64,000 nucleotides of DNA. Origin: Anaerolineae bacterium (lineage in GTDB: Bacteria; Chloroflexota; Anaerolineae; 4572-78; J111). Shown here one piece after another: positions 1-64,000 of this stretch. Below the pieces are notes generated by a model. That model had not been told where the DNA came from. It worked only from the letters and a program-made list of their open reading frames with translations, and did no database searches. The first letter of the stretch is position 1; each line of letters opens with the position of its first letter. Where the stretch lies: positions 397,339 through 461,338 of the forward strand of contig JAKLJP010000001.1 of NCBI GenBank assembly GCA_023151115.1. The letters run 5' to 3'. The position numbers and the translations under genes are program-made.

Positions 1-643
1 CGTTGATGGTAGCGACCGCGCCCAACTGTTTGGCCCACACCAATTTTTGCTCCAGCAAATCTACAGCAATAACCTGTCCTCCGGCAGCGGCAGCCATCTG
101 TACCACATTCAAGCCAATCCCACCGCAGCCAAAAACAGCCACCGCATCGCCCGGCTTGACTCGCCCCCGATTGGCGACGGCCTGGTAGGGGGTGGTGATG
201 GCATCGGCGATGACACAACTTTCAATCAAGGGTAGCTCTGCGGGCAGAGCAAAGAGGGTGTGCTGGCTGACGACAATATATTCGGCAAAAGCGCCGTCAA
301 TGTTGTTGCCAAACATGACCATATTATCGCAAATATTCTCCCGGCCCCGGCGACACGCCTCGCACACACCGCAGCCGTACACCGCGGGCAGCAGCACCCG
401 GTCGCCTTCATGCCAGCGAGTCACTCCTGCGCTTACTGCCGCCACCCAGCCCGAAGCTTCGTGGCCCAGAATGAGCGGCGGCTTTTTAAAGGTGGGTACA
501 TTGTGGTCGGTGTAGTGCAAATCGGTGTGGCAGACCCCACAGGCGGCTACTTTGACCAGTACTTCCCCCACTCCCGGCTGCGGGGTAGGCGTCTCTTCTA
601 TTTTAAATGGCTGACCAGGACCATAGAATATCGCGGCCTTCAT
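1..643 (-). CDS. had: 6-hydroxycyclohex-1-ene-1-carbonyl-CoA dehydrogenase (zinc alcohol dehydrogenase family), 3' part off the window
   Basis: Reading the minus strand from ATG at 643 (preceded by GGAGGG) gives 214 codons of a zinc-dependent medium-chain alcohol dehydrogenase that continues past the window edge. Visible are the catalytic-zinc start CGVCHTD, the GHEASGW segment, a structural-zinc cluster C-G-V-C-E-A-C-x7-C, and the Rossmann motif VAVFGCGGIGLN. In the benzoyl-CoA pathway this enzyme oxidises 6-hydroxycyclohex-1-ene-carbonyl-CoA with NAD. The family fold is seen directly; the specific substrate is inferred from its place after dch in the same operon. A generic alcohol dehydrogenase is the alternative. 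Confidence 0.8.
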   Translation of the reverse strand, partial: MKAAIFYGPGQPFKIEETPTPQPGVGEVLVKVAACGVCHTDLHYTDHNVPTFKKPPLILGHEASGWVAAVSAGVTRWHEGDRVLLPAVYGCGVCEACRRGRENICDNMVMFGNNIDGAFAEYIVVSQHTLFALPAELPLIESCVIADAITTPYQAVANRGRVKPGDAVAVFGCGGIGLNVVQMAAAAGGQVIAVDLLEQKLVWAKQLGAVATIN

Positions 644-683
644 TGAGTATCCCTCCATTCGATTTTGGACATCGTACCCTTTG

Positions 684-740
684 GGTATTTTGGATTTTAG
701 ATTTTGGATTGGAAGAAATAATCTAAAACCCAAAATCTAT
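684..740. repeat. AT-rich word repeat (ATTTTGGATT/ATTTTAGATT) with inverted copy
   Basis: Iterated ATTTTGGATTTTAGATT words are followed by complementary words (AATCTAAAACCCAAAATC), so the stretch can fold as an imperfect hairpin between had and dch. The same words recur at 4291-4362 and 5683-5779. Confidence 0.6.
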
Positions 741-1507
741 TTGTTTTGCCAGGCGGGTGGGCGTTTTTCCATAAAAGCGGCCAGACCTTCGTGAGCGTCG
801 TGGGTTTGCATCAGTTCATCCAGGTAAAGTTTCTCGACGGCGGCCAGGGCATCGGGGAAGGAGCCGGCCGCGCCCAACCATGCTGCTTTGCGGGTGGAGC
901 GCAAAATAGAAGCGCTCAGACTGGCCAGCTTTTCAATCAACTCATTGGCCGCAGCCTGCAATTCCTCCGGCGGAGCGACCCGATTGACCAAACCCAGCAG
1001 ATACGCTTCGGTGGCATCTATCGTTTCGCCGGTTAAGAGTAATTCAAGGGCGCGATGATGAGGGATAAGCCGGGGCAGCATCACCGCAGCAAGCGGCGGA
1101 AAGACGCCGACTTTGATTTCCGGCTGCCCAAATTTGGCCCGCTCCGAAGCGACAATCATATCACAGAAGATGGCTAACTCGCAGCCGCCGCCCAGGGCCG
1201 CACCATTCACCACGGCCAGGGTAGGGATATTGAGGCCGGCCAGCAGGCGAAAGAAGCGATGAAAGCCATGGATCATATCTTGAACCTTGTCGGCGGTATG
1301 GTCGGCCACATCCACCCCCGCGGAAAAGGCCTTGCTCCCCGCCGCAGCCTCGATGACCAACACTTTAACGGCCGGCTGCTCGCGCAGACTTTCCACCGCC
1401 TCCACCATCTCGGCCATCATGGGTATGGTGATAACATTGAGCGGCGGCCGGTTGAGGGTAAGCCGAGCCACTACACCATCAACTTGAAAATTGATTGTTT
1501 GGTACAT
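737..1507 (-). CDS. dch: cyclohexa-1,5-diene-1-carbonyl-CoA hydratase (crotonase family)
   Basis: 256-residue crotonase-fold protein, the usual length for dienoyl-CoA hydratases of the benzoyl-CoA pathway. It starts with ATG at 1507 behind GGGAGGAG. Motifs include LNRPPLNVITIPMM near the N-terminus, the oxyanion-hole region AALGGGCELAIFCD (about residues 105-118) and FGQPEIKVGVFPP (about 128-140), all characteristic of Dch/BzdW rather than of beta-oxidation hydratases. It adds water to the cyclic diene made by benzoyl-CoA reductase. The gene lies between a hemerythrin gene and had, only 12 bp after the former, within one minus-strand operon. Confidence 0.85.
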   Translation of the reverse strand: MYQTINFQVDGVVARLTLNRPPLNVITIPMMAEMVEAVESLREQPAVKVLVIEAAAGSKAFSAGVDVADHTADKVQDMIHGFHRFFRLLAGLNIPTLAVVNGAALGGGCELAIFCDMIVASERAKFGQPEIKVGVFPPLAAVMLPRLIPHHRALELLLTGETIDATEAYLLGLVNRVAPPEELQAAANELIEKLASLSASILRSTRKAAWLGAAGSFPDALAAVEKLYLDELMQTHDAHEGLAAFMEKRPPAWQNK

Positions 1508-1519
1508 AACTCCTCCCGG

Positions 1520-2053
1520 TTACAATCCCATTTTTTCGGCCACCTCGGCCACTTCGGCGTCGCTTAAAATATCTTGCGCCGTAGGGAAGAGAATTTGATT
1601 TTCCTTGTTGATGTGGTCGCGCAGCATGTCAACGATGGTGTAGGCAGACGCGGCAATATCGCCGGCCTGTTCCGCCGCGTCGGGCGCGTTGAGCAGCGCC
1701 TCCAGCCGGTCTTCCTCGGCCCACAGTTCCTGATGATCGCCCAGCAGCGCCGCCAGCAGCCCCTGCAAATCTTCCTCTTGCGTCCACAACTCCCGATGCT
1801 CTTCGACAATCAGGTCAATAATACTGGGCGTGGGCATGTAAGGACGCAGCACCGGAAAAAGAGCATCCTCTTCCTTCTGGTTGTGCGCTTTAACCTCGGT
1901 TTTGATAAACTCATTAGCCTCTCTAATCAGCTTCAGCGCCTCCGCCGAGTAGCCACGCTGGCGCAGGCTGTCCGCGCCGCGCTCCATCTTTTCCAGAGCA
2001 GCCAGGCCGTGATTGTGCTCTTGTATAAAAATATCAAATGGGTTTGGGGACAT
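1520..2053 (-). CDS. hemerythrin-like (HHE) protein
   Basis: 177 residues, all-helical, with the histidine/glutamate set of HHE cation-binding proteins: QEHNHGL, KAHNQKEEDALFP, VEEHRELW and LRDHINKENQILFP. These supply di-iron ligands. AGGAG lies 8 nt before ATG 2053; the upstream GTG and ATG are too close to it. Hemerythrins bind O2 or NO or act in iron/oxidative protection. Its place inside an operon for an extremely oxygen-sensitive reductase suggests O2 scavenging or sensing, which is inference. There is no signal peptide, so it should be cytoplasmic. Confidence 0.85.
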   Translation of the reverse strand: MSPNPFDIFIQEHNHGLAALEKMERGADSLRQRGYSAEALKLIREANEFIKTEVKAHNQKEEDALFPVLRPYMPTPSIIDLIVEEHRELWTQEEDLQGLLAALLGDHQELWAEEDRLEALLNAPDAAEQAGDIAASAYTIVDMLRDHINKENQILFPTAQDILSDAEVAEVAEKMGL

Positions 2054-2078
2054 CTGCATCACTCCTTGAGCCGGTAGA

Positions 2079-2157
2079 CAGTAGACGGTAGACGGGAAGG
2101 CTAGCAGATAGTGAATAGTGGATAGAACTATCTACTATCTTCTATCTACTATCTACG
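2079..2157. repeat. Intergenic word repeat (GTAGAC / CTATCTACTATC)
   Basis: Short near-identical words (GTAGACAGTAGACGGTAGAC, then TAGATAGT/CTATCTACTATC in opposite orientation) fill the gap and can pair with each other. No coding potential is seen. Confidence 0.5.
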
Positions 2158-2455
2158 GTTTCTTCCGTGTGTAAATCGTTTTGAACTGCAACAGCACCAA
2201 CACCTGGCAATCTTCACAATCCTCGCCCATTTCCGCGGCCTGCACCGGTTCGGCCAGCACTTCAAAGCCCAGTTGGCTGTACAATTCAGCAGCCTCTTTG
2301 GCCTGGCGAGCATCAGCAATGAAGCGCCGCTCCCAGCCCTCAGCAACCAGGGCCGGGTTAGGGCGGAGTTGAGCCTCGGCCAGGACCCGCCGGGCTTCTT
2401 GCTCGATCAGAAGGCTTAACTGCGGTGGGGAATTTGGTGGGTCAGGATCAGACAT
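2153..2455 (-). CDS. small conserved-looking protein of the benzoyl-CoA operon, function unknown
   Basis: 100 residues from ATG 2455, which has GGAAGG five bases upstream; an upstream start without a good ribosome site would add nine residues. The N-terminal third is Pro/Glu-rich. The core has WERRFIADARQAKEAAELYSQ followed by GFEVLAEP, and a C-terminal ECEDCQ-like segment (EDCEDCQVLVLLQF) with two cysteines two residues apart, ending in a basic tail. I do not recognise the family. It sits directly after bzdQ and before the hemerythrin gene. A small accessory or regulatory protein of the reductase is a guess only. Confidence 0.6.
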   Translation of the reverse strand: MSDPDPPNSPPQLSLLIEQEARRVLAEAQLRPNPALVAEGWERRFIADARQAKEAAELYSQLGFEVLAEPVQAAEMGEDCEDCQVLVLLQFKTIYTRKKP

Positions 2456-2470
2456 TTTAACCTTCCTGGC

Positions 2471-2598
2471 GACAAGGAACACAGAGTTACACAGAGACTC
2501 CGCAGAGAGACGCAGAGAAGTTCTATAAATTCCTCTGTGAAACTTTGTGACTTCTCAGTGTCTCTCCGTGTAACAACTTCTTGCTCCCTGTACAAGAA
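2471..2598. repeat. Intergenic word repeat (CACAGAG / CTCTGTG)
   Basis: ACACAGAGTTACACAGAGAC words on the left are mirrored by CTCTGTGAAACTTTGTGAC and GTGTCTCTCCGTG on the right, giving a long imperfect hairpin between bzdQ and the small gene. It is probably an intergenic repeat rather than a gene. Confidence 0.5.
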
Positions 2599-2618
2599 TC
2601 TACTCATAGATACTGCCT

Positions 2619-3440
2619 TTAGGCCTCAACGAGGGCGTGTTCTTGTTCATCCAGCTTTTGCAAGCGGCGATGTCCCAGGATAGCCGCTCCCAGCGCGCTG
2701 ACATACTGCACCATGTCGCCTTCCGGCACGTTGGCTTGAGCACCCAACTGCTCCGAAATAACCCGTACCATCGTCTCGAAGCGCAGAATGCCGCCAATCA
2801 GGGTAAATTCTGGCTCCATGCGCACCCGTTTCATTAACTGCATCGAGCGATCCACCAGCGAGGCAATCGCCCCATGCATAATATCCGCCGGGGACATACC
2901 CTGCGACAAGTGATTGATCACTTCTGACTCGGCAAAAACGGCGCAGACGCCGGAAATAGGCACCACCTCTTTGGAGGTTGCCACCAACGGGCCAATCTCT
3001 TCGGTGGAAAAGCCCATGTAGCGGGCCGTCTTTTCCAGAAAAGCGCCGGTACCGGCAGCACATTTGTCGTTCAAGCGAAACGATTTAACCTTGGCCAGAT
3101 CGTCGAGCCGGCTGGCCTTCATCGTCTGCCCACCCACATCCAAGATAGTGCGGGTGCGGGGGAAAAGGAAGGTTGCGCCCCGCGCTGCTGCGGTCAGGTC
3201 CGTCACTTGCACATCGCTGAAAGGGACTTGATGACGGCCAAAGCCGGTGGCGACAATGTAGGCCACATCCTGCCCGGTCAGGCTGGCCTGGGCCAGGGCG
3301 GTGTGATAGACCCGCTCCGCTACCTCAGCCAGCTTAAAGCCGGTCTGCGCCACTGCCCGGCCTACAATCCGGTTGTCCTGGCTGAGAATAAGCGCCTTGG
3401 TATAAGTTGAACCGACGTCAATCCCGGCTGTAACCATCAT
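2619..3440 (-). CDS. bzdQ: benzoyl-CoA reductase, ATPase subunit (BadF/BadG/BcrA/D family, BzdQ-like)
   Basis: 273-residue ASKHA-fold activase. [13 protein letters not shown] is the phosphate-1 loop, [12 protein letters not shown] and CAVFAESEV give the two cysteines that bridge a [4Fe-4S] cluster between two ATPase subunits, and TLIGGIL is the adenosine loop. It couples hydrolysis of ATP to low-potential electron transfer into the ring-reducing subunits. Its ATG overlaps the stop of the upstream ATPase gene by four bases (ATGA), so translation is coupled and the subunits are made together. Two short ATPase subunits, rather than one of about 440 residues, fit the Bzd subtype of class I reductases. 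Confidence 0.88.
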
Positions 3441-4273
3441 GCCCTCCCTTCTGCCAGACCCACCGCCGCTTTTGAGTCAACGGGAACCCGGCTGGACAAA
3501 ATGTGATCGAGCGCGAACAGAGCTGCACCCAACGCCCCCATAAAGTGCGACTCATCGCTGACGTTTACTTTCAGCCCCAAGCCTTCGTTTAGTGTGTGAA
3601 CCATGGCCGAATTACGGGTTACACCGCCGGTAAAAGTTACTTCTTCTTCAATGCCGACCCGCCGCAACAGGCCGATGGAGCGGGCGGCAATAGATTGGTG
3701 GACCCCCAGCAAGATGTCCTCAATCTTCTTGCCTTTGCCCAACCACGACAATACCTCCGACTCGGCAAAAACGGTGCAGGTAGTGCTGATGCGCACCGGC
3801 TTTTCACCCTGTAGCGCCGTCGGGCCAAGCTCACCCAGTGGAATTTCCAGCGCCGCTGAAGCCGCGCCCAAAAAGCGACCCGTGCCAGCAGCGCACTTGT
3901 CATTCATGCAAAAATCAATGATTTCCCCGGTCGGCGAGACACGGATGGCTTTGGTATCCTGCCCGCCCATATCCACCACCGTGCGTGTGCTGGGAAACAT
4001 ATGCACCGCGCCCCGGCCGTGACAACTGATCTCCGTTACCTGGGTGTTGCCAAAAGTGACCCGGTAACGGCCATAACCGGTGCCGATAACGTATTCCACC
4101 TCTTCGTCGCCGATACTTCCATTTTCCAGCGCCTGCCGGAAGGCATTTTCCGCGGCCAGGACGACGTTGGCCCCGGTATCGGTTAGCGCCCGGCCAACAA
4201 CCTCTTTTGCTTCGTTAATGATAATTGCTTTGGTTTGGGTGGACCCCACGTCCACACCGGCGGCATAGGCCAT
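3437..4273 (-). CDS. bzdP: benzoyl-CoA reductase, ATPase subunit (BadF/BadG/BcrA/D family, BzdP-like)
   Basis: 278 residues with the same fold as its neighbour: [14 protein letters not shown] near the start, [13 protein letters not shown] and [14 protein letters not shown] for the bridging cluster, and FTGGVTRN near residue 220. It would pair with the bzdQ product as the heterodimeric electron activase. It starts at ATG 4273 behind GGGGAGG. The gene order (two large dehydratase-like subunits followed by two small ATPases) is that of bzdNOPQ. Confidence 0.88.
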
Positions 4274-4290
4274 AAAACACCTCCCCTTTC

Positions 4291-4362
4291 GGATTTTGGA
4301 TTTTAGATTTTAGATTTTGGATTGACAGATAAAATCGAAAATCCAAAATCGTAAATCTAAAA
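4291..4362. repeat. AT-rich word repeat with inverted arms between bzdO and bzdP
   Basis: ATTTTGGATTTTAGATTTTAG words are followed after about 12 bases by AAAATCCAAAATCGTAAATC in the complementary sense. A transcript could form a long A/U-rich hairpin here, possibly modulating downstream expression. Confidence 0.6.
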
Positions 4363-5658
4363 TGATTGGATGGCGGCTTGCTGCTTGCGCGAAGCCAGTC
4401 CTTCAAAGAATGCGTCAATCCGGTTTTTGAGCTGCGCTTCCGAAACGACCCGCCGGTCCATCATATCCGACTCGATGAACAGGCTGGGAATGTCGCGGGC
4501 GGCCATGAGCGAGCGGCGATTATCGGCCAGACCGGTGGAGACGGTGCGGCAGCTTTTGATGGGATGGTAAACCACGCCATCCACCTGGAAGGTGTCAACC
4601 ATATCCATCAAGATGCGATCCTGGTAGAACATGCTGTCCATCGCATCACGCACGCCGATCAGGATGCCTTCGGCCAGACTGTCCAGCGGGTTATTGAGGT
4701 CGTAGGTAAAGCCCAGGTTGGTCCCGCCGGAAGCGAACCAGAGGTAGGTCGAGTTGACAAAGGTGCCGCCCAGGTCGGTGAACATCTCGTTGAAGCGGCG
4801 GAAGATGGGGTAGCAGGGCACGCCTACAAAAATGAGGCGATACTGCTCATCAGTCAGTGTGCCGATGCCATGCGCGGCTTTGTATTCCATCTCCTCGACC
4901 AGCTCGTTAAAGTAGACGCTGCCCGGCGCCGTGCCGCGAAAGCCGTTGCTCACCCCCAGGTAAATCGTGCCGTCGGTCAGGGCGTTGAACAATGAAGGGC
5001 AGCTCCGGTTGAGCTCCAGCACCCGTTTCCAGCCCAGGCTCATCTGGTTGGCGTGGTCCAGCACCTCGCGCAGCTTGTCAATGTCAAATTTGACCCCCGT
5101 TACTTCTTCGCACAGGCCAATCAGCTCTTTGACCTGCCCGGCCACGTAGCGGCGATCGTTTTCAAAATCGGGATCGCCCGGCCAGGTTTGGGTTCCGGCC
5201 GCTCGCGTGCCCGGCACATCCAGGGTAAAAACCGGGATGTGATACATGCGCTCCCAGATTTCGGCCCATTTGATGTAGGTGTTGCAGGCGTTAGTCAGCA
5301 CGGCCAGAGTCGGCTGGGGGATGCGGCCCATAGGATGCTGGCCGCCGCGCAGTTGCACGGCCACATCAGCCTTGACATAACCACAAATATCAGGGGAGTA
5401 ACCGTAATCTTCGGCCTCGTTGAGATATTCGTGGGCCACCCGCCGCACGGCAGTTTGCAGGGAGTTGATTTCGGGAAAGACCACCGGCAGGTCAAATACC
5501 TTCAAAATTTCGGCCATGCTACCCATTACAAAAACATAAGCAGCCTGTCCCCCACGCTCCGCTACCTCGCCCAATTCTTGAAACCACTGCCGGAAAAGCA
5601 GTGCCCCATCTTTATTGCCGCGCCCAACCAGGGGATTGTCAACTTGTTGCTCGGTCAT
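4357..5658 (-). CDS. bzdO: benzoyl-CoA reductase catalytic subunit (2-hydroxyacyl-CoA dehydratase family, BzdO/BcrB-like)
   Basis: About 433 residues from ATG 5658, which has AAGGCGG upstream (a GTG at 5667 is too close to it). The family is HgdB/BcrB/BcrC, whose members bind a [4Fe-4S] cluster through three cysteines and reduce the aromatic ring of benzoyl-CoA. Typical segments are NPLVGRGNKDGALLFRQW at the start, VVFPEINSLQTAVRR, SPDICGYVKADVA (cluster Cys) and LTNACNTYIKWAEIWER (cluster Cys), with IKSCRTVSTGLADNRR near the end. It pairs with the bzdN product to form the active site. Confidence 0.9.
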   Translation of the reverse strand: MTEQQVDNPLVGRGNKDGALLFRQWFQELGEVAERGGQAAYVFVMGSMAEILKVFDLPVVFPEINSLQTAVRRVAHEYLNEAEDYGYSPDICGYVKADVAVQLRGGQHPMGRIPQPTLAVLTNACNTYIKWAEIWERMYHIPVFTLDVPGTRAAGTQTWPGDPDFENDRRYVAGQVKELIGLCEEVTGVKFDIDKLREVLDHANQMSLGWKRVLELNRSCPSLFNALTDGTIYLGVSNGFRGTAPGSVYFNELVEEMEYKAAHGIGTLTDEQYRLIFVGVPCYPIFRRFNEMFTDLGGTFVNSTYLWFASGGTNLGFTYDLNNPLDSLAEGILIGVRDAMDSMFYQDRILMDMVDTFQVDGVVYHPIKSCRTVSTGLADNRRSLMAARDIPSLFIESDMMDRRVVSEAQLKNRIDAFFEGLASRKQQAAIQSF

Positions 5659-5682
5659 CGGATTCACCGCCTTTCAATTTAC

Positions 5683-5779
5683 GATTTTGGATTTACGATT
5701 TACGATTAAAGGCGCTAAGCCCAATCGTCCTAAAGGATACCCTTGCGGTATAAATCCAAAATCTAAAATCTAAAATCTT
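5683..5779. repeat. AT-rich word repeat between bzdN and bzdO
   Basis: ATTTTGGATTTACGATTTACG on one side is answered by AAATCCAAAATCTAAAATC on the other. It belongs to the same word family as 684-740 and 4291-4362, and a hairpin is possible. Confidence 0.6.
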
Positions 5780-6944
5780 AATTAAACAGGATGTTCTCCA
5801 CAAACGTTTCCAGTTGAATCGCCAGGTGGTCGAAGCTGGTCATATTTTCCTCAAATTCGCTGACAAAGTAGGGGATGTTTTCCTGATCCAGACAGCGGGT
5901 GTAAGCGACCTGCTCTTCCAGCCCCGGCTCGCACATCTTGGCGGCGGTGATAATGGCCGCATCGGCCCCGGCGTTTCTAATCCGTTGAAGCAGCATCTTC
6001 TCTTTGGGTTTGCGCAAATCATGCTGCACCGGGCTGTAGGAAGATTTTTCCAGGTAGGCTTCGGCCAGGTTAAGTAAGGGATCGCCTTCCAGTGGTACAT
6101 CTTGCAAAATCCAACGCAGCCCGACGAGTAGATCGTCGTCCACCACGTAGCAGGATTGGGCAATGGTGCGAATCAGGTCCAGCGGCGGCTGCTCGCAAAA
6201 GCCGCCTTCGTAGACGACCCGAATTTTATCTTGTCGTTTGGCCGAGCGGCTTTTGATGAGCGGCAGGACCGCCCGCAGCAGCTCATTGTGTTCTTCGCGG
6301 GGAATCATTCCGCCTACCGAAACGAGCACGTACGCTTCGTCGGCGGAAATCAGCCAGGGCGTTTCCCGTTTGATGGCGTAAAGCTCCCGCTGCAAGGCCC
6401 GGTTTTTGTTGAACACAACCAGTGAGAGGCGCAGGTCATCATCGGTCACAGCCCGCCCGGCAATCTCTTCGATATTCACTTTGAGCCGGTCGTACTCCGC
6501 GCACAAGTATTGAGCCGCATAGCCGGAGTTGGCGTTTTGCGGCAGATAAAGAATCTGGCATGGATAGGTAAAGTTGCGCCCCCAGACCGCCGCCAGGTTG
6601 CGGGCTGCGTCGCAGATGGGATGGGTGACAAACATTTCCAACTCAACCCGCCCGCTCAGAGCCAGCTCCAGCGAGGTTTTGAGGATCGAACAAAGGTAAG
6701 AGCCAAAGCGCGAGTCGGCTCGTACGGCTTCGATAGGCGCGCCCCGCACCTTGAAAGACAGCAAACCCGCCGCGTGGACAATCTCCTCAGGAAAATAGAC
6801 CTGAAAGTGACCGACCACCTTCCCCCCGGCTTCCCGCCAGCGGCGGACCGTCGGAAAGTTACCATCCTCAACCAGCTCCCGGCACTGGTACAAGATTTCT
6901 TCTAGCGGTTGGCCGCGCCACTCGGTAAAGATTTGAGGTGCCAT
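5778..6944 (-). CDS. bzdN: benzoyl-CoA reductase catalytic subunit (2-hydroxyacyl-CoA dehydratase family, BzdN/BcrC-like)
   Basis: 388 residues, matching BcrC/BzdN length, starting at ATG 6944 behind GGGAGG. Cysteines expected to bind the second [4Fe-4S] cluster appear in [34 protein letters not shown] and [15 protein letters not shown]. The segment [14 protein letters not shown] lies in the second half. Together with BzdO it forms the ring-reducing module of a class I (ATP-dependent) benzoyl-CoA reductase. The gene lies 75 bp after oah in the same direction, so both probably share the promoter upstream of 8102. Confidence 0.88.
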
Positions 6945-7019
6945 TCTACCCTCCCAAGAAAATAGTAGTTAGATGTCAGTAGTCAGTAATCAGATAAGCC
7001 CTGCCACCCTGCTACCTTT

Positions 7020-8102
7020 TTACATTTCACTGTCATAATCCACATAAATCGGCTGGGCGGCGAGATAATTCCCGCAAACCCCGCAGTACTTAAATTCGGC
7101 GGGCAGATTGGTGGCCCCGCAACTGGGGCAGGTTTGAGAGTACGGCCCCCATCTAAATTCGCTCGCTTTGCCCGCCGCCGCCGCTTCGCGCAGCTTGAGG
7201 TAATCGGCCGGGCGCTTCTCGACAAACGCCTGCATGCCCTCCAGCGGCTCCCAGGAAGCGTAATGGATGGCCAGCCAGTCGCGAGCGTGGCCGATGGTCT
7301 GGTGCCAGGCCATGTCTTTCCAGAAGTTGACGTTTTGCTTGGTGTAGCGGGTACACTCCGGGAATTTACGGATGAGCTTTTGGACTAACTCGTCCACCGC
7401 TTCATCCAATTTGCTCAAATCAATGGTGTAGCCGTTCTTTTCCTGCTGGGCCTGTTTGATCTCCTCCGGTGACGCCCGCTCGATAAACTGCCCCTCTCTC
7501 GTCACCGAAGGAGCTACGCGATTGACCAGACCCCACTCCAGGGCTTGGTAGGCCGGGATGCGCTCGTTCAGCAGTAGCATCTCTCGCGCCCGCCGGTCGC
7601 CCACGGTGATGGGCAGCCATTGGGTCGAGCCGCCGCAGGCCACGCTGCCCACGCTGGTGCCTACCTGCCCAATATAAGCGTGTTCGGCCATCACCGACAG
7701 GTCGCAGGCCAACTGGCTCTCGTTGCCGCCGCCAACGGCCATTCCATTTATTCGGGCAATGACCGGCTTGCCAGAGTTCAGAATGGCCTCGATGTATGCC
7801 TTGAACAGCCCCATGTACTTCCAATAATCGCGGGGGGTCTGGGTGTACTGGGCCTCGTACTCTTTAACGTCGCCGCCGGTACAGAAAGCAGTCTGCCCCG
7901 CCCCGCTAAAAACAATCACCGCCACCCGGTCGTCAAAGCTGGCGTCACGGAAGGCCATCGCCAACTCTTCCAGAGCCAGGGTGCTGTAGGCGTTGTAGTT
8001 GTGGGGCCGGTTGATGGTGATGCGGGCCACCCAATCCCCTTTTTCATAGAGAATATCCTTAAAAGCGAAACCTTTAGCTGGCTTGGTTTGGAAATAACCC
8101 AT
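7020..8102 (-). CDS. oah: 6-oxocyclohex-1-ene-1-carbonyl-CoA hydrolase (ring cleavage)
   Basis: 360 residues, crotonase superfamily, first gene of the operon, with AGGAGGT before ATG 8102. The N-terminal region (WVARITINRPHNYNAYSTLA), the CTGGDVKEYEAQY segment, the GMAVGGGNESQLACDLSV oxyanion hole (about residues 110-127) and the length are those of Oah/BamA enzymes, which hydrate and open the ring of 6-oxocyclohexene-carbonyl-CoA. An added C-terminal tail has CPSCGATNLPAEFKYCGVCG, a CxxC...CxxC zinc-ribbon-like cluster that is an unusual extension for a crotonase. Confidence 0.85.
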   Translation of the reverse strand: MGYFQTKPAKGFAFKDILYEKGDWVARITINRPHNYNAYSTLALEELAMAFRDASFDDRVAVIVFSGAGQTAFCTGGDVKEYEAQYTQTPRDYWKYMGLFKAYIEAILNSGKPVIARINGMAVGGGNESQLACDLSVMAEHAYIGQVGTSVGSVACGGSTQWLPITVGDRRAREMLLLNERIPAYQALEWGLVNRVAPSVTREGQFIERASPEEIKQAQQEKNGYTIDLSKLDEAVDELVQKLIRKFPECTRYTKQNVNFWKDMAWHQTIGHARDWLAIHYASWEPLEGMQAFVEKRPADYLKLREAAAAGKASEFRWGPYSQTCPSCGATNLPAEFKYCGVCGNYLAAQPIYVDYDSEM

Positions 8103-8146
8103 TCGTTTACCTCCTGAGTAGACTCTTTAGCAACAAAAAACCACCT

Positions 8147-8164
8147 TTCTCCTAGTTAGGAGAA
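8147..8164 (-). promoter_or_regulatory. leader hairpin upstream of oah
   Basis: TTCTCCTA and TAGGAGAA are perfect complements around a 2-base loop, about 45-62 bases before the oah start, flanked by further pairing bases (CCA/TGG). It would lie in the 5' leader if transcription starts further upstream. Function unknown. Confidence 0.4.
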
Positions 8165-8275
8165 GATGGTCTTCTTAACGCTCAAATATAAACGGGACGG
8201 CAGCGGGTCGTCGGCTGCTTGGAAGGAACCCTTTTACCCGAATAACACCTGTCACTTATTTTAATTGCACAGAGA

Positions 8276-8395
8276 AAGTGACATATATCGGGGCGTAAAA
8301 AAAGATTTACTAATTGGCCGCTCACGACAAACCTCTCATCAACACTGATGGCCCAAAAGGGCAGTGAACACAATAGCACACTATATATGTCACTT
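8276..8395. repeat. 13-bp perfect inverted repeat, arms 8276-8288 and 8383-8395
   Basis: AAGTGACATATAT on the left is exactly mirrored by ATATATGTCACTT on the right, 94 bp apart. The arms contain the TGACA/TGTCA half-site seen at the other operator candidates, so they may be binding sites brought together by a loop. Confidence 0.6.
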
Positions 8396-8597
8396 TTATA
8401 TCTTGTCGTTAAATAAGTGAGATACATCGAAATATAACATGGCTTTTTTATTTTGTCAAGAGTTTTTCAACATAAGTTTTTTAAGTCCCGTTTCTTTAAG
8501 CTTTAATTTGAGCCAGGGGTGATTCTTTGGCCTGACCTACCACTACAGCCTGTGGCTGCAACGCCCGCTCCCTTTGAATCGCCGCCCCATCTTTTTA

Positions 8598-8609
8598 TGA
8601 CAGATGTCA
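8598..8609. promoter_or_regulatory. CRP/FNR-like palindrome TGACAGATGTCA
   Basis: Perfect TGACA-GA-TGTCA dyad, sharing the core TGAC-N4-GTCA with the sites at 8620, 24721 and 26244. It lies 22 bp (two helical turns) from the next copy, about 220 bp before the histidine kinase and 500 bp before oah. Confidence 0.6.
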
Positions 8610-8619
8610 GCTATAAAAA

Positions 8620-8631
8620 TGACACATGTCA
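8620..8631. promoter_or_regulatory. CRP/FNR-like palindrome TGACACATGTCA
   Basis: Second perfect dyad of the tandem pair, on the same helix face as the first. The core TGAC-N4-GTCA is compatible with CRP/FNR-family regulators; the regulator itself is not in the window. Confidence 0.6.
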
Positions 8632-8829
8632 CTATTAACTCGGAGTTAGTTGGTCTATTCTGGGGGTAATGCCTCGTTATAGGGCAGGACCGTTCGATGC
8701 ATGCTCAAACTCCCCAAACGGCAATCTTTTTGGTTAGTCTATTGAATATCTTGTAAGCAGGGAAGGTGAGGAAGTGACTGTAGTTGAGCAAGTGTCTGCT
8801 ACCTTCTAACCTCCTGGTGGATAGCGCCC

Positions 8830-10242
8830 ATGTTGCCAGATCGTATCGTCTTACAAGAGTTTTTCACCATAAATCGGCCTGTGCTTTTCTTTGTGTCTGG
8901 CCTAATTTTCTTCATGCTGGGGCTGGCCATCACTCTTCGCTCGCGACGACATAGCCGACTAGTTCTGGGACGGAGCCTGCACTGGTTTGCTCTTTTTGGC
9001 TTCCTCCTGGGTCTGTCTGAGTGGGGCGGTGTCTTTATCCCTATTCAAGCGACCTACCTGCCACCTCACCTCGTCAACCTCTTCAGAGTGGTTCAACTGG
9101 GGCTGCTGGTCCTCTCCTTGGCCTGTCTGTTCCAATATGGCATTGATCTGTTGCGACCCCTGCCGCCTGCCTGGACCTGGTTGCGCTGGTTGCCGGTGAC
9201 GTTGCTGTTCCTATGGTCACTAACCGTGGTGACCGGGCTGATCGTGACCCCCCTTACGCTCGTCGAGGGACTAAAGCATGCCGAGATCTGGGGCAGATAT
9301 CTGTTCGGCTGGCCTGGCGCCCTCCTGGTCGCTTATAGCTTACGGCGTCGCACCTTCCGGCTTATCGCGCCCCTGGGCGAAACCCGGACCCTACGGACCC
9401 TCCGGTTGGTGGGGCTGGCTTTGATCGGTTTTGCACTTATGGGTGGGTTGGTGGTTCCTCCCGCTCCATTTCCCCCGGCTAACTGGCTCAACACGGCTTT
9501 ATTCGAGACCTGGCTGGGCATCCCAGCCCAGGTTTTCCGCAGCCTCTTGGGGTTGATAATGGTCGTTGCCCTCAGCCGCGCCCTGGAGATTTTTGAGCTG
9601 GAACTTGATAGCCGGTTAAACGCGTTGGAGGAAGCTCACATTCTGGCCACTGAGCGCGAACAAATTGGCCGGGAGCTGCACGACCGAACTCTCCAGATGG
9701 CTTACGCCGCTGGCTTAATGGTAGATGCGGCCCGCCACGCCCTGCATCGCTGGGAAGATGAAGCGGTACATAACAGCCTGGATCAAGCTGAGCAGATTCT
9801 GGGCCGGGCTGTAACCGACATCCGCCAGTATATTACCAACTTGCAGACTCAGCCGACTGCTTTAAGCTTGGCTAATGGGTTAGCTCAATTGATCCACGAG
9901 AGTAGGCTAACCCCCATCGCCGAGGTGGAGATTGATTTGCCCGAGGATCGGCCGCTGGCCCCTCGCCAGATGAGCCATCTTCTAGCCATTGCCAGGGAAG
10001 CCCTGATCAACGTGGCCCATCACGCGCGGGCTGAGTGTGTCAAACTTGCCGTCCAGATGCGGGCAGATTATCTTTGCTTGAGTGTGAGCGACGATGGCGC
10101 TGGCTTTCCCCCGGATTATATGGTCGGTTACGGCCTGCGCAATATGCAAGAGCGAGCGCGGCTATTAGGCGGAAAATTGATCATCAAGAGTCGGCCAGGT
10201 CAGGGCACCCATCTGGAATTGATCATTCCTTGCGACCTATAA
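8830..10242 (+). CDS. membrane sensor histidine kinase, NarX/DegS class (HisKA_3)
   Basis: 470 residues. The first half holds about seven hydrophobic segments (residues 15-250). A coiled linker leads to a HisKA_3 dimerisation box, EREQIGRELHDRTLQMAY, with the phospho-acceptor His near residue 281. The C-terminal HATPase domain has REALINVAHHARA (N box), SVSDDGAGFPP (G1), and GYGLRNMQERARLLGG (G2). Such kinases phosphorylate NarL-type response regulators, but none is adjacent. The divergent position to the benzoyl-CoA operon suggests a possible role in sensing redox state or aromatics, which is inference. Confidence 0.88.
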   Translation: MLPDRIVLQEFFTINRPVLFFVSGLIFFMLGLAITLRSRRHSRLVLGRSLHWFALFGFLLGLSEWGGVFIPIQATYLPPHLVNLFRVVQLGLLVLSLACLFQYGIDLLRPLPPAWTWLRWLPVTLLFLWSLTVVTGLIVTPLTLVEGLKHAEIWGRYLFGWPGALLVAYSLRRRTFRLIAPLGETRTLRTLRLVGLALIGFALMGGLVVPPAPFPPANWLNTALFETWLGIPAQVFRSLLGLIMVVALSRALEIFELELDSRLNALEEAHILATEREQIGRELHDRTLQMAYAAGLMVDAARHALHRWEDEAVHNSLDQAEQILGRAVTDIRQYITNLQTQPTALSLANGLAQLIHESRLTPIAEVEIDLPEDRPLAPRQMSHLLAIAREALINVAHHARAECVKLAVQMRADYLCLSVSDDGAGFPPDYMVGYGLRNMQERARLLGGKLIIKSRPGQGTHLELIIPCDL

Positions 10243-10295
10243 AAAGCTCCACAACACCAAATTTTTATAGATTTGTCACGTAGGGTTGACCTGAT

Positions 10296-13200
10296 TTAAG
10301 GCAATTTGACGCCCCGATGTCCTGAGATCCTCAAGACGCTTCTAACCTTTTGGGTCAGATTATTAACCGTAAAGGGTTTTTGCAGAAAGTTTACGCCCTC
10401 ATCCAACACGCCATGATGGACAATGGCGTTATCCGTATAACCCGACATATACAAGACCTTGATGCTAGGATAAATGGCCGCCACTTGGTGATACAGCGCT
10501 TTACCGTTCATGCCGGGCATAATGACATCGGTCAGCAGCAGGTGAATGGTTCCTTTATGTTCGGTGGCCAGTTGCAGGGCCTCGCTGGGGCCTTGGGCCT
10601 CGATAACCGAATAGCCGTGGGCGGCCAGGGTCTCGCACACCAACTGACGCACCATCTCTTCATCTTCTACCACCAGAATGGTTTCTATTCCGTCTATAAA
10701 GGCGGGTTCTGATGCGGCTGTAACAAGATTGTGGCCAGGATTTTCTGCTTTGGGTAGATAGATTTTGAAGGTGGCCCCATGGTCCGGTTCGCTGTAGACC
10801 CAGATACTGCCGCCATGCTGTTGGATAATGCCAAAGACGGTGGCCAGGCCCAAGCCCGTCCCTTTACTCTCTTCTTTGGTGGTAAAAAAGGGTTCAAAAA
10901 TGCGTTCCTTTGTAGCGGCGTCCATGCCGTGCCCGGTATCGCTGACCGATAGCATGGCAAAATAGCCAGGGATTTGCAACCCTGCGTATTTCTTCACATA
11001 TTCTTCGTCCAGGTAAACGTTGGCTGTTTCTATGGTTAATTTGCCGCCCGTGGGCATAGCGTCGCGGGCATTGATGACCAAGTTTAGCAGCACCTGCTCA
11101 AGTTGTCCTTTGTCGGCCTTAACTTGATAAAGAGCTGGCTCCAAAAATATTTCTAACTCAATATCTTCCCCAATCAGCCGCCGAATCATCTCGCTGAAGT
11201 CCAGAATGACCGCATTAAGGCCTAAGACCCGCATTTCCAGCACTTGCTGGCGGCTAAAGGCCAAAATCTGGCGAACCAGACCTGCGGCCCGGTCGGCCGC
11301 TTTTCTTATTCGCATTAAATCGGCGTAGAGATCGTCATCCGGGGGCAGTTTTAGTAGACCCAATTCGGCATAGCCGATGATAGGCAGCAGGATGTTGTTG
11401 AAATCGTGGGCAATGCCCCCGGCCAAGCGGCCAATAGCCTCCATCTTTTGGGCCTGCAGCAAGCGAGCTTCCAGTTGTTTACGTTCGGTGATATTTCTCT
11501 GAATAGCCAGAAAGCCGGCGATGCGGCCGCGGTCATCCAGAAAAGGGCTAACCGTCTCTTCGATGAAGATTAAGCGGCCGTCCTTTGATTTGTTGATAAC
11601 CTCGCCGCGAAACAACTCACCGCGCAATATTGTTTCCCAAAACTGCTCATAAACTTCCTGGCTCTGTCGGCCACTCTTCAAGATGCGCGGCGTTACTTTA
11701 CCAACCACCTCTTCCTGGCCGTACCCGTACAAAGCGGTGAATTGCGCATTGATCGAAGTGATAAGGCCCTCTTTATCGGTCATAAAGACAATATCGCCGG
11801 AAGCATTGACCGCCACAGAAAGGTCTTGCAGCAATTTTTCAGCCTGCTTACCTTCGGTGATGTCTTCAAGAAAGCCCTGGATAAATTCCGGGTTCCCCTC
11901 CCGGTCGCGGATGAGCACGCTCGAATCGCGCACCCAAACTACGCGGCCGTCGCGGGCAATCAGGCGGTATTCTGCCATGGCCCGGCCCTGTTCCAATGTC
12001 TCCTGGATGGTGCGGACGGCGCGTTGGTAGTCCTGCGGGTCAATCTGTTTATGCCATAAGGTCGGGTTTTCTGTGTAGACGGAGGGTGGGTAACCAAGCA
12101 AGGTTTCGATTTGCGGGCTGATGTAGTAGCAACTGCCGTTTTCGTCGGCCTTATCCACGTACACTACGGCCGGGGTATTCTCCACCAGGGCGCGGTACTT
12201 GGCTTCTGCCTGTCGTATGGATTCTTCTGCCTGTTTGCGTTGAAACGCTGTTCCCAACTGCGCGGCAACGGCGGAGACAAGGGTCATCATCCTCCGGTCT
12301 TCTGGCCACGTTCCTTGCAGGAAAAAGCCCATCACGGCTACAACGGTATTGTTGGCCAAAATAGGGATACCTATAGCTGACTTGATCCCGGCCTCTTTGG
12401 CCGAAAGGGCGCGTAGAAAATTGGCGTCTGTGGTTACGTCAGGAACCCACATCGGGCTCCCCAACGTCCAAACTCGACCGGGGAGTCCGATGCCAAACGC
12501 AACCACAAAACCCTCGCTGATACGGCGAAAACTTTCCACTTCCCCGACTCTACAGTAGTAAGGTGAAGCAAGTTCAAGGCGGTCGCCGGCAGGCGAAGGA
12601 AGCCATGCTTCACCATAGTCCCACTCTGTGGCTTCACATACCATCGTCAGAGCGAGAGTCAGGGCGGAGTCAAAGGTTTCGGCTTCGGCCAAAACTTTGG
12701 TCAAGGTCAGCAACAGCCGGTTTTCCTCTTCCGACCGCTTGCGCTCGGTAATATCAATCCCCATGCCAAGCAGGCAGGGTTTTCCATCCAGCAGAAACAA
12801 CGTTCCGGTGAAAAAGTAAGGGGTTGGGGTTTGGTCTTTGGAGATAAAGGTGGCCTCGGCCGTGGCCTGGCCGGTTAAGAACACCTGCCCGATTCGCTCT
12901 GCAATAAGACTTTTGTCCGGCTCCCTAAAGAAATCCAGGGGCGACATGCGGGCAATTTCCTGGCTGGAGTAGCCGGAGACGGTTTCAAAGTTTTTGTTCC
13001 AGCGGATAAACTTGCTCTGTTCATCAAAAAGATAGAAAATACCTGGCAGGCTGTCAATGAGAGTATGGTTGAAATCTTTTTCCTGCCGCAGGGCGTCTTC
13101 CACCTGCTTGCGCTCGGTGATGTCGCGGTAATTGACCACCACCGCCTGTACGTTGGGGTCGGCCAGCAGGTTGGCCCCGGTCACTTCCAGCCAACGCCAA

Positions 13201-14798
13201 CTGCCATCCTTGCGGCGCGAGCGTAACTGGATGCTCACGTCCGCCCCTGGTTCTTGGATCAGGCCGGCAAAAAGACGTCTGATATGATCAAGGTCGTCGG
13301 GGTGGATTAAATCGAGTCCGCTCCGGCCAATTCGTTCCTCGGCGGAATAGCCCGTGAGGCGCAGGCCCGAGGGGCTTTGGTAAATAATATCGCCGGTGGC
13401 ATTCAGCAAGACGATGACGTCCATGCTTTTTTCAATCAAGGTCCGAAAGCGCTGCTGGCTGGCAACTATCTTTTCCTCGGCCTGCCTGCGTGCGGTAATT
13501 TCGGCGGCCATACGCTCCAGGCTCTGGGTTAATTGGACGGCCATCGTATTGAAGGACTGTGATAGCTCGTTAATCTCTTTAATATGGTCAAAACGCAGCG
13601 GCTGCGTCCATGCCCCCCCGGCCAGCAATTTGGCGGCATGGTTCAGGTTCAACAGGGGTTGCGACACCCACCGAGCGGTGATGATGCCGGCCGTAAGAAC
13701 CGCCGCCAGCACGATTACAATGAGCCAAACGGTGTTGCGGTTATTGGCATGTAGAGGGGCCATAAAATCGGCTTCAGGAATGAGCACCACCACCAACCAG
13801 TCCAGGTTTGGCTCCCGGTAAAAGGGGATAACCTGGGCCAGATAGCGGCGGCCGTTTAGCTCAAAGGTAAAGTTCTGCCGGCTTTTGATGGCTGCCAGGT
13901 TGCCGAATTGGACCGCTAGTTGAGCTGCGCCTTGTTGAATCAGGGGCGCGTTGCTGGCGGCAGCCAAAAAACGTTGGGATGATTGGCTCTTTTCGGCAAC
14001 GGTCAAGAGAGAGTCGCCGGTTGAAGCGGCTACCAGTAGGCCGGAACGTTCCACAATAAAGATCTCTCCGCCTTTATCGGCGGTTAAACTTTGCAAAAAG
14101 GCGTTGAGATGGGAGAGGAAGATGTCGCTGGAGACCACGCCCAGCAATTCCCCATAGGTATCATAAACCGGGCGGCTGGCGGCCAGGGCCAGATCCTGCC
14201 CGGTAGCCAGAATGTAAATATCGCTCCAGGCGGGTTGGCCGCTTGCCAGGGCGCGGGCGTACCAGGGGTGGGCACGCGCGTCGAAATCGGGGATGGTGGT
14301 TAACAGGTTGGCCCGGTTACCCCGTTCATCGGCGGCGTATTTTCTAAAGGGGCCGGCGGCAAAGCCATCGGTGGCAGCGATATACAAAAGGCCGCCAGCG
14401 CCCTCACGCCCGGCGTCTACCAGACCGCCTTGCGGGTTGCCAAAATAAATACTGCTGACGTTCTCAAAAAGCTGAAGCTGCTGCCAGAAGTAACGCTCCA
14501 AAGCGGCGGAGTCGCCGGGGTTTATCAGCCCATCTTGGATAGCATTGGCGTTAATCTGGTTGAGCAGGTGGAGTGTTTCCAAAAAGGTTTCCAGTTCCTG
14601 CTTGACTTGGACGGCAATTTCGCGCTGTAGCTGGGTGGTTACTTCATTAACAGCCTGCTGCCCGTTACGAAAGGAGAGATAGCCGGTTGAGCCAACGGCC
14701 AGAGCTGTTAGCAATGCAAAGGGCACAAGCAGGACAATAAGCAAAGGGACATTCTTAAATTTGAATGGAAAGTTGTCTTTAAGGTGAGCCGGAAGCAT
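10296..14798 (-). CDS. hybrid sensor histidine kinase: Cache, HAMP, four PAS, GAF, HisKA, HATPase, receiver
   Basis: 1500 residues. A transmembrane helix (about 18-38) is followed by an extracytoplasmic double-Cache region (about 40-345) and a second helix (about 355-377). Then come HAMP, two PAS domains, a GAF domain (about 700-870), two more PAS domains, HisKA with [17 protein letters not shown] (about 1145), HATPase with [19 protein letters not shown] and [12 protein letters not shown], and a C-terminal receiver with [13 protein letters not shown] and the switch lysine in FLQKPF. It is convergent with the upstream kinase gene, with only 53 bp between the stops. No partner output regulator is adjacent and the ligand is unknown. 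Confidence 0.9.
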
Positions 14799-14987
14799 AA
14801 TAGCTTATTATATCATAACCGGCGCATAATTTTGGATTATCAGGAAGATATTTTGCGGGACGGGAAATCACGATTATTCATCTTGGTGCTGAAGAACCTG
14901 TGGTGATGATGTAGCCATTGTGGGTTTACTGACCACCCTCGGTCGAACGAATTAGTTGTTTGAGAAGGGGAACCCAATATTCCGAGG

Positions 14988-16094
14988 ATGGGGTATATTA
15001 AATTGGGTCAAATGAACCAACTCTTTAACTTCCACCTTCAAACGTCAAACAAGCTTCTGAGCCGGTGGTTATTTAGCTTATGCTTTTTGATTGCTCTGAT
15101 GGTAATTCTGGGTGGTTTTGTGCGCTTGACCCGTTCAGGACTTTCGATTGTGGAATGGCAGGTTATCACCGGGGTGGTACCGCCCCTTAGCGAAGCGGCC
15201 TGGCAGGCAGCCTTCGTCAAGTACCAACAAACGCCTGAGTATCGCCATATCAATCACACCATGACTCTCCCGGAGTACAAGTTCATCTACTACGTTGAAT
15301 ATTCCCATCGTCTGCTGGGCCGATTGACCGGGTTGATGCTGGTCATTCCCCTCACTATTTTTCTTATCGGCAAAACCATCTCCCGTCGAGAAGGTCCGCT
15401 TTATCTGGGCCTGGGCTTGCTCTTTGCCTTGCAGGGAGTGATGGGTTGGTATATGGTCAAGAGTGGCCTCGTTGACCAACCTGCGGTCAGTCATTATCGC
15501 CTAACGGCTCACTTGCTGCTGGCCTTGCTTTTATTTGGTCTCTGCTTCTGGCTCGCTTTGAGCAAGGCCAGCCAAATTTTGACCTTAAACCAAATGCCCG
15601 GACGCCCCACGATTTTCAAGCTGTCACTGGGTTTGGCGGTGGTCTTGGTTATTCAGATCACCTACGGTGGCTTAATGGCTGGTTTGAAAGCCGGCTATAT
15701 CTCAGACACATTTCCATTGATGTTTGGTTATCTGGTTCCGCCGGGCCTGCTGTCATCCTTTTACCCCTGGCCGGCAAACCTGGTAGCTAACCCGGTCACA
15801 GTTCATTTTGTGCATCGCTGGCTGGCCTTCATGGTTTTAGCCCTGGCCGGCTTTCTTTTTTATCAGGTCAGAAACAGGAGGTATGGCCGTAGATTACAAT
15901 TGACCGTCCTGACCTTTTTGGCACTGGGTGCGGTGCAGATACTATTGGGTCTGGGGGTGATTACCTGGCACGTCCCCCTGGCTCTGGCCTTAGCCCATCA
16001 GGCGGTGGCGCTGGGCTTATTTGCGCTGGCCTTACTTATCAGTTACCTGTCACGCTTGTCTCAGCTAAAAATTCTAAAAACGGCAGACCCGTGA
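14988..16094 (+). CDS. ctaA: heme A synthase, COX15/CtaA family
   Basis: Up to 368 residues with eight predicted membrane helices. Signatures include LGGFVRLTRSGLSIVEWQ in the first helix/loop, the paired-histidine segments YYVEYSHRLLGR, HYRLTAHLLL, VHFVHRWLA and ALAHQAVALG, and a substrate loop with PLSEAAWQAAFVKYQQTPEY. It is closer to the proteobacterial/mitochondrial COX15 form than to short CtaA. It converts heme O to heme A for aa3-type oxidases, implying that the organism can also respire oxygen. The start may instead be ATG 15012. Confidence 0.9.
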   Translation: MGYIKLGQMNQLFNFHLQTSNKLLSRWLFSLCFLIALMVILGGFVRLTRSGLSIVEWQVITGVVPPLSEAAWQAAFVKYQQTPEYRHINHTMTLPEYKFIYYVEYSHRLLGRLTGLMLVIPLTIFLIGKTISRREGPLYLGLGLLFALQGVMGWYMVKSGLVDQPAVSHYRLTAHLLLALLLFGLCFWLALSKASQILTLNQMPGRPTIFKLSLGLAVVLVIQITYGGLMAGLKAGYISDTFPLMFGYLVPPGLLSSFYPWPANLVANPVTVHFVHRWLAFMVLALAGFLFYQVRNRRYGRRLQLTVLTFLALGAVQILLGLGVITWHVPLALALAHQAVALGLFALALLISYLSRLSQLKILKTADP

Positions 16095-16118
16095 TGGTAA
16101 TTTTAGGCGGTTTTGCCC

Positions 16119-16553
16119 TTACTTTCGCCGCTGATAACCGATGACCAACAGCGATACTGTTGCTACGGCTGCCACCACGTGCAAAAATGCGGCTACGGTA
16201 CTGGCCAGGATAGTTTTGTAAGGAACGGGCACAGCATAGTCCGGGATGAAGCTGATCAGCAGCACGACGACAGAAATGATGATAAAGACACGAACCGGCC
16301 GAGCCGTATGCCCGTCCAACCAGGCAAAAAGGGCTGTCGCCACAACGGTTGGGACAAGCGTAAAAATAGCCGAACGGAAATAGTTATCCAGCGGGGCAAA
16401 CAGGGCAATCTCCGGCCAAATAGAAATAGATAGGGCTTGCACCACCAGGACGGCTATGATACTGGCTGCGGCTGCCAGAAAGCCTCTTTTCACCCAATCG
16501 CTGCTTGTCATAGCCTCATGGGGGCGAACATTAATGTTAGCTTGATTTCTCAT
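16119..16553 (-). CDS. four-helix membrane protein (DUF6069-like)
   Basis: 144 residues with four hydrophobic helices (about 22-42, 60-80, 88-108, 118-138). It starts at ATG 16553 with AGGAGA upstream. The spacing and the motif LFAWLDGHTARP between helices 2 and 3 resemble the DUF6069 family of unknown function. It is convergent with ctaA. Confidence 0.65.
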   Translation of the reverse strand: MRNQANINVRPHEAMTSSDWVKRGFLAAAASIIAVLVVQALSISIWPEIALFAPLDNYFRSAIFTLVPTVVATALFAWLDGHTARPVRVFIIISVVVLLISFIPDYAVPVPYKTILASTVAAFLHVVAAVATVSLLVIGYQRRK

Positions 16554-16630
16554 AGAACTTTCTCCTGTGGTATGGGTGATGATTACTCACACTACAATAT
16601 GCCTCAGATGAGCAGCCGGAAAAACTCACC

Positions 16631-17587
16631 TCAACTGGGAACCTCAAGGAATGACTCGCGGACAAGGCAAACTCTCTCGCCCTCTCTTTTAACCCCACCA
16701 GCAAGCAGCCACAGGGCGATAAGACCGAGAAAGGCCTGGGTGCTGAGCTGCGGCGCATAGCTGCCAGCAGCGAGCAACAGGATGACCCAACCGGCCGGCT
16801 CCTTCCGGCGCAGCGCTGCGGCCGCCGTCACGCCGGCTAACCAGAGACTCAGGGTGTACAGCGGCCAGGGCAGGTAGAGGGTCAGGCCGGTAGACCAGAC
16901 CGCCAGGGTTCCGGTCAGGGCCGGGTTGGCCAGGTATAGCCCGGTGAAGGCCACGGCTGGTCCGGCGGCCATAAACATCTCCCGGCGCGACGCCCCTCGC
17001 CCGTAGGCATACCATAAGCTCCCCGCGCTAGCAACCACCAGTAGTTCCCCCAGGTTAAAGAGGGTTTCAGTTAAGGGCGGCGGGCCAGACCAGCCCCAGG
17101 CAGTGTACCAGGCGGGCAGGAGTTGGTACAAGCGCCCCAGCAGCAGGGCCAGAGCCGGGAGCAGCAGCCCGATGTGCCGGCTCCGGGCGGCGATAATAAC
17201 CACAGCGACTACCCCCAACCCCAGGTTAGCGACCATCCCCCAGCCGGCCGGCGCGACCCACAGAAACATCAGGCTGAAGCCGACCTGGCTCAGCAAGATG
17301 AGCGATAGTCCAACTCCCAGGACAGACCTGGTCGCTGTGTCCGGGGAAAAGCTGTCAGACTGATGGCCAGTTTGCCATTCGCGCCAGGCTATCCAGCCCA
17401 GCATGCCCAGTCCCAGCAGGCCGGTCAGGGTGGTCGCCAGTTGCCCGGCCAGGATGAGCGCCTCATAAAGTACCAGCACTGGCGGCGGCTTGGGTATGAA
17501 GATGGCGGCGCGGGTCAAGGTCCGGGCGATCAGCCAATCGGCTACGGCGGCCAGGGCCAGCCAGCGCAGCAGTCCGTCTCCTCTCAT
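16631..17587 (-). CDS. polytopic membrane protein at the end of the Nxr-like operon
   Basis: 318 residues from ATG 17587, which overlaps the TGA of the upstream gamma-subunit gene (ATGA), so the two are translationally coupled; reading further upstream gives a frame-shadow of the neighbour. About nine hydrophobic helices are seen, with few histidines, so it is unlikely to be a di-heme NarI-type subunit. It could be a membrane anchor or quinone-facing partner of the molybdoenzyme. I do not recognise the family. Confidence 0.7.
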   Translation of the reverse strand: MRGDGLLRWLALAAVADWLIARTLTRAAIFIPKPPPVLVLYEALILAGQLATTLTGLLGLGMLGWIAWREWQTGHQSDSFSPDTATRSVLGVGLSLILLSQVGFSLMFLWVAPAGWGMVANLGLGVVAVVIIAARSRHIGLLLPALALLLGRLYQLLPAWYTAWGWSGPPPLTETLFNLGELLVVASAGSLWYAYGRGASRREMFMAAGPAVAFTGLYLANPALTGTLAVWSTGLTLYLPWPLYTLSLWLAGVTAAAALRRKEPAGWVILLLAAGSYAPQLSTQAFLGLIALWLLAGGVKREGERVCLVRESFLEVPS

Positions 17588-18651
17588 TGCTGCTCTGATA
17601 GTTTTGAAAGCAGGATCAGCACCAGTAACAGAACCAGGCTGCCGACAACGATGCTGATGAGACTCAAAGTCATGATCTGGGTGACCGGGAGCGTACTGCC
17701 CGTTGCGGCCGCGGCAGCCGGAGCGGCGCTGGCCGCGGGTGCCTGGGTGCCTGGAGCAGCGGCCCCGCCCAATTGCAACGAGACCCACTGCGAGGTAGAT
17801 TTCTGCCCGTTGCGCTCGCCATTGGCCCCATCCCAGGCGGCAAAGGCAATCGAGTAGACCTGATTGGCGGTAAAACTGACGTCCTCGGCTTCGGTTGAGG
17901 TTAGATCGCGGCTAAAGATGACCCGCCATTTGCCATCGGCCCAGGCTCCGTAGCCCTGCACATTTTGGCCGCCCGCCCCCTGGCTGGTCAGCGTCCCAAA
18001 ACCCCCGGCGATCAGGTCTTCCACCGGCGACTCATGGCCGGTGCTGGCAAACAAATTATCCGCGGCCATGGCCGGGACGTAGTTTACATCGGTGTAATCG
18101 CCGGGGCCGGCGGCGATGCCTTTGTCCGGTTCGGCAAAGGCGTAGTAGTCGGCGTACATATTGGGGTAGGCAGTCTCCAAATCTTGGCGCGTGTCCAGAT
18201 CGGCCTGCCAATCGGCCTTCCAGTGCCAGATGTTCACGTCTCCACCCAACTGGCCCATACAGTAGAAGGGCGGACCTTCGGCCAGGGGGAACTGCACGGC
18301 CACGGCGTCCCGAAAATCCTGCACCCGGACCATGCTGTCGTTTTGGGTTTCGTCGGCCCACTCAACCAGCAAAGCCAACTGCCGGTCGTTGTGCAGCGCC
18401 CGGGTGGTCAGCACCTTGATCCTGGTTTCCGGTAGCATGGGCCGGGCCACGACCTGGGCGCTCAGGGGCACTTCGATGGCTGTGGCCTGCTGCCAGAGGG
18501 GGGAGTCCAGGTCGGTGGTTGGCAGCTCTTCCGCCACCCGCGCCGCCATCACGGTGACCCCTTGCGAACTGGCCAGGGGAATCTTAAAAAAAGTGAGCGC
18601 CGCAGCCAGGATAAAAATGAAAGCAACAAAGACTCTGTAGGATGTGATCAT
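17584..18651 (-). CDS. heme b gamma subunit, ethylbenzene dehydrogenase-like domain with C-terminal membrane anchor
   Basis: 355 residues: N-terminal signal peptide (about 1-30), an EB_dh-type beta-rich domain (about 35-290), an Ala/Pro-rich linker, and a C-terminal helix (about 328-350). LDSPLWQQA and LALLVEWADETQ are typical of gamma subunits of type II DMSO reductases (EbdC, DdhC, and Nxr-associated proteins). FYCMGQLGG may supply the Met heme ligand. It probably carries electrons between the beta subunit and the membrane on the outer face. Confidence 0.82.
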   Translation of the reverse strand: MITSYRVFVAFIFILAAALTFFKIPLASSQGVTVMAARVAEELPTTDLDSPLWQQATAIEVPLSAQVVARPMLPETRIKVLTTRALHNDRQLALLVEWADETQNDSMVRVQDFRDAVAVQFPLAEGPPFYCMGQLGGDVNIWHWKADWQADLDTRQDLETAYPNMYADYYAFAEPDKGIAAGPGDYTDVNYVPAMAADNLFASTGHESPVEDLIAGGFGTLTSQGAGGQNVQGYGAWADGKWRVIFSRDLTSTEAEDVSFTANQVYSIAFAAWDGANGERNGQKSTSQWVSLQLGGAAAPGTQAPAASAAPAAAAATGSTLPVTQIMTLSLISIVVGSLVLLLVLILLSKLSEQQ

Positions 18652-18683
18652 TCAATGCCTCCAATCCCAATAGGGGGTCAATC

Positions 18684-19367
18684 TTACCGGCTTAACTCGG
18701 CGGCGGGGCAGCTTGAGCAGGAGAAATCCGGGTCAAAGGGGGTATGCTGCATCTGGCCGACCGGCTGCTCCTCAAGTTCCACTCCCAGGCGGGCGGCGTC
18801 GGCCTTGACAAAGGCCACTGCAAAGCGGCCCAAAGCCAGGTACGCGCCCTCCGGGGCATTCAGGGCCAGGCTGTGGGCAAACAGGCCCAGCCAGCGCCCC
18901 AGGTGATCCTGTAAAAATTTACGCTGGGCCTCCTGACAAATTTCGGCCTGCTCAACCAGCTCCTGCCCCACTGCATAAGCCTCTTTGAGCGCCAAAACCT
19001 GCATAAACTCCAACTCCACAGCCAGGTGATCCGGCCGCTCACGTACCGCGCCGCCAACCTCAAAGCCAAAGGCGCGGTAAAAGCCGCTCAGATCGGCCAG
19101 CTCCTGGCTCTGGCGAAACTCATGGGGCAGCCCGTACTCGGTCTCGTAGCAGAGCGAGCCGGTCAGCCCAAAGGTGCGGCGATAGGCGGTCTGCAGGGCG
19201 GACAGTTCGGTCTGTGCGACGAATGGGCCGGTCAGACCCATCTCCAGGCCGGCCACAATTTCGGCCAGCACCGGCGCATCGGTGGTCCAATTTTCCTGGG
19301 GATAGAGAAACGCCCCGGCCAGAAAGCTGTAAACCTGGGCGCGACAAATGATAGTGTTGATGTCCAT
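18684..19367 (-). CDS. TorD/NarJ-family assembly chaperone for the molybdoenzyme
   Basis: 227 residues from ATG 19367, with AGAGAGG before it; an upstream ATG would add 21 residues that read like intergenic repeat. It is all-helical, with [12 protein letters not shown] near the start and the family-typical [28 protein letters not shown] region containing E-Y and D-x-x-[19 protein letters not shown] is the conserved TorD helix. It binds the Tat leader and inserts cofactor into the alpha subunit. The tail ends with a CSSCP motif. Confidence 0.83.
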
Positions 19368-19380
19368 TGATGGAACCTCT

Positions 19381-19437
19381 CTGATGCGTGATACGTGATG
19401 CGTAGAGAGTCTACATCCCTCACGTTTCACGTTTCAC
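19381..19437. repeat. Intergenic word repeat (ACGTGATGCGT / CACGTTTCAC)
   Basis: TGATGCGTGATACGTGATGC words are followed by TCACGTTTCACGTTTCAC. The same words (GTGAAACGTGAAC, CGCATCTCACG) occur at 20757-20805 after the beta gene. These are small intergenic hairpin-forming repeats. Confidence 0.5.
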
Positions 19438-19439
19438 CC

Positions 19440-20699
19440 TCAAATTGAATTGGGTCGCTCGGCCGGGCGCTCGTAGACCGGCTCGACCACGCTCAGGCGC
19501 ACGGCCTCCCGCCCTTTGGCATCAAAGCCGATGACCGTGTCGTTGTACATTTGCCAGGGCTGGCCGTTGATTTCGGTTTCCAGGGCCAGCGGCCCTTCTT
19601 CGATTTCATATCGAAAAATCATCTTCTGGGTGGTGCGGAAAAGCTGCAACACGGCCAGCAGTTCCCGCGAGGGCGCAGTGTAGCGGGCGATGGCCTCATC
19701 CACGCCGGGACCAAACATCTGGCGTAGATAGGCGCGCGGGGCCCAACGCGGCGGGATGTAGTAGATATTTGGCTCGGTGCCAAACTGGGGATACAAGGGC
19801 AGGGCCACCTTTTCCACCTTGATCAGGTAGTAGAGTGGATGCTCCGGCGCGGCGGCCCACGAGCCATCCGCGGCGATGTCCACCAGGCCGTTCAGCCGGA
19901 TTTTGCCGGGGCAGACGGCCATGCAGCGGGTCTCCATAGGCACACCATCGCTGAGCGGGTCGTTGCCCTCAACGCGGGGATAACAAGCCACGCACTTTTC
20001 GCTGGTACGCGTTGTGCCCCGGTACATCGGCTTTTTGTAGGGGCACTGCTCCATACATTTGCGATAGCCCCGGCAGCGGGCCTGGTCAATCAGGACGATG
20101 CCGTCTTCGGGACGCTTGTAGATGGCCTTGCGCGGGCAGGCAGCGGCGCAGGCCGGATAGGTGCAGTGATTGCAGATCCGCTGTAGGTAGAAAAACCAGG
20201 TCTGGTGTTCCGGCAGCGAGGCGCCTTCCAGGCTGAGGCCCAGCTTGTCACCCTTGTAGGCAGTTGAGGTATCCTCGTAAAAATTGGGGGCGCGCCACTC
20301 GCCGTCCTCGGGCAGGTAGCCGAGGGCCTGGTTGTTGGGGCCAGCAGCCTCGCTGAGGGCCAAGCCGTTGTATACCCCGTAGGGGGCTGTCTCGCCGGCC
20401 TGGCCGGTATCCCATTCAGCCTTTTGCCCGGCGGCCTGGTGGGCTTCATCCAGCAGTTGCAGAATTTTCACGTCCCAATGCTGGGGATAGCCGCCGTAAG
20501 GCTTGGTCTCGACGTTGTTCCACCACATATACTCCTGGCCTTTGGAGAAAGTCCAGGTTGCTTTGCAGGCCCCAGTGCAGGTCTGGCAGCCGATGCAGCG
20601 ATTGATATTGAAAACGGCCACAAACTGCTTTTCGGGGTGCGCTTCCTCAAAAACGTAACCCATCTTGCGGCCCAGATGCCAGTTGTAAACTTCAGCCAT
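19440..20699 (-). CDS. nxrB: iron-sulfur beta subunit, NxrB/NarH-like
   Basis: 419 residues from ATG 20699 behind AAGGAGA. Four ferredoxin-type clusters are visible: RCIGCQTCTGACKATW (Cys 35, 38, 41, 45), RICNHCTYPACAAACPRKA, CRGYRKCMEQCPYKK, and KCVACYPR with RCMAVCPGK. The segments EYMWWNNVETKPYGGYP, YYIPPRWAPRAYLRQMFGPG and SRELLAVLQLFR are those I associate with periplasmic nitrite oxidoreductase beta subunits, and the length is close to NxrB. It relays electrons between the molybdenum site and the gamma subunit. There is no leader, so it is probably co-exported with alpha by Tat. Confidence 0.82.
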   Translation of the reverse strand: MAEVYNWHLGRKMGYVFEEAHPEKQFVAVFNINRCIGCQTCTGACKATWTFSKGQEYMWWNNVETKPYGGYPQHWDVKILQLLDEAHQAAGQKAEWDTGQAGETAPYGVYNGLALSEAAGPNNQALGYLPEDGEWRAPNFYEDTSTAYKGDKLGLSLEGASLPEHQTWFFYLQRICNHCTYPACAAACPRKAIYKRPEDGIVLIDQARCRGYRKCMEQCPYKKPMYRGTTRTSEKCVACYPRVEGNDPLSDGVPMETRCMAVCPGKIRLNGLVDIAADGSWAAAPEHPLYYLIKVEKVALPLYPQFGTEPNIYYIPPRWAPRAYLRQMFGPGVDEAIARYTAPSRELLAVLQLFRTTQKMIFRYEIEEGPLALETEINGQPWQMYNDTVIGFDAKGREAVRLSVVEPVYERPAERPNSI

Positions 20700-20785
20700 A
20701 AGGTCTCCTTGTTGGATGATAATGCTTGAGTCCAGGACTTGGTTCTGTCACACCTTGATGTGTGAGGCGTGAAACGTGAACTTTT

Positions 20786-21055
20786 TTACGCCTCGCATCT
20801 CACGATGCCCCATTTCGCGCAGGTTCGCTGGATTAACTCCCGGACGTAGGCTTCGCCTTTTTCCCGGTAGATGCGATGGGTCGCCAGGTACACCGGGCTG
20901 GTAAACAGGCCCATGAGCCGCCGCTCGCCCCAACCCAGGCGTACATATTCCTCAACCATTATTTCGGCCATGGTCTCAAGCTGGCCCGGCTCGCCGGGCA
21001 GGGCCATGCCAACCAGTTCCAGCGGATCTTCTTCGACAAATTCATCGTAGGGCAT
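20786..21055 (-). CDS. 89-residue protein between alpha and beta genes, function unknown
   Basis: ATG 21055 lies one base after the alpha-subunit stop (TAA-T-ATG), so the genes are tightly coupled. The acidic start (MPYDEFVEEDPLELVG) is followed by ALPGEPGQLETMAE, VEEYVRLGWGERRLMGLF and YLATHRIYREKGEAYVREL; mostly helical, one Cys near the C-terminus. I know of no assigned function. A small chaperone or subunit of the complex is the contextual guess. Confidence 0.75.
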   Translation of the reverse strand: MPYDEFVEEDPLELVGMALPGEPGQLETMAEIMVEEYVRLGWGERRLMGLFTSPVYLATHRIYREKGEAYVRELIQRTCAKWGIVRCEA

Positions 21056-21056
21056 A

Positions 21057-24000
21057 TTAGGCTTCCTTTACCTCAACCATTTCGCCGTTGAGGTAGCGCT
21101 GCATGAAATCGTTCTCGTGGCCAGGGGTCAGGCCGCGGGTGGCCGGTTCCCACTTGCCCTGGCCGTTCAGACCACCGTCTTCGGCCTTGGTCACTTTGAC
21201 CAGCGTCTCTTTGGGCACGGTGTTGAGGGCATGGTTGTCGGCCTCGCCGCCAAAGATGAAGCCGGTCGCCGCTTTGGTTTTGTGGAAAAGGGTGTCGGTC
21301 TGGTGCATCGGCATGGACCAGTCGCGGGTGAGCGACTGCTGCGAGCCGTAGCGCAGGTTAGCCATGTAGCCGGTGCCTTCCGATTTGGCCAGGCCGTCGG
21401 GCCGGGTTTCGTGGGCCAGCACCGATTTCTCGGTGGCCATAAAGGGGCCGTGCTTGAGCATGATGATGTGGTAAGGGTAAGCCGGGTTGTACTTGACCCG
21501 CAGCATCAGCCGGGCCACTTTGTAGAAGGGGTCGTCGGGCTGCCAGCCGATATAGGGCCGGTCGGCCGGGTTGGCGTCCACGTAAACGTAATCGCCATCC
21601 TCGATGCCCAAATCCTGGGCGGCCTGCGGATTCATGTGCAGTTGGTGGTCGCCGGGACCGGGCAGGCGCTTGTCCACCCGGTAGGGGTCGCCAAAGTTGG
21701 AGTCGAGGATGATGGTCCAATCTACTGTGCTCCAGGAGGAGTGGACGCGGTGGCGGGTCTTGGGGGTCAGACAGTAAAAGTGATAGCCCTGTTCCCACAG
21801 CGCGTTCTTGGTCTGCTTGACCTGGGCCCAATTCATGGCGACGTTGCGCACGGTGCGCTCCTCCCAGCCCATGGCATCGAGGGGGATGCCGTAATCATCG
21901 GGCCGGACAAAGCGGCTGGCGGTGACGATGACGTTGGGCAGGTAGGGCGTGGCTTCTGGGCTTTCGCGGTGGCTGATGATGTTTTCGCCGTATTCCAGGG
22001 CTTCGGGGATGTCGCAGTAGGCGTTGAGCCGCCCGGTGTCGGTGAAGAAGGGGACCGAGTCGTTGATTTGCTCCCAGAAGGGGATGCGCGGGTAGGTGCG
22101 GAAAAGCATCATAGCCGCGCCCGGCTCGCCGTACTTGCCGCCAATGATGTCCTCAAATTTGTAGCCGCTGGTCGTCAGCGACGAGTCGAGCAGCCGCTGG
22201 ATGTATATTTCGGGCCGGCCTGCCAGGATGAATTTCCAGTAATCGCGGAAACGCTGGTCGCCCAGTTGATCGCCGATGGCGGCGGCCGTTTCGGCCAGGA
22301 TGCGGCTGTCGTCGCGGGTGTCGTAGACCGGCGGGATGCCGCCCTTCCAGATTTGCAGGAAGGGGTTGGAGCAGGAGGCGGTGATTTCGTAGGTCTCGAA
22401 CTCGGCCCAGGAGTTGGCCGCCAGGCCAAAATCCGCGTACTCGACGCTGGCCGTCATTTCGATGTCTACCGAGATGATCAGCTCGATGTTGGGGTTGACG
22501 TTTTTAATCATCTCGTAGTGGTGCTTGGCGTTGTTGAGCAGGTTGACGTTGGTGAAGAACTGCACTTTGGTTGGCGTGGGCATGTGGGTCTGACCGGTGA
22601 AGACCTTGCGGCCATACTTGGGCGTGTCCACAATCAGTGGCCGCTCGGAGTGGTTCCAGTAGGCCGGTTCTTCATCTTTGGTGTAGGCGTGGGCGTGGAT
22701 CTTTTTACCGGCAGCAGTCTCGTCCAGGTTCGGCTCAAAGGGGTCTTCGGCCACCCAGCCTTTGAAGCCCGGCCCGGTTTGGGGCGATCCCTGGAACAGC
22801 GCCGCTTTGTAGTTGCCGGCCCAGGTGTAGCAGCCCGCGCCCGGCTTGCCGATGTTGCCGGTGAGCATGAGCGGCAAAAATTGGGCGCGGTTGGCCAGGG
22901 TGGCGTGGAACCAGTGGTTGATGCCTTCGCCGATGTGGATGGCGGTGGGCTTGATGGTGGCGATGTCGTTGGCCAGGCGCTCAATCAGCTCTTTGGGAGC
23001 GTGGGTGATCTCGGCGACAGTATCCAGGTCATAATCTTTGAGATGTTCCTGGTACATGGCCCACAGGGTCAGCACTTCAACCTCCGCGCCATCGGCCAGG
23101 GTAATCGCGCCCGACCAGTCGAGCGCGGGGTCAATGCCCTTACCAGTCATAGCCGCGCCCACGTCGTCGCGGGTCAGGGCGACCAGCTCGTCGCTCTTCT
23201 GGTCCCGCACCACGTAATCGCCCAATTTGTCGTACTGTTCCGGGGTGAGGCCCTGGAGCTTGAAGCTGGGGCCGTCGGGGTCGAGGCCGGGCGCGTAATC
23301 GGGAAAAACATCGGCCGCCCGCAGCCGCTGGAGCGTATCGGCCCGCACCAGCAGGGGGAAGTCGGTGAAGCGCTTGACGAAATCTTCGTCGTACTTTTGA
23401 TTGTCTATCAGCCAGCGGGTGATGCCCAGAAAGAGGGCCGTATCGGTGGCCGGGCGGATGGGAATCCAGTAATCCGACTTGGTAGCCGGGGGCGAATATT
23501 CGGGGGTGATGGTCACAATTTTGGCCCCCCGCTCCATCGCTTCGATGAAGAAGTGAGACTCGGCCATTTTGTTTTCGACCAGATTTTTACCGCACTGGAT
23601 GTGCAGCATCGAGTTGCGCAGGTCGTTAAAATCCTCGTCGGAGGCCTGCAGGCCGGTGGTAAAGGGGTGGCCGGGGGCCTGGTCGCCGTGCCAGGTGTAG
23701 TTGGACCAGATACGCCCGCCCCGGGCCTCTTCCGGCTCGACACCGCGCACGTGGGTATCGAGCAGGGCCAGAGTATTGGAGAAACGGTACATGCCGTACT
23801 TGCCGATGACCCCCAACAGCCCCATGCCGCCGCGACACTTGAAGGTGCGCGTCCCGGCTCCGCCCATCGCTTCGATCATCTCCTCCGGGTAGCCTTGCTC
23901 CCGCAAGAGGGCCGCGCCTTCGTCGCCGGAGTAGCGGGTGGCGATGGCGATCATGCCGCGGGCGATGTAATCGTAGGCCGTTTCCCAGGAGATGGGCAGC

Positions 24001-24500
24001 AGCTCATCCGCGCCCCGCGCGTCGAACTTGTACTTGCTTTTGTTCTCCGGGGTCAGTTCGGGGAAGCCGTCGTCGGCCCAGGCCTGCCAGCCTTTGCGCA
24101 TGAGCGGCCCTTTGAGGCGGTGCGGCCCGTACACCCGGCGATGAAAGGTCTGCCCCTTTTTGCAGCCGCGGGGATTCCAGTGCGCGGTGGCCTTATTGCC
24201 GTACAGATCGCCGTAGTTGCCGACATCGTAATTGGTTTCGGAGCGGAGGATGATACCGTTGCGGGTAAAGGCCCGCAGGCGGCAGGCGTGGGTGTCGTTG
24301 GGGGAGCAGACGTAGGTAAATGAGGAGTCGTACTGGTACTGGTTGCGGTAGATTTTTTCCCAGCCCCGGTCCGGGTAGCCGGCCAGGGGATTGTCTACCT
24401 GGATGGGTGTGAGCAACTGCAACTGCGGCTCGGACAGAGCCAGTGCCAGGGCCGAGGCCCCGGACAACTTCAGAAAATCCCGGCGCGAAAAAAAAGTCAT
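21057..24500 (-). CDS. nxrA: molybdopterin catalytic subunit, type II DMSO reductase family, NxrA-like, Tat-exported
   Basis: 1147 residues, equal to the size I recall for periplasmic nitrite oxidoreductases. It begins with a twin-arginine leader (SRRDFLKLSG, residues 5-14) and a hydrophobic stretch. The N-terminal cluster segment is C65-x7-C73 with H71, then C113 in NPRGCKKG. NYTWHGDQAPGHPFTTG (about 267-283) contains the Asp expected to ligate Mo (D273). NIGKPGAGCYTWAGN and the C-terminal GDHQLHMNPQAAQDLGI dinucleotide-binding segment follow. It would interconvert nitrate and nitrite outside the membrane; direction, and whether the substrate is really N-oxyanion, cannot be read from sequence. 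Confidence 0.82.
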   Translation of the reverse strand: MTFFSRRDFLKLSGASALALALSEPQLQLLTPIQVDNPLAGYPDRGWEKIYRNQYQYDSSFTYVCSPNDTHACRLRAFTRNGIILRSETNYDVGNYGDLYGNKATAHWNPRGCKKGQTFHRRVYGPHRLKGPLMRKGWQAWADDGFPELTPENKSKYKFDARGADELLPISWETAYDYIARGMIAIATRYSGDEGAALLREQGYPEEMIEAMGGAGTRTFKCRGGMGLLGVIGKYGMYRFSNTLALLDTHVRGVEPEEARGGRIWSNYTWHGDQAPGHPFTTGLQASDEDFNDLRNSMLHIQCGKNLVENKMAESHFFIEAMERGAKIVTITPEYSPPATKSDYWIPIRPATDTALFLGITRWLIDNQKYDEDFVKRFTDFPLLVRADTLQRLRAADVFPDYAPGLDPDGPSFKLQGLTPEQYDKLGDYVVRDQKSDELVALTRDDVGAAMTGKGIDPALDWSGAITLADGAEVEVLTLWAMYQEHLKDYDLDTVAEITHAPKELIERLANDIATIKPTAIHIGEGINHWFHATLANRAQFLPLMLTGNIGKPGAGCYTWAGNYKAALFQGSPQTGPGFKGWVAEDPFEPNLDETAAGKKIHAHAYTKDEEPAYWNHSERPLIVDTPKYGRKVFTGQTHMPTPTKVQFFTNVNLLNNAKHHYEMIKNVNPNIELIISVDIEMTASVEYADFGLAANSWAEFETYEITASCSNPFLQIWKGGIPPVYDTRDDSRILAETAAAIGDQLGDQRFRDYWKFILAGRPEIYIQRLLDSSLTTSGYKFEDIIGGKYGEPGAAMMLFRTYPRIPFWEQINDSVPFFTDTGRLNAYCDIPEALEYGENIISHRESPEATPYLPNVIVTASRFVRPDDYGIPLDAMGWEERTVRNVAMNWAQVKQTKNALWEQGYHFYCLTPKTRHRVHSSWSTVDWTIILDSNFGDPYRVDKRLPGPGDHQLHMNPQAAQDLGIEDGDYVYVDANPADRPYIGWQPDDPFYKVARLMLRVKYNPAYPYHIIMLKHGPFMATEKSVLAHETRPDGLAKSEGTGYMANLRYGSQQSLTRDWSMPMHQTDTLFHKTKAATGFIFGGEADNHALNTVPKETLVKVTKAEDGGLNGQGKWEPATRGLTPGHENDFMQRYLNGEMVEVKEA

Positions 24501-24720
24501 AGACCAACCTCCTTTGGCAGGTTAAAATTGCGACTTTCAACTCGTACTCGACAACTTCACCCCAAGTTGAAATGAATGACGGATGAGGGCGAAGTAGAAG
24601 AAAAACGGGATTAACGATTTTAAGGGGTAATCCAAAAGCCCACCCGGAGGGGGGCCAGGTGTGGACAGCTTTTGAACTACCCCGCTGAGAGGTAGTATAG
24701 CAGGTTATATGGTCAGTGGA

Positions 24721-24736
24721 TGTGACTTTTGTCACA
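24721..24736. promoter_or_regulatory. CRP/FNR-like site TGTGACTTTTGTCACA
   Basis: Exact TGTGA-N6-TCACA dyad, 220 bp upstream of the alpha-subunit start. It shares TGAC-N4-GTCA with 8598, 8620 and 26244. Probable activator site of the Nxr-like operon. Confidence 0.65.
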
Positions 24737-24783
24737 TTCAGTCTTACTGAAATTGATTCATTATTAGGCCTGACCTTGCTGCT

Positions 24784-25152
24784 TCAACGCCAACTGCCTC
24801 GTTTGAGTCCAGCCATCACTTCAGTATGATCCTCAAAAGTGGGTGGGGGCGTAACCACGTGCAAGATAACCAACCGGTTTTCGGCTTTGATGCCCCGCGC
24901 CTCTCCCGCCGGTACAAAGACCAGGCTGCCGGGGCCAAGCCGCGTCTCCTGCTCGCCGGCCGCTACCAGCGCTTCGCCCTCCAAAATGGTCAGAGTCAAA
25001 TCTACATTGGGTTGATGCACCGGGATAAACTGGCCGGGTTCAAAACAGGCCAAAACCACTTTAACCCGCTCATTTTCAGTCAGGACAACCGGATTGAACC
25101 GCTGCTCGGTAAAAGCCGCAGCTTGTTGGTATGAAGTTAGCACAATGGTCAT
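24784..25152 (-). CDS. cupin-domain protein
   Basis: 122 residues from ATG 25152 with GAGGAGAG upstream. A single cupin barrel with FEPGQFIPVHQPNVDLTLTILEGEALV (split here by the metal-site His and the usual Glu/Gly) and LGPGSLVFVPAGEARGIKA. The first motif keeps one His (PVHQP); other ligands are partly replaced. Function unknown; it may bind a small metabolite or metal. It follows the DUF364 gene in the same direction. Confidence 0.75.
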   Translation of the reverse strand: MTIVLTSYQQAAAFTEQRFNPVVLTENERVKVVLACFEPGQFIPVHQPNVDLTLTILEGEALVAAGEQETRLGPGSLVFVPAGEARGIKAENRLVILHVVTPPPTFEDHTEVMAGLKRGSWR

Positions 25153-25294
25153 AAATCTCTCCTCAAAATCTAGTAGACGGCAGACGGTATGCGAAGCGGT
25201 AGACAGGGATAACAAATATCTCCCTGCTGCCCTGCCGCCTTGCCACCTTTTTTATTGTTGACGGCCTGTCACAGACTCGTAAACACTCCATTTT

Positions 25295-26128
25295 TTAATG
25301 CGCAAGCTCAACTGCTTGCTGTCGCACCAGGCAGATTTTCTCGGCCTCCGTCTCAAAAAAGTAACCGGAACCGCCCTCGCTGACGACTTGCAGGATCTTG
25401 TGATGATCCCGCACCCGAATACCACCCAACACATGTACCCCGCGTTCAAAAAACGGCGGGGGCCAGGGTGAGGCGGTGGGTCCAGCCAGAACAACCGCCC
25501 GCGCGCCGCTGGCTGCCTGCAACAGGGCGTCAAGGCCGCCTTCCACCAACGCCGAGCCGGTGATGATGACTACGCTGGCCTGAGCTACAACCTCGATTGC
25601 CTTTTCGGGTGATTGCCAGAAGGGCAACTCGTCTGCTTTCAGAGCCTCGCGGTGCTTATCCACCACCCATAACTGCGACACTTGCCCCTTCAAGGTTTTG
25701 ATAAAGGGCACAAAGCCGCCTACCATCGCCACCCGATCCTGAGCCTGAATCGCTGCAGCAGCCAGGGCGTCCACACCGGCAAGCAGTTGCCCGCCCGGCA
25801 CGCCGTGATGGGCCATCGCCTGGGCCGAGAGCGCATTGAGTACAGCCACGCCAACGGCTCGGCGCAATGGAACCGGCGAGAGCGCGTACTTGGCCAGGGT
25901 CCAGGCATCTTGCCCGGCCATCCAGCCCGCCGGTGGGGCCGCCGCTGCCGATTTGGGGCAGCAGACGGTGTCGCTCAAATCTCGTGGGGTAAAAGCCACT
26001 CCGACATGCGTGGTGGAAAGCTGCGCTGCGGTATAAAAGACGCCAATACGAACGTCGGTGACGATGATGGGTTCACCTTCCAGGACACACCATAATTCGG
26101 TCAGCCAGGCTTCGATAATATTTGTCAT
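25295..26128 (-). CDS. DUF364 / DUF4213 family protein (putative heavy-metal chelation)
   Basis: 277 residues, starting behind CAGGAGG. The N-terminal half (about 10-100) has TAAQLSTTHVGVAFTPRDLS and a VCCPKSA segment; the C-terminal half is Rossmann-like with VAMVGGFVPFIKTL, VVIITGSALVEGGLD and VVLAGPTASPWP, the hallmarks of DUF364. Members are often linked to metal or cofactor handling, including Mo/W enzymes. The near-identical CRP/FNR-like site here and before the molybdoenzyme suggests joint control. Confidence 0.78.
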   Translation of the reverse strand: MTNIIEAWLTELWCVLEGEPIIVTDVRIGVFYTAAQLSTTHVGVAFTPRDLSDTVCCPKSAAAAPPAGWMAGQDAWTLAKYALSPVPLRRAVGVAVLNALSAQAMAHHGVPGGQLLAGVDALAAAAIQAQDRVAMVGGFVPFIKTLKGQVSQLWVVDKHREALKADELPFWQSPEKAIEVVAQASVVIITGSALVEGGLDALLQAASGARAVVLAGPTASPWPPPFFERGVHVLGGIRVRDHHKILQVVSEGGSGYFFETEAEKICLVRQQAVELAH

Positions 26129-26243
26129 AGCAACCTCCTGGTTAATTATGGATCACTTGATTGAGTTTGAAGTAATAGGTTTGTGAGCCGTAATCATACT
26201 TAAGAAACATGTGGCTACTATAACAGCAGTAGCGACAGGAGTA

Positions 26244-26259
26244 TGTGACTTTTGTCTCA
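26244..26259. promoter_or_regulatory. CRP/FNR-like site TGTGACTTTTGTCTCA
   Basis: Differs by one base from the perfect dyad at 24721 and lies 116 bp upstream of the DUF364 gene. Confidence 0.6.
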
Positions 26260-26351
26260 AAATCCATTTGGTTCAAGCTTGGTCATCGTTACCCGCCTAT
26301 ACATTTAGCGACAGGATCTGACTAATTTTAAGGAAAAAAGGCCAATTGTAC

Positions 26352-26380
26352 TTGACTCAAACGATTTTATAAGATATTAT
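26352..26380 (+). promoter_or_regulatory. sigma-70 type promoter of the arsR-rhodanese gene
   Basis: TTGACT (26352-26357) and TATTAT (26375-26380) are separated by exactly 17 bp, 44 bp before the ATG. Confidence 0.7.
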
Positions 26381-26399
26381 TCAAGTAATCTATTGAATA
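26378..26399. promoter_or_regulatory. ArsR-type operator TATTCAA-N8-TTGAATA
   Basis: Perfect 7-bp inverted repeat overlapping the -10 box of the promoter just above. The position and A/T-rich dyad fit ArsR/SmtB-family autorepression. Confidence 0.65.
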
Positions 26400-26423
26400 T
26401 TTGTATATTCTAAAGGTAATCAG

Positions 26424-27095
26424 ATGACAACCTCAACTGACAAGCGGCGACACAAAGAACGACTCTATCAGCTGTTTAGCCAGGTAGCCACAGCGATGTC
26501 GAATCCTCACCGCCTGGAACTGTTGGATTTGCTTGTTCAGGCCCCCCGTACGGTGGAGGAACTGGCCCAGGAAGCTCATATGAGTGTGGCCAACACCTCC
26601 CAACATCTACAGCGGCTCAAGCAAGCCAAGTTGGTGCTGAACGAACGAGAGGGTTTGTATATCCGTTACCGGCTGGCCGATCCAGCGGTAGCCCGTTTGT
26701 GGCTGGAATTGCGAGCTGTGGCCGAGCAGCAGTTGGCCGAGGTGGAACGCACCCTCGACGCCTACCGCCATCGCCGCCACGAATTTGAGGGTATTTCCTC
26801 CGAGGAGCTGCGAAGCTGGTTGCGCCACGGTGAAGTGGTCTTGCTCGATGTGCGCCCCGCAGCAGAGTATGAGGCCGGACACTTGCCGGAGGCAATTTCT
26901 ATTCCTATTGACGAATTGGAACGCCGCTTGCATGAACTTCCGCCCAACAAACTTATTGTTGCTTACTGCCGCGGCCCCTACTGTGTCTACGCCGACGATG
27001 CATTGGGTTTGTTGGCCGAGCGAGGCTGGCAAGTGGCGCGGCTGGAAGAGGGTATTGCCGAGTGGCGAGAGGCGGGTTATAAGTTGGCAGCATAG
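26424..27095 (+). CDS. ArsR-family repressor fused to a rhodanese domain
   Basis: 223 residues. A winged helix (about 10-95; HRLELLDLLVQAPRTVEELA, SVANTSQHLQRLKQAKLV) is followed by a coiled linker and a rhodanese domain (about 125-222) with LLDVRPAAEYEAGHLPEA and the active loop YCRGPYC, holding the catalytic Cys and a second Cys four residues on. There is no ArsR metal box in helix 3, so the signal is likely a sulfane sulfur, selenium species or oxidant sensed at the rhodanese cysteines (inference). It is divergent from DUF364 and lies just before the ArsM-like selenoprotein gene. Confidence 0.88.
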   Translation: MTTSTDKRRHKERLYQLFSQVATAMSNPHRLELLDLLVQAPRTVEELAQEAHMSVANTSQHLQRLKQAKLVLNEREGLYIRYRLADPAVARLWLELRAVAEQQLAEVERTLDAYRHRRHEFEGISSEELRSWLRHGEVVLLDVRPAAEYEAGHLPEAISIPIDELERRLHELPPNKLIVAYCRGPYCVYADDALGLLAERGWQVARLEEGIAEWREAGYKLAA

Positions 27096-27212
27096 CTAGT
27101 TTGCTCACCTATGTAAAAGGAGGCTGGCCTATGGGCTGATTCCAATTGGTTAAGCAAGCATTTTATTGACTGGGCTGTTTTTGTCGAGGAAGTTACTCGA
27201 TGAAGGGGGGAA

Positions 27213-28082
27213 ATGATGAATAATACCTTGGTTGAGGCGTTGGGTTTGGATTTGACCGAGCTGCGCGTCGCTATTAGCGAAGAATACACAGCGGTCGCCC
27301 TGAAACCGGAGCAGGGCTTTCATTTTCATACCGGTCGGCCCCTAGCGCACCTGCTGGGCTATCCCGACGAATGGCTGGCCGGTATCCCGGAAACATCTAT
27401 CGAGTCTTTTGCCGGCACCGGTAACCCCTTTAGTCTGGGCCAAATCCGTCCAGGAGAGCGGGTGGTGGATGTGGGCTGTGGGGCGGGGATTGATAGCCTC
27501 ATCGCAGCGAAAATGGGTGGGCCGGCCGGTCAGGTGATTGGAGTGGATATGACCCCGGCAATGCTCGACAAGGCTCGCCGTGCAGCGGTTGAGACTGGCT
27601 TGACCAATATTGAGTTCCGCCAGGGATATGCTGAGGCCCTGCCAGTGCCGGATAGCTGGGCGGACGTACTCATCTCCAATGGCGTTCTCAACTTGATGCC
27701 GGACAAAGCGGCTGCGCTGAGCGAAATGGCCCGTGTGCTACGCAGTCCTAACCCTGGGTTAGGGAAGCCGACTGGCCGCCTGCAAATCGGGGATATTTTG
27801 GTCCAAACCGTCGTGCCAGAAGACGCAAAAAGTGATATCTCGTTGTGGACCGGCTGAATTGCCGGTGCTCTGCTGGAAGCAGAGTTAGAGATGGCCGTCG
27901 TGATGGCCGGTTTTGTGGAGTTCGAGATCACCTGGCGAGCTGATGTATTTAGCGGTGCGCCCCAATCCTCAAGCGCTGCCGAGTTTGGCACGCTGGGGAT
28001 CAATTTCCGTGCTCGCAAGCCACGTGATGAGGTTGAATGGGCCAGGGCGCTGGCTGTCCTGAATTGCCAGGTTCCAGCCTGA
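27213..28082 (+). CDS. ArsM-like SAM methyltransferase with in-frame UGA (probable selenocysteine 215)
   Basis: 289 residues if the TGA at 27855-27857 is read through. The N-terminal region (EQGFHFHTGRPLAHLLGY) and SAM motif VVDVGCGAGIDSLIAAK, then VDMTPAMLDKARR and ISNGVLNLMPDKAAAL, place it in the arsenite methyltransferase-like group. The TGA falls in LWTG-U-IAGALLEAE, where ArsM enzymes have the Cys of the CIAGA motif that binds As(III). Homologous sequence continues for 74 codons after it, matching the paralogue at 52489. The N-terminal ArsM cysteines are missing, so the substrate may not be arsenite. It carries an 8-codon insertion built on a palindrome (27747-27763). Confidence 0.85.
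27868..27884 (+). promoter_or_regulatory. bacterial SECIS-like hairpin of ArsM-like gene 1
   Basis: CTCTGCT-GGA-AGCAGAG, a perfect 7-bp stem with a 3-base loop starting with G, 17 nt after the TGA. The identical hairpin follows the TGA of the paralogue at 53101. Confidence 0.78.
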
Positions 28083-28265
28083 CGATAAGGAGCCAGCCCG
28101 GCTGATATTTTTGATCCCACAACCTACTCACCATTTGGGTATTCCCGACCGCACGACTAAAGTCTGGGGGTTAGAAGAAGGGGGGTGGTCCGGCAGTAAC
28201 AATTCTGACAATTGAATAAGACTGTATTCAATCAAATATTCAAAGCAAGGGGGCAAAGTAACTGT

Positions 28266-28628
28266 ATGGCGACCATTCTTTATTTCGGAACGTCCGGGTC
28301 TGACGACCCAACCCGGGCCACGCTCCCCTTTTTGGGAGCTTTGGGGGCGGTGGAAGCCGGGCATCAAGCTCAGATCGCGTTGATGGGTGAGGCGACCTAT
28401 TTGATGAAAGACGCTGTGGCCGAGGCGGTACACGGGGTGGGCTGGCCACCCTTGAAAGAGCTGATGGCCAAAGCCGTCGCCCAGGGCGTCTCCATCCATG
28501 TCTGAGGGGGCTGCAGCGCGGCCCGTGGGGTCACTGATGCAGATTTGCAGGGCAAAAATGCCCGCTTTATTAACCCGAAAGTCGGGGCGGAGTTGACGGT
28601 AGCCGCAGATCGGGTGGTTAGCTTTTAA
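28266..28628 (+). CDS. DsrE-family protein with in-frame UGA (probable selenocysteine 80, UxxC motif)
   Basis: 120 residues if the TGA at 28503-28505 is read through; ATG 28266 has GGGGGCAAAG upstream. ILYFGTSGSDDPTRATLPF and a C-terminal TDADLQGKNARF..AADRVVSF are DsrE features. The UGA lies in SIHV-U-GGCSAARGV, giving U80-x-x-C83; the Cys paralogue at 53667 has C80-G-A-C83. The family transfers sulfane sulfur or reduces bound substrates through this cysteine pair. It is downstream of ArsM-like gene 1 and probably works with it on a sulfur, selenium or metalloid substrate. Confidence 0.85.
28514..28536 (+). promoter_or_regulatory. bacterial SECIS-like hairpin of DsrE gene 1
   Basis: Inner stem GGCCC/GGGTC with loop GTG (28525-28527), and an outer stem CAG/CTG. 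The loop begins with G 19 nt after the TGA. Confidence 0.65.
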
Positions 28629-28646
28629 CCGAAGAGGATAATGAAT

Positions 28647-28683
28647 ATGGCTGGTCACGCGCACTCCCAGGCCAGCCATTTTT
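28647..28683 (+). terminator. probable intrinsic terminator after DsrE gene 1
   Basis: ATGGCTGG pairs with CCAGCCAT across a 17-nt loop and runs into TTTTT. Confidence 0.55.
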
Positions 28684-28741
28684 CAAGGAGCGATGTTGTC
28701 TTCTCGCCAAATATTAGAGAAGCTGTAAGAAAGGAGAAACA

Positions 28742-29551
28742 ATGAGCGTTAGCGTCAATGTAACAACTCCGGAAAAGTCTCGACTAACGGCGGCGGAGGT
28801 CGAGGGGCTCGATCCGTATGCGCTCATGGCGGTACTGGGTAAACGGGTCATCCACCCGGGCGGGCGCCGTTCAACCGATGAATTATTCGCGCGAGCCAGC
28901 TTTCAAGCCGGCCAACTGGTGTTGGATGTCGGCTGCGGTGTGGGCACTACGGCCGCTCAAATAGCCCGTCGTTTCGGGGCTCAGGTGACTGCGCTTGATA
29001 TCTCCCCCCTGATGCTGGACCGGGCCCAGGCCAATATCCGCTCAGCCGGTTTGGGCCAACAGATCGAGGTGAAAAAGGGCGACATCCTGGCTCTTGATTT
29101 TGCCGATAACCGCTTTGATCGGGTTATTGCCGAGGCGGTAACCATGTTTGTGGATCGGCCCAAAGCGGCGCGGGAACTGGTGCGGGTCTGCCGACCGGGT
29201 GGGCGGGTGTTGGCCACCGAGTTTTTGTGGCGCAAGCCGCCCACGCCAGAGGCGCGCCAAATCTTTTTGGGTGAAGTCTGCCCCGGCATGAATTTCGACA
29301 CGATGGAGGACTGGGTTCAGATTTATCGGGAGGCGGGGCTAGAGGAGGTGCAAGTGACCTCCGGTCCTTTCGAGATGATGACCCCGGCCGGCTTCCTGAG
29401 AGACGAAGGCTTCGTGAACTGTCTGTTCTTTATGGGCCGGACCATGTCCCGCCTGGCCTATATCAAGAAGATGGCCTGGCTGATTCCCCGCATGCAGCGG
29501 GCCGTGCCTTATCTCGGCTATATTGTCGTGGCCGGTACGAAACCAGCTTAA
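28742..29551 (+). CDS. SAM-dependent methyltransferase
   Basis: 269 residues with AAGGAG before the ATG. A class I Rossmann methyltransferase: VLDVGCGVGTTAAQIARRFG, TALDISPLMLDRAQ, GDILALDF, and RVCRPGGRVLATEF. The C-terminal region (about 190-265) contains an amphipathic MGRTMSRLAYIKKMAW segment that may touch membrane. The substrate is unknown. It has no in-frame UGA, unlike its neighbours. Confidence 0.85.
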   Translation: MSVSVNVTTPEKSRLTAAEVEGLDPYALMAVLGKRVIHPGGRRSTDELFARASFQAGQLVLDVGCGVGTTAAQIARRFGAQVTALDISPLMLDRAQANIRSAGLGQQIEVKKGDILALDFADNRFDRVIAEAVTMFVDRPKAARELVRVCRPGGRVLATEFLWRKPPTPEARQIFLGEVCPGMNFDTMEDWVQIYREAGLEEVQVTSGPFEMMTPAGFLRDEGFVNCLFFMGRTMSRLAYIKKMAWLIPRMQRAVPYLGYIVVAGTKPA

Positions 29552-29598
29552 GACTAACATTCGGGCCAGTTGAGCTTTATCAGATAAAACGGGAGTAT

Positions 29599-30240
29599 AT
29601 GATGAATTGCTGCCAATGCCAGGCTATTGAGACTCGCTTCAATCAGAAGGTAGCGGCTGAAAAACTCAAACAGTATCGCCAGCAGGGGCCAGAAAAGACG
29701 ACCCGTGTATTGCTTGATGCGCTCAAGGCGGAAGGTGTCGCCGGGCTAACTCTGCTCGACATCGGTGGTGGTATTGGCGCGATTCAGCATGAGCTGTTGA
29801 AAACTGGCCTCAGTAGCGCCATCGGTGTCGAAGCATCTTCAGCCTACCTCAGCGCCAGCGCCGATGAGGCCGGTCGGCAAGGTCACGCCGACCGGATTAA
29901 TCATTACCAGGGCAATTTTACTGATTTGGCCGCCATCCTGCCGCCCACCGACATTGTCACCCTCGACCGGGTGATTTGCTGCTATCACGATATGCCGGCC
30001 TTGGTCGAGTTATCGGCAGCGCGGGCGAATAAATTGTACGGCCTGGTCTATCCTCGCGATACATGGTGGGCGAAGCTGGGCTTCGCCCTTGAAAATCGCC
30101 TCTTCTGGCTGCAACGAAACCCTTTCCGGCTATATGTCCATCCCACCGCCGCAGTTGAGGCCATCGTGCACGCCCACGGCTTGCAGCGGCGTTCCTATCA
30201 GACCGCGGGGGTGTGGCAAGTCGTCGTCTATGGCCGCTGA
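29599..30240 (+). CDS. SAM-dependent methyltransferase with cysteine-rich N-terminus
   Basis: 213 residues (212 if the second ATG is used). It starts MMNCCQCQAIE, a CCxC cluster. LTLLDIGGGIGAIQHELL is the SAM loop, VTLDRVICCYHDMPAL a post-motif segment with a Cys pair, and GLVYPRDTWWAKLG lies near the middle. The N-terminal cysteines could bind a metal or metalloid. It is the second of two adjacent methyltransferases between the two DsrE selenoprotein genes. Confidence 0.82.
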   Translation: MMNCCQCQAIETRFNQKVAAEKLKQYRQQGPEKTTRVLLDALKAEGVAGLTLLDIGGGIGAIQHELLKTGLSSAIGVEASSAYLSASADEAGRQGHADRINHYQGNFTDLAAILPPTDIVTLDRVICCYHDMPALVELSAARANKLYGLVYPRDTWWAKLGFALENRLFWLQRNPFRLYVHPTAAVEAIVHAHGLQRRSYQTAGVWQVVVYGR

Positions 30241-30362
30241 TTGGTGTATAGGGGGAAGCTTGAATGGGGGAAAGAAGTCGGTGGGTGTCAAACCCTCGCC
30301 AGTCTCTTGAGCTGCAACCATAACCATAAACCATCCAAGATAAAGGAGACGAAGAAACCTCT

Positions 30363-30728
30363 ATGGCAACCACAAGTCCCCGCAACATTTTATTCATTAT
30401 TAACGACGGGCCATATGGCAGCGAACGGGCTTACAATGCTCTGCGCCTGGCCCTGAATCTGGTCAAGCGGCCAGAAACGGCGGTACATGTCTTTCTGACC
30501 GGCGATGGGGTCGTTTGCGCCAAAAGGGGACAAAAGACACCGAATGGGTTTTACAATATTGAACGGATGTTGAAATCGCTGGCCCAGCGAGGCGAGGTGG
30601 CCCTCTGAGGGAGCTGTCGCGAGGCTCGCGGGTTCGAGCCGGAGGATTTGCTAGAGGGTGTGCTGTTGGGCAGCATGGATTTGCTGGGCGAATGGACCCT
30701 GGCTGCCGATCAAGTTATCGTTTTCTAA
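30363..30728 (+). CDS. DsrE-family protein with in-frame UGA (probable selenocysteine 82, UGSC motif)
   Basis: 121 residues if the TGA at 30606-30608 is read through. NILFIINDGPYGSERAYNALRLAL and a VFLTGDGVVCAKRGQKTP loop are typical of DsrE/YchN proteins. The UGA lies in GEVAL-U-GSCREARGFEPEDL, where Cys proteins have CGSC; the C-terminal TLAADQVIVF strand completes the fold. U82-x-x-C85 would be the redox pair. It precedes a rhodanese/persulfide-dioxygenase fusion, suggesting sulfane-sulfur or selenide relay. Confidence 0.85.
30623..30640 (+). promoter_or_regulatory. bacterial SECIS-like hairpin of DsrE gene 2
   Basis: GGCTCG pairs perfectly with CGAGCC around the loop CGGGTT; the loop lies 20 nt after the TGA, with G at its second base. 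Confidence 0.75.
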
Positions 30729-30748
30729 GTATCATCAAGGGGGAACCT

Positions 30749-31858
30749 ATGACACAGACCACTATTGACGTCGAGACTTTGCGTGAATTATTGGAACAGC
30801 AACAGCCAGTGACCGTACTGGACGTTCGCCGGGCGGAAGATCGGGCCGAATGGGCTATTCCAGGCAGTTTACACATACCAGCCTACGATGCCCTGAAAGC
30901 CAATGATCCCAACGCGCTGGCCGGAGTGAACCTGCCCGCTGACCGGCCGGTTGTGGCCATCTGCGGTGCGGGTGTAACCAGCCTCACTGCCGCCGAACAG
31001 CTTCGCGCCCGTGGCTTTGCGGCGCTTTCCCTGGCGGGAGGAATGAAAGCCTGGAGCCTGGCCTGGAACAACGCTGAAGTGCCTGTACCGGGGAGTCAGG
31101 CTCAGGTTATTCAAGTACGCCGAACCGGCAAGGGCTGCCTGTCCTATTTGATTGGTTCCCAGGATAGCGCTGCCGTGATTGACGCAGCCCTCGAACCGGA
31201 GATTTATCTGGACCTGGCCCAGCGTTACGGCTGGAATATCACGACTGTTTTGGAGACCCACATCCACGCCGACCACCTCTCCCGCGCCCGCCGGCTGGTC
31301 GAGCAAAGCGGCGCAACGTTGTATCTGCCAGACCAGGAGCGGGCGACCTTTTTGTTTAGCCCCCTTCGTGACGGTGATGTGCTCACTATTGGGACGGCCC
31401 ACTTGGTGGTGCTGCACACGCCGGGTCACACCCTGGAAAGTACGTGTTACTTGCTCGATGACCAGGCTCTCTTCAGCGGGGATACTCTCTTTTTGGCCGG
31501 GGTGGGCCGGCCTGACCTGGAAGCCAGTCCTATTGAAGCGCGGCAGCGAGCGTCCTTGCTGTACCGCTCCCTCCAACGACTGCTGACCCTTTCCCCCGAA
31601 ACCCTTATTTTGCCCGGCCATACCAGCGAACCGATTGCCTTTGATGGTCAGCCGGTTACTGCGCCATTGACCGAGGTGCAGCAGCGGGTTGAACTATTGT
31701 CTGTCCCTGAAGCTGCTTTTGTCGAGTCATTGCTGGCGCGCATCCCCCCGACACCGCCGAATCATCACCGCATTGTGACCTTGAATGAAAGTGGAGCGAC
31801 CTTCGAGGGCGACCCAACCGATCTGGAAGCCGGCGCAAATCGCTGCGCGGTGGCTTGA
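30749..31858 (+). CDS. rhodanese - metallo-beta-lactamase fusion (persulfide dioxygenase-like)
   Basis: 369 residues from ATG 30749 with AAGGGGG upstream. The N-terminal rhodanese domain (about 5-110) has VLDVRRAEDRAEWAIPG and the active loop ICGAGVTSLTA. The second domain (about 120-330) is a glyoxalase II/ETHE1-type hydrolase with ETHIHADHLSRA, HTPGHTLEST, FSGDTLFLAGVGRPDL and LPGHTSEP, the His/Asp metal set of ETHE1. Such fusions take sulfane sulfur from a carrier and oxidise it to sulfite. It would clear persulfides made by the DsrE proteins. Confidence 0.87.
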   Translation: MTQTTIDVETLRELLEQQQPVTVLDVRRAEDRAEWAIPGSLHIPAYDALKANDPNALAGVNLPADRPVVAICGAGVTSLTAAEQLRARGFAALSLAGGMKAWSLAWNNAEVPVPGSQAQVIQVRRTGKGCLSYLIGSQDSAAVIDAALEPEIYLDLAQRYGWNITTVLETHIHADHLSRARRLVEQSGATLYLPDQERATFLFSPLRDGDVLTIGTAHLVVLHTPGHTLESTCYLLDDQALFSGDTLFLAGVGRPDLEASPIEARQRASLLYRSLQRLLTLSPETLILPGHTSEPIAFDGQPVTAPLTEVQQRVELLSVPEAAFVESLLARIPPTPPNHHRIVTLNESGATFEGDPTDLEAGANRCAVA

Positions 31859-31867
31859 GCGGGAAGA

Positions 31868-33160
31868 ATGATGACGTCAACAACCCTAACCTCTGTCCGC
31901 CTGGGCCTGCGGGCCAATTGGGAACAGTTCAGCTTATTAGTCATTGTCAATGCTTTTGTCGGGGCGATGGTCGGCCTGGAGCGAAGCGTCTTACCCCTCA
32001 TCGCCGAGGCCGACTTTGGCCTGGTTGCCAAGTCGGTCACACTCTCCTTCCTGGTTAGCTTTGGAGTAGTTAAAGCCCTGGCTAATCTGTTCGCCGGGCG
32101 GTTGTCCGACCGGGTGGGACGCAAGCGCATCTTAATTGCCGGCTGGCTGGCCGGATTGCCGGTGCCGTTCCTGATCATTTTTGCGCCCAGTTGGGGTTGG
32201 GTGGTCTTTGCCAATGTGCTGTTGGGCATCAATCAAGGCCTATGCTGGTCTACGACCGTGATTATGAAGATAGATTTAGTCGGTCCCAAGCAGCGCGGTC
32301 TGGCGATGGGTCTCAATGAATCTGCCGGTTACGTGGCCGTCTCCCTGTCGGCGCTCATGACCGGCTACCTGGCGGCGGCCTACGGCCTGCGTCCCGTCCC
32401 CTTTTACCCCGGCATCGCTTTTGCTCTGCTAGGATTGGTCCTTTCCATCTTTTTTGTCCGTGAGACTCATGCTCACGCCCGGCACGAAGCTAAGTTGTCT
32501 CAAGTTCCCTCAGTTCCTACAAATCCCCTTAGCTCCTCGGTTAAGCAAGGAACTAAAGGAGCCGATTTATCCTTTGCCCAGATCCTACTTTTGACCAGTT
32601 GGAAAGACCGGGCGCTCTTTGCGGCCAGTCAGGCCGGGCTGGTCAATAACCTCAACGATGGTCTGGTTTGGGGGTTAGTTCCCATCTTTTTAGCCGGAGC
32701 CGGGCTGCCGCTGGAACAGGTAGGCATCATTGCTGCCATCTATCCAGCTGTTTGGGGACTGGGCCAACTCGTGACCGGCGCGCTCAGTGACCGCTGGGGG
32801 CGCAAGTGGCTGATCGCCGTAGGAATGTGGGTGCAGGCTATCGGCATCGCGCTGTTTGTCATAGGTTATGCTTTCTGGGCCTGGTTTGCCGGGGCGGTTC
32901 TGCTGGGGCTGGGTACGGCTCTGGTCTACCCTACCCTGTTAGCTGCTATCTCCGATGTCGCTCATCCCGAATGGCGGGCCTCGGCGGTGGGTGTCTATCG
33001 CCTGTGGCGGGATGGCGGCTATGCGGTCGGCGCCTTGATGGCCGGACTGCTGGCCGACGCGTTCGGCATCCCAATCGCTATCGCCGCCATCGGTGGGCTA
33101 ACCTTTCTTTCGGGCGTGATCGTCGCCGGGGTGATGTACGAGACGTTGCCCAAACGGTGA
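31868..33160 (+). CDS. MFS transporter
   Basis: 430 residues with twelve predicted helices in two bundles. RLSDRVGRKRILIAG (loop 2-3) and LSDRWGRKWLIAV (loop 8-9) are the duplicated major-facilitator motif A. It follows the persulfide dioxygenase gene by 9 bp and is likely co-transcribed. An exporter of the methylated or oxidised product is a guess. Confidence 0.85.
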   Translation: MMTSTTLTSVRLGLRANWEQFSLLVIVNAFVGAMVGLERSVLPLIAEADFGLVAKSVTLSFLVSFGVVKALANLFAGRLSDRVGRKRILIAGWLAGLPVPFLIIFAPSWGWVVFANVLLGINQGLCWSTTVIMKIDLVGPKQRGLAMGLNESAGYVAVSLSALMTGYLAAAYGLRPVPFYPGIAFALLGLVLSIFFVRETHAHARHEAKLSQVPSVPTNPLSSSVKQGTKGADLSFAQILLLTSWKDRALFAASQAGLVNNLNDGLVWGLVPIFLAGAGLPLEQVGIIAAIYPAVWGLGQLVTGALSDRWGRKWLIAVGMWVQAIGIALFVIGYAFWAWFAGAVLLGLGTALVYPTLLAAISDVAHPEWRASAVGVYRLWRDGGYAVGALMAGLLADAFGIPIAIAAIGGLTFLSGVIVAGVMYETLPKR

Positions 33161-33318
33161 TGACTGTTTGGGGTGAGTTTAGCGGGATAGATTTTTCAAG
33201 GAGAGGCGTTGGCTTGACTCGATGAGCCAACCGGAAGTGGCGAGAGACGTGAAATTAGCTATGATCAAACGGGGTCATCTCGTCATTCTGCTTTGACCCT
33301 AGTTTTCTCAGGAGGCCA

Positions 33319-36300
33319 ATGGTCGTGACCTTGAAATTAAAGCTGCTGGGCCAACTCCATGTGACAGCCGGGGCGACCTCCACGATGCTGCTTTTCCGGC
33401 CGCGCGCCCGACGCCTGTTGGCTTACCTGCTGTTGCATCGCCACACGCCCCTGTCTCGTCAAGAAATAGCCTTCAAATTATGGCTTGACAGTCCTGAGAA
33501 AGAGGCTTTAGGCACGTTGCGGCGTGCCCTGAGTGAGCTGCGCACCACCTTGCCCGAATGTCCGGGGGATGAATGGATCGTTGAGGTCCACGATCAGTTG
33601 CGCTGGAACCTCGACGCACCTTACTGGCTCGATATCGAAGCTTATGAGCACTTGGTTAAACAGGCCGACCCTGCTGCGCTCCATGAGGCTATCTCGTTCT
33701 ACACGGGTGATTTGCTGGCGGGCTTTGACGATGAATGGCTCTTGGCCGAGCGCGAACGCCTGCGCCAAATCCAACTCAACAGCCTGCGCCAGCTTGTGGC
33801 CCACCACCGGGCCATAGGTGAAGTTGATACGATGCTGAACCTCATCCACCGGGCGCTTGATCTGGAGCCCCTGGCCGAGGCCGTTTACCGCGATCTCATC
33901 GCCCTCCGGTATGAGGCCGGTGATCGGGCTGCGGCCCTGGCCGAATATGAGCGTCTATGCACCTTGCTGCGCGATGAGTTGGGGGTCGAACCCATGGCCG
34001 AAACCGAAGCCCTGCGGACGGCCATCGTGCGAGGATTGCCCCTGCCGGCCGCTGAAAGGGAAATGGCGACTCCAGCGCCATCCCATCTGCCAGGCCTGCC
34101 CAAACTCTTTGGGCGAGAGGTCGAAATGGATAGATTGAGCCGGCTGTGGACAGAGGCCGTCTCTGGCCGTGGTCGTTTAGCTATCGTCGGTGGCGAGGCC
34201 GGGGTGGGCAAGAGCCATCTGACCCTCAGCCTGGCCGACGATGCGATCCAACAGGGTGGCCTGGCGCTGGTGGGTCACTCTTACGAGTTCGAGCGGGCGC
34301 TGCCCTATCAAGCCATGGTCGAGATGTTACGCTCGGCGGCGAACCTGCTGCGGAACGCCACCCTGCCGGCAGTGTACCGGGTGACGCTGGCTCGCCTGGT
34401 ACCGGATGTACTCGGCGTGGCTGACCGCCTGGTCGAAGAGGCAATAATTTCACCGGATGACTTGCGGGCGCAACTATTTGAGGCCCTGCTGCAAGCCTTC
34501 CTGGTCCTGGCCCGCAGCCGGCCGCTGTTGCTCCTCTTCGAAGATGTGCATTGGGCTGCGGAGTCCACCCTGGATTGGTTAACCTACATCGCGCCCCGCC
34601 TAAGCGCCAGCCGCCTACTGGTGGTGATTACCTACCGGACGGACGAGGTGGGCGCTGAACGTGCTCTGGCCCGGCTGGGACGGCGCTTCACCCACGAAGG
34701 TACGGTTTCAACGATCTCGCTCAAACCGCTGTCGCAGGAGACCAACCGAGAATGGGTTGCCCACCTGTCGGGCCTGGCAGAGCCACTGGCTGTTCAGGTA
34801 GCAGACCGGTTGTTTGTTGAGACGATGGGCAATCCTTTTTTCCTGGAAGAAATCGTCAGGGGGTTGATTGAAGCCGGGCAAATCTTTGCCAGTGGCGGGC
34901 GCTGGATTGGGGCCTTTGTCGAGGCCGCGCCGGGTGCGGTAGTGCTGCTACCCGAATCGCTGCGCGAAACGATCAGGGCGCGCCTGGAGCGATTGACGGA
35001 AATGGCCCGGACATTTCTGCGGGTAGCGGCGGTGGCCGGGCGGGTTTTTGAGTATGAACTGGTGCGACACGCCGAAGGTTGGGCTGACGAATTGGCCCTG
35101 GGCGCCTTGGAAGAGTTGCTGGCGCGCGGGTTTATCCGCGAAGGTGAAGATAGAGGTGATTTCACTTTCGCCCACCATTTGGTGCAGGAGGCGATCTACG
35201 CCGATCTGACTCCTCCCCGGCGGACATACTTTCACCGGCGCCTGGCTGAAGCGATCCAGGCCCTTCATCCAGACGACTTTGAAGCGCTGGCTTATCACTT
35301 CATCGCTGCCGGTGAACCGGGCACGGCGATTGAATACTCCCGGCGGGCAGCGCAACGGGCTGAGATGCTGTATGCCTACGAAGAGGCGGTCCAACATCTG
35401 CGCACTGCCCTCGACCTGCTTGAAAGTGGAGAACAGTCTGAGCTGCGCCTGACGCTTCTGGAAGCATTGGCCGACAATTATCGCTTGCTACGGCAGGGCG
35501 TTGACGCGATTTCAACCTACCAGGCTGCCCTCGACCTGTGGTCCAGCTTGAGGCAGGCCGACAAAATCATGGCTGTGCGTTTGCATCGCAAGATCTTTCA
35601 AACGACGGCAGGTATGTGGGGGAACGCCGATTTTCAGCAATTTGAGTTTGCTTCTCAGGTCAGCACCGCCCTGCGGATAAAAATTGACGCCCTCTTACGA
35701 TCTATGGAGGACGAACCGCCGCATCCAGAAATGGTACGCCTGCTCAAGACGCTGGCGGCTGATGCCTTAATCACCCGCTTCCCGGCCAAGTGGGATGAAG
35801 CAGTGCAATATGCCCAAGCGGCGGTTGTGGCTGCCGAACACCTGGATGCGCCGATTGAATTGTCGTCGGCGCTCATCACCCTTTCCAGCATCTATGGCGC
35901 GGGTGGCTTGCTGCGTGAGCGGGTGGAGGTAGCCCTGCGAGCGTTGGCTCTGAGCCACGACCCGCGCTTCGACGACATACGGGAGCGGATTAATATCCTG
36001 ATTGGGACCGGCAGCGCCCTGATTCATGCCGGCGAATACGCCCACGCTGTCCCCCATCTCCTGGAAGCAGAGGGCCTGGCCGACCAGATTCGGGCTGTGG
36101 ATGAGCAGGCCCGGGCCCTGTCGGCCTTGCACCAGGGCTTGTTCCGCCTGGATCGCTGGGACGAGATGTTCAAAATAGAAGAGAGGCGGCGCACGCTTCA
36201 ACAACTCTATTCGCTCGAACGGCTGGGGGCGACCTGTTTTGCCATTGGACTCAGCGCAACAGTGCATGCCCTGCGCGGCCAGTTCGACCAGGCTAAGTTA

Positions 36301-36885
36301 CTGCGAGAAGAATCGTATACCATAATGGCCGGCATCAGTGGGCCGCCGGAGCGCTGGAGACGTAGCCACCATTATTGACTGTGCCAGCCCCTGGCGGCGG
36401 AGGGCGAGTTCGCCCTGGTCAGACAACATCTGGAAGAGGCGCTGATCAAGCTCGATATCTCGCCGACCTACGTCACCCCTGCCGTTGACAATGACCTGTA
36501 CGCGATGCTTGCCGACGTTGCTGCCCAGCAGCGTGACCTGGCGGCCCTACGTCAGTACGCGCCCCTGGCTGAAAAAACAGCCGCGCAGTGTGGCCATGGG
36601 TTGTACCAGGCCATCGCCCATCGCGCCTGGGGCGTGGCCCACCGGCTGGCAGGTGAGCATGACCAGGCCAACGTGCGTTTGCATCAAGCCCTGGCATTGT
36701 TCCAGGATTTGGATACCCGCTGGCAAATCGGGCGGACGCTGTCTGAGTTGGGTACACTGGCGGCGGCGCGCGCCGAGACCACCACCGCCCGCGACTACTT
36801 TTCCCGTGCGCTGGCAGCGTTTGAGGAAATGAAAGCAGCGCCGGATGCCGCTCGGGTTCGGGCAGCCCTGGCAGTCCTGGACTGA
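33319..36885 (+). CDS. BTAD-AAA-TPR transcriptional regulator with in-frame UGA (probable selenocysteine 1020)
   Basis: 1188 residues if the TGA at 36376-36378 is read through; ATG 33319 has AGGAGG upstream. An N-terminal winged helix (about 5-95) and BTAD helical domain (about 98-245) are SARP/MalT-like. The AAA ATPase (about 260-600) has Walker A VGGEAGVGKSHLTL and Walker B LLLLFEDVHWA. TPR repeats run from about 650 to the end. The UGA lies in RSHHY-U-LCQPLAAEGEF; the frame continues for 168 residues of clear TPR repeats. The second regulator has its UGA in a matching H-L-U-L context. The signal bound by the TPR region may be sensed at this residue (inference). Confidence 0.8.
36391..36422 (+). 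promoter_or_regulatory. bacterial SECIS-like hairpin of BTAD regulator 1
   Basis: GGGCG-AGTT-CGCCC (36402-36415) on top of an outer stem CTGGC/GTCAG. The apical loop lies 28 nt after the TGA, with G at its second base. Confidence 0.65.
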
Positions 36886-37023
36886 CGACCACACCCGCAG
36901 AAGATACTGGGTGTAGGCGTTTAAGGCCGAATATATTGCATGTAAACCTAATTCTTCCTCAATTCGTGTAACTTTTAATTTTCACTTTTTTACCTATCGG
37001 TCATTTCAATCTATAAAGGCCGC

Positions 37024-37039
37024 GTCAGGATTTCCTGAC
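37024..37039. promoter_or_regulatory. palindrome GTCAGGATTTCCTGAC
   Basis: Perfect 7-bp dyad with a 2-base centre, about 25 bp before the LuxR-type regulator gene. Candidate operator, or hairpin in its leader. Confidence 0.4.
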
Positions 37040-37063
37040 TCAGCCATATCAGCAGCAAAAGTG

Positions 37064-39694
37064 ATGTCGCCACAAGCCAAAGCTATTCAACTGCCAGCCC
37101 AACTCATCCCCTTCATCGGCCGGACCGACGAAGTTCAAGAGATTATCCGGCTGTTGGCCGATCCTGCCTGCCGGTTACTGACTCTGGTGGGCGGGGGAGG
37201 CATCGGCAAAACCCGGCTGGCTCTCCAGGTTGCGGCTGAATTGCCGGACAACTTTGCGGATGGCGTCTACTTCGCGTTCTTGCAGGCCGTTGAGTCAAGC
37301 AACTTTTTCATCTCTGCGCTAGCCGACAGCCTGAACCTGGCGCTCAGCGGCCACGCAGACCCCCAAGTGCAGTTGCTCACCTATCTGCGGGACAAAGAAA
37401 TCCTATGGGTGCTGGATAACTTTGAGCAATTGCTTTCTCCGTCTGAGGGGGAGGCAAAAGGCGGCGGAGAAATCCTCAGCGAGATTCTCGCCGCTGCCCC
37501 TGGGGTAAAACTTCTGATCACCTCACACGAAGTCCTGAACTTGCACGAGGAATGGCTTTACCCTGTTCAGGGCTTGTCCTTTCCACCCCCACCCCAGCCC
37601 TTCGGCGGGGGCAGCGAGGGAATCGAAGCCTACAGCGCCGTCCAGTTATTTGTTGAACGGGCGCGGCGGGTTCAGCGAAATTTTTCACTGGCCGACGAAC
37701 AGGCCGACGTGGCCCGCATCTGCCAACTGGTCGAAGGCGTACCCCTGGCAATTGAATTGGCTGCCTCGTGGACAAAAACGCTGCGCTGCGCGGATATTGC
37801 CGCCGAAATCCAGCGCAACCTCGATTTTTTAGCCACCACGCTCCACAATGTCCCGGAACGGCAGCGGAGTGTGCGAGCTACCTTTGACTATTGCTGGCGG
37901 AGTCTTGGTGAGAAGGATCGCAGCGTGTTCAAGCGGCTGTCTGTCTTTCGGGGCAGCTTTCGCCGTGAGGCGGCCGAGTGGGTGGCCGGGGCATCGTTGA
38001 CCACGCTGACGGCGCTAAGCGATAAATCGTTTTTACGCTGGGCGCCAGATGGCCGCTACCACATCCACGATTTGTTACGCCAGTATGCCGCCGAACAGTT
38101 GGTGCTGTCGCCGGAGGACGTCGCCCAGGTGTATGATGCGCACTGCGCCTTTTATACCGATTTTCTGCACCAGCGGTTAGGGGCTTTGGGGGGAGGCCGC
38201 CAACGAGAGGCCTTCGCCGAAATTGCCGCCGAATTAGAAAATGTCCGGGCGGCCTGGCAGTGGGCGGTCGAATTAGCCAACGTGGCGGCTATCGAAAAAT
38301 CGAGAGAAGCTTTATCCCTGATCTTTCAATTTCAAGGCCGCTATCTGGAAGGAACCAGGGCGCTGGAGAAGGCAGTCGAAGGTTTGAGGCGCGAGGAGAT
38401 GACTGCCTCAAATGAATTGCTGCTGGCTAAACTTTTGACCGATGTCAGCTGGTTTTATATTCGCCTGGGCCGGCTGGCGGAGGCAGAGGCGGCATTGCTC
38501 GAAGCCCAAGACCTCAATCGCCGCCTGGACGCGCCACCAGGCTATGCTTCCGACCCTTGTCTACCTTTAGGGGTCCTGGCCTCCATTCGGGGCGATTATG
38601 CTGAAGTTGCCCGACTGGGTGAGGCAGCCCGCCAGGTCAGCGAGTTCCATCCTCAGGGCTGGAACCGTGAGTGCGCCTATTATTTGCTGGCGCGGGCGGC
38701 CTTGCTCCAGGGGCAGTACGAGGCCGCGCAACAATACGCCCAACAAGCCTATCTGGTGGCCGAGGAAACTCAAGATCGCTGGTTCATGGCCTACTGTCTC
38801 AACGAGTTGGGCAATGTGGCCTGCGCGCTGGGCGACTATGCCGCCGCCAAGAACCATTACCAGTCCAGTTATGCCCTGCGTGAGGAATTCGGTGATCCTG
38901 AAGGGATGGCCCTGGCTTTAAACCATTTAGCTGAAATTGCACTGGTTCAGGCAGCCTATGCCGAGGCCGGGCAACTCTACCAGCGCAGTCTGGCTTTTTA
39001 CCGGCAGATCAACGACCGGGGCGGCCTGGCCACTTCGCTCAATGGGCTGGCGCGTGTGGCGGTAGCCCAGGGCGATTACCCGGCGGCCCAACGCCAATTT
39101 CAACAGGCGTTACAGATTGCCGCCGAAATCCAGTTTGTGCCGCTCATCTTATCTGTGTTGGTGAGTGTAGCCGAACTGTTGTTCCGAGCCGGACGGATTG
39201 AACGCGGGTTGGAATTGCTGACCTTGACCGGGTCTCATCCCGCCGGCGACTATCAGCTCAAGGCTAAAGTGCAGCACCTGCTGAAGCGCTATGAGGTTGA
39301 TGACCTTGTAGAGATTGAGTCCGGTACAGTGGGCAACCTCCAAAACGTGATCGCAGTCATTCAAAACGAACTGGCCGCGATTGGTAAGAATGAAGGCGGA
39401 ACGCTGCGCGTGAAGGATGAAATTAAAGACACCTCCTTTCATCCTTCATCCTCGCCGGGAGCTCCCTCCCTGCGGTCGTCGGCAGTCCCTCATCCTTTAA
39501 TAGAGCCGCTCACCTCCCGCGAACTGGAAATCCTCCAATTGATTGCCGCCGGTTTATCCAACCCGGAAATCGCCACTGCCCTGATTATTACCACCGGCAC
39601 GGTCAAAGCCCACACCCATCATATTTATGGCAAGCTAAACGTTACTAACCGGGTCCAGGCCCTTGCCCGGGCCAGGGAATCGGGCTTGCTATAA
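37064..39694 (+). CDS. LuxR-family regulator with NB-ARC-like ATPase and TPR repeats
   Basis: 876 residues from ATG 37064. The P-loop LVGGGGIGKTRLALQ (about 45-60), LWVLDNFEQLL and a C-terminal winged region form a STAND ATPase. TPR repeats (about 380-720) contain YAEAGQLYQRSLAFYRQ- and YPAAQRQFQQAL-type units. The last 65 residues are a LuxR HTH: LTSRELEILQLIAAGLSNPEI and GTVKAHTHHIYGKLNV. A third signal-integrating regulator in the region, without an internal UGA. Confidence 0.88.
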   Translation: MSPQAKAIQLPAQLIPFIGRTDEVQEIIRLLADPACRLLTLVGGGGIGKTRLALQVAAELPDNFADGVYFAFLQAVESSNFFISALADSLNLALSGHADPQVQLLTYLRDKEILWVLDNFEQLLSPSEGEAKGGGEILSEILAAAPGVKLLITSHEVLNLHEEWLYPVQGLSFPPPPQPFGGGSEGIEAYSAVQLFVERARRVQRNFSLADEQADVARICQLVEGVPLAIELAASWTKTLRCADIAAEIQRNLDFLATTLHNVPERQRSVRATFDYCWRSLGEKDRSVFKRLSVFRGSFRREAAEWVAGASLTTLTALSDKSFLRWAPDGRYHIHDLLRQYAAEQLVLSPEDVAQVYDAHCAFYTDFLHQRLGALGGGRQREAFAEIAAELENVRAAWQWAVELANVAAIEKSREALSLIFQFQGRYLEGTRALEKAVEGLRREEMTASNELLLAKLLTDVSWFYIRLGRLAEAEAALLEAQDLNRRLDAPPGYASDPCLPLGVLASIRGDYAEVARLGEAARQVSEFHPQGWNRECAYYLLARAALLQGQYEAAQQYAQQAYLVAEETQDRWFMAYCLNELGNVACALGDYAAAKNHYQSSYALREEFGDPEGMALALNHLAEIALVQAAYAEAGQLYQRSLAFYRQINDRGGLATSLNGLARVAVAQGDYPAAQRQFQQALQIAAEIQFVPLILSVLVSVAELLFRAGRIERGLELLTLTGSHPAGDYQLKAKVQHLLKRYEVDDLVEIESGTVGNLQNVIAVIQNELAAIGKNEGGTLRVKDEIKDTSFHPSSSPGAPSLRSSAVPHPLIEPLTSRELEILQLIAAGLSNPEIATALIITTGTVKAHTHHIYGKLNVTNRVQALARARESGLL

Positions 39695-39980
39695 ACCTTT
39701 AGCGAGTTAGACCGCTCACTCATCTTCCCCAATTAAACCTCAAACCAAGCTCACATTACACCATTGTTAGATGACATGACCCAGGGTTTACTGCTAAAGT
39801 AAGCCTTGTTGATAAACGTTATTCATTCAAACACCCTTAGCTGAACGAAAGGATAAATGTTGTCCGACTTGGGTACGACGATCACCAGCATCACCCTGCC
39901 AGGAAGACGCGCCGGAAACGCTTGTCTCCCTGATCCAGACGTTTATCCAGATGACTCACTAAGTGCAGTTGGAGGTAAAA
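39695..39980. other. 286-bp intergenic stretch
   Basis: No recognised gene. A possible 47-codon reading frame starts at ATG 39857 behind AAAGGA and overlaps the rhodanese start, but its translation (MLSDLGTTITSITLPGRR and so on) matches nothing I know; it may be a leader or chance. Confidence 0.4.
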
Positions 39981-40322
39981 ATGAAACTAATATCCCGTGA
40001 GGAGCTTAAAGAAAAGCTGGACAAAGAAGAGGACATTAAATTGGTTTTCGCTCTAGGCTCCTGGCAGTATCGGGCCAAGCACATCCCTGGCTCTCTCCAC
40101 TTCGATGACCCAGAGGAGACCCTGCAGGTGCTTGACCAGGACGACGAGATCATCGTCTACTGCTCCAATCCAACATGTCCTGCCAGTATCTTCGCCTACC
40201 ACTTTTTGATGGACCATGGCTACAAGAACGTTCGCCGCTACGCCGGAGGTCTCTTGGAGTGGGAGGACGCCGGCTTTCCATTGGAAGGCGAAAGTGTAAT
40301 CGTTTATGAGCAGTGGAGGTAA
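39981..40322 (+). CDS. single-domain rhodanese
   Basis: 113 residues from ATG 39981 with TTGGAGG five bases upstream. LVFALGSWQYRAKHIPGSLHFDD and the active-site loop YCSNPTCPASIFAYHFL are a rhodanese fold with an extended Cys loop (CSNPTC). The first Cys is catalytic. The domain ends with the usual GGLLEWEDAGFPLEG. A soluble sulfane-sulfur (or selenium) carrier. Confidence 0.85.
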   Translation: MKLISREELKEKLDKEEDIKLVFALGSWQYRAKHIPGSLHFDDPEETLQVLDQDDEIIVYCSNPTCPASIFAYHFLMDHGYKNVRRYAGGLLEWEDAGFPLEGESVIVYEQWR

Positions 40323-40326
40323 GACG

Positions 40327-40632
40327 ATGCACGCCAGAGCCATGATTGGACAGGTAAAACCTGAAAAGCTTGGTGAGATGGACAGGGCGATCCGTACTTA
40401 TCAGAATTCTATCGTGCTAGCCGCCCAGCAGCAGAAAGGATTCAAAGATGCACTTCTGCTCACGAACTCTCACACGGGTAAGGCTATATCTATCACCCTT
40501 TGGGAGACGGAAAGCGATATGATGGCGAGCGAAACCAATGACTATTACCAGCAACAAATTGAAAAAATAGCCTGGGTTTTGGCCGGATCCGGTATCGTGG
40601 ACCATTACTTGGTCAGCGTTCAAGCGGGCTAG
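40327..40632 (+). CDS. antibiotic biosynthesis monooxygenase (ABM) domain protein
   Basis: 101 residues from ATG 40327, four bases after the previous stop, with GGAGG. MIGQVKPEKLGEMDRAIRT, GFKDALLLTNSHTGKAISITLWETE and the terminal LVSVQAG form a dimeric alpha-beta barrel. The family includes small oxygenases and heme-degrading enzymes; the actual function is unknown. Confidence 0.75.
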   Translation: MHARAMIGQVKPEKLGEMDRAIRTYQNSIVLAAQQQKGFKDALLLTNSHTGKAISITLWETESDMMASETNDYYQQQIEKIAWVLAGSGIVDHYLVSVQAG

Positions 40633-40678
40633 CAATCTGAATAACGATTAAGGTGCATCCTTAGAGGGAGATTTAGCC

Positions 40679-40903
40679 TTGATTTCCTATCATCATATCG
40701 AACAACTTGGTCGCGAATACCGGCGCCAAAGATTAGAGGAAGCAGAGCAAGTCCGGCTGATCAAGCTGGTCATCAGCCAGGGTAGAGGACAAACTTTAGC
40801 CCAACGTTTTAAGCGGGGGTTAGTTACTCTGCTCATTAAACTGAGTTCAATAATACTATCCCCTACGGGATGCGAAGCGCTTATCCTAACCAACCTTTTA
40901 TAG
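40679..40903 (+). CDS. small hypothetical protein
   Basis: 74 residues from a TTG start with AGAGGGAG eight bases upstream. The N-terminal half is charged and helical (EQLGREYRRQRLEEAEQVRLIKL with a gap), the second half has a hydrophobic stretch (GLVTLLIKLSSIIL). I do not recognise it. It lies between the ABM gene and the FAD oxidase gene in the same direction. Confidence 0.5.
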   Translation: MISYHHIEQLGREYRRQRLEEAEQVRLIKLVISQGRGQTLAQRFKRGLVTLLIKLSSIILSPTGCEALILTNLL

Positions 40904-40918
40904 CAAGGAGAAAAAATC

Positions 40919-42376
40919 ATGTTAACCCAAGTTTCACCCTTCAAGGTCAAGGAAGCAGCCGCCCTTGACGAAACAAAAATTGAAGAATTCAAAACTCGCC
41001 TGACCGGTCAACTCATCCGACCCGGCGATGCGGCGTACGATGAAGCGCGCCGGGTTTGGAATGGCTTGATTGACAAATATCCGGCCTTGATTGCTCGCGT
41101 CGCCGACGTGGCCGATGTCGTCGCCGCGGTCAACTTCGCCCGCGAGAACGATTTGCTGGTTTCCGTGCGAGGCGGCGGCCACAATGCAGCCGGCCATGCC
41201 ACCAACGACGGCGGCCTGGTCATTGATTTGTCGCTCATGAAAGGCATCCAGGTTGACCCGCAAGCACGGATTGTGCGCGTTCAGGGCGGCGTCACCTGGG
41301 GCGAATTAGATCAGGCGACCCAGGAATTTGGCCTGGCCACGCCCGGCGGTATCGTCTCGACCACCGGTATCGCCGGCCTGACCCTGGGCGGCGGGCTGGG
41401 CCTTCTGCGGCGCAAGTACGGCCTGAGCATTGACAATCTCCGCTCGGTGGAGGTGGTGACAGCAGATGGTCAAATCCTGACCGCCAGCAAAACCGAGAAC
41501 GCCGACCTGTTCTGGGCCGTGCGGGGCGGCGGCGGCAACTTCGGAGTAGTGACTTCATTTGAATATACCCTCCATCCCGTTGGCCCAACTGTGACGCTGC
41601 TCCTGGTCATGTATCCTGCCGCAGAAGCCAAGCAGATCATCCCAGCCTGGCGCGACTTTATGACCACGGCCCCTGAAGAACTGAGCAGCAACGGCAAGTT
41701 CACCACTGTGCCATCCGCGCCGTTCATGCCCGCCGAAATCCACGGCAAGCCGGTGTTTGTACTCTTTGGGATGTATTCCGGCGAGGTGATCGAGGGGGAA
41801 CGGCTGATCCAGCCCCTGCGCCAACTGACCCAGCCGGTGATAGATTTCAGCGGGCCGATGCCTTACACCGCCGTGCAAAGCATCTTTGATCCGCTCTTTC
41901 CCAAAGGGGAATTACTGGCCTACTGGAAATCCACCTCTCTGCGCCATCTCGATGACCAGGTGATTGACACGATCAGCAAGTGGGCCGCTACCAGCCCTTC
42001 ATCACAGACAATCGTTGACCTGTGGGCCATGGGTGGTGCGGTCAACCGGGTCGCCACCGACGCGACAGCCTTTGGCGACCGGAGTGCGCCTTTCTGGCTG
42101 GTGTTCAACACGTCCTGGACCGATCCGCAGGATACAGACAAAAATATTGCCTGGACGCGGGCCTTCTACGAAGCGGTGCAACCTTACTCGGCCGGAGGCG
42201 GGTATCTCAACTTTCCCGGCCTCAATGAGGATCAAGACCGGGAGCAGTACGTCCGAGCCAGCTTTGGCGCGAATTATGAGCGATTGGTCACTCTCAAAAA
42301 CAAGTACGACCCGACCAACCTGTTCCGGCTGAACCAGAACATCAAGCCGACACAGGAACGCTTTATAAAGAGATAA
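40919..42376 (+). CDS. FAD-linked oxidase, berberine-bridge-enzyme-like
   Basis: 485 residues with AAGGAG before the ATG. The PCMH-type FAD domain shows VRGGGHNAAGHATNDGG (His is the likely covalent flavin link) and GLTLGGGLGLLRRKYGLS. The C-terminal BBE tail has NFPGLNEDQ and a terminal KNKYDPTNLFRLNQNI. No Cys is seen at the second flavin-link position, so a single link is expected. Oxidises sugars or small alcohols in relatives; substrate here unknown. Confidence 0.88.
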   Translation: MLTQVSPFKVKEAAALDETKIEEFKTRLTGQLIRPGDAAYDEARRVWNGLIDKYPALIARVADVADVVAAVNFARENDLLVSVRGGGHNAAGHATNDGGLVIDLSLMKGIQVDPQARIVRVQGGVTWGELDQATQEFGLATPGGIVSTTGIAGLTLGGGLGLLRRKYGLSIDNLRSVEVVTADGQILTASKTENADLFWAVRGGGGNFGVVTSFEYTLHPVGPTVTLLLVMYPAAEAKQIIPAWRDFMTTAPEELSSNGKFTTVPSAPFMPAEIHGKPVFVLFGMYSGEVIEGERLIQPLRQLTQPVIDFSGPMPYTAVQSIFDPLFPKGELLAYWKSTSLRHLDDQVIDTISKWAATSPSSQTIVDLWAMGGAVNRVATDATAFGDRSAPFWLVFNTSWTDPQDTDKNIAWTRAFYEAVQPYSAGGGYLNFPGLNEDQDREQYVRASFGANYERLVTLKNKYDPTNLFRLNQNIKPTQERFIKR

Positions 42377-42424
42377 GGCCGATGGCTTAACCCTGCCAAG
42401 CTGGTTTGGTAGATCAAAAATCAA

Positions 42425-42469
42425 TCTCCCGGAGGTGCAACATCGCTATCTCTGACAACCTCCGGGAGA
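42425..42469 (+). terminator. 12-bp perfect stem between the FAD oxidase and transporter genes
   Basis: TCTCCCGGAGGT pairs exactly with ACCTCCGGGAGA across 21 nt, followed by CTTTAATTT. Likely terminator or attenuator; it ends just before the transporter ribosome site. Confidence 0.5.
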
Positions 42470-42491
42470 CTTTAATTTGCGGAGGAAAATC

Positions 42492-43409
42492 ATGAATCTA
42501 AAAATTTTTATCTGGCTGGTTATCCTGGGCTGGATTTGGGGGCCAGCGTTTTTGTTCATCAAAGTCGCTGTCTATGAGATTCCACCCCTGACCTTAATGG
42601 CGACACGGGTAAGCCTGGCGGCGGCAATTCTTTACCTCTTTTTGAGATTTCAGGGCCGTCACTTACCCAGGTTCGGGGCTATCTGGAAGCATTTTGCCGT
42701 GGTCGGCTTGGTTTCCAGCGCCTTACCCTTTGCCTTGACCAGTTGGGGGGAGCAGTACATTGACAGCGCCCTGGCAGCGATCCTGACCGGCACAACCCCG
42801 CTTTTCACCCTGATCCTGGCTCATCTTTTTACCAGCGATGATCGCCTGACCCTGACGAAAGGGGCGGGCGTGTTGTTGGGCTTCGGCGGCTTAACGGTGT
42901 TAGTGACTCCCGCCCTCCTCGATGGACTGCAAGCTACTACCTGGGGTTTGCTGGCGACCATCGTCGCGGCGGCCAGCTATGGGATAGGCATCGTCTTTGC
43001 CCGGCAACATCTGCGCGGCTTGCCGCCCCTGGTGGTGCCGACAGCCCAACTCGTTATGGCTGCGGTTTATCTCCTACCGTTAGCCATGGTGGTCGAGCAA
43101 CCCTATACCATGCCTTTCCCCTCTTGGTCAGCCCTGGCTTCGTTATTAGCGTTGGCCGTCGGATGCACAGTCTTAACCTTTATGCTGTACTATTGGCTGA
43201 TGGAGCAGGCGAGCGCTACCAGCTTATCAATGATTGCTTACCTGGCCCCCCTTGTCGCGGTAATTTTGGGGGTGACGATCTTGGGTGAACAACTGGGTTG
43301 GAATGCTTACCTGGGCTGCGGTCTCATTCTGCTAGGAGTTATGGCGGTTAATGGCCTCTTCCAGGCTGGCGACCCGCGTCGGCTAAGGAGCGCAACGGTC
43401 AGATCATAG
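42492..43409 (+). CDS. EamA/DMT-family transporter
   Basis: 305 residues from ATG 42492 with GGAGG upstream. Ten predicted helices in two EamA repeats (about 5-140 and 150-290): LGWIWGPAFLFIKVAVYEIPP and SATSLSMIAYLAPLVAVILG are typical. A metabolite exporter of unknown substrate. Confidence 0.85.
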   Translation: MNLKIFIWLVILGWIWGPAFLFIKVAVYEIPPLTLMATRVSLAAAILYLFLRFQGRHLPRFGAIWKHFAVVGLVSSALPFALTSWGEQYIDSALAAILTGTTPLFTLILAHLFTSDDRLTLTKGAGVLLGFGGLTVLVTPALLDGLQATTWGLLATIVAAASYGIGIVFARQHLRGLPPLVVPTAQLVMAAVYLLPLAMVVEQPYTMPFPSWSALASLLALAVGCTVLTFMLYYWLMEQASATSLSMIAYLAPLVAVILGVTILGEQLGWNAYLGCGLILLGVMAVNGLFQAGDPRRLRSATVRS

Positions 43410-43463
43410 ACGGCGCTGTAAACTTTAAAACTAAGGAAAGCTTATTACCTTGAGGTCAGTCGA

Positions 43464-44804
43464 ATGAACAGGAAATCAACCACAAATTACGATCAACCGA
43501 GCGAGACGGCCTTTGGTCATGCTGTTGTTATCGGCAGTGGCATCGCCGGCCTGGCCGCTGCGCGCGTTTTAACTGAGCACTTTGCCCAAGTAACCATTAT
43601 CGAACGAGATCGCCTACCCGATGCTCCCCAATTCCGTCACGGTGTGCCCCAGGCCCAGCATGCTCATATCCTGCCGGTACGAGGTCAGACCCTGTTTGAG
43701 CAACAGTTCCCCGGCCTGACGGATGAATTGGTCGGCCAGGGTGCGGTGAGCATTAATGCCGGCAGTGAGATGGCCTTCTTTGTTGCCGGGGAGTGGCACC
43801 AGGTTCGGCCCCATGCGGCCATCATGTCCATAACGTGCAGCCGGCCGTTGCTGGAAAACCTGCTTTACCGGCGCGTGGCGGCCTATCCCAGGGTGCATAT
43901 CCTCCAGGAACATGGAGTGGCAGGTCTGACGGTTGACCGGGCTAGAAAGCGCGTGACCGGGGTGCAGTTGCGCCACCGGGGCGGCTTGTCTGCCCCGGAA
44001 ACCACGATGGCTGCCGATCTGATCCTGGATACCAGCGGGCGCGCTTCGCAAGCGCCGCAGTGGCTGGCCCGTCTGGGATACACTCCGCCTCAAGAAACGA
44101 TTGTCAATGCCTTTACCGGATACAGTAGTCGCCTTTACCGGCGGCCGGCCGGATTCAACGAGGGCTGGAAGACGTTGTATGTCCGGCCAACGCCCGCCTA
44201 TGGCACCCGCGGCGGGGTGATCATTCCCATCGAGGGTGACCGTTGGCACGTGACACTACACGGCATGGCCGGCGACCACCCGCCGACCGGTGAGGCTGGT
44301 TTCCTGGCCTTTGCCCAGAGCCTGCCGACGCCACAGTTTTACGAGGCCATTTACGCCGCCGAGCCGTTGACCGAGCCGCGCGGTTATCTCCAGACTGAAA
44401 ACCGGCGGCGTCATTACGAGCGACTGCCGCACTATTTAGAGGGGTTTCTGGTGGGTGGCGATGCCGCTTATACCCTAAACCCGGTCCATGCGATGGGCAT
44501 GACCGCAGCCGTGTTGGGTAGCCTGGCCCTGAATGAGGCCCTGCAGGCGCAACGAGCCGAGGCTAGGGGGAGTGGCCTGACCGGCCTGGCCAGCACTTTT
44601 CAAAAACGTCTGAGCCATGCCATGGCTGATCTGTGGAAATTGGTGACGGATCAGGATCGGCGCTGGCCAATGGTGGAAGTCGTCGAAGAGGTTGATCTGG
44701 CCCGACGCCAACGCCAGCGACTTGTAGCCAGGATGACACAGGTAATGTCGCGGAAGCGTGATGACGCGGTAGGCAGTACCGGGTTAGTGCCTACCTATAT
44801 TTAG
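43464..44804 (+). CDS. FAD-dependent oxidoreductase / monooxygenase-like protein
   Basis: 446 residues. The dinucleotide fold at the start, AVVIGSGIAGLAAARVL, is followed by IIERDRLPDAPQFRHGVPQ and the second FAD segment LVGGDAAYTLNPVHAMGMT (about 330-348). The arrangement resembles FAD-dependent hydroxylases and halogenase-like proteins of unknown substrate. No membrane helix. Confidence 0.82.
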   Translation: MNRKSTTNYDQPSETAFGHAVVIGSGIAGLAAARVLTEHFAQVTIIERDRLPDAPQFRHGVPQAQHAHILPVRGQTLFEQQFPGLTDELVGQGAVSINAGSEMAFFVAGEWHQVRPHAAIMSITCSRPLLENLLYRRVAAYPRVHILQEHGVAGLTVDRARKRVTGVQLRHRGGLSAPETTMAADLILDTSGRASQAPQWLARLGYTPPQETIVNAFTGYSSRLYRRPAGFNEGWKTLYVRPTPAYGTRGGVIIPIEGDRWHVTLHGMAGDHPPTGEAGFLAFAQSLPTPQFYEAIYAAEPLTEPRGYLQTENRRRHYERLPHYLEGFLVGGDAAYTLNPVHAMGMTAAVLGSLALNEALQAQRAEARGSGLTGLASTFQKRLSHAMADLWKLVTDQDRRWPMVEVVEEVDLARRQRQRLVARMTQVMSRKRDDAVGSTGLVPTYI

Positions 44805-44831
44805 GGTGAAAAAGTGCATTTTTTCAACCCT
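44803..44831 (+). terminator. imperfect terminator-like hairpin after the flavoprotein gene
   Basis: AGGGTGAAAAA and TTTTTTCAACCCT pair with one bulge around GTGCA, overlapping the stop codon. Confidence 0.45.
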
Positions 44832-44911
44832 TCTGGGGAACCTATTTCTTTCCTTTGAGTCGCGTTGATACGTAGCAAACAAAAAATTCGCAGCTTTGAA
44901 AGAGAAAAGTT

Positions 44912-45199
44912 ATGGACACGGAATATCTTGCTCTCATAGCCGGAGCGATCTCGAGCTTCATCTTCATCGGTAGCCACGTGCCCCTGTTGTTAAAAGCCTA
45001 TCGAACTCAAGATTTACGCTCGTATAGTCGCCTGAATCTTATCCTGATCAATATTGGCAACCTGGTCTATTGGCTCTACCTGGTGAGCTTGCCCCCAGGC
45101 CCGGTTTGGCTTCTGCATATCTTTTACACGATTTCGAGTGGTGTGTTGTTGATAATGTATTGTCAGCGTCAGTCCTGCAACTTTAAGAAGCCCATCTGA
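44912..45199 (+). CDS. PQ-loop / SemiSWEET-like small membrane protein
   Basis: 95 residues with three hydrophobic helices (about 5-25, 40-60, 66-86). SHVPLLLKAYRTQDLRSYSRLNL has the PQ-loop pattern and spacing, and NIGNLVYWLYLV is the second helix. SemiSWEETs dimerise to move small sugars; that substrate is not assured here. Confidence 0.75.
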   Translation: MDTEYLALIAGAISSFIFIGSHVPLLLKAYRTQDLRSYSRLNLILINIGNLVYWLYLVSLPPGPVWLLHIFYTISSGVLLIMYCQRQSCNFKKPI

Positions 45200-45213
45200 T
45201 ATTACAACAATTT

Positions 45214-45239
45214 GGGGCGATGTATATCGCCCCTTTTTT
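45214..45239 (+). terminator. intrinsic terminator
   Basis: GGGGCGAT-GTAT-ATCGCCCC perfect 8-bp stem followed by TTTTTT, just after the PQ-loop gene. Confidence 0.85.
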
Positions 45240-45336
45240 ATTTCTGACAGGGGACATTTTTGGGACATCAGGGGGACACGCCTCTTGTAGAATGAAACCA
45301 TAACTTGGTTTTTAGGTTGAAAGGAAAGTGCTCTCG

Positions 45337-45837
45337 ATGGACCTCAAAACAATGATCTATATTCAGAGTGAGACTGAATTTAGTCGAGCCAGAAGCAAGG
45401 GCTTCTGGGACGTCAAGCGCAGCCTGATGACCGGTCACAAACCTTTCCTGCTGCCTTTCCAGGAAGTTGTCAAAGGGTTGCCAGCTACCCCGACCATTAA
45501 TTCAGGTTTACAAGATATTCCCCTCAAAAACATCGTGGGCAGCGTGGGGCGCGCTCGGGATTTCACCCGCCACTTCATGCCTCGCGTGAGGGATGAGCAG
45601 AGCAAAGAGCGTTGGCGGATCATCTATACTCTGGCTGTTTCTGGCGCTGGTTTTCCGCCCGTTGAGGTTTTTCAAATTGGCCCGGTGTACTTTGTCCAGA
45701 ATGGACATCATCGCGTTTCGGTGGCCAGCTATTTAGGCTGGCCCACCCTTCAGGCTAATGTGACCGTCTGGCCGTCAACCCCCATTGGTGCTACAGATTT
45801 GATAGCTCAGCCTCAGCGGCGAATAGGAGTCAACTGA
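45337..45837 (+). CDS. ParB/sulfiredoxin-like domain protein
   Basis: 166 residues from ATG 45337 (a GTG nine bases earlier is too near the GAAAGG box). FQIGPVYFVQNGHHRVSVASYLG is the ParB/Srx nucleotide-binding box (GHHR), preceded by an IPLKNIVGSVGRARDF segment. Small ParB-fold proteins bind or hydrolyse nucleotides. It overlaps the next gene by one base, so the three genes 45337-46908 form an operon. Confidence 0.7.
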   Translation: MDLKTMIYIQSETEFSRARSKGFWDVKRSLMTGHKPFLLPFQEVVKGLPATPTINSGLQDIPLKNIVGSVGRARDFTRHFMPRVRDEQSKERWRIIYTLAVSGAGFPPVEVFQIGPVYFVQNGHHRVSVASYLGWPTLQANVTVWPSTPIGATDLIAQPQRRIGVN

Positions 45838-46127
45838 TGATTTCGCTCAAGCCAAACGGACTGGAAAAGCGGCTAAACACAACCAACCTGATGGTGCGAC
45901 TGATGTTAGTGCGTCACAACGAGGTCTTTCGCTTGCCGGTGGCCAGCCGGAGCATCGAGGTGGTCGAAGGAATGGCCTGGGTGACAGTCAACGGTTGCGA
46001 TATTTTCCTGGCCTCCAGGGAGAAATTATGGCTGCCTTCCCGCAGAGATGCGGCGTTGATTTCGGCGTTGGGCCGCAATCCCCTGATTTTGGAGGTTTTT
46101 GGGACCACCCCTCAAAAGGAGGGGTAA
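45837..46127 (+). CDS. DUF2917-like protein
   Basis: 96 residues, beta-rich and cupin-like: VEVVEGMAWVTVNGCDIFL-type strands (SIEVVEGMAWVTVNG) and LWLPSRRDAALISALG. Its start overlaps the previous stop (TGATG). Function unknown; next to a selenoprotein methyltransferase. Confidence 0.65.
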   Translation: MISLKPNGLEKRLNTTNLMVRLMLVRHNEVFRLPVASRSIEVVEGMAWVTVNGCDIFLASREKLWLPSRRDAALISALGRNPLILEVFGTTPQKEG

Positions 46128-46128
46128 T

Positions 46129-46908
46129 ATGGCGTTTAAAGAGATGCAACTTGTCACTGGGACTGGAGAAATCAAGACCATAACGGCTGACCCCGATACA
46201 ACCGAAACTACCGTACTCCACGAGCTAATGGACTTCACCGGCAGACATGTATTAGAGATTGGTTGCGGCGACGGCCGGGTGACGTGGCAATACGCTGCTC
46301 AGGCCGCGTCCACCATGGCACTTGATCCCAACCAGGAAGCCATCGCCAACGCCATCAAGCAGAGACCGGCTGAATTAAGCGAGCGGGTTGAGTTTCGAGT
46401 GAGTGGCATCGAGGATTTTGCCGTCGCGCCAGGCGTTCCAGGCTTTGATGTTGTTATCTTCACGCGGAGTCTCTGTTGAATCGCCGTTAAGGGCATGGGT
46501 CATGCCCTGGAGAAAGCGCATCGCTTGCTCAAGTCAGGGGGTGTGCTAATGGAAAGCCATTTCAGCGGCGAACCTTTTTCATTAGAGGTTCATCATCAGG
46601 GCGAGGTCAAGCACGCCGAACCGATGGATCGTACCGACGATTTTGAGATGTTCAAACAAGCAAAAGCAGCTCTGGATCAGGTAGTCAAAGCTGGTTTATT
46701 TTGGCCCGTGGCCGAGCGCGTCTTCGATTATTTAGTTTATGCCGACAGCTTCGACGCTCTCCGCCAATGGTGGGACGAGCCTTTGAGCCAGCTCATGATT
46801 GATGACAAGGTCGTAAGAAAGGTGAACGAACTGGTTCTTGGAACAGGTGGTGTGGCCCAGGTGGTCTTGCGGCGCCAAGTTCGGGTGGGAAGACTGAGCC
46901 GAGTTTAA
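46129..46908 (+). CDS. SAM-dependent methyltransferase with in-frame UGA (probable selenocysteine 117)
   Basis: 259 residues if the TGA at 46477-46479 is read through; ATG 46129 has AAAGGAGGGG. VLEIGCGDGRVTWQYA is the SAM loop and LDPNQEAIANAI the adenine-side acid. The UGA follows a Cys in FTRSLC-U-IAVKGMGHAL, at the position where related methyltransferases have SLCCI. The frame then gives AHRLLKSGGVLMESHF, the usual post-motif III, and a 100-residue C-terminus. Adjacent C116-U117 could form a selenenylsulfide or bind a soft metal. Confidence 0.83.
46491..46507 (+). promoter_or_regulatory. bacterial SECIS-like hairpin of the methyltransferase gene
   Basis: GGGCATG-GGT-CATGCCC, a perfect 7-bp stem, loop starting with G 18 nt after the TGA. 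Confidence 0.78.
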
Positions 46909-47040
46909 TCATGGATTTTCGGAGAAAGTGCTGTCTTTGAAAGGGGGTGATACCCAAAGAAGTATTTTGTTTGACAAGTTAACCGTCAAAATCCCCACAT
47001 AAATTCTATCAAATTTTTATCAAGTAAAGGAAACTAAACA

Positions 47041-47898
47041 ATGAGGACCAATGGAAAAAATGATTACGTTTTCGACGAGGTGTTAGTCACCACCGATTGG
47101 CTGGCGGAACATCTGGATGACGCCAACGTGCGCCTGGTGGAAGTCAGCGTTGATACCGAAGCCTACGGCTCCGGGCACATTCCCGGCGCCATCGGCTGGA
47201 GCTGGAAAAAGGATACCCAGGCTACGCTGCGCCGCGACATTCCTGACCAGGCCGATTTCGAAGCCTTGATGAGCCAGGCCGGTATTGCCAATGAGACTAC
47301 CGTGGTGCTGTATGGCGACCTGGATAACTGGTTTGCCACCTATGCCTTCTGGCTGCTCAAACTGTACGGTCACCAGGATGTGCGCCTGCTCAATGGGGGT
47401 CGCAAGAAGTGGTTGGCCGAAGGACGGCCACTGACCACTTTCGCACCCGCCCATTATCCCACCAGCTATCAGGCCCAACCCCACAATACAAACCTGAGAG
47501 CTTTACGCAGTTTTGTCGAGGCCAGTTTACATCATACCGGGCGTGCCTTGGTGGATGTGCGCTCCCCCGACGAGTTCTCCGGCAAATTGCTGGCCCCAGT
47601 TAACCTGCCCCAGGAAGGCGCGCAGCGTGGTGGGCATATCCCCGGCGCGGCCAATATTCCCTGGAGCAAGGCGGTTTTGGAAGATGGAACTTTCAAGACC
47701 CTGGTCGATTTGAAAGCGCTATACGAGGGCCAGGGTATTTCTGCCGACAAGGAAATCATCGCCTACTGTCGCATCGGCGAGCGCTCGTCGCATACCTGGT
47801 TTGTGCTGAGTTACTTGCTGGGCTACCCCAACGTGCGTAACTATGATGGCTCCTGGACCGAGTGGGGCAGCCTCATCGGCGCGCCGATTGAACGGTAG
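47041..47898 (+). CDS. thiosulfate/3-mercaptopyruvate sulfurtransferase (two-domain rhodanese)
   Basis: 285 residues. An inactive N-terminal rhodanese domain (about 10-145; SGHIPGAIGWSWKKDTQ) is followed by a catalytic one (about 160-280) with LVDVRSPDEFSGK, RGGHIPGAANIPW and the loop YCRIGERSSHTWF, Cys followed by RIGERSS as in thiosulfate sulfurtransferases. It uses normal Cys, unlike several sulfur-transfer neighbours. Confidence 0.9.
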   Translation: MRTNGKNDYVFDEVLVTTDWLAEHLDDANVRLVEVSVDTEAYGSGHIPGAIGWSWKKDTQATLRRDIPDQADFEALMSQAGIANETTVVLYGDLDNWFATYAFWLLKLYGHQDVRLLNGGRKKWLAEGRPLTTFAPAHYPTSYQAQPHNTNLRALRSFVEASLHHTGRALVDVRSPDEFSGKLLAPVNLPQEGAQRGGHIPGAANIPWSKAVLEDGTFKTLVDLKALYEGQGISADKEIIAYCRIGERSSHTWFVLSYLLGYPNVRNYDGSWTEWGSLIGAPIER

Positions 47899-48233
47899 AT
47901 TTGGGTCGTAACTAGAAAGTGAAGTGTGAATAATAGAGCTTTACAATTATTCCAGTTTACTTGCCATCAGAGTAGGTGGGACGGAGCGCGCTCGAAAAAA
48001 TCGAGCGCGCTCGCCACCTGCACTATCGACGCAGCTCAGAATGTGGGGGGGTGGTCTTGAAAACACAGCCAATCCGAAGTAAAATGAAAACGAGAACGAT
48101 ACAAATTACTATAATTGCAGGGTGAAAAGGCGACTTTCTTTTTGGGTTTGACGCCGTCACTTAGAATCGCCAAGCCTGGCCAGCTTCACCGAGTTATCCC
48201 TGCAAATGGGGAAAAGGAGACCAGTTCATAAAG
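47899..48233. other. 335-bp intergenic region with a strong hairpin
   Basis: No gene seen. A 12-bp perfect stem lies at 47984-48012 (GAGCGCGCTCGA/TCGAGCGCGCTC, A5 loop), with a flanking AGGTGG/CCACCT pair at 47974-47979 and 48014-48019. No U-run follows, so it is not a plain terminator. The rest probably holds the promoter of the second BTAD regulator. Confidence 0.5.
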
Positions 48234-51200
48234 GTGCAGCAAACGATGCCAGCTTTAACTTCGCCCTCTGTCCGCATCTACCTGTTGGGGCGTTTCCAGG
48301 TCGCTTGGGGAGAACGCACCTTAAGCGCCGCCGAGTGGCCGCGCCGCAAGGCCGCCGCCCTCCTCCAACGCCTGGCCATGGAGCGGCGTCTGTTGAAAGA
48401 ACAGGCGATTGAGTTTCTCTGGTCGGACGCCAACCTCGCTTCCGGGGCAAATAACCTGTACAGCACCCTCCACGTTTTGCGCCAAACCCTTAACACGGCT
48501 CTTGGTCAGGGCGCGGCCGACGCGGTCTTTAGCTTTGAAGATGGCGTTTTGAGCCTTGCCCCGTCGGTCTGGGTAGATGTCCAGGAGTTCGAGCGGCTGT
48601 GCGCCACAACGCCGACCGTACCTCCTGAGCAGCGTCAAGCCAATCTTGAACAGGCATTGGATATTTACGAGGGCGACCTGCTGCCCGACGACCGGTACGC
48701 CGAGTGGACCTTGCTCCCGCGTGAGGCGCTCTACCGTCGCCAGCGCGAAGCCCGCCTGGCGCTGGCGGCGTATTGTCGTGATGCCCGCGACTACACCGGC
48801 GCGATTACCCTGCTCACCCCACTCCTGGCCCTGGGTGGTGATCCGGCCGACGAGCCGGTTCATCGCGAACTGATGCGGCTCTATGCTCTGGCCGGCCGCC
48901 GTCACGAGGCGCTGCGCCAATATCAGACCTGTGTGGAGGCCCTGGCCGCCGATCTGGATGTGCCGCCCGCCCCGGAAACGGCGGCTTTGTATGGGCAAAT
49001 CCTCAGCGGTGAGCTGACCGCGTGGCCTGGAGCAAGCAGTTTAACCGGCCGCCCCATCCCGTCCGCTGCCCTCAAGCTCGAACCTAGCCCGGCGCTGGTC
49101 GGACGCGCGGCTGAATTCGAAAGGCTGCGGGGTTGGCTGGACACGGTCCGGCGGGGGCGGGGCCAGACCCTCCTGATTAGCGGCGATGCCGGCATCGGCA
49201 AAACTCTCCTGGCGGGTGAACTCTTGTGCGCCGCCGTTGGCAGCGGCATGGCGGTACTTTTTGGCGCGGCCTATGAGCAAGAGGGGCAACTGGCCTACCA
49301 ACCCTTCATCGAGGCCTTTGATCGCTACCTGGCCGAACGCCAGCGTCCCCCCGCTGAGAACCCGATCACCTCCTTCAAACCGCGCGGCTCCAGCGACCCC
49401 CAGCAGGAACAGTGGGCGTTGTTCAACGCCACCGCCGTCTTCCTGGCCGGCCTGGCCTTGCGCAACCCGGTGGCTCTGCTGGTGGATGATCTGCACGCGG
49501 CCGACGAGGCCAGCCTGCGGCTCTTCCATTACCTGGCCCGGCAGACGCGGGCCGCTCCGGTGGTGCTGCTGGCCACCTGCCGCAGCGATCTGGGCGACAC
49601 GAGCGCCACGCCGCTTAGCGCGCTCCTCACCGCGCTCTACCGCGAGCGCCTGAGCGAGACGCTGCCCCTGGCCCCGCTGACTGGGGACGCCGCCGCCAGC
49701 ATTATGGCCCATACCCTCGGCGGCGGTGTGACCCCGGAGTTGGTCAAGGCGGTATTCGAGATCACCGAGGGCAATCCTTTCTTCATTGAAGAGATGACCC
49801 GCGCCCTGTTCAAGTCTGACCAGGTGGAAAACCAGGCCGGGCAGTGGCGGCTGCGACCGGGCGCTACGCTGGGCATATCAGCCGATCTGGCCGGACTGCT
49901 GCGCGAGCGGGCGCGCCGCCTGGGGCCACCCGTCGAAGCGGCCCTCACGGCGGCGGCAGTGGTTGGGCGTGAGTTTCGTTTCGACGTGCTGCGCGGCGTA
50001 GCCGGGCTGCCCGATGGGGCGCTGCTCGATGCCCTCGACGCCGCGCTCACCGCTCACCTGCTGGAGGAGACGGCGGACGGCTATCGCTTCCGGCATCCGC
50101 TCACCCGCCAGGCCCTCTACACCGCCCTCAGCCGGGCCCGCCGCGCCCGGCTGCACGGCCAGGCCGCCGCCACGATCGAGGCGCTGTACGCCCGCCAGCT
50201 CATGGGACTTGACCCCTACATCGAGGACCTGGCCTTTCACTACGATTTGAGCGACCGCCGCGACCGCGCCCTCGAGTATCTGCTGCGGGCCGGACAGAAA
50301 GCGTCGGCCGTCTACGCCTTTGAGAGCGCGGTCGGCTACTTTGAGCGGGCGTTGACCCTGATGGATGCGCTGAAACTGGCCGATCCTGCCCACCGTTGGA
50401 TGATCCTGGAGGCGCTCGGCTGGTGGCGGATCATCCTGGCCGATACACCCCGCAGTGTGGCCTGCTTCGAACAGGCGCTGGCGCTCCCGCCTGGCGAGGG
50501 GTGGCAGCCAGCAGGTTCCGATCGGGCGCGCCTGCACCGTGGCGCCGCGGTAGCCTTGATTACAGTTGGAGACACCGCGGCGGCTGAGACGCACCTGACC
50601 GCCGCGCTGGCCGAGGTGGATGAACACAAGAATGCGGCCGACTATGCCTACGTGCTCTACAATATGGCCCAGTTACACTGGCATCGCAATGAGTACCAGG
50701 AGGCCTTCGAGGTGGCGCAGGCTAGCCTGGCCATCGCCGAGCGGCTGAATGATCCGGCGGCGATTGCGCGCGCCTTCGAGATACTGGCGCTGGCCTGCCA
50801 CTCGCTGGGAGAGTGGCGGACCGGGATCGGCTTTGAGCAGCAGCGCGCCGCCCTGGCCGGCTCGAGCCTCGATGTGACCGAAGCCTTTGATGTCCACTTG
50901 TGACTGTGGGAGTATCACCTGTATGGTGATAAGGGTTACGAAGAGGTGAAACAGGCCGTCAGCACGACCCACGAGCAAGCGCGGCGGATGAGCGCACCGC
51001 GGGCGATCGCCCTGTGTCAGTGCTTTAATGGGGCGCTCGAATTTCAGGCCGGCCACTGGGATGTGGCAGAAGCGGCGCTGCGCGAATCCATCCAGCTTTA
51101 CCGCGAGATTGGCGCGGCCTCCGGAGAAGCGCTGGCCTGCCAGCGGCTAGGTGTGCTCCAGACGGCCCGCGGCCAACTGGCGGAGGGGTTGGCGACACTG

Positions 51201-51737
51201 GAAGAGGGTGTGATGGCGGCCGAGCAGGCCCTCATGCGGGCGCACTGCCTGGCCCGTCTCTATGCCGCTATGGCTCGCAATCGCCTTGCCGCAGGCGACC
51301 TCGCTGCCGCCGACCAGGCTCTGGACCTGGGCCTGGCGATGAGCCAGCGCCACGGTCACTGCGCCACCTGTGACGCCTTGCTCCTGCCGGCCGCCGTGAG
51401 CATGCGGGTGGCCGCGGGCGACTTCGCCGCCGCCGAACGCTTCTGCCGCCAACTGGAGGCAGCAGCAGAACAGTACGGTAGCCGGATGTGGCTGGCGATG
51501 GCGCGCCAATCGCGCGGAGAGCTGGCGGCAGCCCAGGGCCGGCTCGATGTCGCGTTGGACGATTACGCCGAAGCCCGGGCCGGATACACTGCGGCCGGGA
51601 ACGCATATGAAGCCGCCCGCTGCCTGGCCGCCGCCGCTGCGCTCCGGCTTGGCCGCAGCGCGCCAAACGACTTGGCGGCCGCGCAGGCGATGCAGACGGA
51701 AGCCCGGCGGATCTTCGAGCGGCTGGGCGCGACCTGA
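48234..51737 (+). CDS. BTAD-AAA-TPR transcriptional regulator with in-frame UGA (probable selenocysteine 890)
   Basis: 1167 residues if the TGA at 50901-50903 is read through (GTG start at 48234; ATG 48246 is possible). Winged helix (about 10-100), BTAD (about 105-255), AAA ATPase (about 285-600; Walker A LLISGDAGIGKTLLAGELL, Walker B VALLVDDLHAADE), then TPR repeats. The UGA lies in FDVHL-U-LWEYHLYGD; 277 further in-frame residues are regular TPR repeats with a CATC pair near residue 1040. It is an upstream neighbour of OsmC, ArsM-like gene 2 and DsrE gene 3, separated by a terminator. Confidence 0.82.
50913..50931 (+). promoter_or_regulatory. bacterial SECIS-like hairpin of BTAD regulator 2
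   Basis: TATCACC-TGTAT-GGTGATA, a perfect 7-bp stem; the loop lies 16 nt after the TGA, with G at its second base. Confidence 0.75.
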
Positions 51738-51773
51738 CCCCTGGTCTTCTAGCAGGCAACTTTGACCCTTGCA

Positions 51774-51800
51774 TGCCGGGACGGATGTCCCGGCATTTTT
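51774..51800 (+). terminator. intrinsic terminator of BTAD regulator 2
   Basis: TGCCGGGAC-GGAT-GTCCCGGCA perfect 9-bp stem followed by TTTTT. Confidence 0.9.
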
Positions 51801-51918
51801 GTTGCCCGGAAAAGTGAAAAAGTCATGCCCAATTAAGGCCGAAATAAGATTTTTGTGAGGGGGTGATGCTATATTCTGGATAAATTTTATTGGCAATATT
51901 CAGAAAGGAAACGAAACG

Positions 51919-52485
51919 ATGACGATCCAAACCGCAACCCTGATCAATGGCGTTAATGTCGACCAATTGGTGATGACCGTAAACGCCATCCAGCAGAATC
52001 CGGCGCTGGCCCGCTTCCAGTTCCGGGCCCACAATGAATGGGCCGGGGGCGGCCATTCTCGCACTACGATCCAGGGGTTTTACGGCGCCGGCCAGGAGGA
52101 TACCTCCCGCAGCCAACCCCTTATCCTGGAAGGAGACGAACCGCCGGTGCTCCTCGGCGACAACGCCGGTCCCAATGCCGTCGAAGCCGTCCTGCACGCC
52201 CTGGCTTCCTGCCTGGCGGTCGGCTTTATCTACAACGCGGCAGCGCAAGGCATTCACGTCGAGAGCCTGAGCTTCGACCTGGAAGGAGATCTGGACCTGC
52301 GCGCCTTCCTGGGTCTGTCTGAAGCAGTGCGCCCGGGTTACGAAAGCATCCACCTGGCCTACCGGGTGAAGAGCGATGCGCCCCGGGAGAAGCTGGTGGA
52401 GCTGTGCAATTATGTCCAGAAGACTTCCCCGGTTTTGGACATCATCCGCAACCCGGTTCCCGTGACCGTCTCACTAAAGGACTGA
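51919..52485 (+). CDS. OsmC-family peroxidase-like protein
   Basis: 188 residues with AGAAAGGA upstream. GPNAVEAVLHALASCLAVGF holds the first redox Cys, and ELCNYVQKTSPVLDIIRNPVPV the second. OsmC proteins reduce organic hydroperoxides or act on sulfur compounds via this Cys pair. It has normal Cys at both sites. The next gene starts three bases after its stop, so it is co-translated with the ArsM-like selenoprotein. Confidence 0.88.
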   Translation: MTIQTATLINGVNVDQLVMTVNAIQQNPALARFQFRAHNEWAGGGHSRTTIQGFYGAGQEDTSRSQPLILEGDEPPVLLGDNAGPNAVEAVLHALASCLAVGFIYNAAAQGIHVESLSFDLEGDLDLRAFLGLSEAVRPGYESIHLAYRVKSDAPREKLVELCNYVQKTSPVLDIIRNPVPVTVSLKD

Positions 52486-52488
52486 GCG

Positions 52489-53640
52489 ATGATTGCAGCA
52501 AATTACCTACCGACACTCGACCTGGGATCGTTGCGCACCGCGATCCAGGAAGAATATGAATGGGTGGCGCTCGAACCCGACCGTGGCTTTCACTTTCACA
52601 CCGGGCGCCCGCTGGCCCGCTTGCTGGGCTACCCGGATGAATGGCTGGCCGGCCTCCCCGAAACGTCCATCGAGTCCTTCGCCGGCACCGGCAACCCCTT
52701 TAGCCTGGGAGAACTAAAACCCGGCGAGCGGGTAGTAGACGTGGGCAGTGGAGCCGGGATTGACAGCCTCATTGCCGCCAAAATGGTCGGCCCAACCGGC
52801 CGGGTGATTGGGGTGGATATGACCCCGGCGATGTTGAACAAGGCGCGTCGTGCCGCTGCCGAAGCCGGGTTGACCAATGTCGAATTCCGCGAGGGTTATG
52901 CCGAGGCCCTGCCCGTGCCTGACGGCTGGGCCGATGTGGTCATCTCTAACGGGGTGCTTAACCTGATGCCGGACAAGGCCGCTGCCCTGGGTGAAATGGC
53001 GCGAGTGCTCAGGCCAGGCGGTCGCCTGCAGCTTGGCGACATCCTGGTGCAGAAGGCTGTACCGGAGAGCGCCAAACGCAAGATAGACTTGTGGACTGGC
53101 TGAATTGCCGGCGCTCTGCTGGAAGCAGAGTTGCACATGGCCGTGGTCATGGCCGGTTTTGTAGATTTCGAGATCACCTGGCGAGCCGACGTTTTCAGCG
53201 GCGCGCCCCAAGCGAGCAGCGCGGCTAACTTTGGTACCCTGGGCATCAATTTCCGCGCCCGTAAAGCCCGTGATGAGGCCGAATGGACTACGGCGCTGGC
53301 CGCCCTGAATTGCGAAGTCCCCATCGTAGGTGGGGGCGAAGTCCTCAGCGTAGGTGAGGGCGAAGTCCCACCCACAAGGCGGAGTGAGGTCTCAGCGGCA
53401 ATAACACCCGCCTCAATCTTGGGCGCGGACGCCTTCTACGATGCCGGTGATCTGGGCTGTGCCTATGGCCCATTGAACGAAATCGCGGGGCTAATGCGCA
53501 GCCTGTTGCCGGGTCAAACCATGGAAGTTCGGGCCACCAATCCCAGCGTAGCAGTTGATCTACCGGCCTGGTGTCGCTTAACCGGTCACGAATTGGTGAC
53601 CCGACAAGGGGATCGTTATCTCATTCGTCGGGTGAGTTGA
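52489..53640 (+). CDS. ArsM-like methyltransferase with in-frame UGA (probable selenocysteine 205), fused to a TusA-like domain
   Basis: 383 residues if the TGA at 53101-53103 is read through. The methyltransferase part (to about residue 285) is closely similar to the 27213 protein throughout, including LWTG-U-IAGALLEAE at the UGA. A linker with a 24-base imperfect tandem repeat (VGGGEVLSVGEGEV) leads to a C-terminal domain (about 315-383) with DAGDLGCAYGPLNEIAGLMR and AWCRLTGHELV, resembling TusA/SirA sulfur carriers. The fusion ties methyl transfer to a sulfur or selenium relay. Confidence 0.85.
53114..53130 (+). promoter_or_regulatory. bacterial SECIS-like hairpin of ArsM-like gene 2
   Basis: CTCTGCT-GGA-AGCAGAG, identical to the hairpin at 27868-27884 and at the same distance (10 nt to the stem, 17 nt to the loop) from the TGA. 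Confidence 0.78.
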
Positions 53641-53666
53641 GCCATAATTTTTTTGAGGAGGATAAT

Positions 53667-54026
53667 ATGGCCCAAGTAATGCTGCACAATACGCATGGCA
53701 AGGATGATGTTGAAAGAGCTTCACTGGCATTTCTGGTGGGCAACGTGGCCCGCAACTCCAGTCAGGAGGCAACTGTCTTATTGACGATCGAGGGGGTCTG
53801 GGTGGCCACCAAAGGTTACACTGACGGGTTGCAGGCCAATGGGTTTGCTCCCTTAAGTGAGCTGATTCAGCAATTTGTGGCCGCCGGCGGACGGGTTTGG
53901 GTCTGCGGCGCTTGCGCCAAGCCCCGCAACATTAATCAGGCCGATTTGATTGAGGGGGCCGAGATCATCGGGGCGGCCACGGCTGTCGAAGCCCTGGTCA
54001 ACGGCGCACAAACTTTGAGTTGGTAA
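53667..54026 (+). CDS. DsrE-family protein, cysteine form
   Basis: 119 residues from ATG 53667 with GAGGAGG upstream. The redox pair is C80-G-A-C83 in GGRVWVCGACAKPRNI, precisely where the protein at 28266 has UGA (U80-G-G-C83). KGYTDGLQANGFAPLSELIQQFVAAG and a terminal LVNGAQTLSW complete the fold. It is the third gene of the OsmC-ArsM-DsrE cassette and the internal cysteine control for the UGA reading. Confidence 0.9.
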   Translation: MAQVMLHNTHGKDDVERASLAFLVGNVARNSSQEATVLLTIEGVWVATKGYTDGLQANGFAPLSELIQQFVAAGGRVWVCGACAKPRNINQADLIEGAEIIGAATAVEALVNGAQTLSW

Positions 54027-54093
54027 TTGATAACGTTATGCTGAGGGTAGATGGGTCCTGAATTGTGTTTCGACCCCTACCTGGCTTGTCACT

Positions 54094-54430
54094 TGGACCT
54101 GACCCCATGAGCCTCGACGAGTTGTTTGACAACAGCCAGTCCCAGGTACGGACTCGAGCCACGACCTCGCGGGGGAGAAGGGCTTGGTGATATAGCCCTC
54201 AGCGCCCAACTCCAGGCCGATGAGCCGGTCTGTTTCTTCACTGCGGCGGTCAGCATGATGATTGGCACATTCGACTCGCGCCGCAGGGTCCGGCAGATAT
54301 CCAGGCCGTCCAACTCGCCGGGCAGGTTCAGGTCGAGCAGTACCAGCGCGGTTTTTTAGTGCGGAAGGCGGCCAGGCCCTGCCGGCCATCTTCCGTCCAG
54401 ACAACACTGTAACCGGCCTGCTTCAGGTAG
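54094..54430 (-). pseudogene. decayed response regulator / histidine kinase remnant
   Basis: On the minus strand fragments in different frames read [18 protein letters not shown], then [19 protein letters not shown] and [11 protein letters not shown] (receiver with its phospho-acceptor Asp), [16 protein letters not shown] (switch Lys), and finally [14 protein letters not shown], which belongs to a kinase ATPase domain. At least two frameshifts and a deletion joining regulator to kinase make it inactive. Confidence 0.75.
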
Positions 54431-54479
54431 AGCCGCCCTCTGCGCATCAGCTTGACCTCTGCCGGCCAGCGCCCAGGAG

Positions 54480-54581
54480 GCCCTCGGCGAGTTCTTGCAG
54501 GTGTATGGAATGTGCGGCACGGCTGAAATTGACCTGGGCAAACCGCGTTGGCGCGATGATCCGACGAATGCAGATAACTAG
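54480..54581 (+). pseudogene. fragment resembling a PEP synthase/PEP-utilising enzyme
   Basis: 33 codons read ALGEFLQVYGMCGTAEIDLG and then KPRWRDDPT before a stop, similar to a conserved block of phosphoenolpyruvate synthase-like proteins. Nothing matching continues on either side. Confidence 0.5.
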
Positions 54582-54832
54582 AGTTGCGCTCTATTCACCG
54601 TCCCAACAATTCTATCATTACCTCTGTTCCACCAAACCTACACAAAACTACCATGCAGGTTTAGCTCCGCTCCTTGTGTTGGAGACGGCAGTTTCGCTCT
54701 TGGCCAATGTGACGGATGAATCTCAATCCCATCCATCTGGGGCTGAGCAGCCACACGACTCAAGTGTAGGGTCGGGTAGAGTGCCAGCGAGCCGCGTGTG
54801 ATAGTACACCGCTTTTCTGACACTCCCCCGCC

Positions 54833-54867
54833 GAACCCGCCGTGCCCCTTTCGGTAGCAGCAGGCTC
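54833..54867 (-). ncRNA. domain V of group II intron 1
   Basis: 35-nt hairpin on the minus strand: GAGCCTGC pairs with GCGGGTTC, upper stem capped by a GAAA tetraloop, the form of the catalytic domain V. Confidence 0.75.
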
Positions 54868-54879
54868 TCCAGTCAATCT

Positions 54880-56682
54880 TTATTCCACCTTTTTGCCACT
54901 ATACTTACCGGCGTGGATAGCGGCGTGACACTGCTGGCAGACCACTACCGTTTTTCGATGCCGTTCCATCATAAACTTGACCCATTGAGGGGGTTGGGAT
55001 TGACCTTGATGTTTCTTGCGGATGTCTTTCAGGTGACGAATGTGGTGAACTCTGATCTGGTCGGATGAGCCACACAGTTCACATTCATCCGCCAGTAATC
55101 TTCTAACCAGTTCGTTGCGTCCGGGATGAAATTGCATCCGGTCATCTACCATAATGGCGGTTCGATTGTGCCGGATAGGTTTATTGCCAAATTGAGCACA
55201 GAGGGGTTTATCAGGATTGTTCGGATTAGGAATTTCGATGATGAGCGAGGTCATTCCTTCGTCTGATTTTCGTTTGTACTTCTTGTACACCCAGGTTGGA
55301 TGTCGTTTGTGTTTGGTCGCAATGGTCTTTGCCAATGACACCATCAGGTGATATTTAACCTTGTAGAGACTTGAGGCATTGTGAGCGTATTGGTAGTAGT
55401 TGATTAAGCCTTGAAGTTCCATCCCATAGGTTTTGATGATTTCGTAATCGGAGGCTTCCAGCAGGGCCGGACGGTGAATGGTGCGCCCTTTTCGGGTATC
55501 ACGGTGACACCACGCCTTGATAACTTCTTGGGGTACATTGAAAATAGGTCGTCCGTTAATTGACCGTCTTTTCGTTTGACCCCGTGTTTTGCGGGGGTCA
55601 TACTGCTGGTTGTCGTGGGCGATGTAGAGATCATAGCCCAAAAACCTGGCTCTTTCTTGAGTGGCGTGGGTAATCAGCGTCTTTTGTTCGGAGAGGGTAA
55701 GTTTGATGGTCTGGAGAAATTGAGACAGTTTCTCTTTGATTTGTATTGCTTCTGAGCGGGGTCCGATAAATCCCAGGAGGACATCATCCGCATACCTGAC
55801 ATATTTCAATCTGCGAAAGTTTGGGTCGTGCGTATCCTTAGTCGGGAGTTGGCTTCGTTCTTTATAGAGTTGTTTGTAGTACTGGATGTCGCCCTTTCGT
55901 CTGGTTTGGGTCAAGGCTGCGCCTAAACGGCGATAGGCCCTGTTCCATTTCCGTCTTTTACCCCGAGTGTATTGCGGGATGAGTTTCTTTTCGATGTATT
56001 GGTCCAGTTCATTTAGGATGAGGTTGGCGAGTAACGGACTGAGACCCGAACCTTGCGGTGTCCCTGAATAGGTGGACTGGTATTGCCAGTTCTCCAGGTA
56101 GCCTGCTTTCAGGAGGTCTTTGATGAGTTTAAGAAATTTGTGGTCTTTGATTTTCCGCCCCATAATGATTAATAGCTGGTCGTGGTCAATTTTATCGAAG
56201 CATTTTTCCAGGTCGGCCTCTACGAACCACTTTGTGCCGTGCCACTTACTGATTTCCTGAAGCGCGGTATGGCATCCTCGGTGGGGCCGATAGCCGTGGG
56301 ACAGTTCCGAGAATTGGGGATTGTAGTAGGCTTCCAGGATCATTCGGATGACTTCTTGCAGGAGTTTATCCCGCCACACCAAAATGCCGATGGGTCTGGT
56401 CTTACCCTTTTTCTTGGGAATGTTTACCCGCCTGACTGGAGTCCATTGATAAGTTCCTGTTTTGAGGTCGTTAATGATGTCAGCTATCCGTTGTCGGTTC
56501 ATATTCTGGACGGTGTCGTCAGGGTCAATACCAGGGGTGAGTGCTCCCTCATTGGCATAGAGCTTTCCATAAGCGGCCAAGTACAATTCTTCGTTGTATA
56601 GCAGCCGATACACTCTTTCCAAATCTAAGCCTTGTTGGCCTCTGTGGTGGACCATCTCTAAAATGGTTTGGGTCGTTCGCAT
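54880..56682 (-). CDS. ltrA: group II intron reverse transcriptase/maturase with HNH endonuclease
   Basis: 600 residues from ATG 56682; earlier codons read into intron RNA. RT blocks: RPIGILVWRDKLLQEVIR, YRPHRGCHTAL, GTPQGSGLSPLLANLIL and the catalytic YADD in LKYVRYADDVLLGF. A maturase domain follows, then a C-terminal HNH domain with CELCGSSDQIRVHHIRH and CQQCHAAIH. It splices and moves the intron. All catalytic blocks look intact. Confidence 0.9.
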   Translation of the reverse strand: MRTTQTILEMVHHRGQQGLDLERVYRLLYNEELYLAAYGKLYANEGALTPGIDPDDTVQNMNRQRIADIINDLKTGTYQWTPVRRVNIPKKKGKTRPIGILVWRDKLLQEVIRMILEAYYNPQFSELSHGYRPHRGCHTALQEISKWHGTKWFVEADLEKCFDKIDHDQLLIIMGRKIKDHKFLKLIKDLLKAGYLENWQYQSTYSGTPQGSGLSPLLANLILNELDQYIEKKLIPQYTRGKRRKWNRAYRRLGAALTQTRRKGDIQYYKQLYKERSQLPTKDTHDPNFRRLKYVRYADDVLLGFIGPRSEAIQIKEKLSQFLQTIKLTLSEQKTLITHATQERARFLGYDLYIAHDNQQYDPRKTRGQTKRRSINGRPIFNVPQEVIKAWCHRDTRKGRTIHRPALLEASDYEIIKTYGMELQGLINYYQYAHNASSLYKVKYHLMVSLAKTIATKHKRHPTWVYKKYKRKSDEGMTSLIIEIPNPNNPDKPLCAQFGNKPIRHNRTAIMVDDRMQFHPGRNELVRRLLADECELCGSSDQIRVHHIRHLKDIRKKHQGQSQPPQWVKFMMERHRKTVVVCQQCHAAIHAGKYSGKKVE

Positions 56683-57294
56683 CACGCGTATCCCCTTTCT
56701 ATTTTGAGATTTGATTGACCTGCCGTGCTTCGCCTGCCTAATGGCTCTGCCTGCCCCATTAGGGTTTGGATGTGTTGGGCTTTCCCCAACTCCGACTACT
56801 ACCACGGCTCCGGGACCGTGAGCCTCGCGGCTGTTAGGCCCTCCCGTGTTCCGTGCGAGAAAGGGACGTTTCTAGGTTGATTTAGGTACTCCGGTCGTGA
56901 CCTTGCCACTGTTCATTACAGTGTGTCTTCGTTAGAGTGTCGCTCAGGATGACCCCTACCCTATCATCCTAACTAACGAAGTATGGGTTTCAGCCAGTCT
57001 TCCCATAGACCCTGGCTTTTGTCACTGGTCACTAGAGTTCAACCAATCCAGGCTTTACCTTGTCAACCAGCCGTTGCGAAGTCCTCTTGACGGTTTCTGG
57101 CCCGTCTCACTTCGCTTTACTCGGATGCTTTGTTCAGTTTTGGGTTTCCCCTCGACCTAACCGAGTTCGACTTGTGAGTGTTAGCTTGACACTTTCTCAC
57201 AGTTCCCTGCGGGAACAATCTTTCTCGCCGTGACACGGCGCACGTAGGCCGCCAGCGAGGTGTCTAGGAGACCCTTTTCTGTCGTCCCCCCTCC

Positions 57295-57329
57295 GAACCG
57301 GGCTTGCATCTTTCGATGCACCACGGCTC
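57295..57329 (-). ncRNA. domain V of group II intron 2
   Basis: GAGCCG...CGGTTC lower stem and GTGCATC-GAAA-GATGC upper stem on the minus strand. Confidence 0.82.
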
Positions 57330-57338
57330 TCCAGTAGA

Positions 57339-58505
57339 TCATTCCGAATTATCCTGTCGTCTTTGTATAAGACGGCCCTTATGGATATTGGTGTGGCACT
57401 CAAAGCAAACCACCAGGGTTTTGCGACGAAGCGCGGCCATACGTTTTACCCATTCAGGTTTTTCCCGTCTTCCACGTTTTGTTAGGTTTTTGAGATGTCG
57501 AATATGGTGGACTTCGATATTTGTCCCTGATCCACATAATTCGCACTCATTTGCAAGCATACGTTTAAGGATTTCTGTACGCTTGCTTCTATAGACAGGA
57601 GGTTGGTCATTGAGGATTGCGAAAGGTTGTCGTTTTAGAGCCAGTCCACCGAATTGTGCTATTAGTGGTGGTTTGTTTTTACGTTCTACCTGTACCTCTA
57701 GACATCTCAGTGATTGACCTTCAGGTGTACTCCGAGTGGTAATATATTTTCGCGCAATTTTGGTTAGGGTTATCTGGTGTTTATGGGCAAGCGTTTTCAG
57801 AAGTGATGTTTCCATAACCCAGTGGAGATCATAGAACCAACAGACATTCTGAGCTAGCGCGAAGTATTGGACGATACCTTGATATTCCTGTTGGTAGCAC
57901 CTGACGATGCTGTAATCGCTGCTGTCCAAGAGTTCTTTTCTGTGGGTAGCGTATCCGTGTTTCATATAGCGTGCTTTGGCCTTGTCAACAACTTCCTTTG
58001 GGACTCGTAAACCGATTCTGCCGTTAGCACACCGACGACCTGTCTGATCGTGTTTGTCATTGGCTTGTTGGTTTACGATTTCGTAGCCGAGAAACACAGC
58101 GGCTTGACTTGTAGCGTGGGTGATGAGGGTCTTTTCTTCGGATAACTTCAATTTGAGGTTATCACGCAGAAATTCTCCAATCATTCGCTTGATTTCTTTG
58201 GCTTCGTATTGTGGGCCAGTGAATCCTAACAGCGCATCATCGGCATATCGAACATAGCGTAGTCGTCTAAAATCCGGGTCAGCCGGGTCTTTGGAAGGCA
58301 ATTGTTGGAGTTGCTTTCTTAGCTGCCGGGCTTGTTCTTTCCGTCCGCGTCGTTGATGATTAGCGATTTTGCTTGCTAGGTTTGTATATGCCGGGTTTTC
58401 TCGTCGTTCTAATCCTTTGGTGTGGGTAGGGATAAGCACCTTTTCGACATACTGATCCAAACGATCCAAGTAGATATTGGCAAGGATGGGGCTACAAACA
58501 CCACC
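57339..58505 (-). pseudogene. 5'-truncated group II intron reverse transcriptase
   Basis: The frame begins abruptly at GGVCSPILANIYLD (the end of the PQG block) and continues through LRYVRYADDALLGF, maturase and an HNH domain (CELCGSGTNIEVHHIRH, CFECHTNIH) to a stop at 57339. The N-terminal RT blocks are missing because the RIT element joined at 58505/58506. Confidence 0.88.
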
Positions 58506-58589
58506 TTATGCAAAGAAAGCGATTATGCAAAGTAATGGCCCCAACCAGGGCAGTTTTGGCCGTTTTTGGCCGATTTACTTTGCATAATC
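58506..58589. repeat. terminal repeats at the RIT element end
   Basis: TTATGCAAAG occurs at 58506-58515 and 58523-58532, and a 15-bp perfect inverted repeat GATTATGCAAAGTAA / TTACTTTGCATAATC lies at 58521-58535 and 58575-58589. These mark the end of the recombinase-trio element, just behind the third integrase stop. Confidence 0.7.
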
Positions 58590-58596
58590 TCCGAAC

Positions 58597-59387
58597 CTAT
58601 TTCAAATTAGATAGCCACGCCAGGAGTTCCTGATCCTTATTCCAATCCGGCAAATTGCTGTCAATCAGGTCGGGATAAGCCTTCTCAATCGCCTTCCGTT
58701 TCGTTTCCGTATCGGCCCGGGCATAAATTTCTGTCGTTTTGATATCGACATGACCCAAGAAATCACGAATGTAGATGAGATTTACCCCTGCCTGGAGAAG
58801 ATGCATGGCCTTCGAATGGCGAATGACGTGCGGTTTCACCTTCACCGGCACGATGGTCGATGACTTCCGGGCTGACTGGGCATATTTTGTGAGGATATAA
58901 GCAATGCCTTCCTTGGTTAGTTTATGGTGCTGATAATTTAAGAACAAGGGCTGCTGGTTTTTCCCTGGCTTGTTCAGATTGTTTTCCGTCAAATACGATT
59001 GAAGTAAGGAAACCGTGGGCTTTAGGATGGGTACTCTTCTGGTTTTATTACCTTTTCCATGGAGGACGATCACCGCTGGCGAATCCAGGGTGACATCCCC
59101 GACTTGGATATCAATCAATTCCTGGACCCGGGCTCCGGTATCATAGAGGACACTCAGGAGGGTCAGGTCACGCCGACCTTTGGCCGTCTGTTTATCCGGT
59201 TGTTCCAGAAGAAGTTTTATCGCTGCCGGAGTCAAGTGTTCCACGGTCGTTTTCCTGGCCTTTTTTAGGGGAATGGACATGACCTTTTGGAAATGATAAA
59301 GCCCAGCGGGTTCCTCACCTTGTAGGTAACGGAAAAAAGAATGGATGGCTGCCAGCCGTTGATTCCGGGTCGAAATACTGCATTTTC
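58597..59387 (-). pseudogene. RIT third tyrosine recombinase, C-terminal piece
   Basis: Reads STRNQRLAAIHSFFRYLQG, then the catalytic domain with TGARVQELIDI, HVIRHSKAMHLL and FLGHVDIKTTEIYARA (R...H-x-x-R...H...Y). The N-terminal piece lies at 60946-61168. Deleting the IS and one target copy restores a 337-residue frame exactly. Confidence 0.9.
59373..59387. repeat. 15-bp target-site duplication, left copy
   Basis: AAATACTGCATTTTC, identical to 60931-60945, flanking the IS. Confidence 0.9.
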
Positions 59388-60930
59388 TGTATTAGTCAAG
59401 GACATATTGCAGTAAGGAATAAAATGAGCCATAATAGCAAACATTATGAAAGGAATAAGTTATCCCCGAACAACGGTCGCTCAACGGAAAAAGCTGTTTG
59501 AGGTCTGGGAAGAGACCAAAGATGTCGGAAAAGCATGTCGTCAGGCCCGTGTGAGCGAACGGACATTTTATTATTGGAAGCCTCGTTTCGAGGCGGGTGG
59601 CTACTCAGCCTTAGAACAATTTGGCGATCATCGTCCGAAAAACCCGGTGCGGGTGGCAGCGGACGTTGAGCAGCAGGTGATCGAACTGCGTCACGCCCAG
59701 CCCAGTTGGGGCAAACGACGGATCGCCGATGAATTAGCCAAAAGCAACAACTGGCTGCCGGTGGTCAGCCCCAACACGGTCAGGCGGATTTTACAAGCGG
59801 CCGGGCTATGGGGTGGGTCAGAGCCAACCACCCCAAAAAAGAGTCCCCAAGCGTAAGTCGCACGGCGGAAGCGCCGGGACAAACGCTCAATGTTGACCTC
59901 TGTTTTGTCCCGGTCGAGCATCAAGCTGAGGTCAAGTTACCCGCCGTGAGTGGCTCATCGGGCCGGCTGGTGGTGGAACAAATCGTCACCGAAAAGGCTG
60001 AGCCTGACTATCCGGGTCAGGTCTTTGCTGACGAAACGTTAAGCTACCGCGAAGCGATGCTCAAGTTTGTGACCGCCAGTCAAGCCCAAGCGGAGCCAAA
60101 GGAGCCGACCGACAGAGACAAAGACAAAGCTGAGCTAAAGGCTCAAAAGAAAGCCTTACGCTGCCAGCAAGCGGACTTGCGCGACCAACACCGCCACCTT
60201 CGGGAACGTCGGCAGCAAGAAGACCAGGCCTGGCACCACCTCAAAGCCCAACGTCGGCAGCAACAACAGACCCGAAAAAAACAACGCCAGCCCGGTCAGC
60301 GGTTGCCGTGGGGCAGTCTCAGGGCTGAAGATGAACTGTGGTATCAGCTTCGTCAGCAGCGCCGGGTGCAAATCGAGCAACGAAAACAGGAGGATCAACT
60401 GTGGCGTCAACAGCGCTGGGCGCTGCGCCAACAAGCAGCCCAACTGCCTTTGGTCACGGTCTGGATTGCGATCTTGGTCATCACCGATAACTGTACCCGA
60501 CAATGTTTGGGCTTACCCCTTTTTGTGGCTGGCTCTCACCTCACCGCCGACATGGTCGTTGAAGCTTTACAGACGCTCTTACCGCCTGATTTACAGTTTC
60601 TCATTTCTGATCGAGGGGTTCATTTTACGGCCGATGTTTTCAAGAAGCTGGAGCGCGACGCTGAATTCATTCACGTGCTTATCGCTCGCCATCGACCGCA
60701 GTCCAATGGTATTGCCGAACGTTTCGTCCGCTCCCTCAAAGAATGGTTACGTGATAAATCCTGGCAGACCGTGCCAGAGTTAGACTTACTTTTAGCTCAA
60801 TTTTTGGCTGACTATAATGATCGCCCTCATCAAGGTTTACCTATGGCCGGCTTATCACCCAATGAATTTGCCAATCGAATTTGGCTTTTCTAATTGTCAT
60901 AATCATTGCTACATGTTCTTGACTAATACA
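59388..60930 (+). mobile_element. IS481/IS3-like insertion sequence
   Basis: 1543 bp. Terminal inverted repeats TGTATTAGTCAAGGACAT (left, 59388) and TGTATTAGTCAAGAACAT (right end, reverse) differ by one base. Flanked by a 15-bp direct repeat. It splits the third RIT recombinase. Confidence 0.88.
59446..60893 (+). CDS. IS transposase, two frames joined by probable -1 frameshifting
   Basis: Frame 1 (59446-59856) encodes a helix-turn-helix protein (RVSERTFYYWKPRFEAGG, WGKRRIADELAKSNNW). Frame 2 (to 60893) carries the DDE domain with NVDLCFV, ISDRGVHFT and SNGIAERFVRSLKEWL, and ends near NDRPHQGLPMAGLSPNEF. The slippery heptamer A-AAA-AAG sits at 59835-59841 in the correct register for a -1 shift. 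A Gln/Arg/Lys-rich coiled-coil block of about 130 residues is inserted between the first two catalytic acids, unlike standard members. Confidence 0.85.
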
Positions 60931-60945
60931 AAATACTGCATTTTC
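60931..60945. repeat. 15-bp target-site duplication, right copy
   Basis: AAATACTGCATTTTC; see left copy at 59373. Confidence 0.9.
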
Positions 60946-61168
60946 GATCGGTTTCAAGCCATTGGAGAAATCCTACGATCCGTTCACGGGAAAGCAGACC
61001 CAGGGTAATCCGCTCCGCGGGAAGGTTATGGACTTCCCCACAGTATTTGATCAACAATTTAAAGGTATCCCGGTAGGAATACACCGTATTTTGGCTGACA
61101 TTTTTTTGGGAGGGAAGATACACGGCCAGAAATTCCGTCAGATGTTGGGCGAAATCAGTCGGTTTCAT
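60946..61168 (-). pseudogene. RIT third tyrosine recombinase, N-terminal piece
   Basis: MKPTDFAQHLTEFLAVYLPS and NTVYSYRDTFKLLIKY are the SAM-like core-binding domain. It breaks at LETDRKCSI where the IS entered. Its ATG overlaps the upstream recombinase stop by 14 bp. Confidence 0.88.
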
Positions 61169-62141
61169 CGGCCTGACCTTCCAGTGCGGGAATGATGTCT
61201 GGATAGCAGGTTTCCAATTTCAAGGTCAGCTCCGGGAAAACATCTGCCGTTAGGCGGAGATAATAGGCGGTCTCTGCAAAAGAATCGTGCCCCAGGTAGG
61301 TTTTTAAGACCGGGAGATAGGCCGCTAAATCCTTTGCCTGTTCCCCCCATTTTTTCAGGCAGTGGACGGCATAGGTATGGCGAAAATCATGGACCCGGGG
61401 GCCGTGACCTCTACCATGGTGGGAAATACCGGCCTGCCACAAAAACTTGCGGAAGTTTTTATACACATTCCCGAGGGTCAGCGGTTTACTACCCAAGGCT
61501 GGAAAGAAATAGTCGTCAGGCCCTGGAAAAGGATGAACCTTTTTTGCATACTGACGGCATCTTTCGGCCAGGGCGTCGGACATCGGGACCAACCGGCGGT
61601 TATCCTTCTTGGCATGCTGGATGCTCAGAATACCGTTTTCAAGATCGACGTCGCCAACTTTCATCAACCTGGCTTCAGATACCCGCAGCCCACATAGATA
61701 AAGCATCCGGAATAAAACCGGCATAATCAGATGGCGCTCGGGAAATTCACGGCATGCCCAACATTGATCGGTTTTAGCAAAGAACCGGGATAGTTCGTCC
61801 TGGGTGTAAATATAGGGGACATACGGCTTTTCCGCAGGAAAATATCCTTTGGGGAGAAGGTAGGCCTCGACCCCGATGGAATCCAGGTATTTTGTGAACT
61901 GGCGCAGGATGCTGGCCCGAGCGCATTGGTTGGCCTGGGCCTCATAGGGTTTTTTGCGGCACCAAGTTAACACAATTTCTTGGGTGAGAGAGGTCGCCAG
62001 AGGATAGTTTTCTACCAGGTATCGGTCAAATCGTTTGAGCTGGACTTCCTCCGTCTCATAGCTATAGCCGAGCGCCTGTTTCAGCTCGACATGGCTGCGC
62101 AGGTAATCCTTGAAGAAGCTTTCATAAACGATTTTACCCAT
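61155..62141 (-). CDS. RIT second tyrosine recombinase
   Basis: 328 residues from ATG 62141; an upstream frame would add eight residues. The core-binding domain is followed by LCGLRVSEARLMKVGDVD (first Arg), HDFRHTYAVHCL (H-x-x-R region) and YLGHDSFAETAYYLRL (His and nucleophilic Tyr). It overlaps the first recombinase gene by 8 bp. All catalytic residues present. Confidence 0.88.
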   Translation of the reverse strand: MGKIVYESFFKDYLRSHVELKQALGYSYETEEVQLKRFDRYLVENYPLATSLTQEIVLTWCRKKPYEAQANQCARASILRQFTKYLDSIGVEAYLLPKGYFPAEKPYVPYIYTQDELSRFFAKTDQCWACREFPERHLIMPVLFRMLYLCGLRVSEARLMKVGDVDLENGILSIQHAKKDNRRLVPMSDALAERCRQYAKKVHPFPGPDDYFFPALGSKPLTLGNVYKNFRKFLWQAGISHHGRGHGPRVHDFRHTYAVHCLKKWGEQAKDLAAYLPVLKTYLGHDSFAETAYYLRLTADVFPELTLKLETCYPDIIPALEGQADETD

Positions 62142-63300
62142 GGCGAACCACCTCCTCCAAATCAAGGGCGCATTCCTTCAGCTTCTGGAGGTCAACTTTC
62201 AGGTAAACCGTCGTTGAGTCGGTATCGGCATGACCCAGGATGTCTGAAATGACGCCCAGGGGGGTATTGTTTTCAAGCAGCACACTGGCCAGGGTATGCC
62301 GTAAGGAATGCATGCCGCGTCGTTTTTTGAGCGTCGGGAGATGAGCCCGTGCCATATACCCTTTGATCAGTTGGTATAAATGGTCCGCTTCTGAAAATGG
62401 GCCAAACGGGGCCACATGTTTGACAAATAGATAGGGCGTGTCGATGTTAGGCCGGCCATATTTCAGGTAGTCAATGACCGCCCAGCCTACTTCGGCGGTC
62501 AGCGGCAGGGACAAAGGTTCTTTGGTCTTGGATTGGGTGAAAACAAGCCGCTTCTCTGCCCAATGGAAGTGCTCGAGCCTCAAATTCCTAATATCTGCGC
62601 CCCGTAGGCCCAGGCAACAGGCCAACAAGATGATCGCATAATCTCTTTTCCCTTTTGGACTGCCCCGGTCGATGGCCTCAATCAGCTTTTTTAGTTCATC
62701 TTTCGTCCAAACCGAAGGAATCCGGGTCTGTTTTCTGGCCTGCACCATCGGGGTCTGGGTTGAAAAATCAGTCTGGATTTCTCCGCTTTCGAAAAGGAAT
62801 TTGAAAAAGGTCCGCAGTGAGCAGATATTTTGTTCCACGGTTTTGTAAGTATAGCCCGCCAAGGTTTTGAGGTAGTCGTTGATCAAGCGGAGCTGGATAT
62901 CTCCGCAGCGGCTGACCTTTTGAGAATCAAGATAATCCATAAATCGGGCAGATTGTTTGACATAGTGGTCAATGGTGACGGGTGAATACCCTTTCTCGAG
63001 ACAGCTTTTTTGGAATCGCTGGCTGACCTCGACAAAATACGGTTTCGTCAGGATTTCCTTGTGTTTATAGTACCGGCGCAAAACGGTGTGATAGAGTTGG
63101 AAATCCCCAATCATCCGGATGATGCGCAGTTCTTGCGTCTCTGCCTGCGCAAGGGTGCGTTCAAAATCTTTTTCGAGAATATGAAAATGTTTTTCGACAA
63201 AATCAATTCCCAACTGTTCGGAAAAATAGATTTCTCCTCTCTCCTGCATGAATTGACGTAGTGGTTGCGCACTCAGACAGCGAGTCGTTGAAAAAGTCAT
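62134..63300 (-). CDS. RIT first tyrosine recombinase
   Basis: 388 residues. SVWTKDELKKLIEAIDRG leads into CCLGLRGADIRNLRLEHF (catalytic Arg), HSLRHTLASVLLENN and ILGHADTDSTTVYLKVDL (Tyr). Its ATG lies only 23 bp from the neighbouring transposase stop, so its original promoter and element end appear lost. Confidence 0.88.
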   Translation of the reverse strand: MTFSTTRCLSAQPLRQFMQERGEIYFSEQLGIDFVEKHFHILEKDFERTLAQAETQELRIIRMIGDFQLYHTVLRRYYKHKEILTKPYFVEVSQRFQKSCLEKGYSPVTIDHYVKQSARFMDYLDSQKVSRCGDIQLRLINDYLKTLAGYTYKTVEQNICSLRTFFKFLFESGEIQTDFSTQTPMVQARKQTRIPSVWTKDELKKLIEAIDRGSPKGKRDYAIILLACCLGLRGADIRNLRLEHFHWAEKRLVFTQSKTKEPLSLPLTAEVGWAVIDYLKYGRPNIDTPYLFVKHVAPFGPFSEADHLYQLIKGYMARAHLPTLKKRRGMHSLRHTLASVLLENNTPLGVISDILGHADTDSTTVYLKVDLQKLKECALDLEEVVRHG

Positions 63301-63323
63301 ATTTCGACAAGATTTAGAGATTG

Positions 63324-64000
63324 CTAAGAGCTATCTAAGGCAACCGGGACGTTACCGATCGAATGTAAATTTTCATTGGCAACGATAATTGCCAGACGTT
63401 CTTTAACAGATATAGATGAAATTGGCCAGAGTTGCTGCCCCGTCTGGAACAAGGGCATGGGACACTGGTAGGCGAAGGGACCATCCAGGTTGATTGTGAC
63501 ACCGGCCAAAGGGCCATCCGGGTCGAATTGCAGCAGTTGCCCGTCCGGGTTGGTCAAGACCCAGGCGGGGGTCTTGGCCGCCACGCGCACTTGAGGCCGA
63601 ACCTGCTGCAAGAGCTGGCTGAAGCGGTGGTTGTCGTCGTGGACTTGGTTGATCAGCCAAGCCGCGGCCCAATGAACGAAATTGGGCCAAAAGACCAAGG
63701 CGAACTGCTCTAACAGGCGCAGCCCCGCGGCCGAGCGAACCCGTAGTTTGGTCAGCCCGAACGTGCCCTTGCCCTGCTTGATCCCAGCTTCGACGTCCTG
63801 GCGCTGGTGATAAGTGGGAAATACCGCTGTGATCGGTAAGGGTTCGCCTTCGCTAAATGAGACCAGGGTCGTCTGTTTGCTCGTCTCGTCGGCTTGCCAC
63901 CGTAGTAAGGTCAACCGCACCGGATAAGGACAAGCCCCAAAGGCTTGCGCTGGGCTCAGTTCAATCGCCTGGGTTCGGGCACCGACTTGGGTCCAGACGG
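63324..64000 (-). CDS. transposase, DDE (IS4-like), 5' part off the window
   Basis: The frame is open to the window edge, reading TQVGARTQAIELSPAQAFGA before the GTG at 63920. YHQRQDVEAGIKQGKGTFGL carries the Y-x-x-R...E signature of IS4-type transposases (E near IKQGKG), followed by LVFWPNFVHWAAAWL. C-terminus at 63324. Right-hand boundary of the IS is not visible. Confidence 0.75.
   Translation of the reverse strand, partial: VWTQVGARTQAIELSPAQAFGACPYPVRLTLLRWQADETSKQTTLVSFSEGEPLPITAVFPTYHQRQDVEAGIKQGKGTFGLTKLRVRSAAGLRLLEQFALVFWPNFVHWAAAWLINQVHDDNHRFSQLLQQVRPQVRVAAKTPAWVLTNPDGQLLQFDPDGPLAGVTINLDGPFAYQCPMPLFQTGQQLWPISSISVKERLAIIVANENLHSIGNVPVALDSS

Follow-up and report, generated by a model that had tools for sequence, protein, structure and literature searches.

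Two published tables of bacterial selenoproteins, with 87 and 119 families, consist mostly of enzymes, transporters, and proteins that bind metals or have redox roles, and the entry nearest to a regulator is a 'putative regulatory protein' of the FmdB family. Both tables include ArsM as a verified and DsrE-like proteins as a predicted selenoprotein family. Selenoprotein genes can also be clustered, as in the SAO and Tso operons, each of which holds several that are thought to serve one pathway; section 9 of that account (PMC13188914) names no selenoprotein transcription activator. Among the SARP/STAND transcription activators, AfsR is described as being held inhibited by its NTPase and TPR parts, and in the published promoter rule for SARPs the repeats stop 8 bp short of the -10 (PMC10936776).

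The locus described here lies in a 64,000-nucleotide stretch of DNA from an Anaerolineae bacterium (the window). It resembles the SAO and Tso operons in gathering several selenoprotein genes, but these belong to other families, and it is likely to be an island that depends on selenium, serves the handling of sulfur and arsenic, and is controlled by two predicted selenocysteine (Sec)-containing SARP/STAND activators, BTAD1 and BTAD2. ArsM and DsrE selenoproteins are already known, in line with the preliminary description of the locus, which had pointed to families with known selenoproteins. What is new is Sec in predicted gene switches: a Sec-containing SARP/STAND transcription activator is in neither table, and none of the titles listed by a literature search combining selenocysteine with BTAD concerns such a protein. 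The same description had called regulators unusual in such a cluster, and they are indeed its novel part. The features, in window coordinates, are:

26424..27095, + strand: ArsR-type HTH joined to rhodanese (Pfam), the first island gene, conserved in L001 and L012
27213..28082, + strand: ArsM1, ArsM-like methyltransferase; predicted Sec codon TGA 27855-27857, hairpin 27867-27885; TGA kept in L012 (87% identity)
28212..28628, + strand: DsrE1; predicted Sec codon TGA 28503-28505, weak hairpin 28520-28532; TGA kept in L001
30363..30728, + strand: DsrE2; predicted Sec codon TGA 30606-30608, hairpin 30623-30640; TGA kept in L001 and L012
30692..31858, + strand: rhodanese joined to a metallo-beta-lactamase fold (Pfam)
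33319..36885, + strand: BTAD1, BTAD-AAA_16-TPR regulator; predicted Sec codon TGA 36376-36378 (residue 1020), hairpin 36401-36416
39963..40322, + strand: rhodanese (Pfam)
46129..46908, + strand: MT, class I methyltransferase; predicted Sec codon TGA 46477-46479, hairpin 46490-46508
47041..47898, + strand: two-domain rhodanese (Pfam)
48234..51737, + strand: BTAD2, BTAD-AAA_16-TPR regulator; TGA is residue 890 of 1167
50901..50931, + strand: predicted Sec codon of BTAD2 at 50901-50903, followed by its SECIS-like hairpin at 50913-50931; synonymous codons and stem are frozen
51832..51875, + strand: putative operator of SARP type, made up of direct repeats of 11 bp and TATATT and lying 43 nt upstream of OsmC; held-out score 28.4
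51919..52485, + strand: OsmC-like protein, behind BTAD2 in 11 of 15 Sec-type relatives
52489..53640, + strand: ArsM2, ArsM-like methyltransferase with C-terminal TusA; predicted Sec codon TGA 53101-53103, hairpin 53113-53131
53571..54026, + strand: third DsrE protein (Pfam), Cys form, with Cys at the site

Seven of these genes are each crossed by a single in-frame TGA, as first described, with coding sequence on both sides and no second stop in any of them. When TGAs of both strands were scored blind for coding signal before and after them, six of the seven sites were among the nine best; the other three were the ordinary stops at 31856 and 52483, which separate adjacent genes sharing one frame, and a site at 49880 on the strand opposite BTAD2. 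The TGA of DsrE1 (28503) scored weakly, and screening by TGA coding signal gave no convincing new candidate for a further Sec gene. Sequence comparison makes it very likely that the seven TGAs are Sec codons: at the same place, their relatives either retain TGA or carry Cys, so that all seven genes likely make selenium-containing proteins. The Cys expected opposite the UGA was found in homologues of BTAD2, ArsM, DsrE and MT, but none was seen for BTAD1.

In ArsM2, the UGA lies opposite the conserved Cys of the solved ArsM structures 5evj and 5eg5, at the conserved Cys (or Sec) position of the ECxxGAL stretch that is also the site in known ArsM selenoproteins, and ArsM1 has the same WTG-UGA-IAGAL stretch. 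Unlike those proteins, the island copies fall below the NCBIfam ArsM cut-off (203.8 and 226.8 bits against a curated score of 263 for NF008823), one is joined to TusA, and they are clustered with Sec regulators; judged by profile, they are ArsM-like only. Both DsrE1 and DsrE2 share the UxxC motif with described DsrE-like selenoproteins, and the UGA of DsrE2 lies opposite the conserved Cys of the solved YchN structure 1jx7; the island differs in having two copies beside Sec-ArsM and rhodanese genes. The least supported sites are those of MT, for which the DNA loci compared offer a single site and which has one homologue with Cys (P0153), two that end there (P0154, P0155) and no DNA relative; of BTAD1, which has neither a Cys homologue nor a relative's DNA across the TGA; and of DsrE1, with one DNA relative and a weak hairpin.

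The SECIS-like hairpins first noted behind the TGAs were confirmed at all seven sites, with 17 (ArsM1), 19 (DsrE1), 20 (DsrE2), 28 (BTAD1), 18 (MT), 16 (BTAD2) and 17 (ArsM2) bases from UGA to loop and G as the first or second loop base, all seven having the SECIS form. The accompanying argument that such hairpins exceed chance holds for the seven jointly, with a combined p against synonymous shuffles of 2.5e-5 (4.7e-4 without ArsM1, 0.006 without both ArsM genes), but is not decisive site by site: p was 0.0035 for ArsM1, 0.0055 for ArsM2, 0.016 for BTAD2 and 0.039 for MT, and the shuffles were not beaten at BTAD1 (0.13), DsrE2 (0.14) and DsrE1 (0.40). Folding energy over the first 45 nt gave p < 0.05 at only two of the seven sites. 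Hairpin energies are too weak at several sites, and it is comparative evidence, more than the hairpins alone, that makes the case for Sec strong. Synonymous identity over the BTAD2 hairpin is 0.83, compared with 0.38-0.52 for more distant windows, and the top five of 480 windows for BTAD2 conservation start 0-4 codons behind the UGA; for ArsM, the top five of 196 windows likewise begin 0-4 codons after it. The ArsM stem shows compensating changes in four of eight pairs and a covariation score that none of 500 shuffles attained; two of five covariation measures were reached by many shuffles (90/500 and 287/500), and the changes are contributed by three loci, L005, L006 and L008, that belong to a single subtype, and may represent few events. 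Covariation was looked for in the BTAD2 stem and none was found. On these comparisons, the ArsM and BTAD2 hairpins are under constraint at the nucleic-acid level.

The two regulators share BTAD, NTPase and TPR parts with AfsR and other SARP/STAND activators. In Pfam, BTAD and AAA_16 are over cut-off in both and TPR_12 in BTAD2 only, for which structure prediction gives a TPR superhelix; the OmpR-type DNA-binding domain Trans_reg_C reaches 25.4 bits in BTAD1, against a cut-off of 26.2, and is unreported for BTAD2. The sensor of such activators is a MalT-like TPR part; fold comparison gave a list of TPR proteins that includes MalT domain III at rank 45, with a TM of 0.62 scaled to the length of that domain. 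In contrast to AfsR and the SARPs, the island regulators have Sec in the sensor part, lie far below the NCBI AfsR cut-off (49.8 bits for BTAD1 and 19.8 for BTAD2, the curated score of NF053617 being 1430), have their relatives in the Chloroflexota, and have as predicted target an OsmC-ArsM operon and not antibiotic genes. They would work like AfsR but are not AfsR.

As in SARPs, an operator-like site, here directly behind the BTAD2 gene, has direct repeats of 11 bp that stop 8 bp short of the -10. The full SARP rule, in which direct repeats are spaced by 11 or 22 bp and the third lies 8 bp upstream of the -10, fits BTAD2 only, with the geometry taken from the consensus. Such a predicted site directly behind the regulator gene in Sec-type loci is new here; 13 of 16 of them carry it (nine training loci and four of the seven held-out ones), and one relative of the Cys type has it as well. 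The held-out window scores 28.4, the next site in it 11.6 and five shuffled windows at most 13.6; the site was found also in the held-out L001, L003, L012 and L074. L076 and L013 lack it, as do L002 and L077, in which the contig stops shortly after the gene. L074 is a natural Cys version beside the same predicted operator. OsmC follows BTAD2 in 11 of 15 Sec-type relatives, as does a TGA-bearing ArsM (11 of 15). Given the operator-like site behind its gene, BTAD2 probably activates the OsmC-ArsM operon.

The best explanation overall, which we regard as highly probable, joins Sec codons, a selenium-dependent sulfur and arsenic island, two predicted Sec SARP/STAND activators, a BTAD2 operator, sensing and selenium gating. 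BTAD2 would bind the 11-bp direct repeats behind its own gene and so activate OsmC and the ArsM-TusA selenoprotein, and, if AfsR is a guide, the TPR part at the C terminus would be a sensor restraining the activator until a signal and ATP release it. Conservation suggests that Sec890, with His888, His1004, Cys1043 and Cys1046, may form the sensing site, which might read an electrophile, a metalloid or a reactive sulfur or selenium species. Since Sec insertion needs selenium, the supply of selenium would gate BTAD2, whose product at low selenium would stop after 889 residues and lack the final 277; both what the Sec senses and this gating are what we infer. A bolder version, in which these would be the first Sec-containing activators, truncated and silent at low selenium and, with selenium, equipped with a sensor whose Sec reads metalloids or reactive sulfur and induces an operon with an enzyme that itself needs Sec, and in which the BTAD1 sensor part, which also occurs fused to a nucleotide cyclase (P0125, P0126), may bring Sec sensing into cyclic-nucleotide signalling, is tentative, its chances falling somewhat short of even.

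The Sec reading could also be right with the regulators' Sec replacing a structural Cys, with no sensing through Sec and no selenium gating, which is possible but rather doubtful. Among the 120 BTAD2 protein homologues listed, 93 have Cys at the site and eight have Pro, Ala, Ile or Val, so the family does not need selenium, and the phylum is rich in SelB (26 of 36 genomes picked without regard to BTAD2). Yet the TGA is kept, despite the risk of a stop, in 15 relatives at 37-84% identity (17 DNA relatives share 37% identity or more, and the other two have Cys), the motif around the site is nearly invariant wherever Cys or Sec is present, and the His, His and CxxC do not vary in any of the 54 homologues aligned.

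It is very improbable that the regulator TGAs are true stops, with products of 889 (BTAD2) and 1019 (BTAD1) residues and the rest separate or decaying. Gene callers do end the other 19 of the 120 listed BTAD2 homologues and the seven best BTAD1 homologues exactly there, and BTAD1 has no continuous homologue; its relatives were sought in 400 genomes of the phylum and 25 of the order, which yielded two weak matches and one good partial match (L073), none of them across the TGA. In L073 a run of N upstream hides the codon, and the hairpin behind is the same as in BTAD1. However, the 93 BTAD2 homologues with Cys run through, coding signal is strong behind both TGAs, and the codons just behind that of BTAD2 are the most constrained of the 480 windows.

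That the TGAs come from decayed genes or sequence errors is barely credible: MT is a single site, but the same TGAs stand in independent assemblies for BTAD2, ArsM1, ArsM2, DsrE1 and DsrE2, excluding for these the read errors named at the outset as a danger, and none of the seven genes has a second stop. Least credible of all is that UGA is read as another amino acid through a changed code or general suppression, which would keep every gene open but is contradicted by the Cys of homologues, by SelA, SelB, SelD and tRNA-Sec in relatives, and by TGA closing neighbours at 31856 and 52483 and ending four of the seven genes themselves (ArsM1, BTAD1, BTAD2 and ArsM2), which, as already observed in the preliminary description, speaks against general recoding. 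Changed code, decay or error, and true stops were all considered and rejected.

In 12 relatives' genomes, SelB and tRNA-Sec were over cut-off in all 12, SelA was found in 10 (missing in two) and SelD in 11 (below cut-off in one), each of these 11 SelD genes having one TGA inside. The refuting checks proposed in the preliminary description, run on relatives' genes and genomes and on independent assemblies, did not refute the Sec reading. The presence of SelB says little alone because it is common in the phylum; the tRNA-Sec cut-off was also passed by five of 14 control genomes, and the tRNA-Sec of G011 is marginal (48.8 bits). ARAGORN found no tRNA in the window, and an Rfam search of it returned one group II intron.

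Because gene callers end regulators of the BTAD2 type at the TGA, as in those 19 of the 120 homologues listed, such proteins are mis-annotated. If the reading presented here is true, a DNA-binding activator with Sec in its sensor adds gene control to the roles of Sec in bacteria, and the natural Cys versions, L074 included, make the question of why selenium is used instead of sulfur testable in one protein.

All seven in-frame TGA codons of the preliminary description (27855, 28503, 30606, 36376, 46477, 50901 and 53101) proved correctly placed, with open parts on both sides, and a blind scan for TGA codons with coding signal on either side put 6/7 within its top nine. Pfam assigns the read-through products to a pair of ArsM-like methyltransferases (with TusA at the C-terminus of ArsM2), a pair of DsrE proteins, another methyltransferase, here MT, and the BTAD-AAA_16-TPR regulators BTAD1 and BTAD2. 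Their neighbours are an OsmC protein, a LuxR-TPR regulator, transporters of the MFS and EamA families, two additional methyltransferases and four rhodanese proteins, of which one is fused to an ArsR-type HTH and another to a metallo-beta-lactamase fold. The border at 54880-59280, minus strand, is possibly a mobile edge of the island, and holds:

54880-56805, minus strand, group II intron reverse transcriptase
57255-57331, group II intron RNA
57339-58469, minus strand, group II intron reverse transcriptase
58597-59280, minus strand, phage-type integrase

The available comparative tests support a seven-gene selenoprotein island. Support is firm for BTAD2, DsrE2 and the two ArsM, good for DsrE1 and BTAD1, and moderate for MT. 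Published lists give ArsM as an experimentally verified selenoprotein family and DsrE, OsmC and rhodanese as predicted ones (PMC9312934, PMC13188914, PMC12013277).

A SECIS-like hairpin of the form first described follows every one of the seven TGAs. The argument that chance stops would lack such hairpins holds for the seven together (combined p 2.5e-5 against synonymous shuffles; 0.006 without the two ArsM), but individually only 4/7 sites reach p < 0.05. Comparative tests give stronger evidence than these shuffles. Across 15 BTAD2 genes, the hairpin codons reach a synonymous identity of 0.83, versus 0.38-0.52 for windows clear of the hairpin, and when 480 windows are ranked by constraint the top five all start 0-4 codons past the UGA; the picture is the same in ArsM (nine genes, 196 windows). 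For the 8-bp ArsM stem, examined at 12 sites (11 distinct), compensating changes occur at 4/8 pairs, confined to three loci of one subtype; the covariation score and percentage paired were reached by none of 500 shuffles, the compensated-pair count by 90 and the pair-type count by 287. The BTAD2 stem is frozen (5/7 pairs invariant, 96% of cells paired) and therefore yields no covariation signal. At locus L076 (7101-7163) the ArsM hairpin has the loop TGTAC, as in BTAD2 hairpins, in place of GGA.

Profile tests for the selenocysteine machinery compared the genomes of 12 relatives with 14 controls. Scores exceeded the cut-off for SelB in 12/12 relatives versus 2/14 controls, for tRNA-Sec in 12/12 (48.8 bits in one relative, 67-76 in the other 11) versus 5/14, for SelA in 10/12 versus 1/14 and for SelD in 11/12 versus 2/14. 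SelB was also present in 6/6 further genomes picked for a BTAD2 match, but in 26/36 others as well. All 11 SelD genes of the relatives contain one internal TGA, which makes it very likely that these organisms read UGA as selenocysteine in a textbook gene.

The nearest relative found is the Anaerolineales genome H5_CFX7 (locus L012; 84% identity in BTAD2, 95% in OsmC). A genome scan with a BTAD2 alignment yielded 24 loci. Twelve of them, at 53-84% identity, all carry the TGA, another (L013) is a Cys paralogue from the genome that also contains L012, and the other 11 are partial, distant matches without bearing on the site. In L013 (10871-13768) a TGT codon stands at the site, followed by a hairpin sequence still close to the selenocysteine-gene form, as if the switch to Cys were recent. 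Any BTAD2 match occurred in 77 of 400 genomes scanned across the phylum; seven rows scored above 100 bits, five with an internal TGA and two with none. With copies left out, 17 DNA relatives of at least 37% identity comprise 15 with TGA and two with Cys. On a FastTree phylogeny built from the region upstream of the UGA (119 rows, of which 35 are labelled selenocysteine, 77 Cys and 7 other), the selenocysteine label requires three changes, two forced by well-supported branches. This fits ancestral selenocysteine in a Chloroflexota clade with Cys arising later, a reading limited by long branches and weak forks.

At the protein level, Cys was found opposite the UGA for BTAD2 (93 of 120 listed homologues, with 19 ending exactly before it and 8 having another residue), ArsM2, DsrE2 and, in one homologue, MT, but not for BTAD1. 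Of 31 listed BTAD1 homologues, the best seven, with identities as low as 33%, stop precisely at the UGA; the remaining 24, generic TPR matches of ≤ 28% identity, do not agree on a residue there. In two of the seven (P0125 and P0126, 33-34% identity) the AAA-TPR part is fused to an adenylate/guanylate cyclase domain instead of BTAD, and both, stopping exactly at the selenocysteine position, may be selenocysteine-containing cyclases. Among eight of 31 MT homologues inspected, P0153 has Cys, P0154 and P0155 end exactly at the UGA, P0156 ends one residue earlier and His stands at the site in three less closely related ones. The ArsM2 UGA aligns with a conserved Cys of the solved arsenic methyltransferases 5evj and 5eg5, and that of DsrE2 with a Cys of YchN (1jx7). 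The DsrE1 TGA is retained in locus L001 and the DsrE2 TGA in L001 and L012; at L012 (6955-7271) the DsrE2 match forms two overlapping pieces in different frames, which likely reflects an assembly error or a frameshift there. A second ArsM type, 45-49% identical to ArsM2, adjoins the selenocysteine regulator in L005 (14726-15379), L006 (9245-9889) and L008 (14795-15472), with a TGA at the equivalent place and a differing hairpin sequence.

Directly behind BTAD2 lies a predicted operator. A model trained on nine relatives, with the window held out, scores this site 28.4; the runner-up in 64 kb scores 11.6 and the maxima of five shuffled windows 10.8-13.6. It consists of direct repeats of period 11 (identity 0.45 at lag 11 versus 0.21-0.32 at other lags), the consensus having 8 bp between the third repeat and TATNNT, and resembles in geometry the SARP operators described in PMC10936776. 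A second model, adding the window to the nine, also finds the site in L001, L003, L012 (behind the regulator, about 1 kb upstream of OsmC) and L074 (8226-12542, minus strand), where it follows a Cys-type regulator. The L074 site precedes TusA-like and DsrE-like genes, with no OsmC or ArsM near the regulator, which makes this locus a selenium-free form of the module. Neither L076 nor the Cys paralogue locus L013 gave a match, nor did L002 and L077, on whose contigs little sequence remains past the regulator gene. These placements indicate that the site goes with the regulator rather than with the gene behind it. In L003 (13450-15800) it precedes small membrane-protein-like open frames, not OsmC-ArsM, and L005 has a second, weaker match (3395-3438, score 21.0). 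Behind selenocysteine-type regulators, OsmC occurs in 11/15 relatives and a TGA-bearing ArsM in 11/15, the ArsM of L005, L006 and L008 being the more distant type; both genes are still present in L076, whose regulator is only 37% alike. Because of the predicted operator and these recurrent neighbours, BTAD2 is proposed to activate OsmC-ArsM.

No BTAD/SARP protein, nor any other sequence-specific transcription activator, appears in Table 1 of PMC9312934 or in that of PMC13188914; the nearest entry is an FmdB-family 'putative regulatory protein'. A text search of literature mostly outside subscription papers and preprints found no selenocysteine transcription activator, and no paper joining 'selenoprotein' with 'Streptomyces antibiotic regulatory protein'. 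What appears new here is selenocysteine in two transcription activators, together with a predicted operator that links one of the two with a selenoprotein operon.

According to PMC10936776, the activator AfsR is kept in check by its NTPase and TPR parts until ATP binds. The TPR part of BTAD2, modelled with Cys for selenocysteine (mean pLDDT 92), matches many TPR proteins, with MalT domain III at rank 45 (TM 0.62 by its length). The selenocysteine, Sec890, sits in a helix that begins with the model's least certain residues. All 54 aligned homologues have His888, His1004, Cys1043 and Cys1046, and 50 of the 54 have Cys at the Sec position. Together with Sec890, this group would sense reactive sulfur, a metalloid or an electrophile, and selenium supply would gate the length of the BTAD2 protein.
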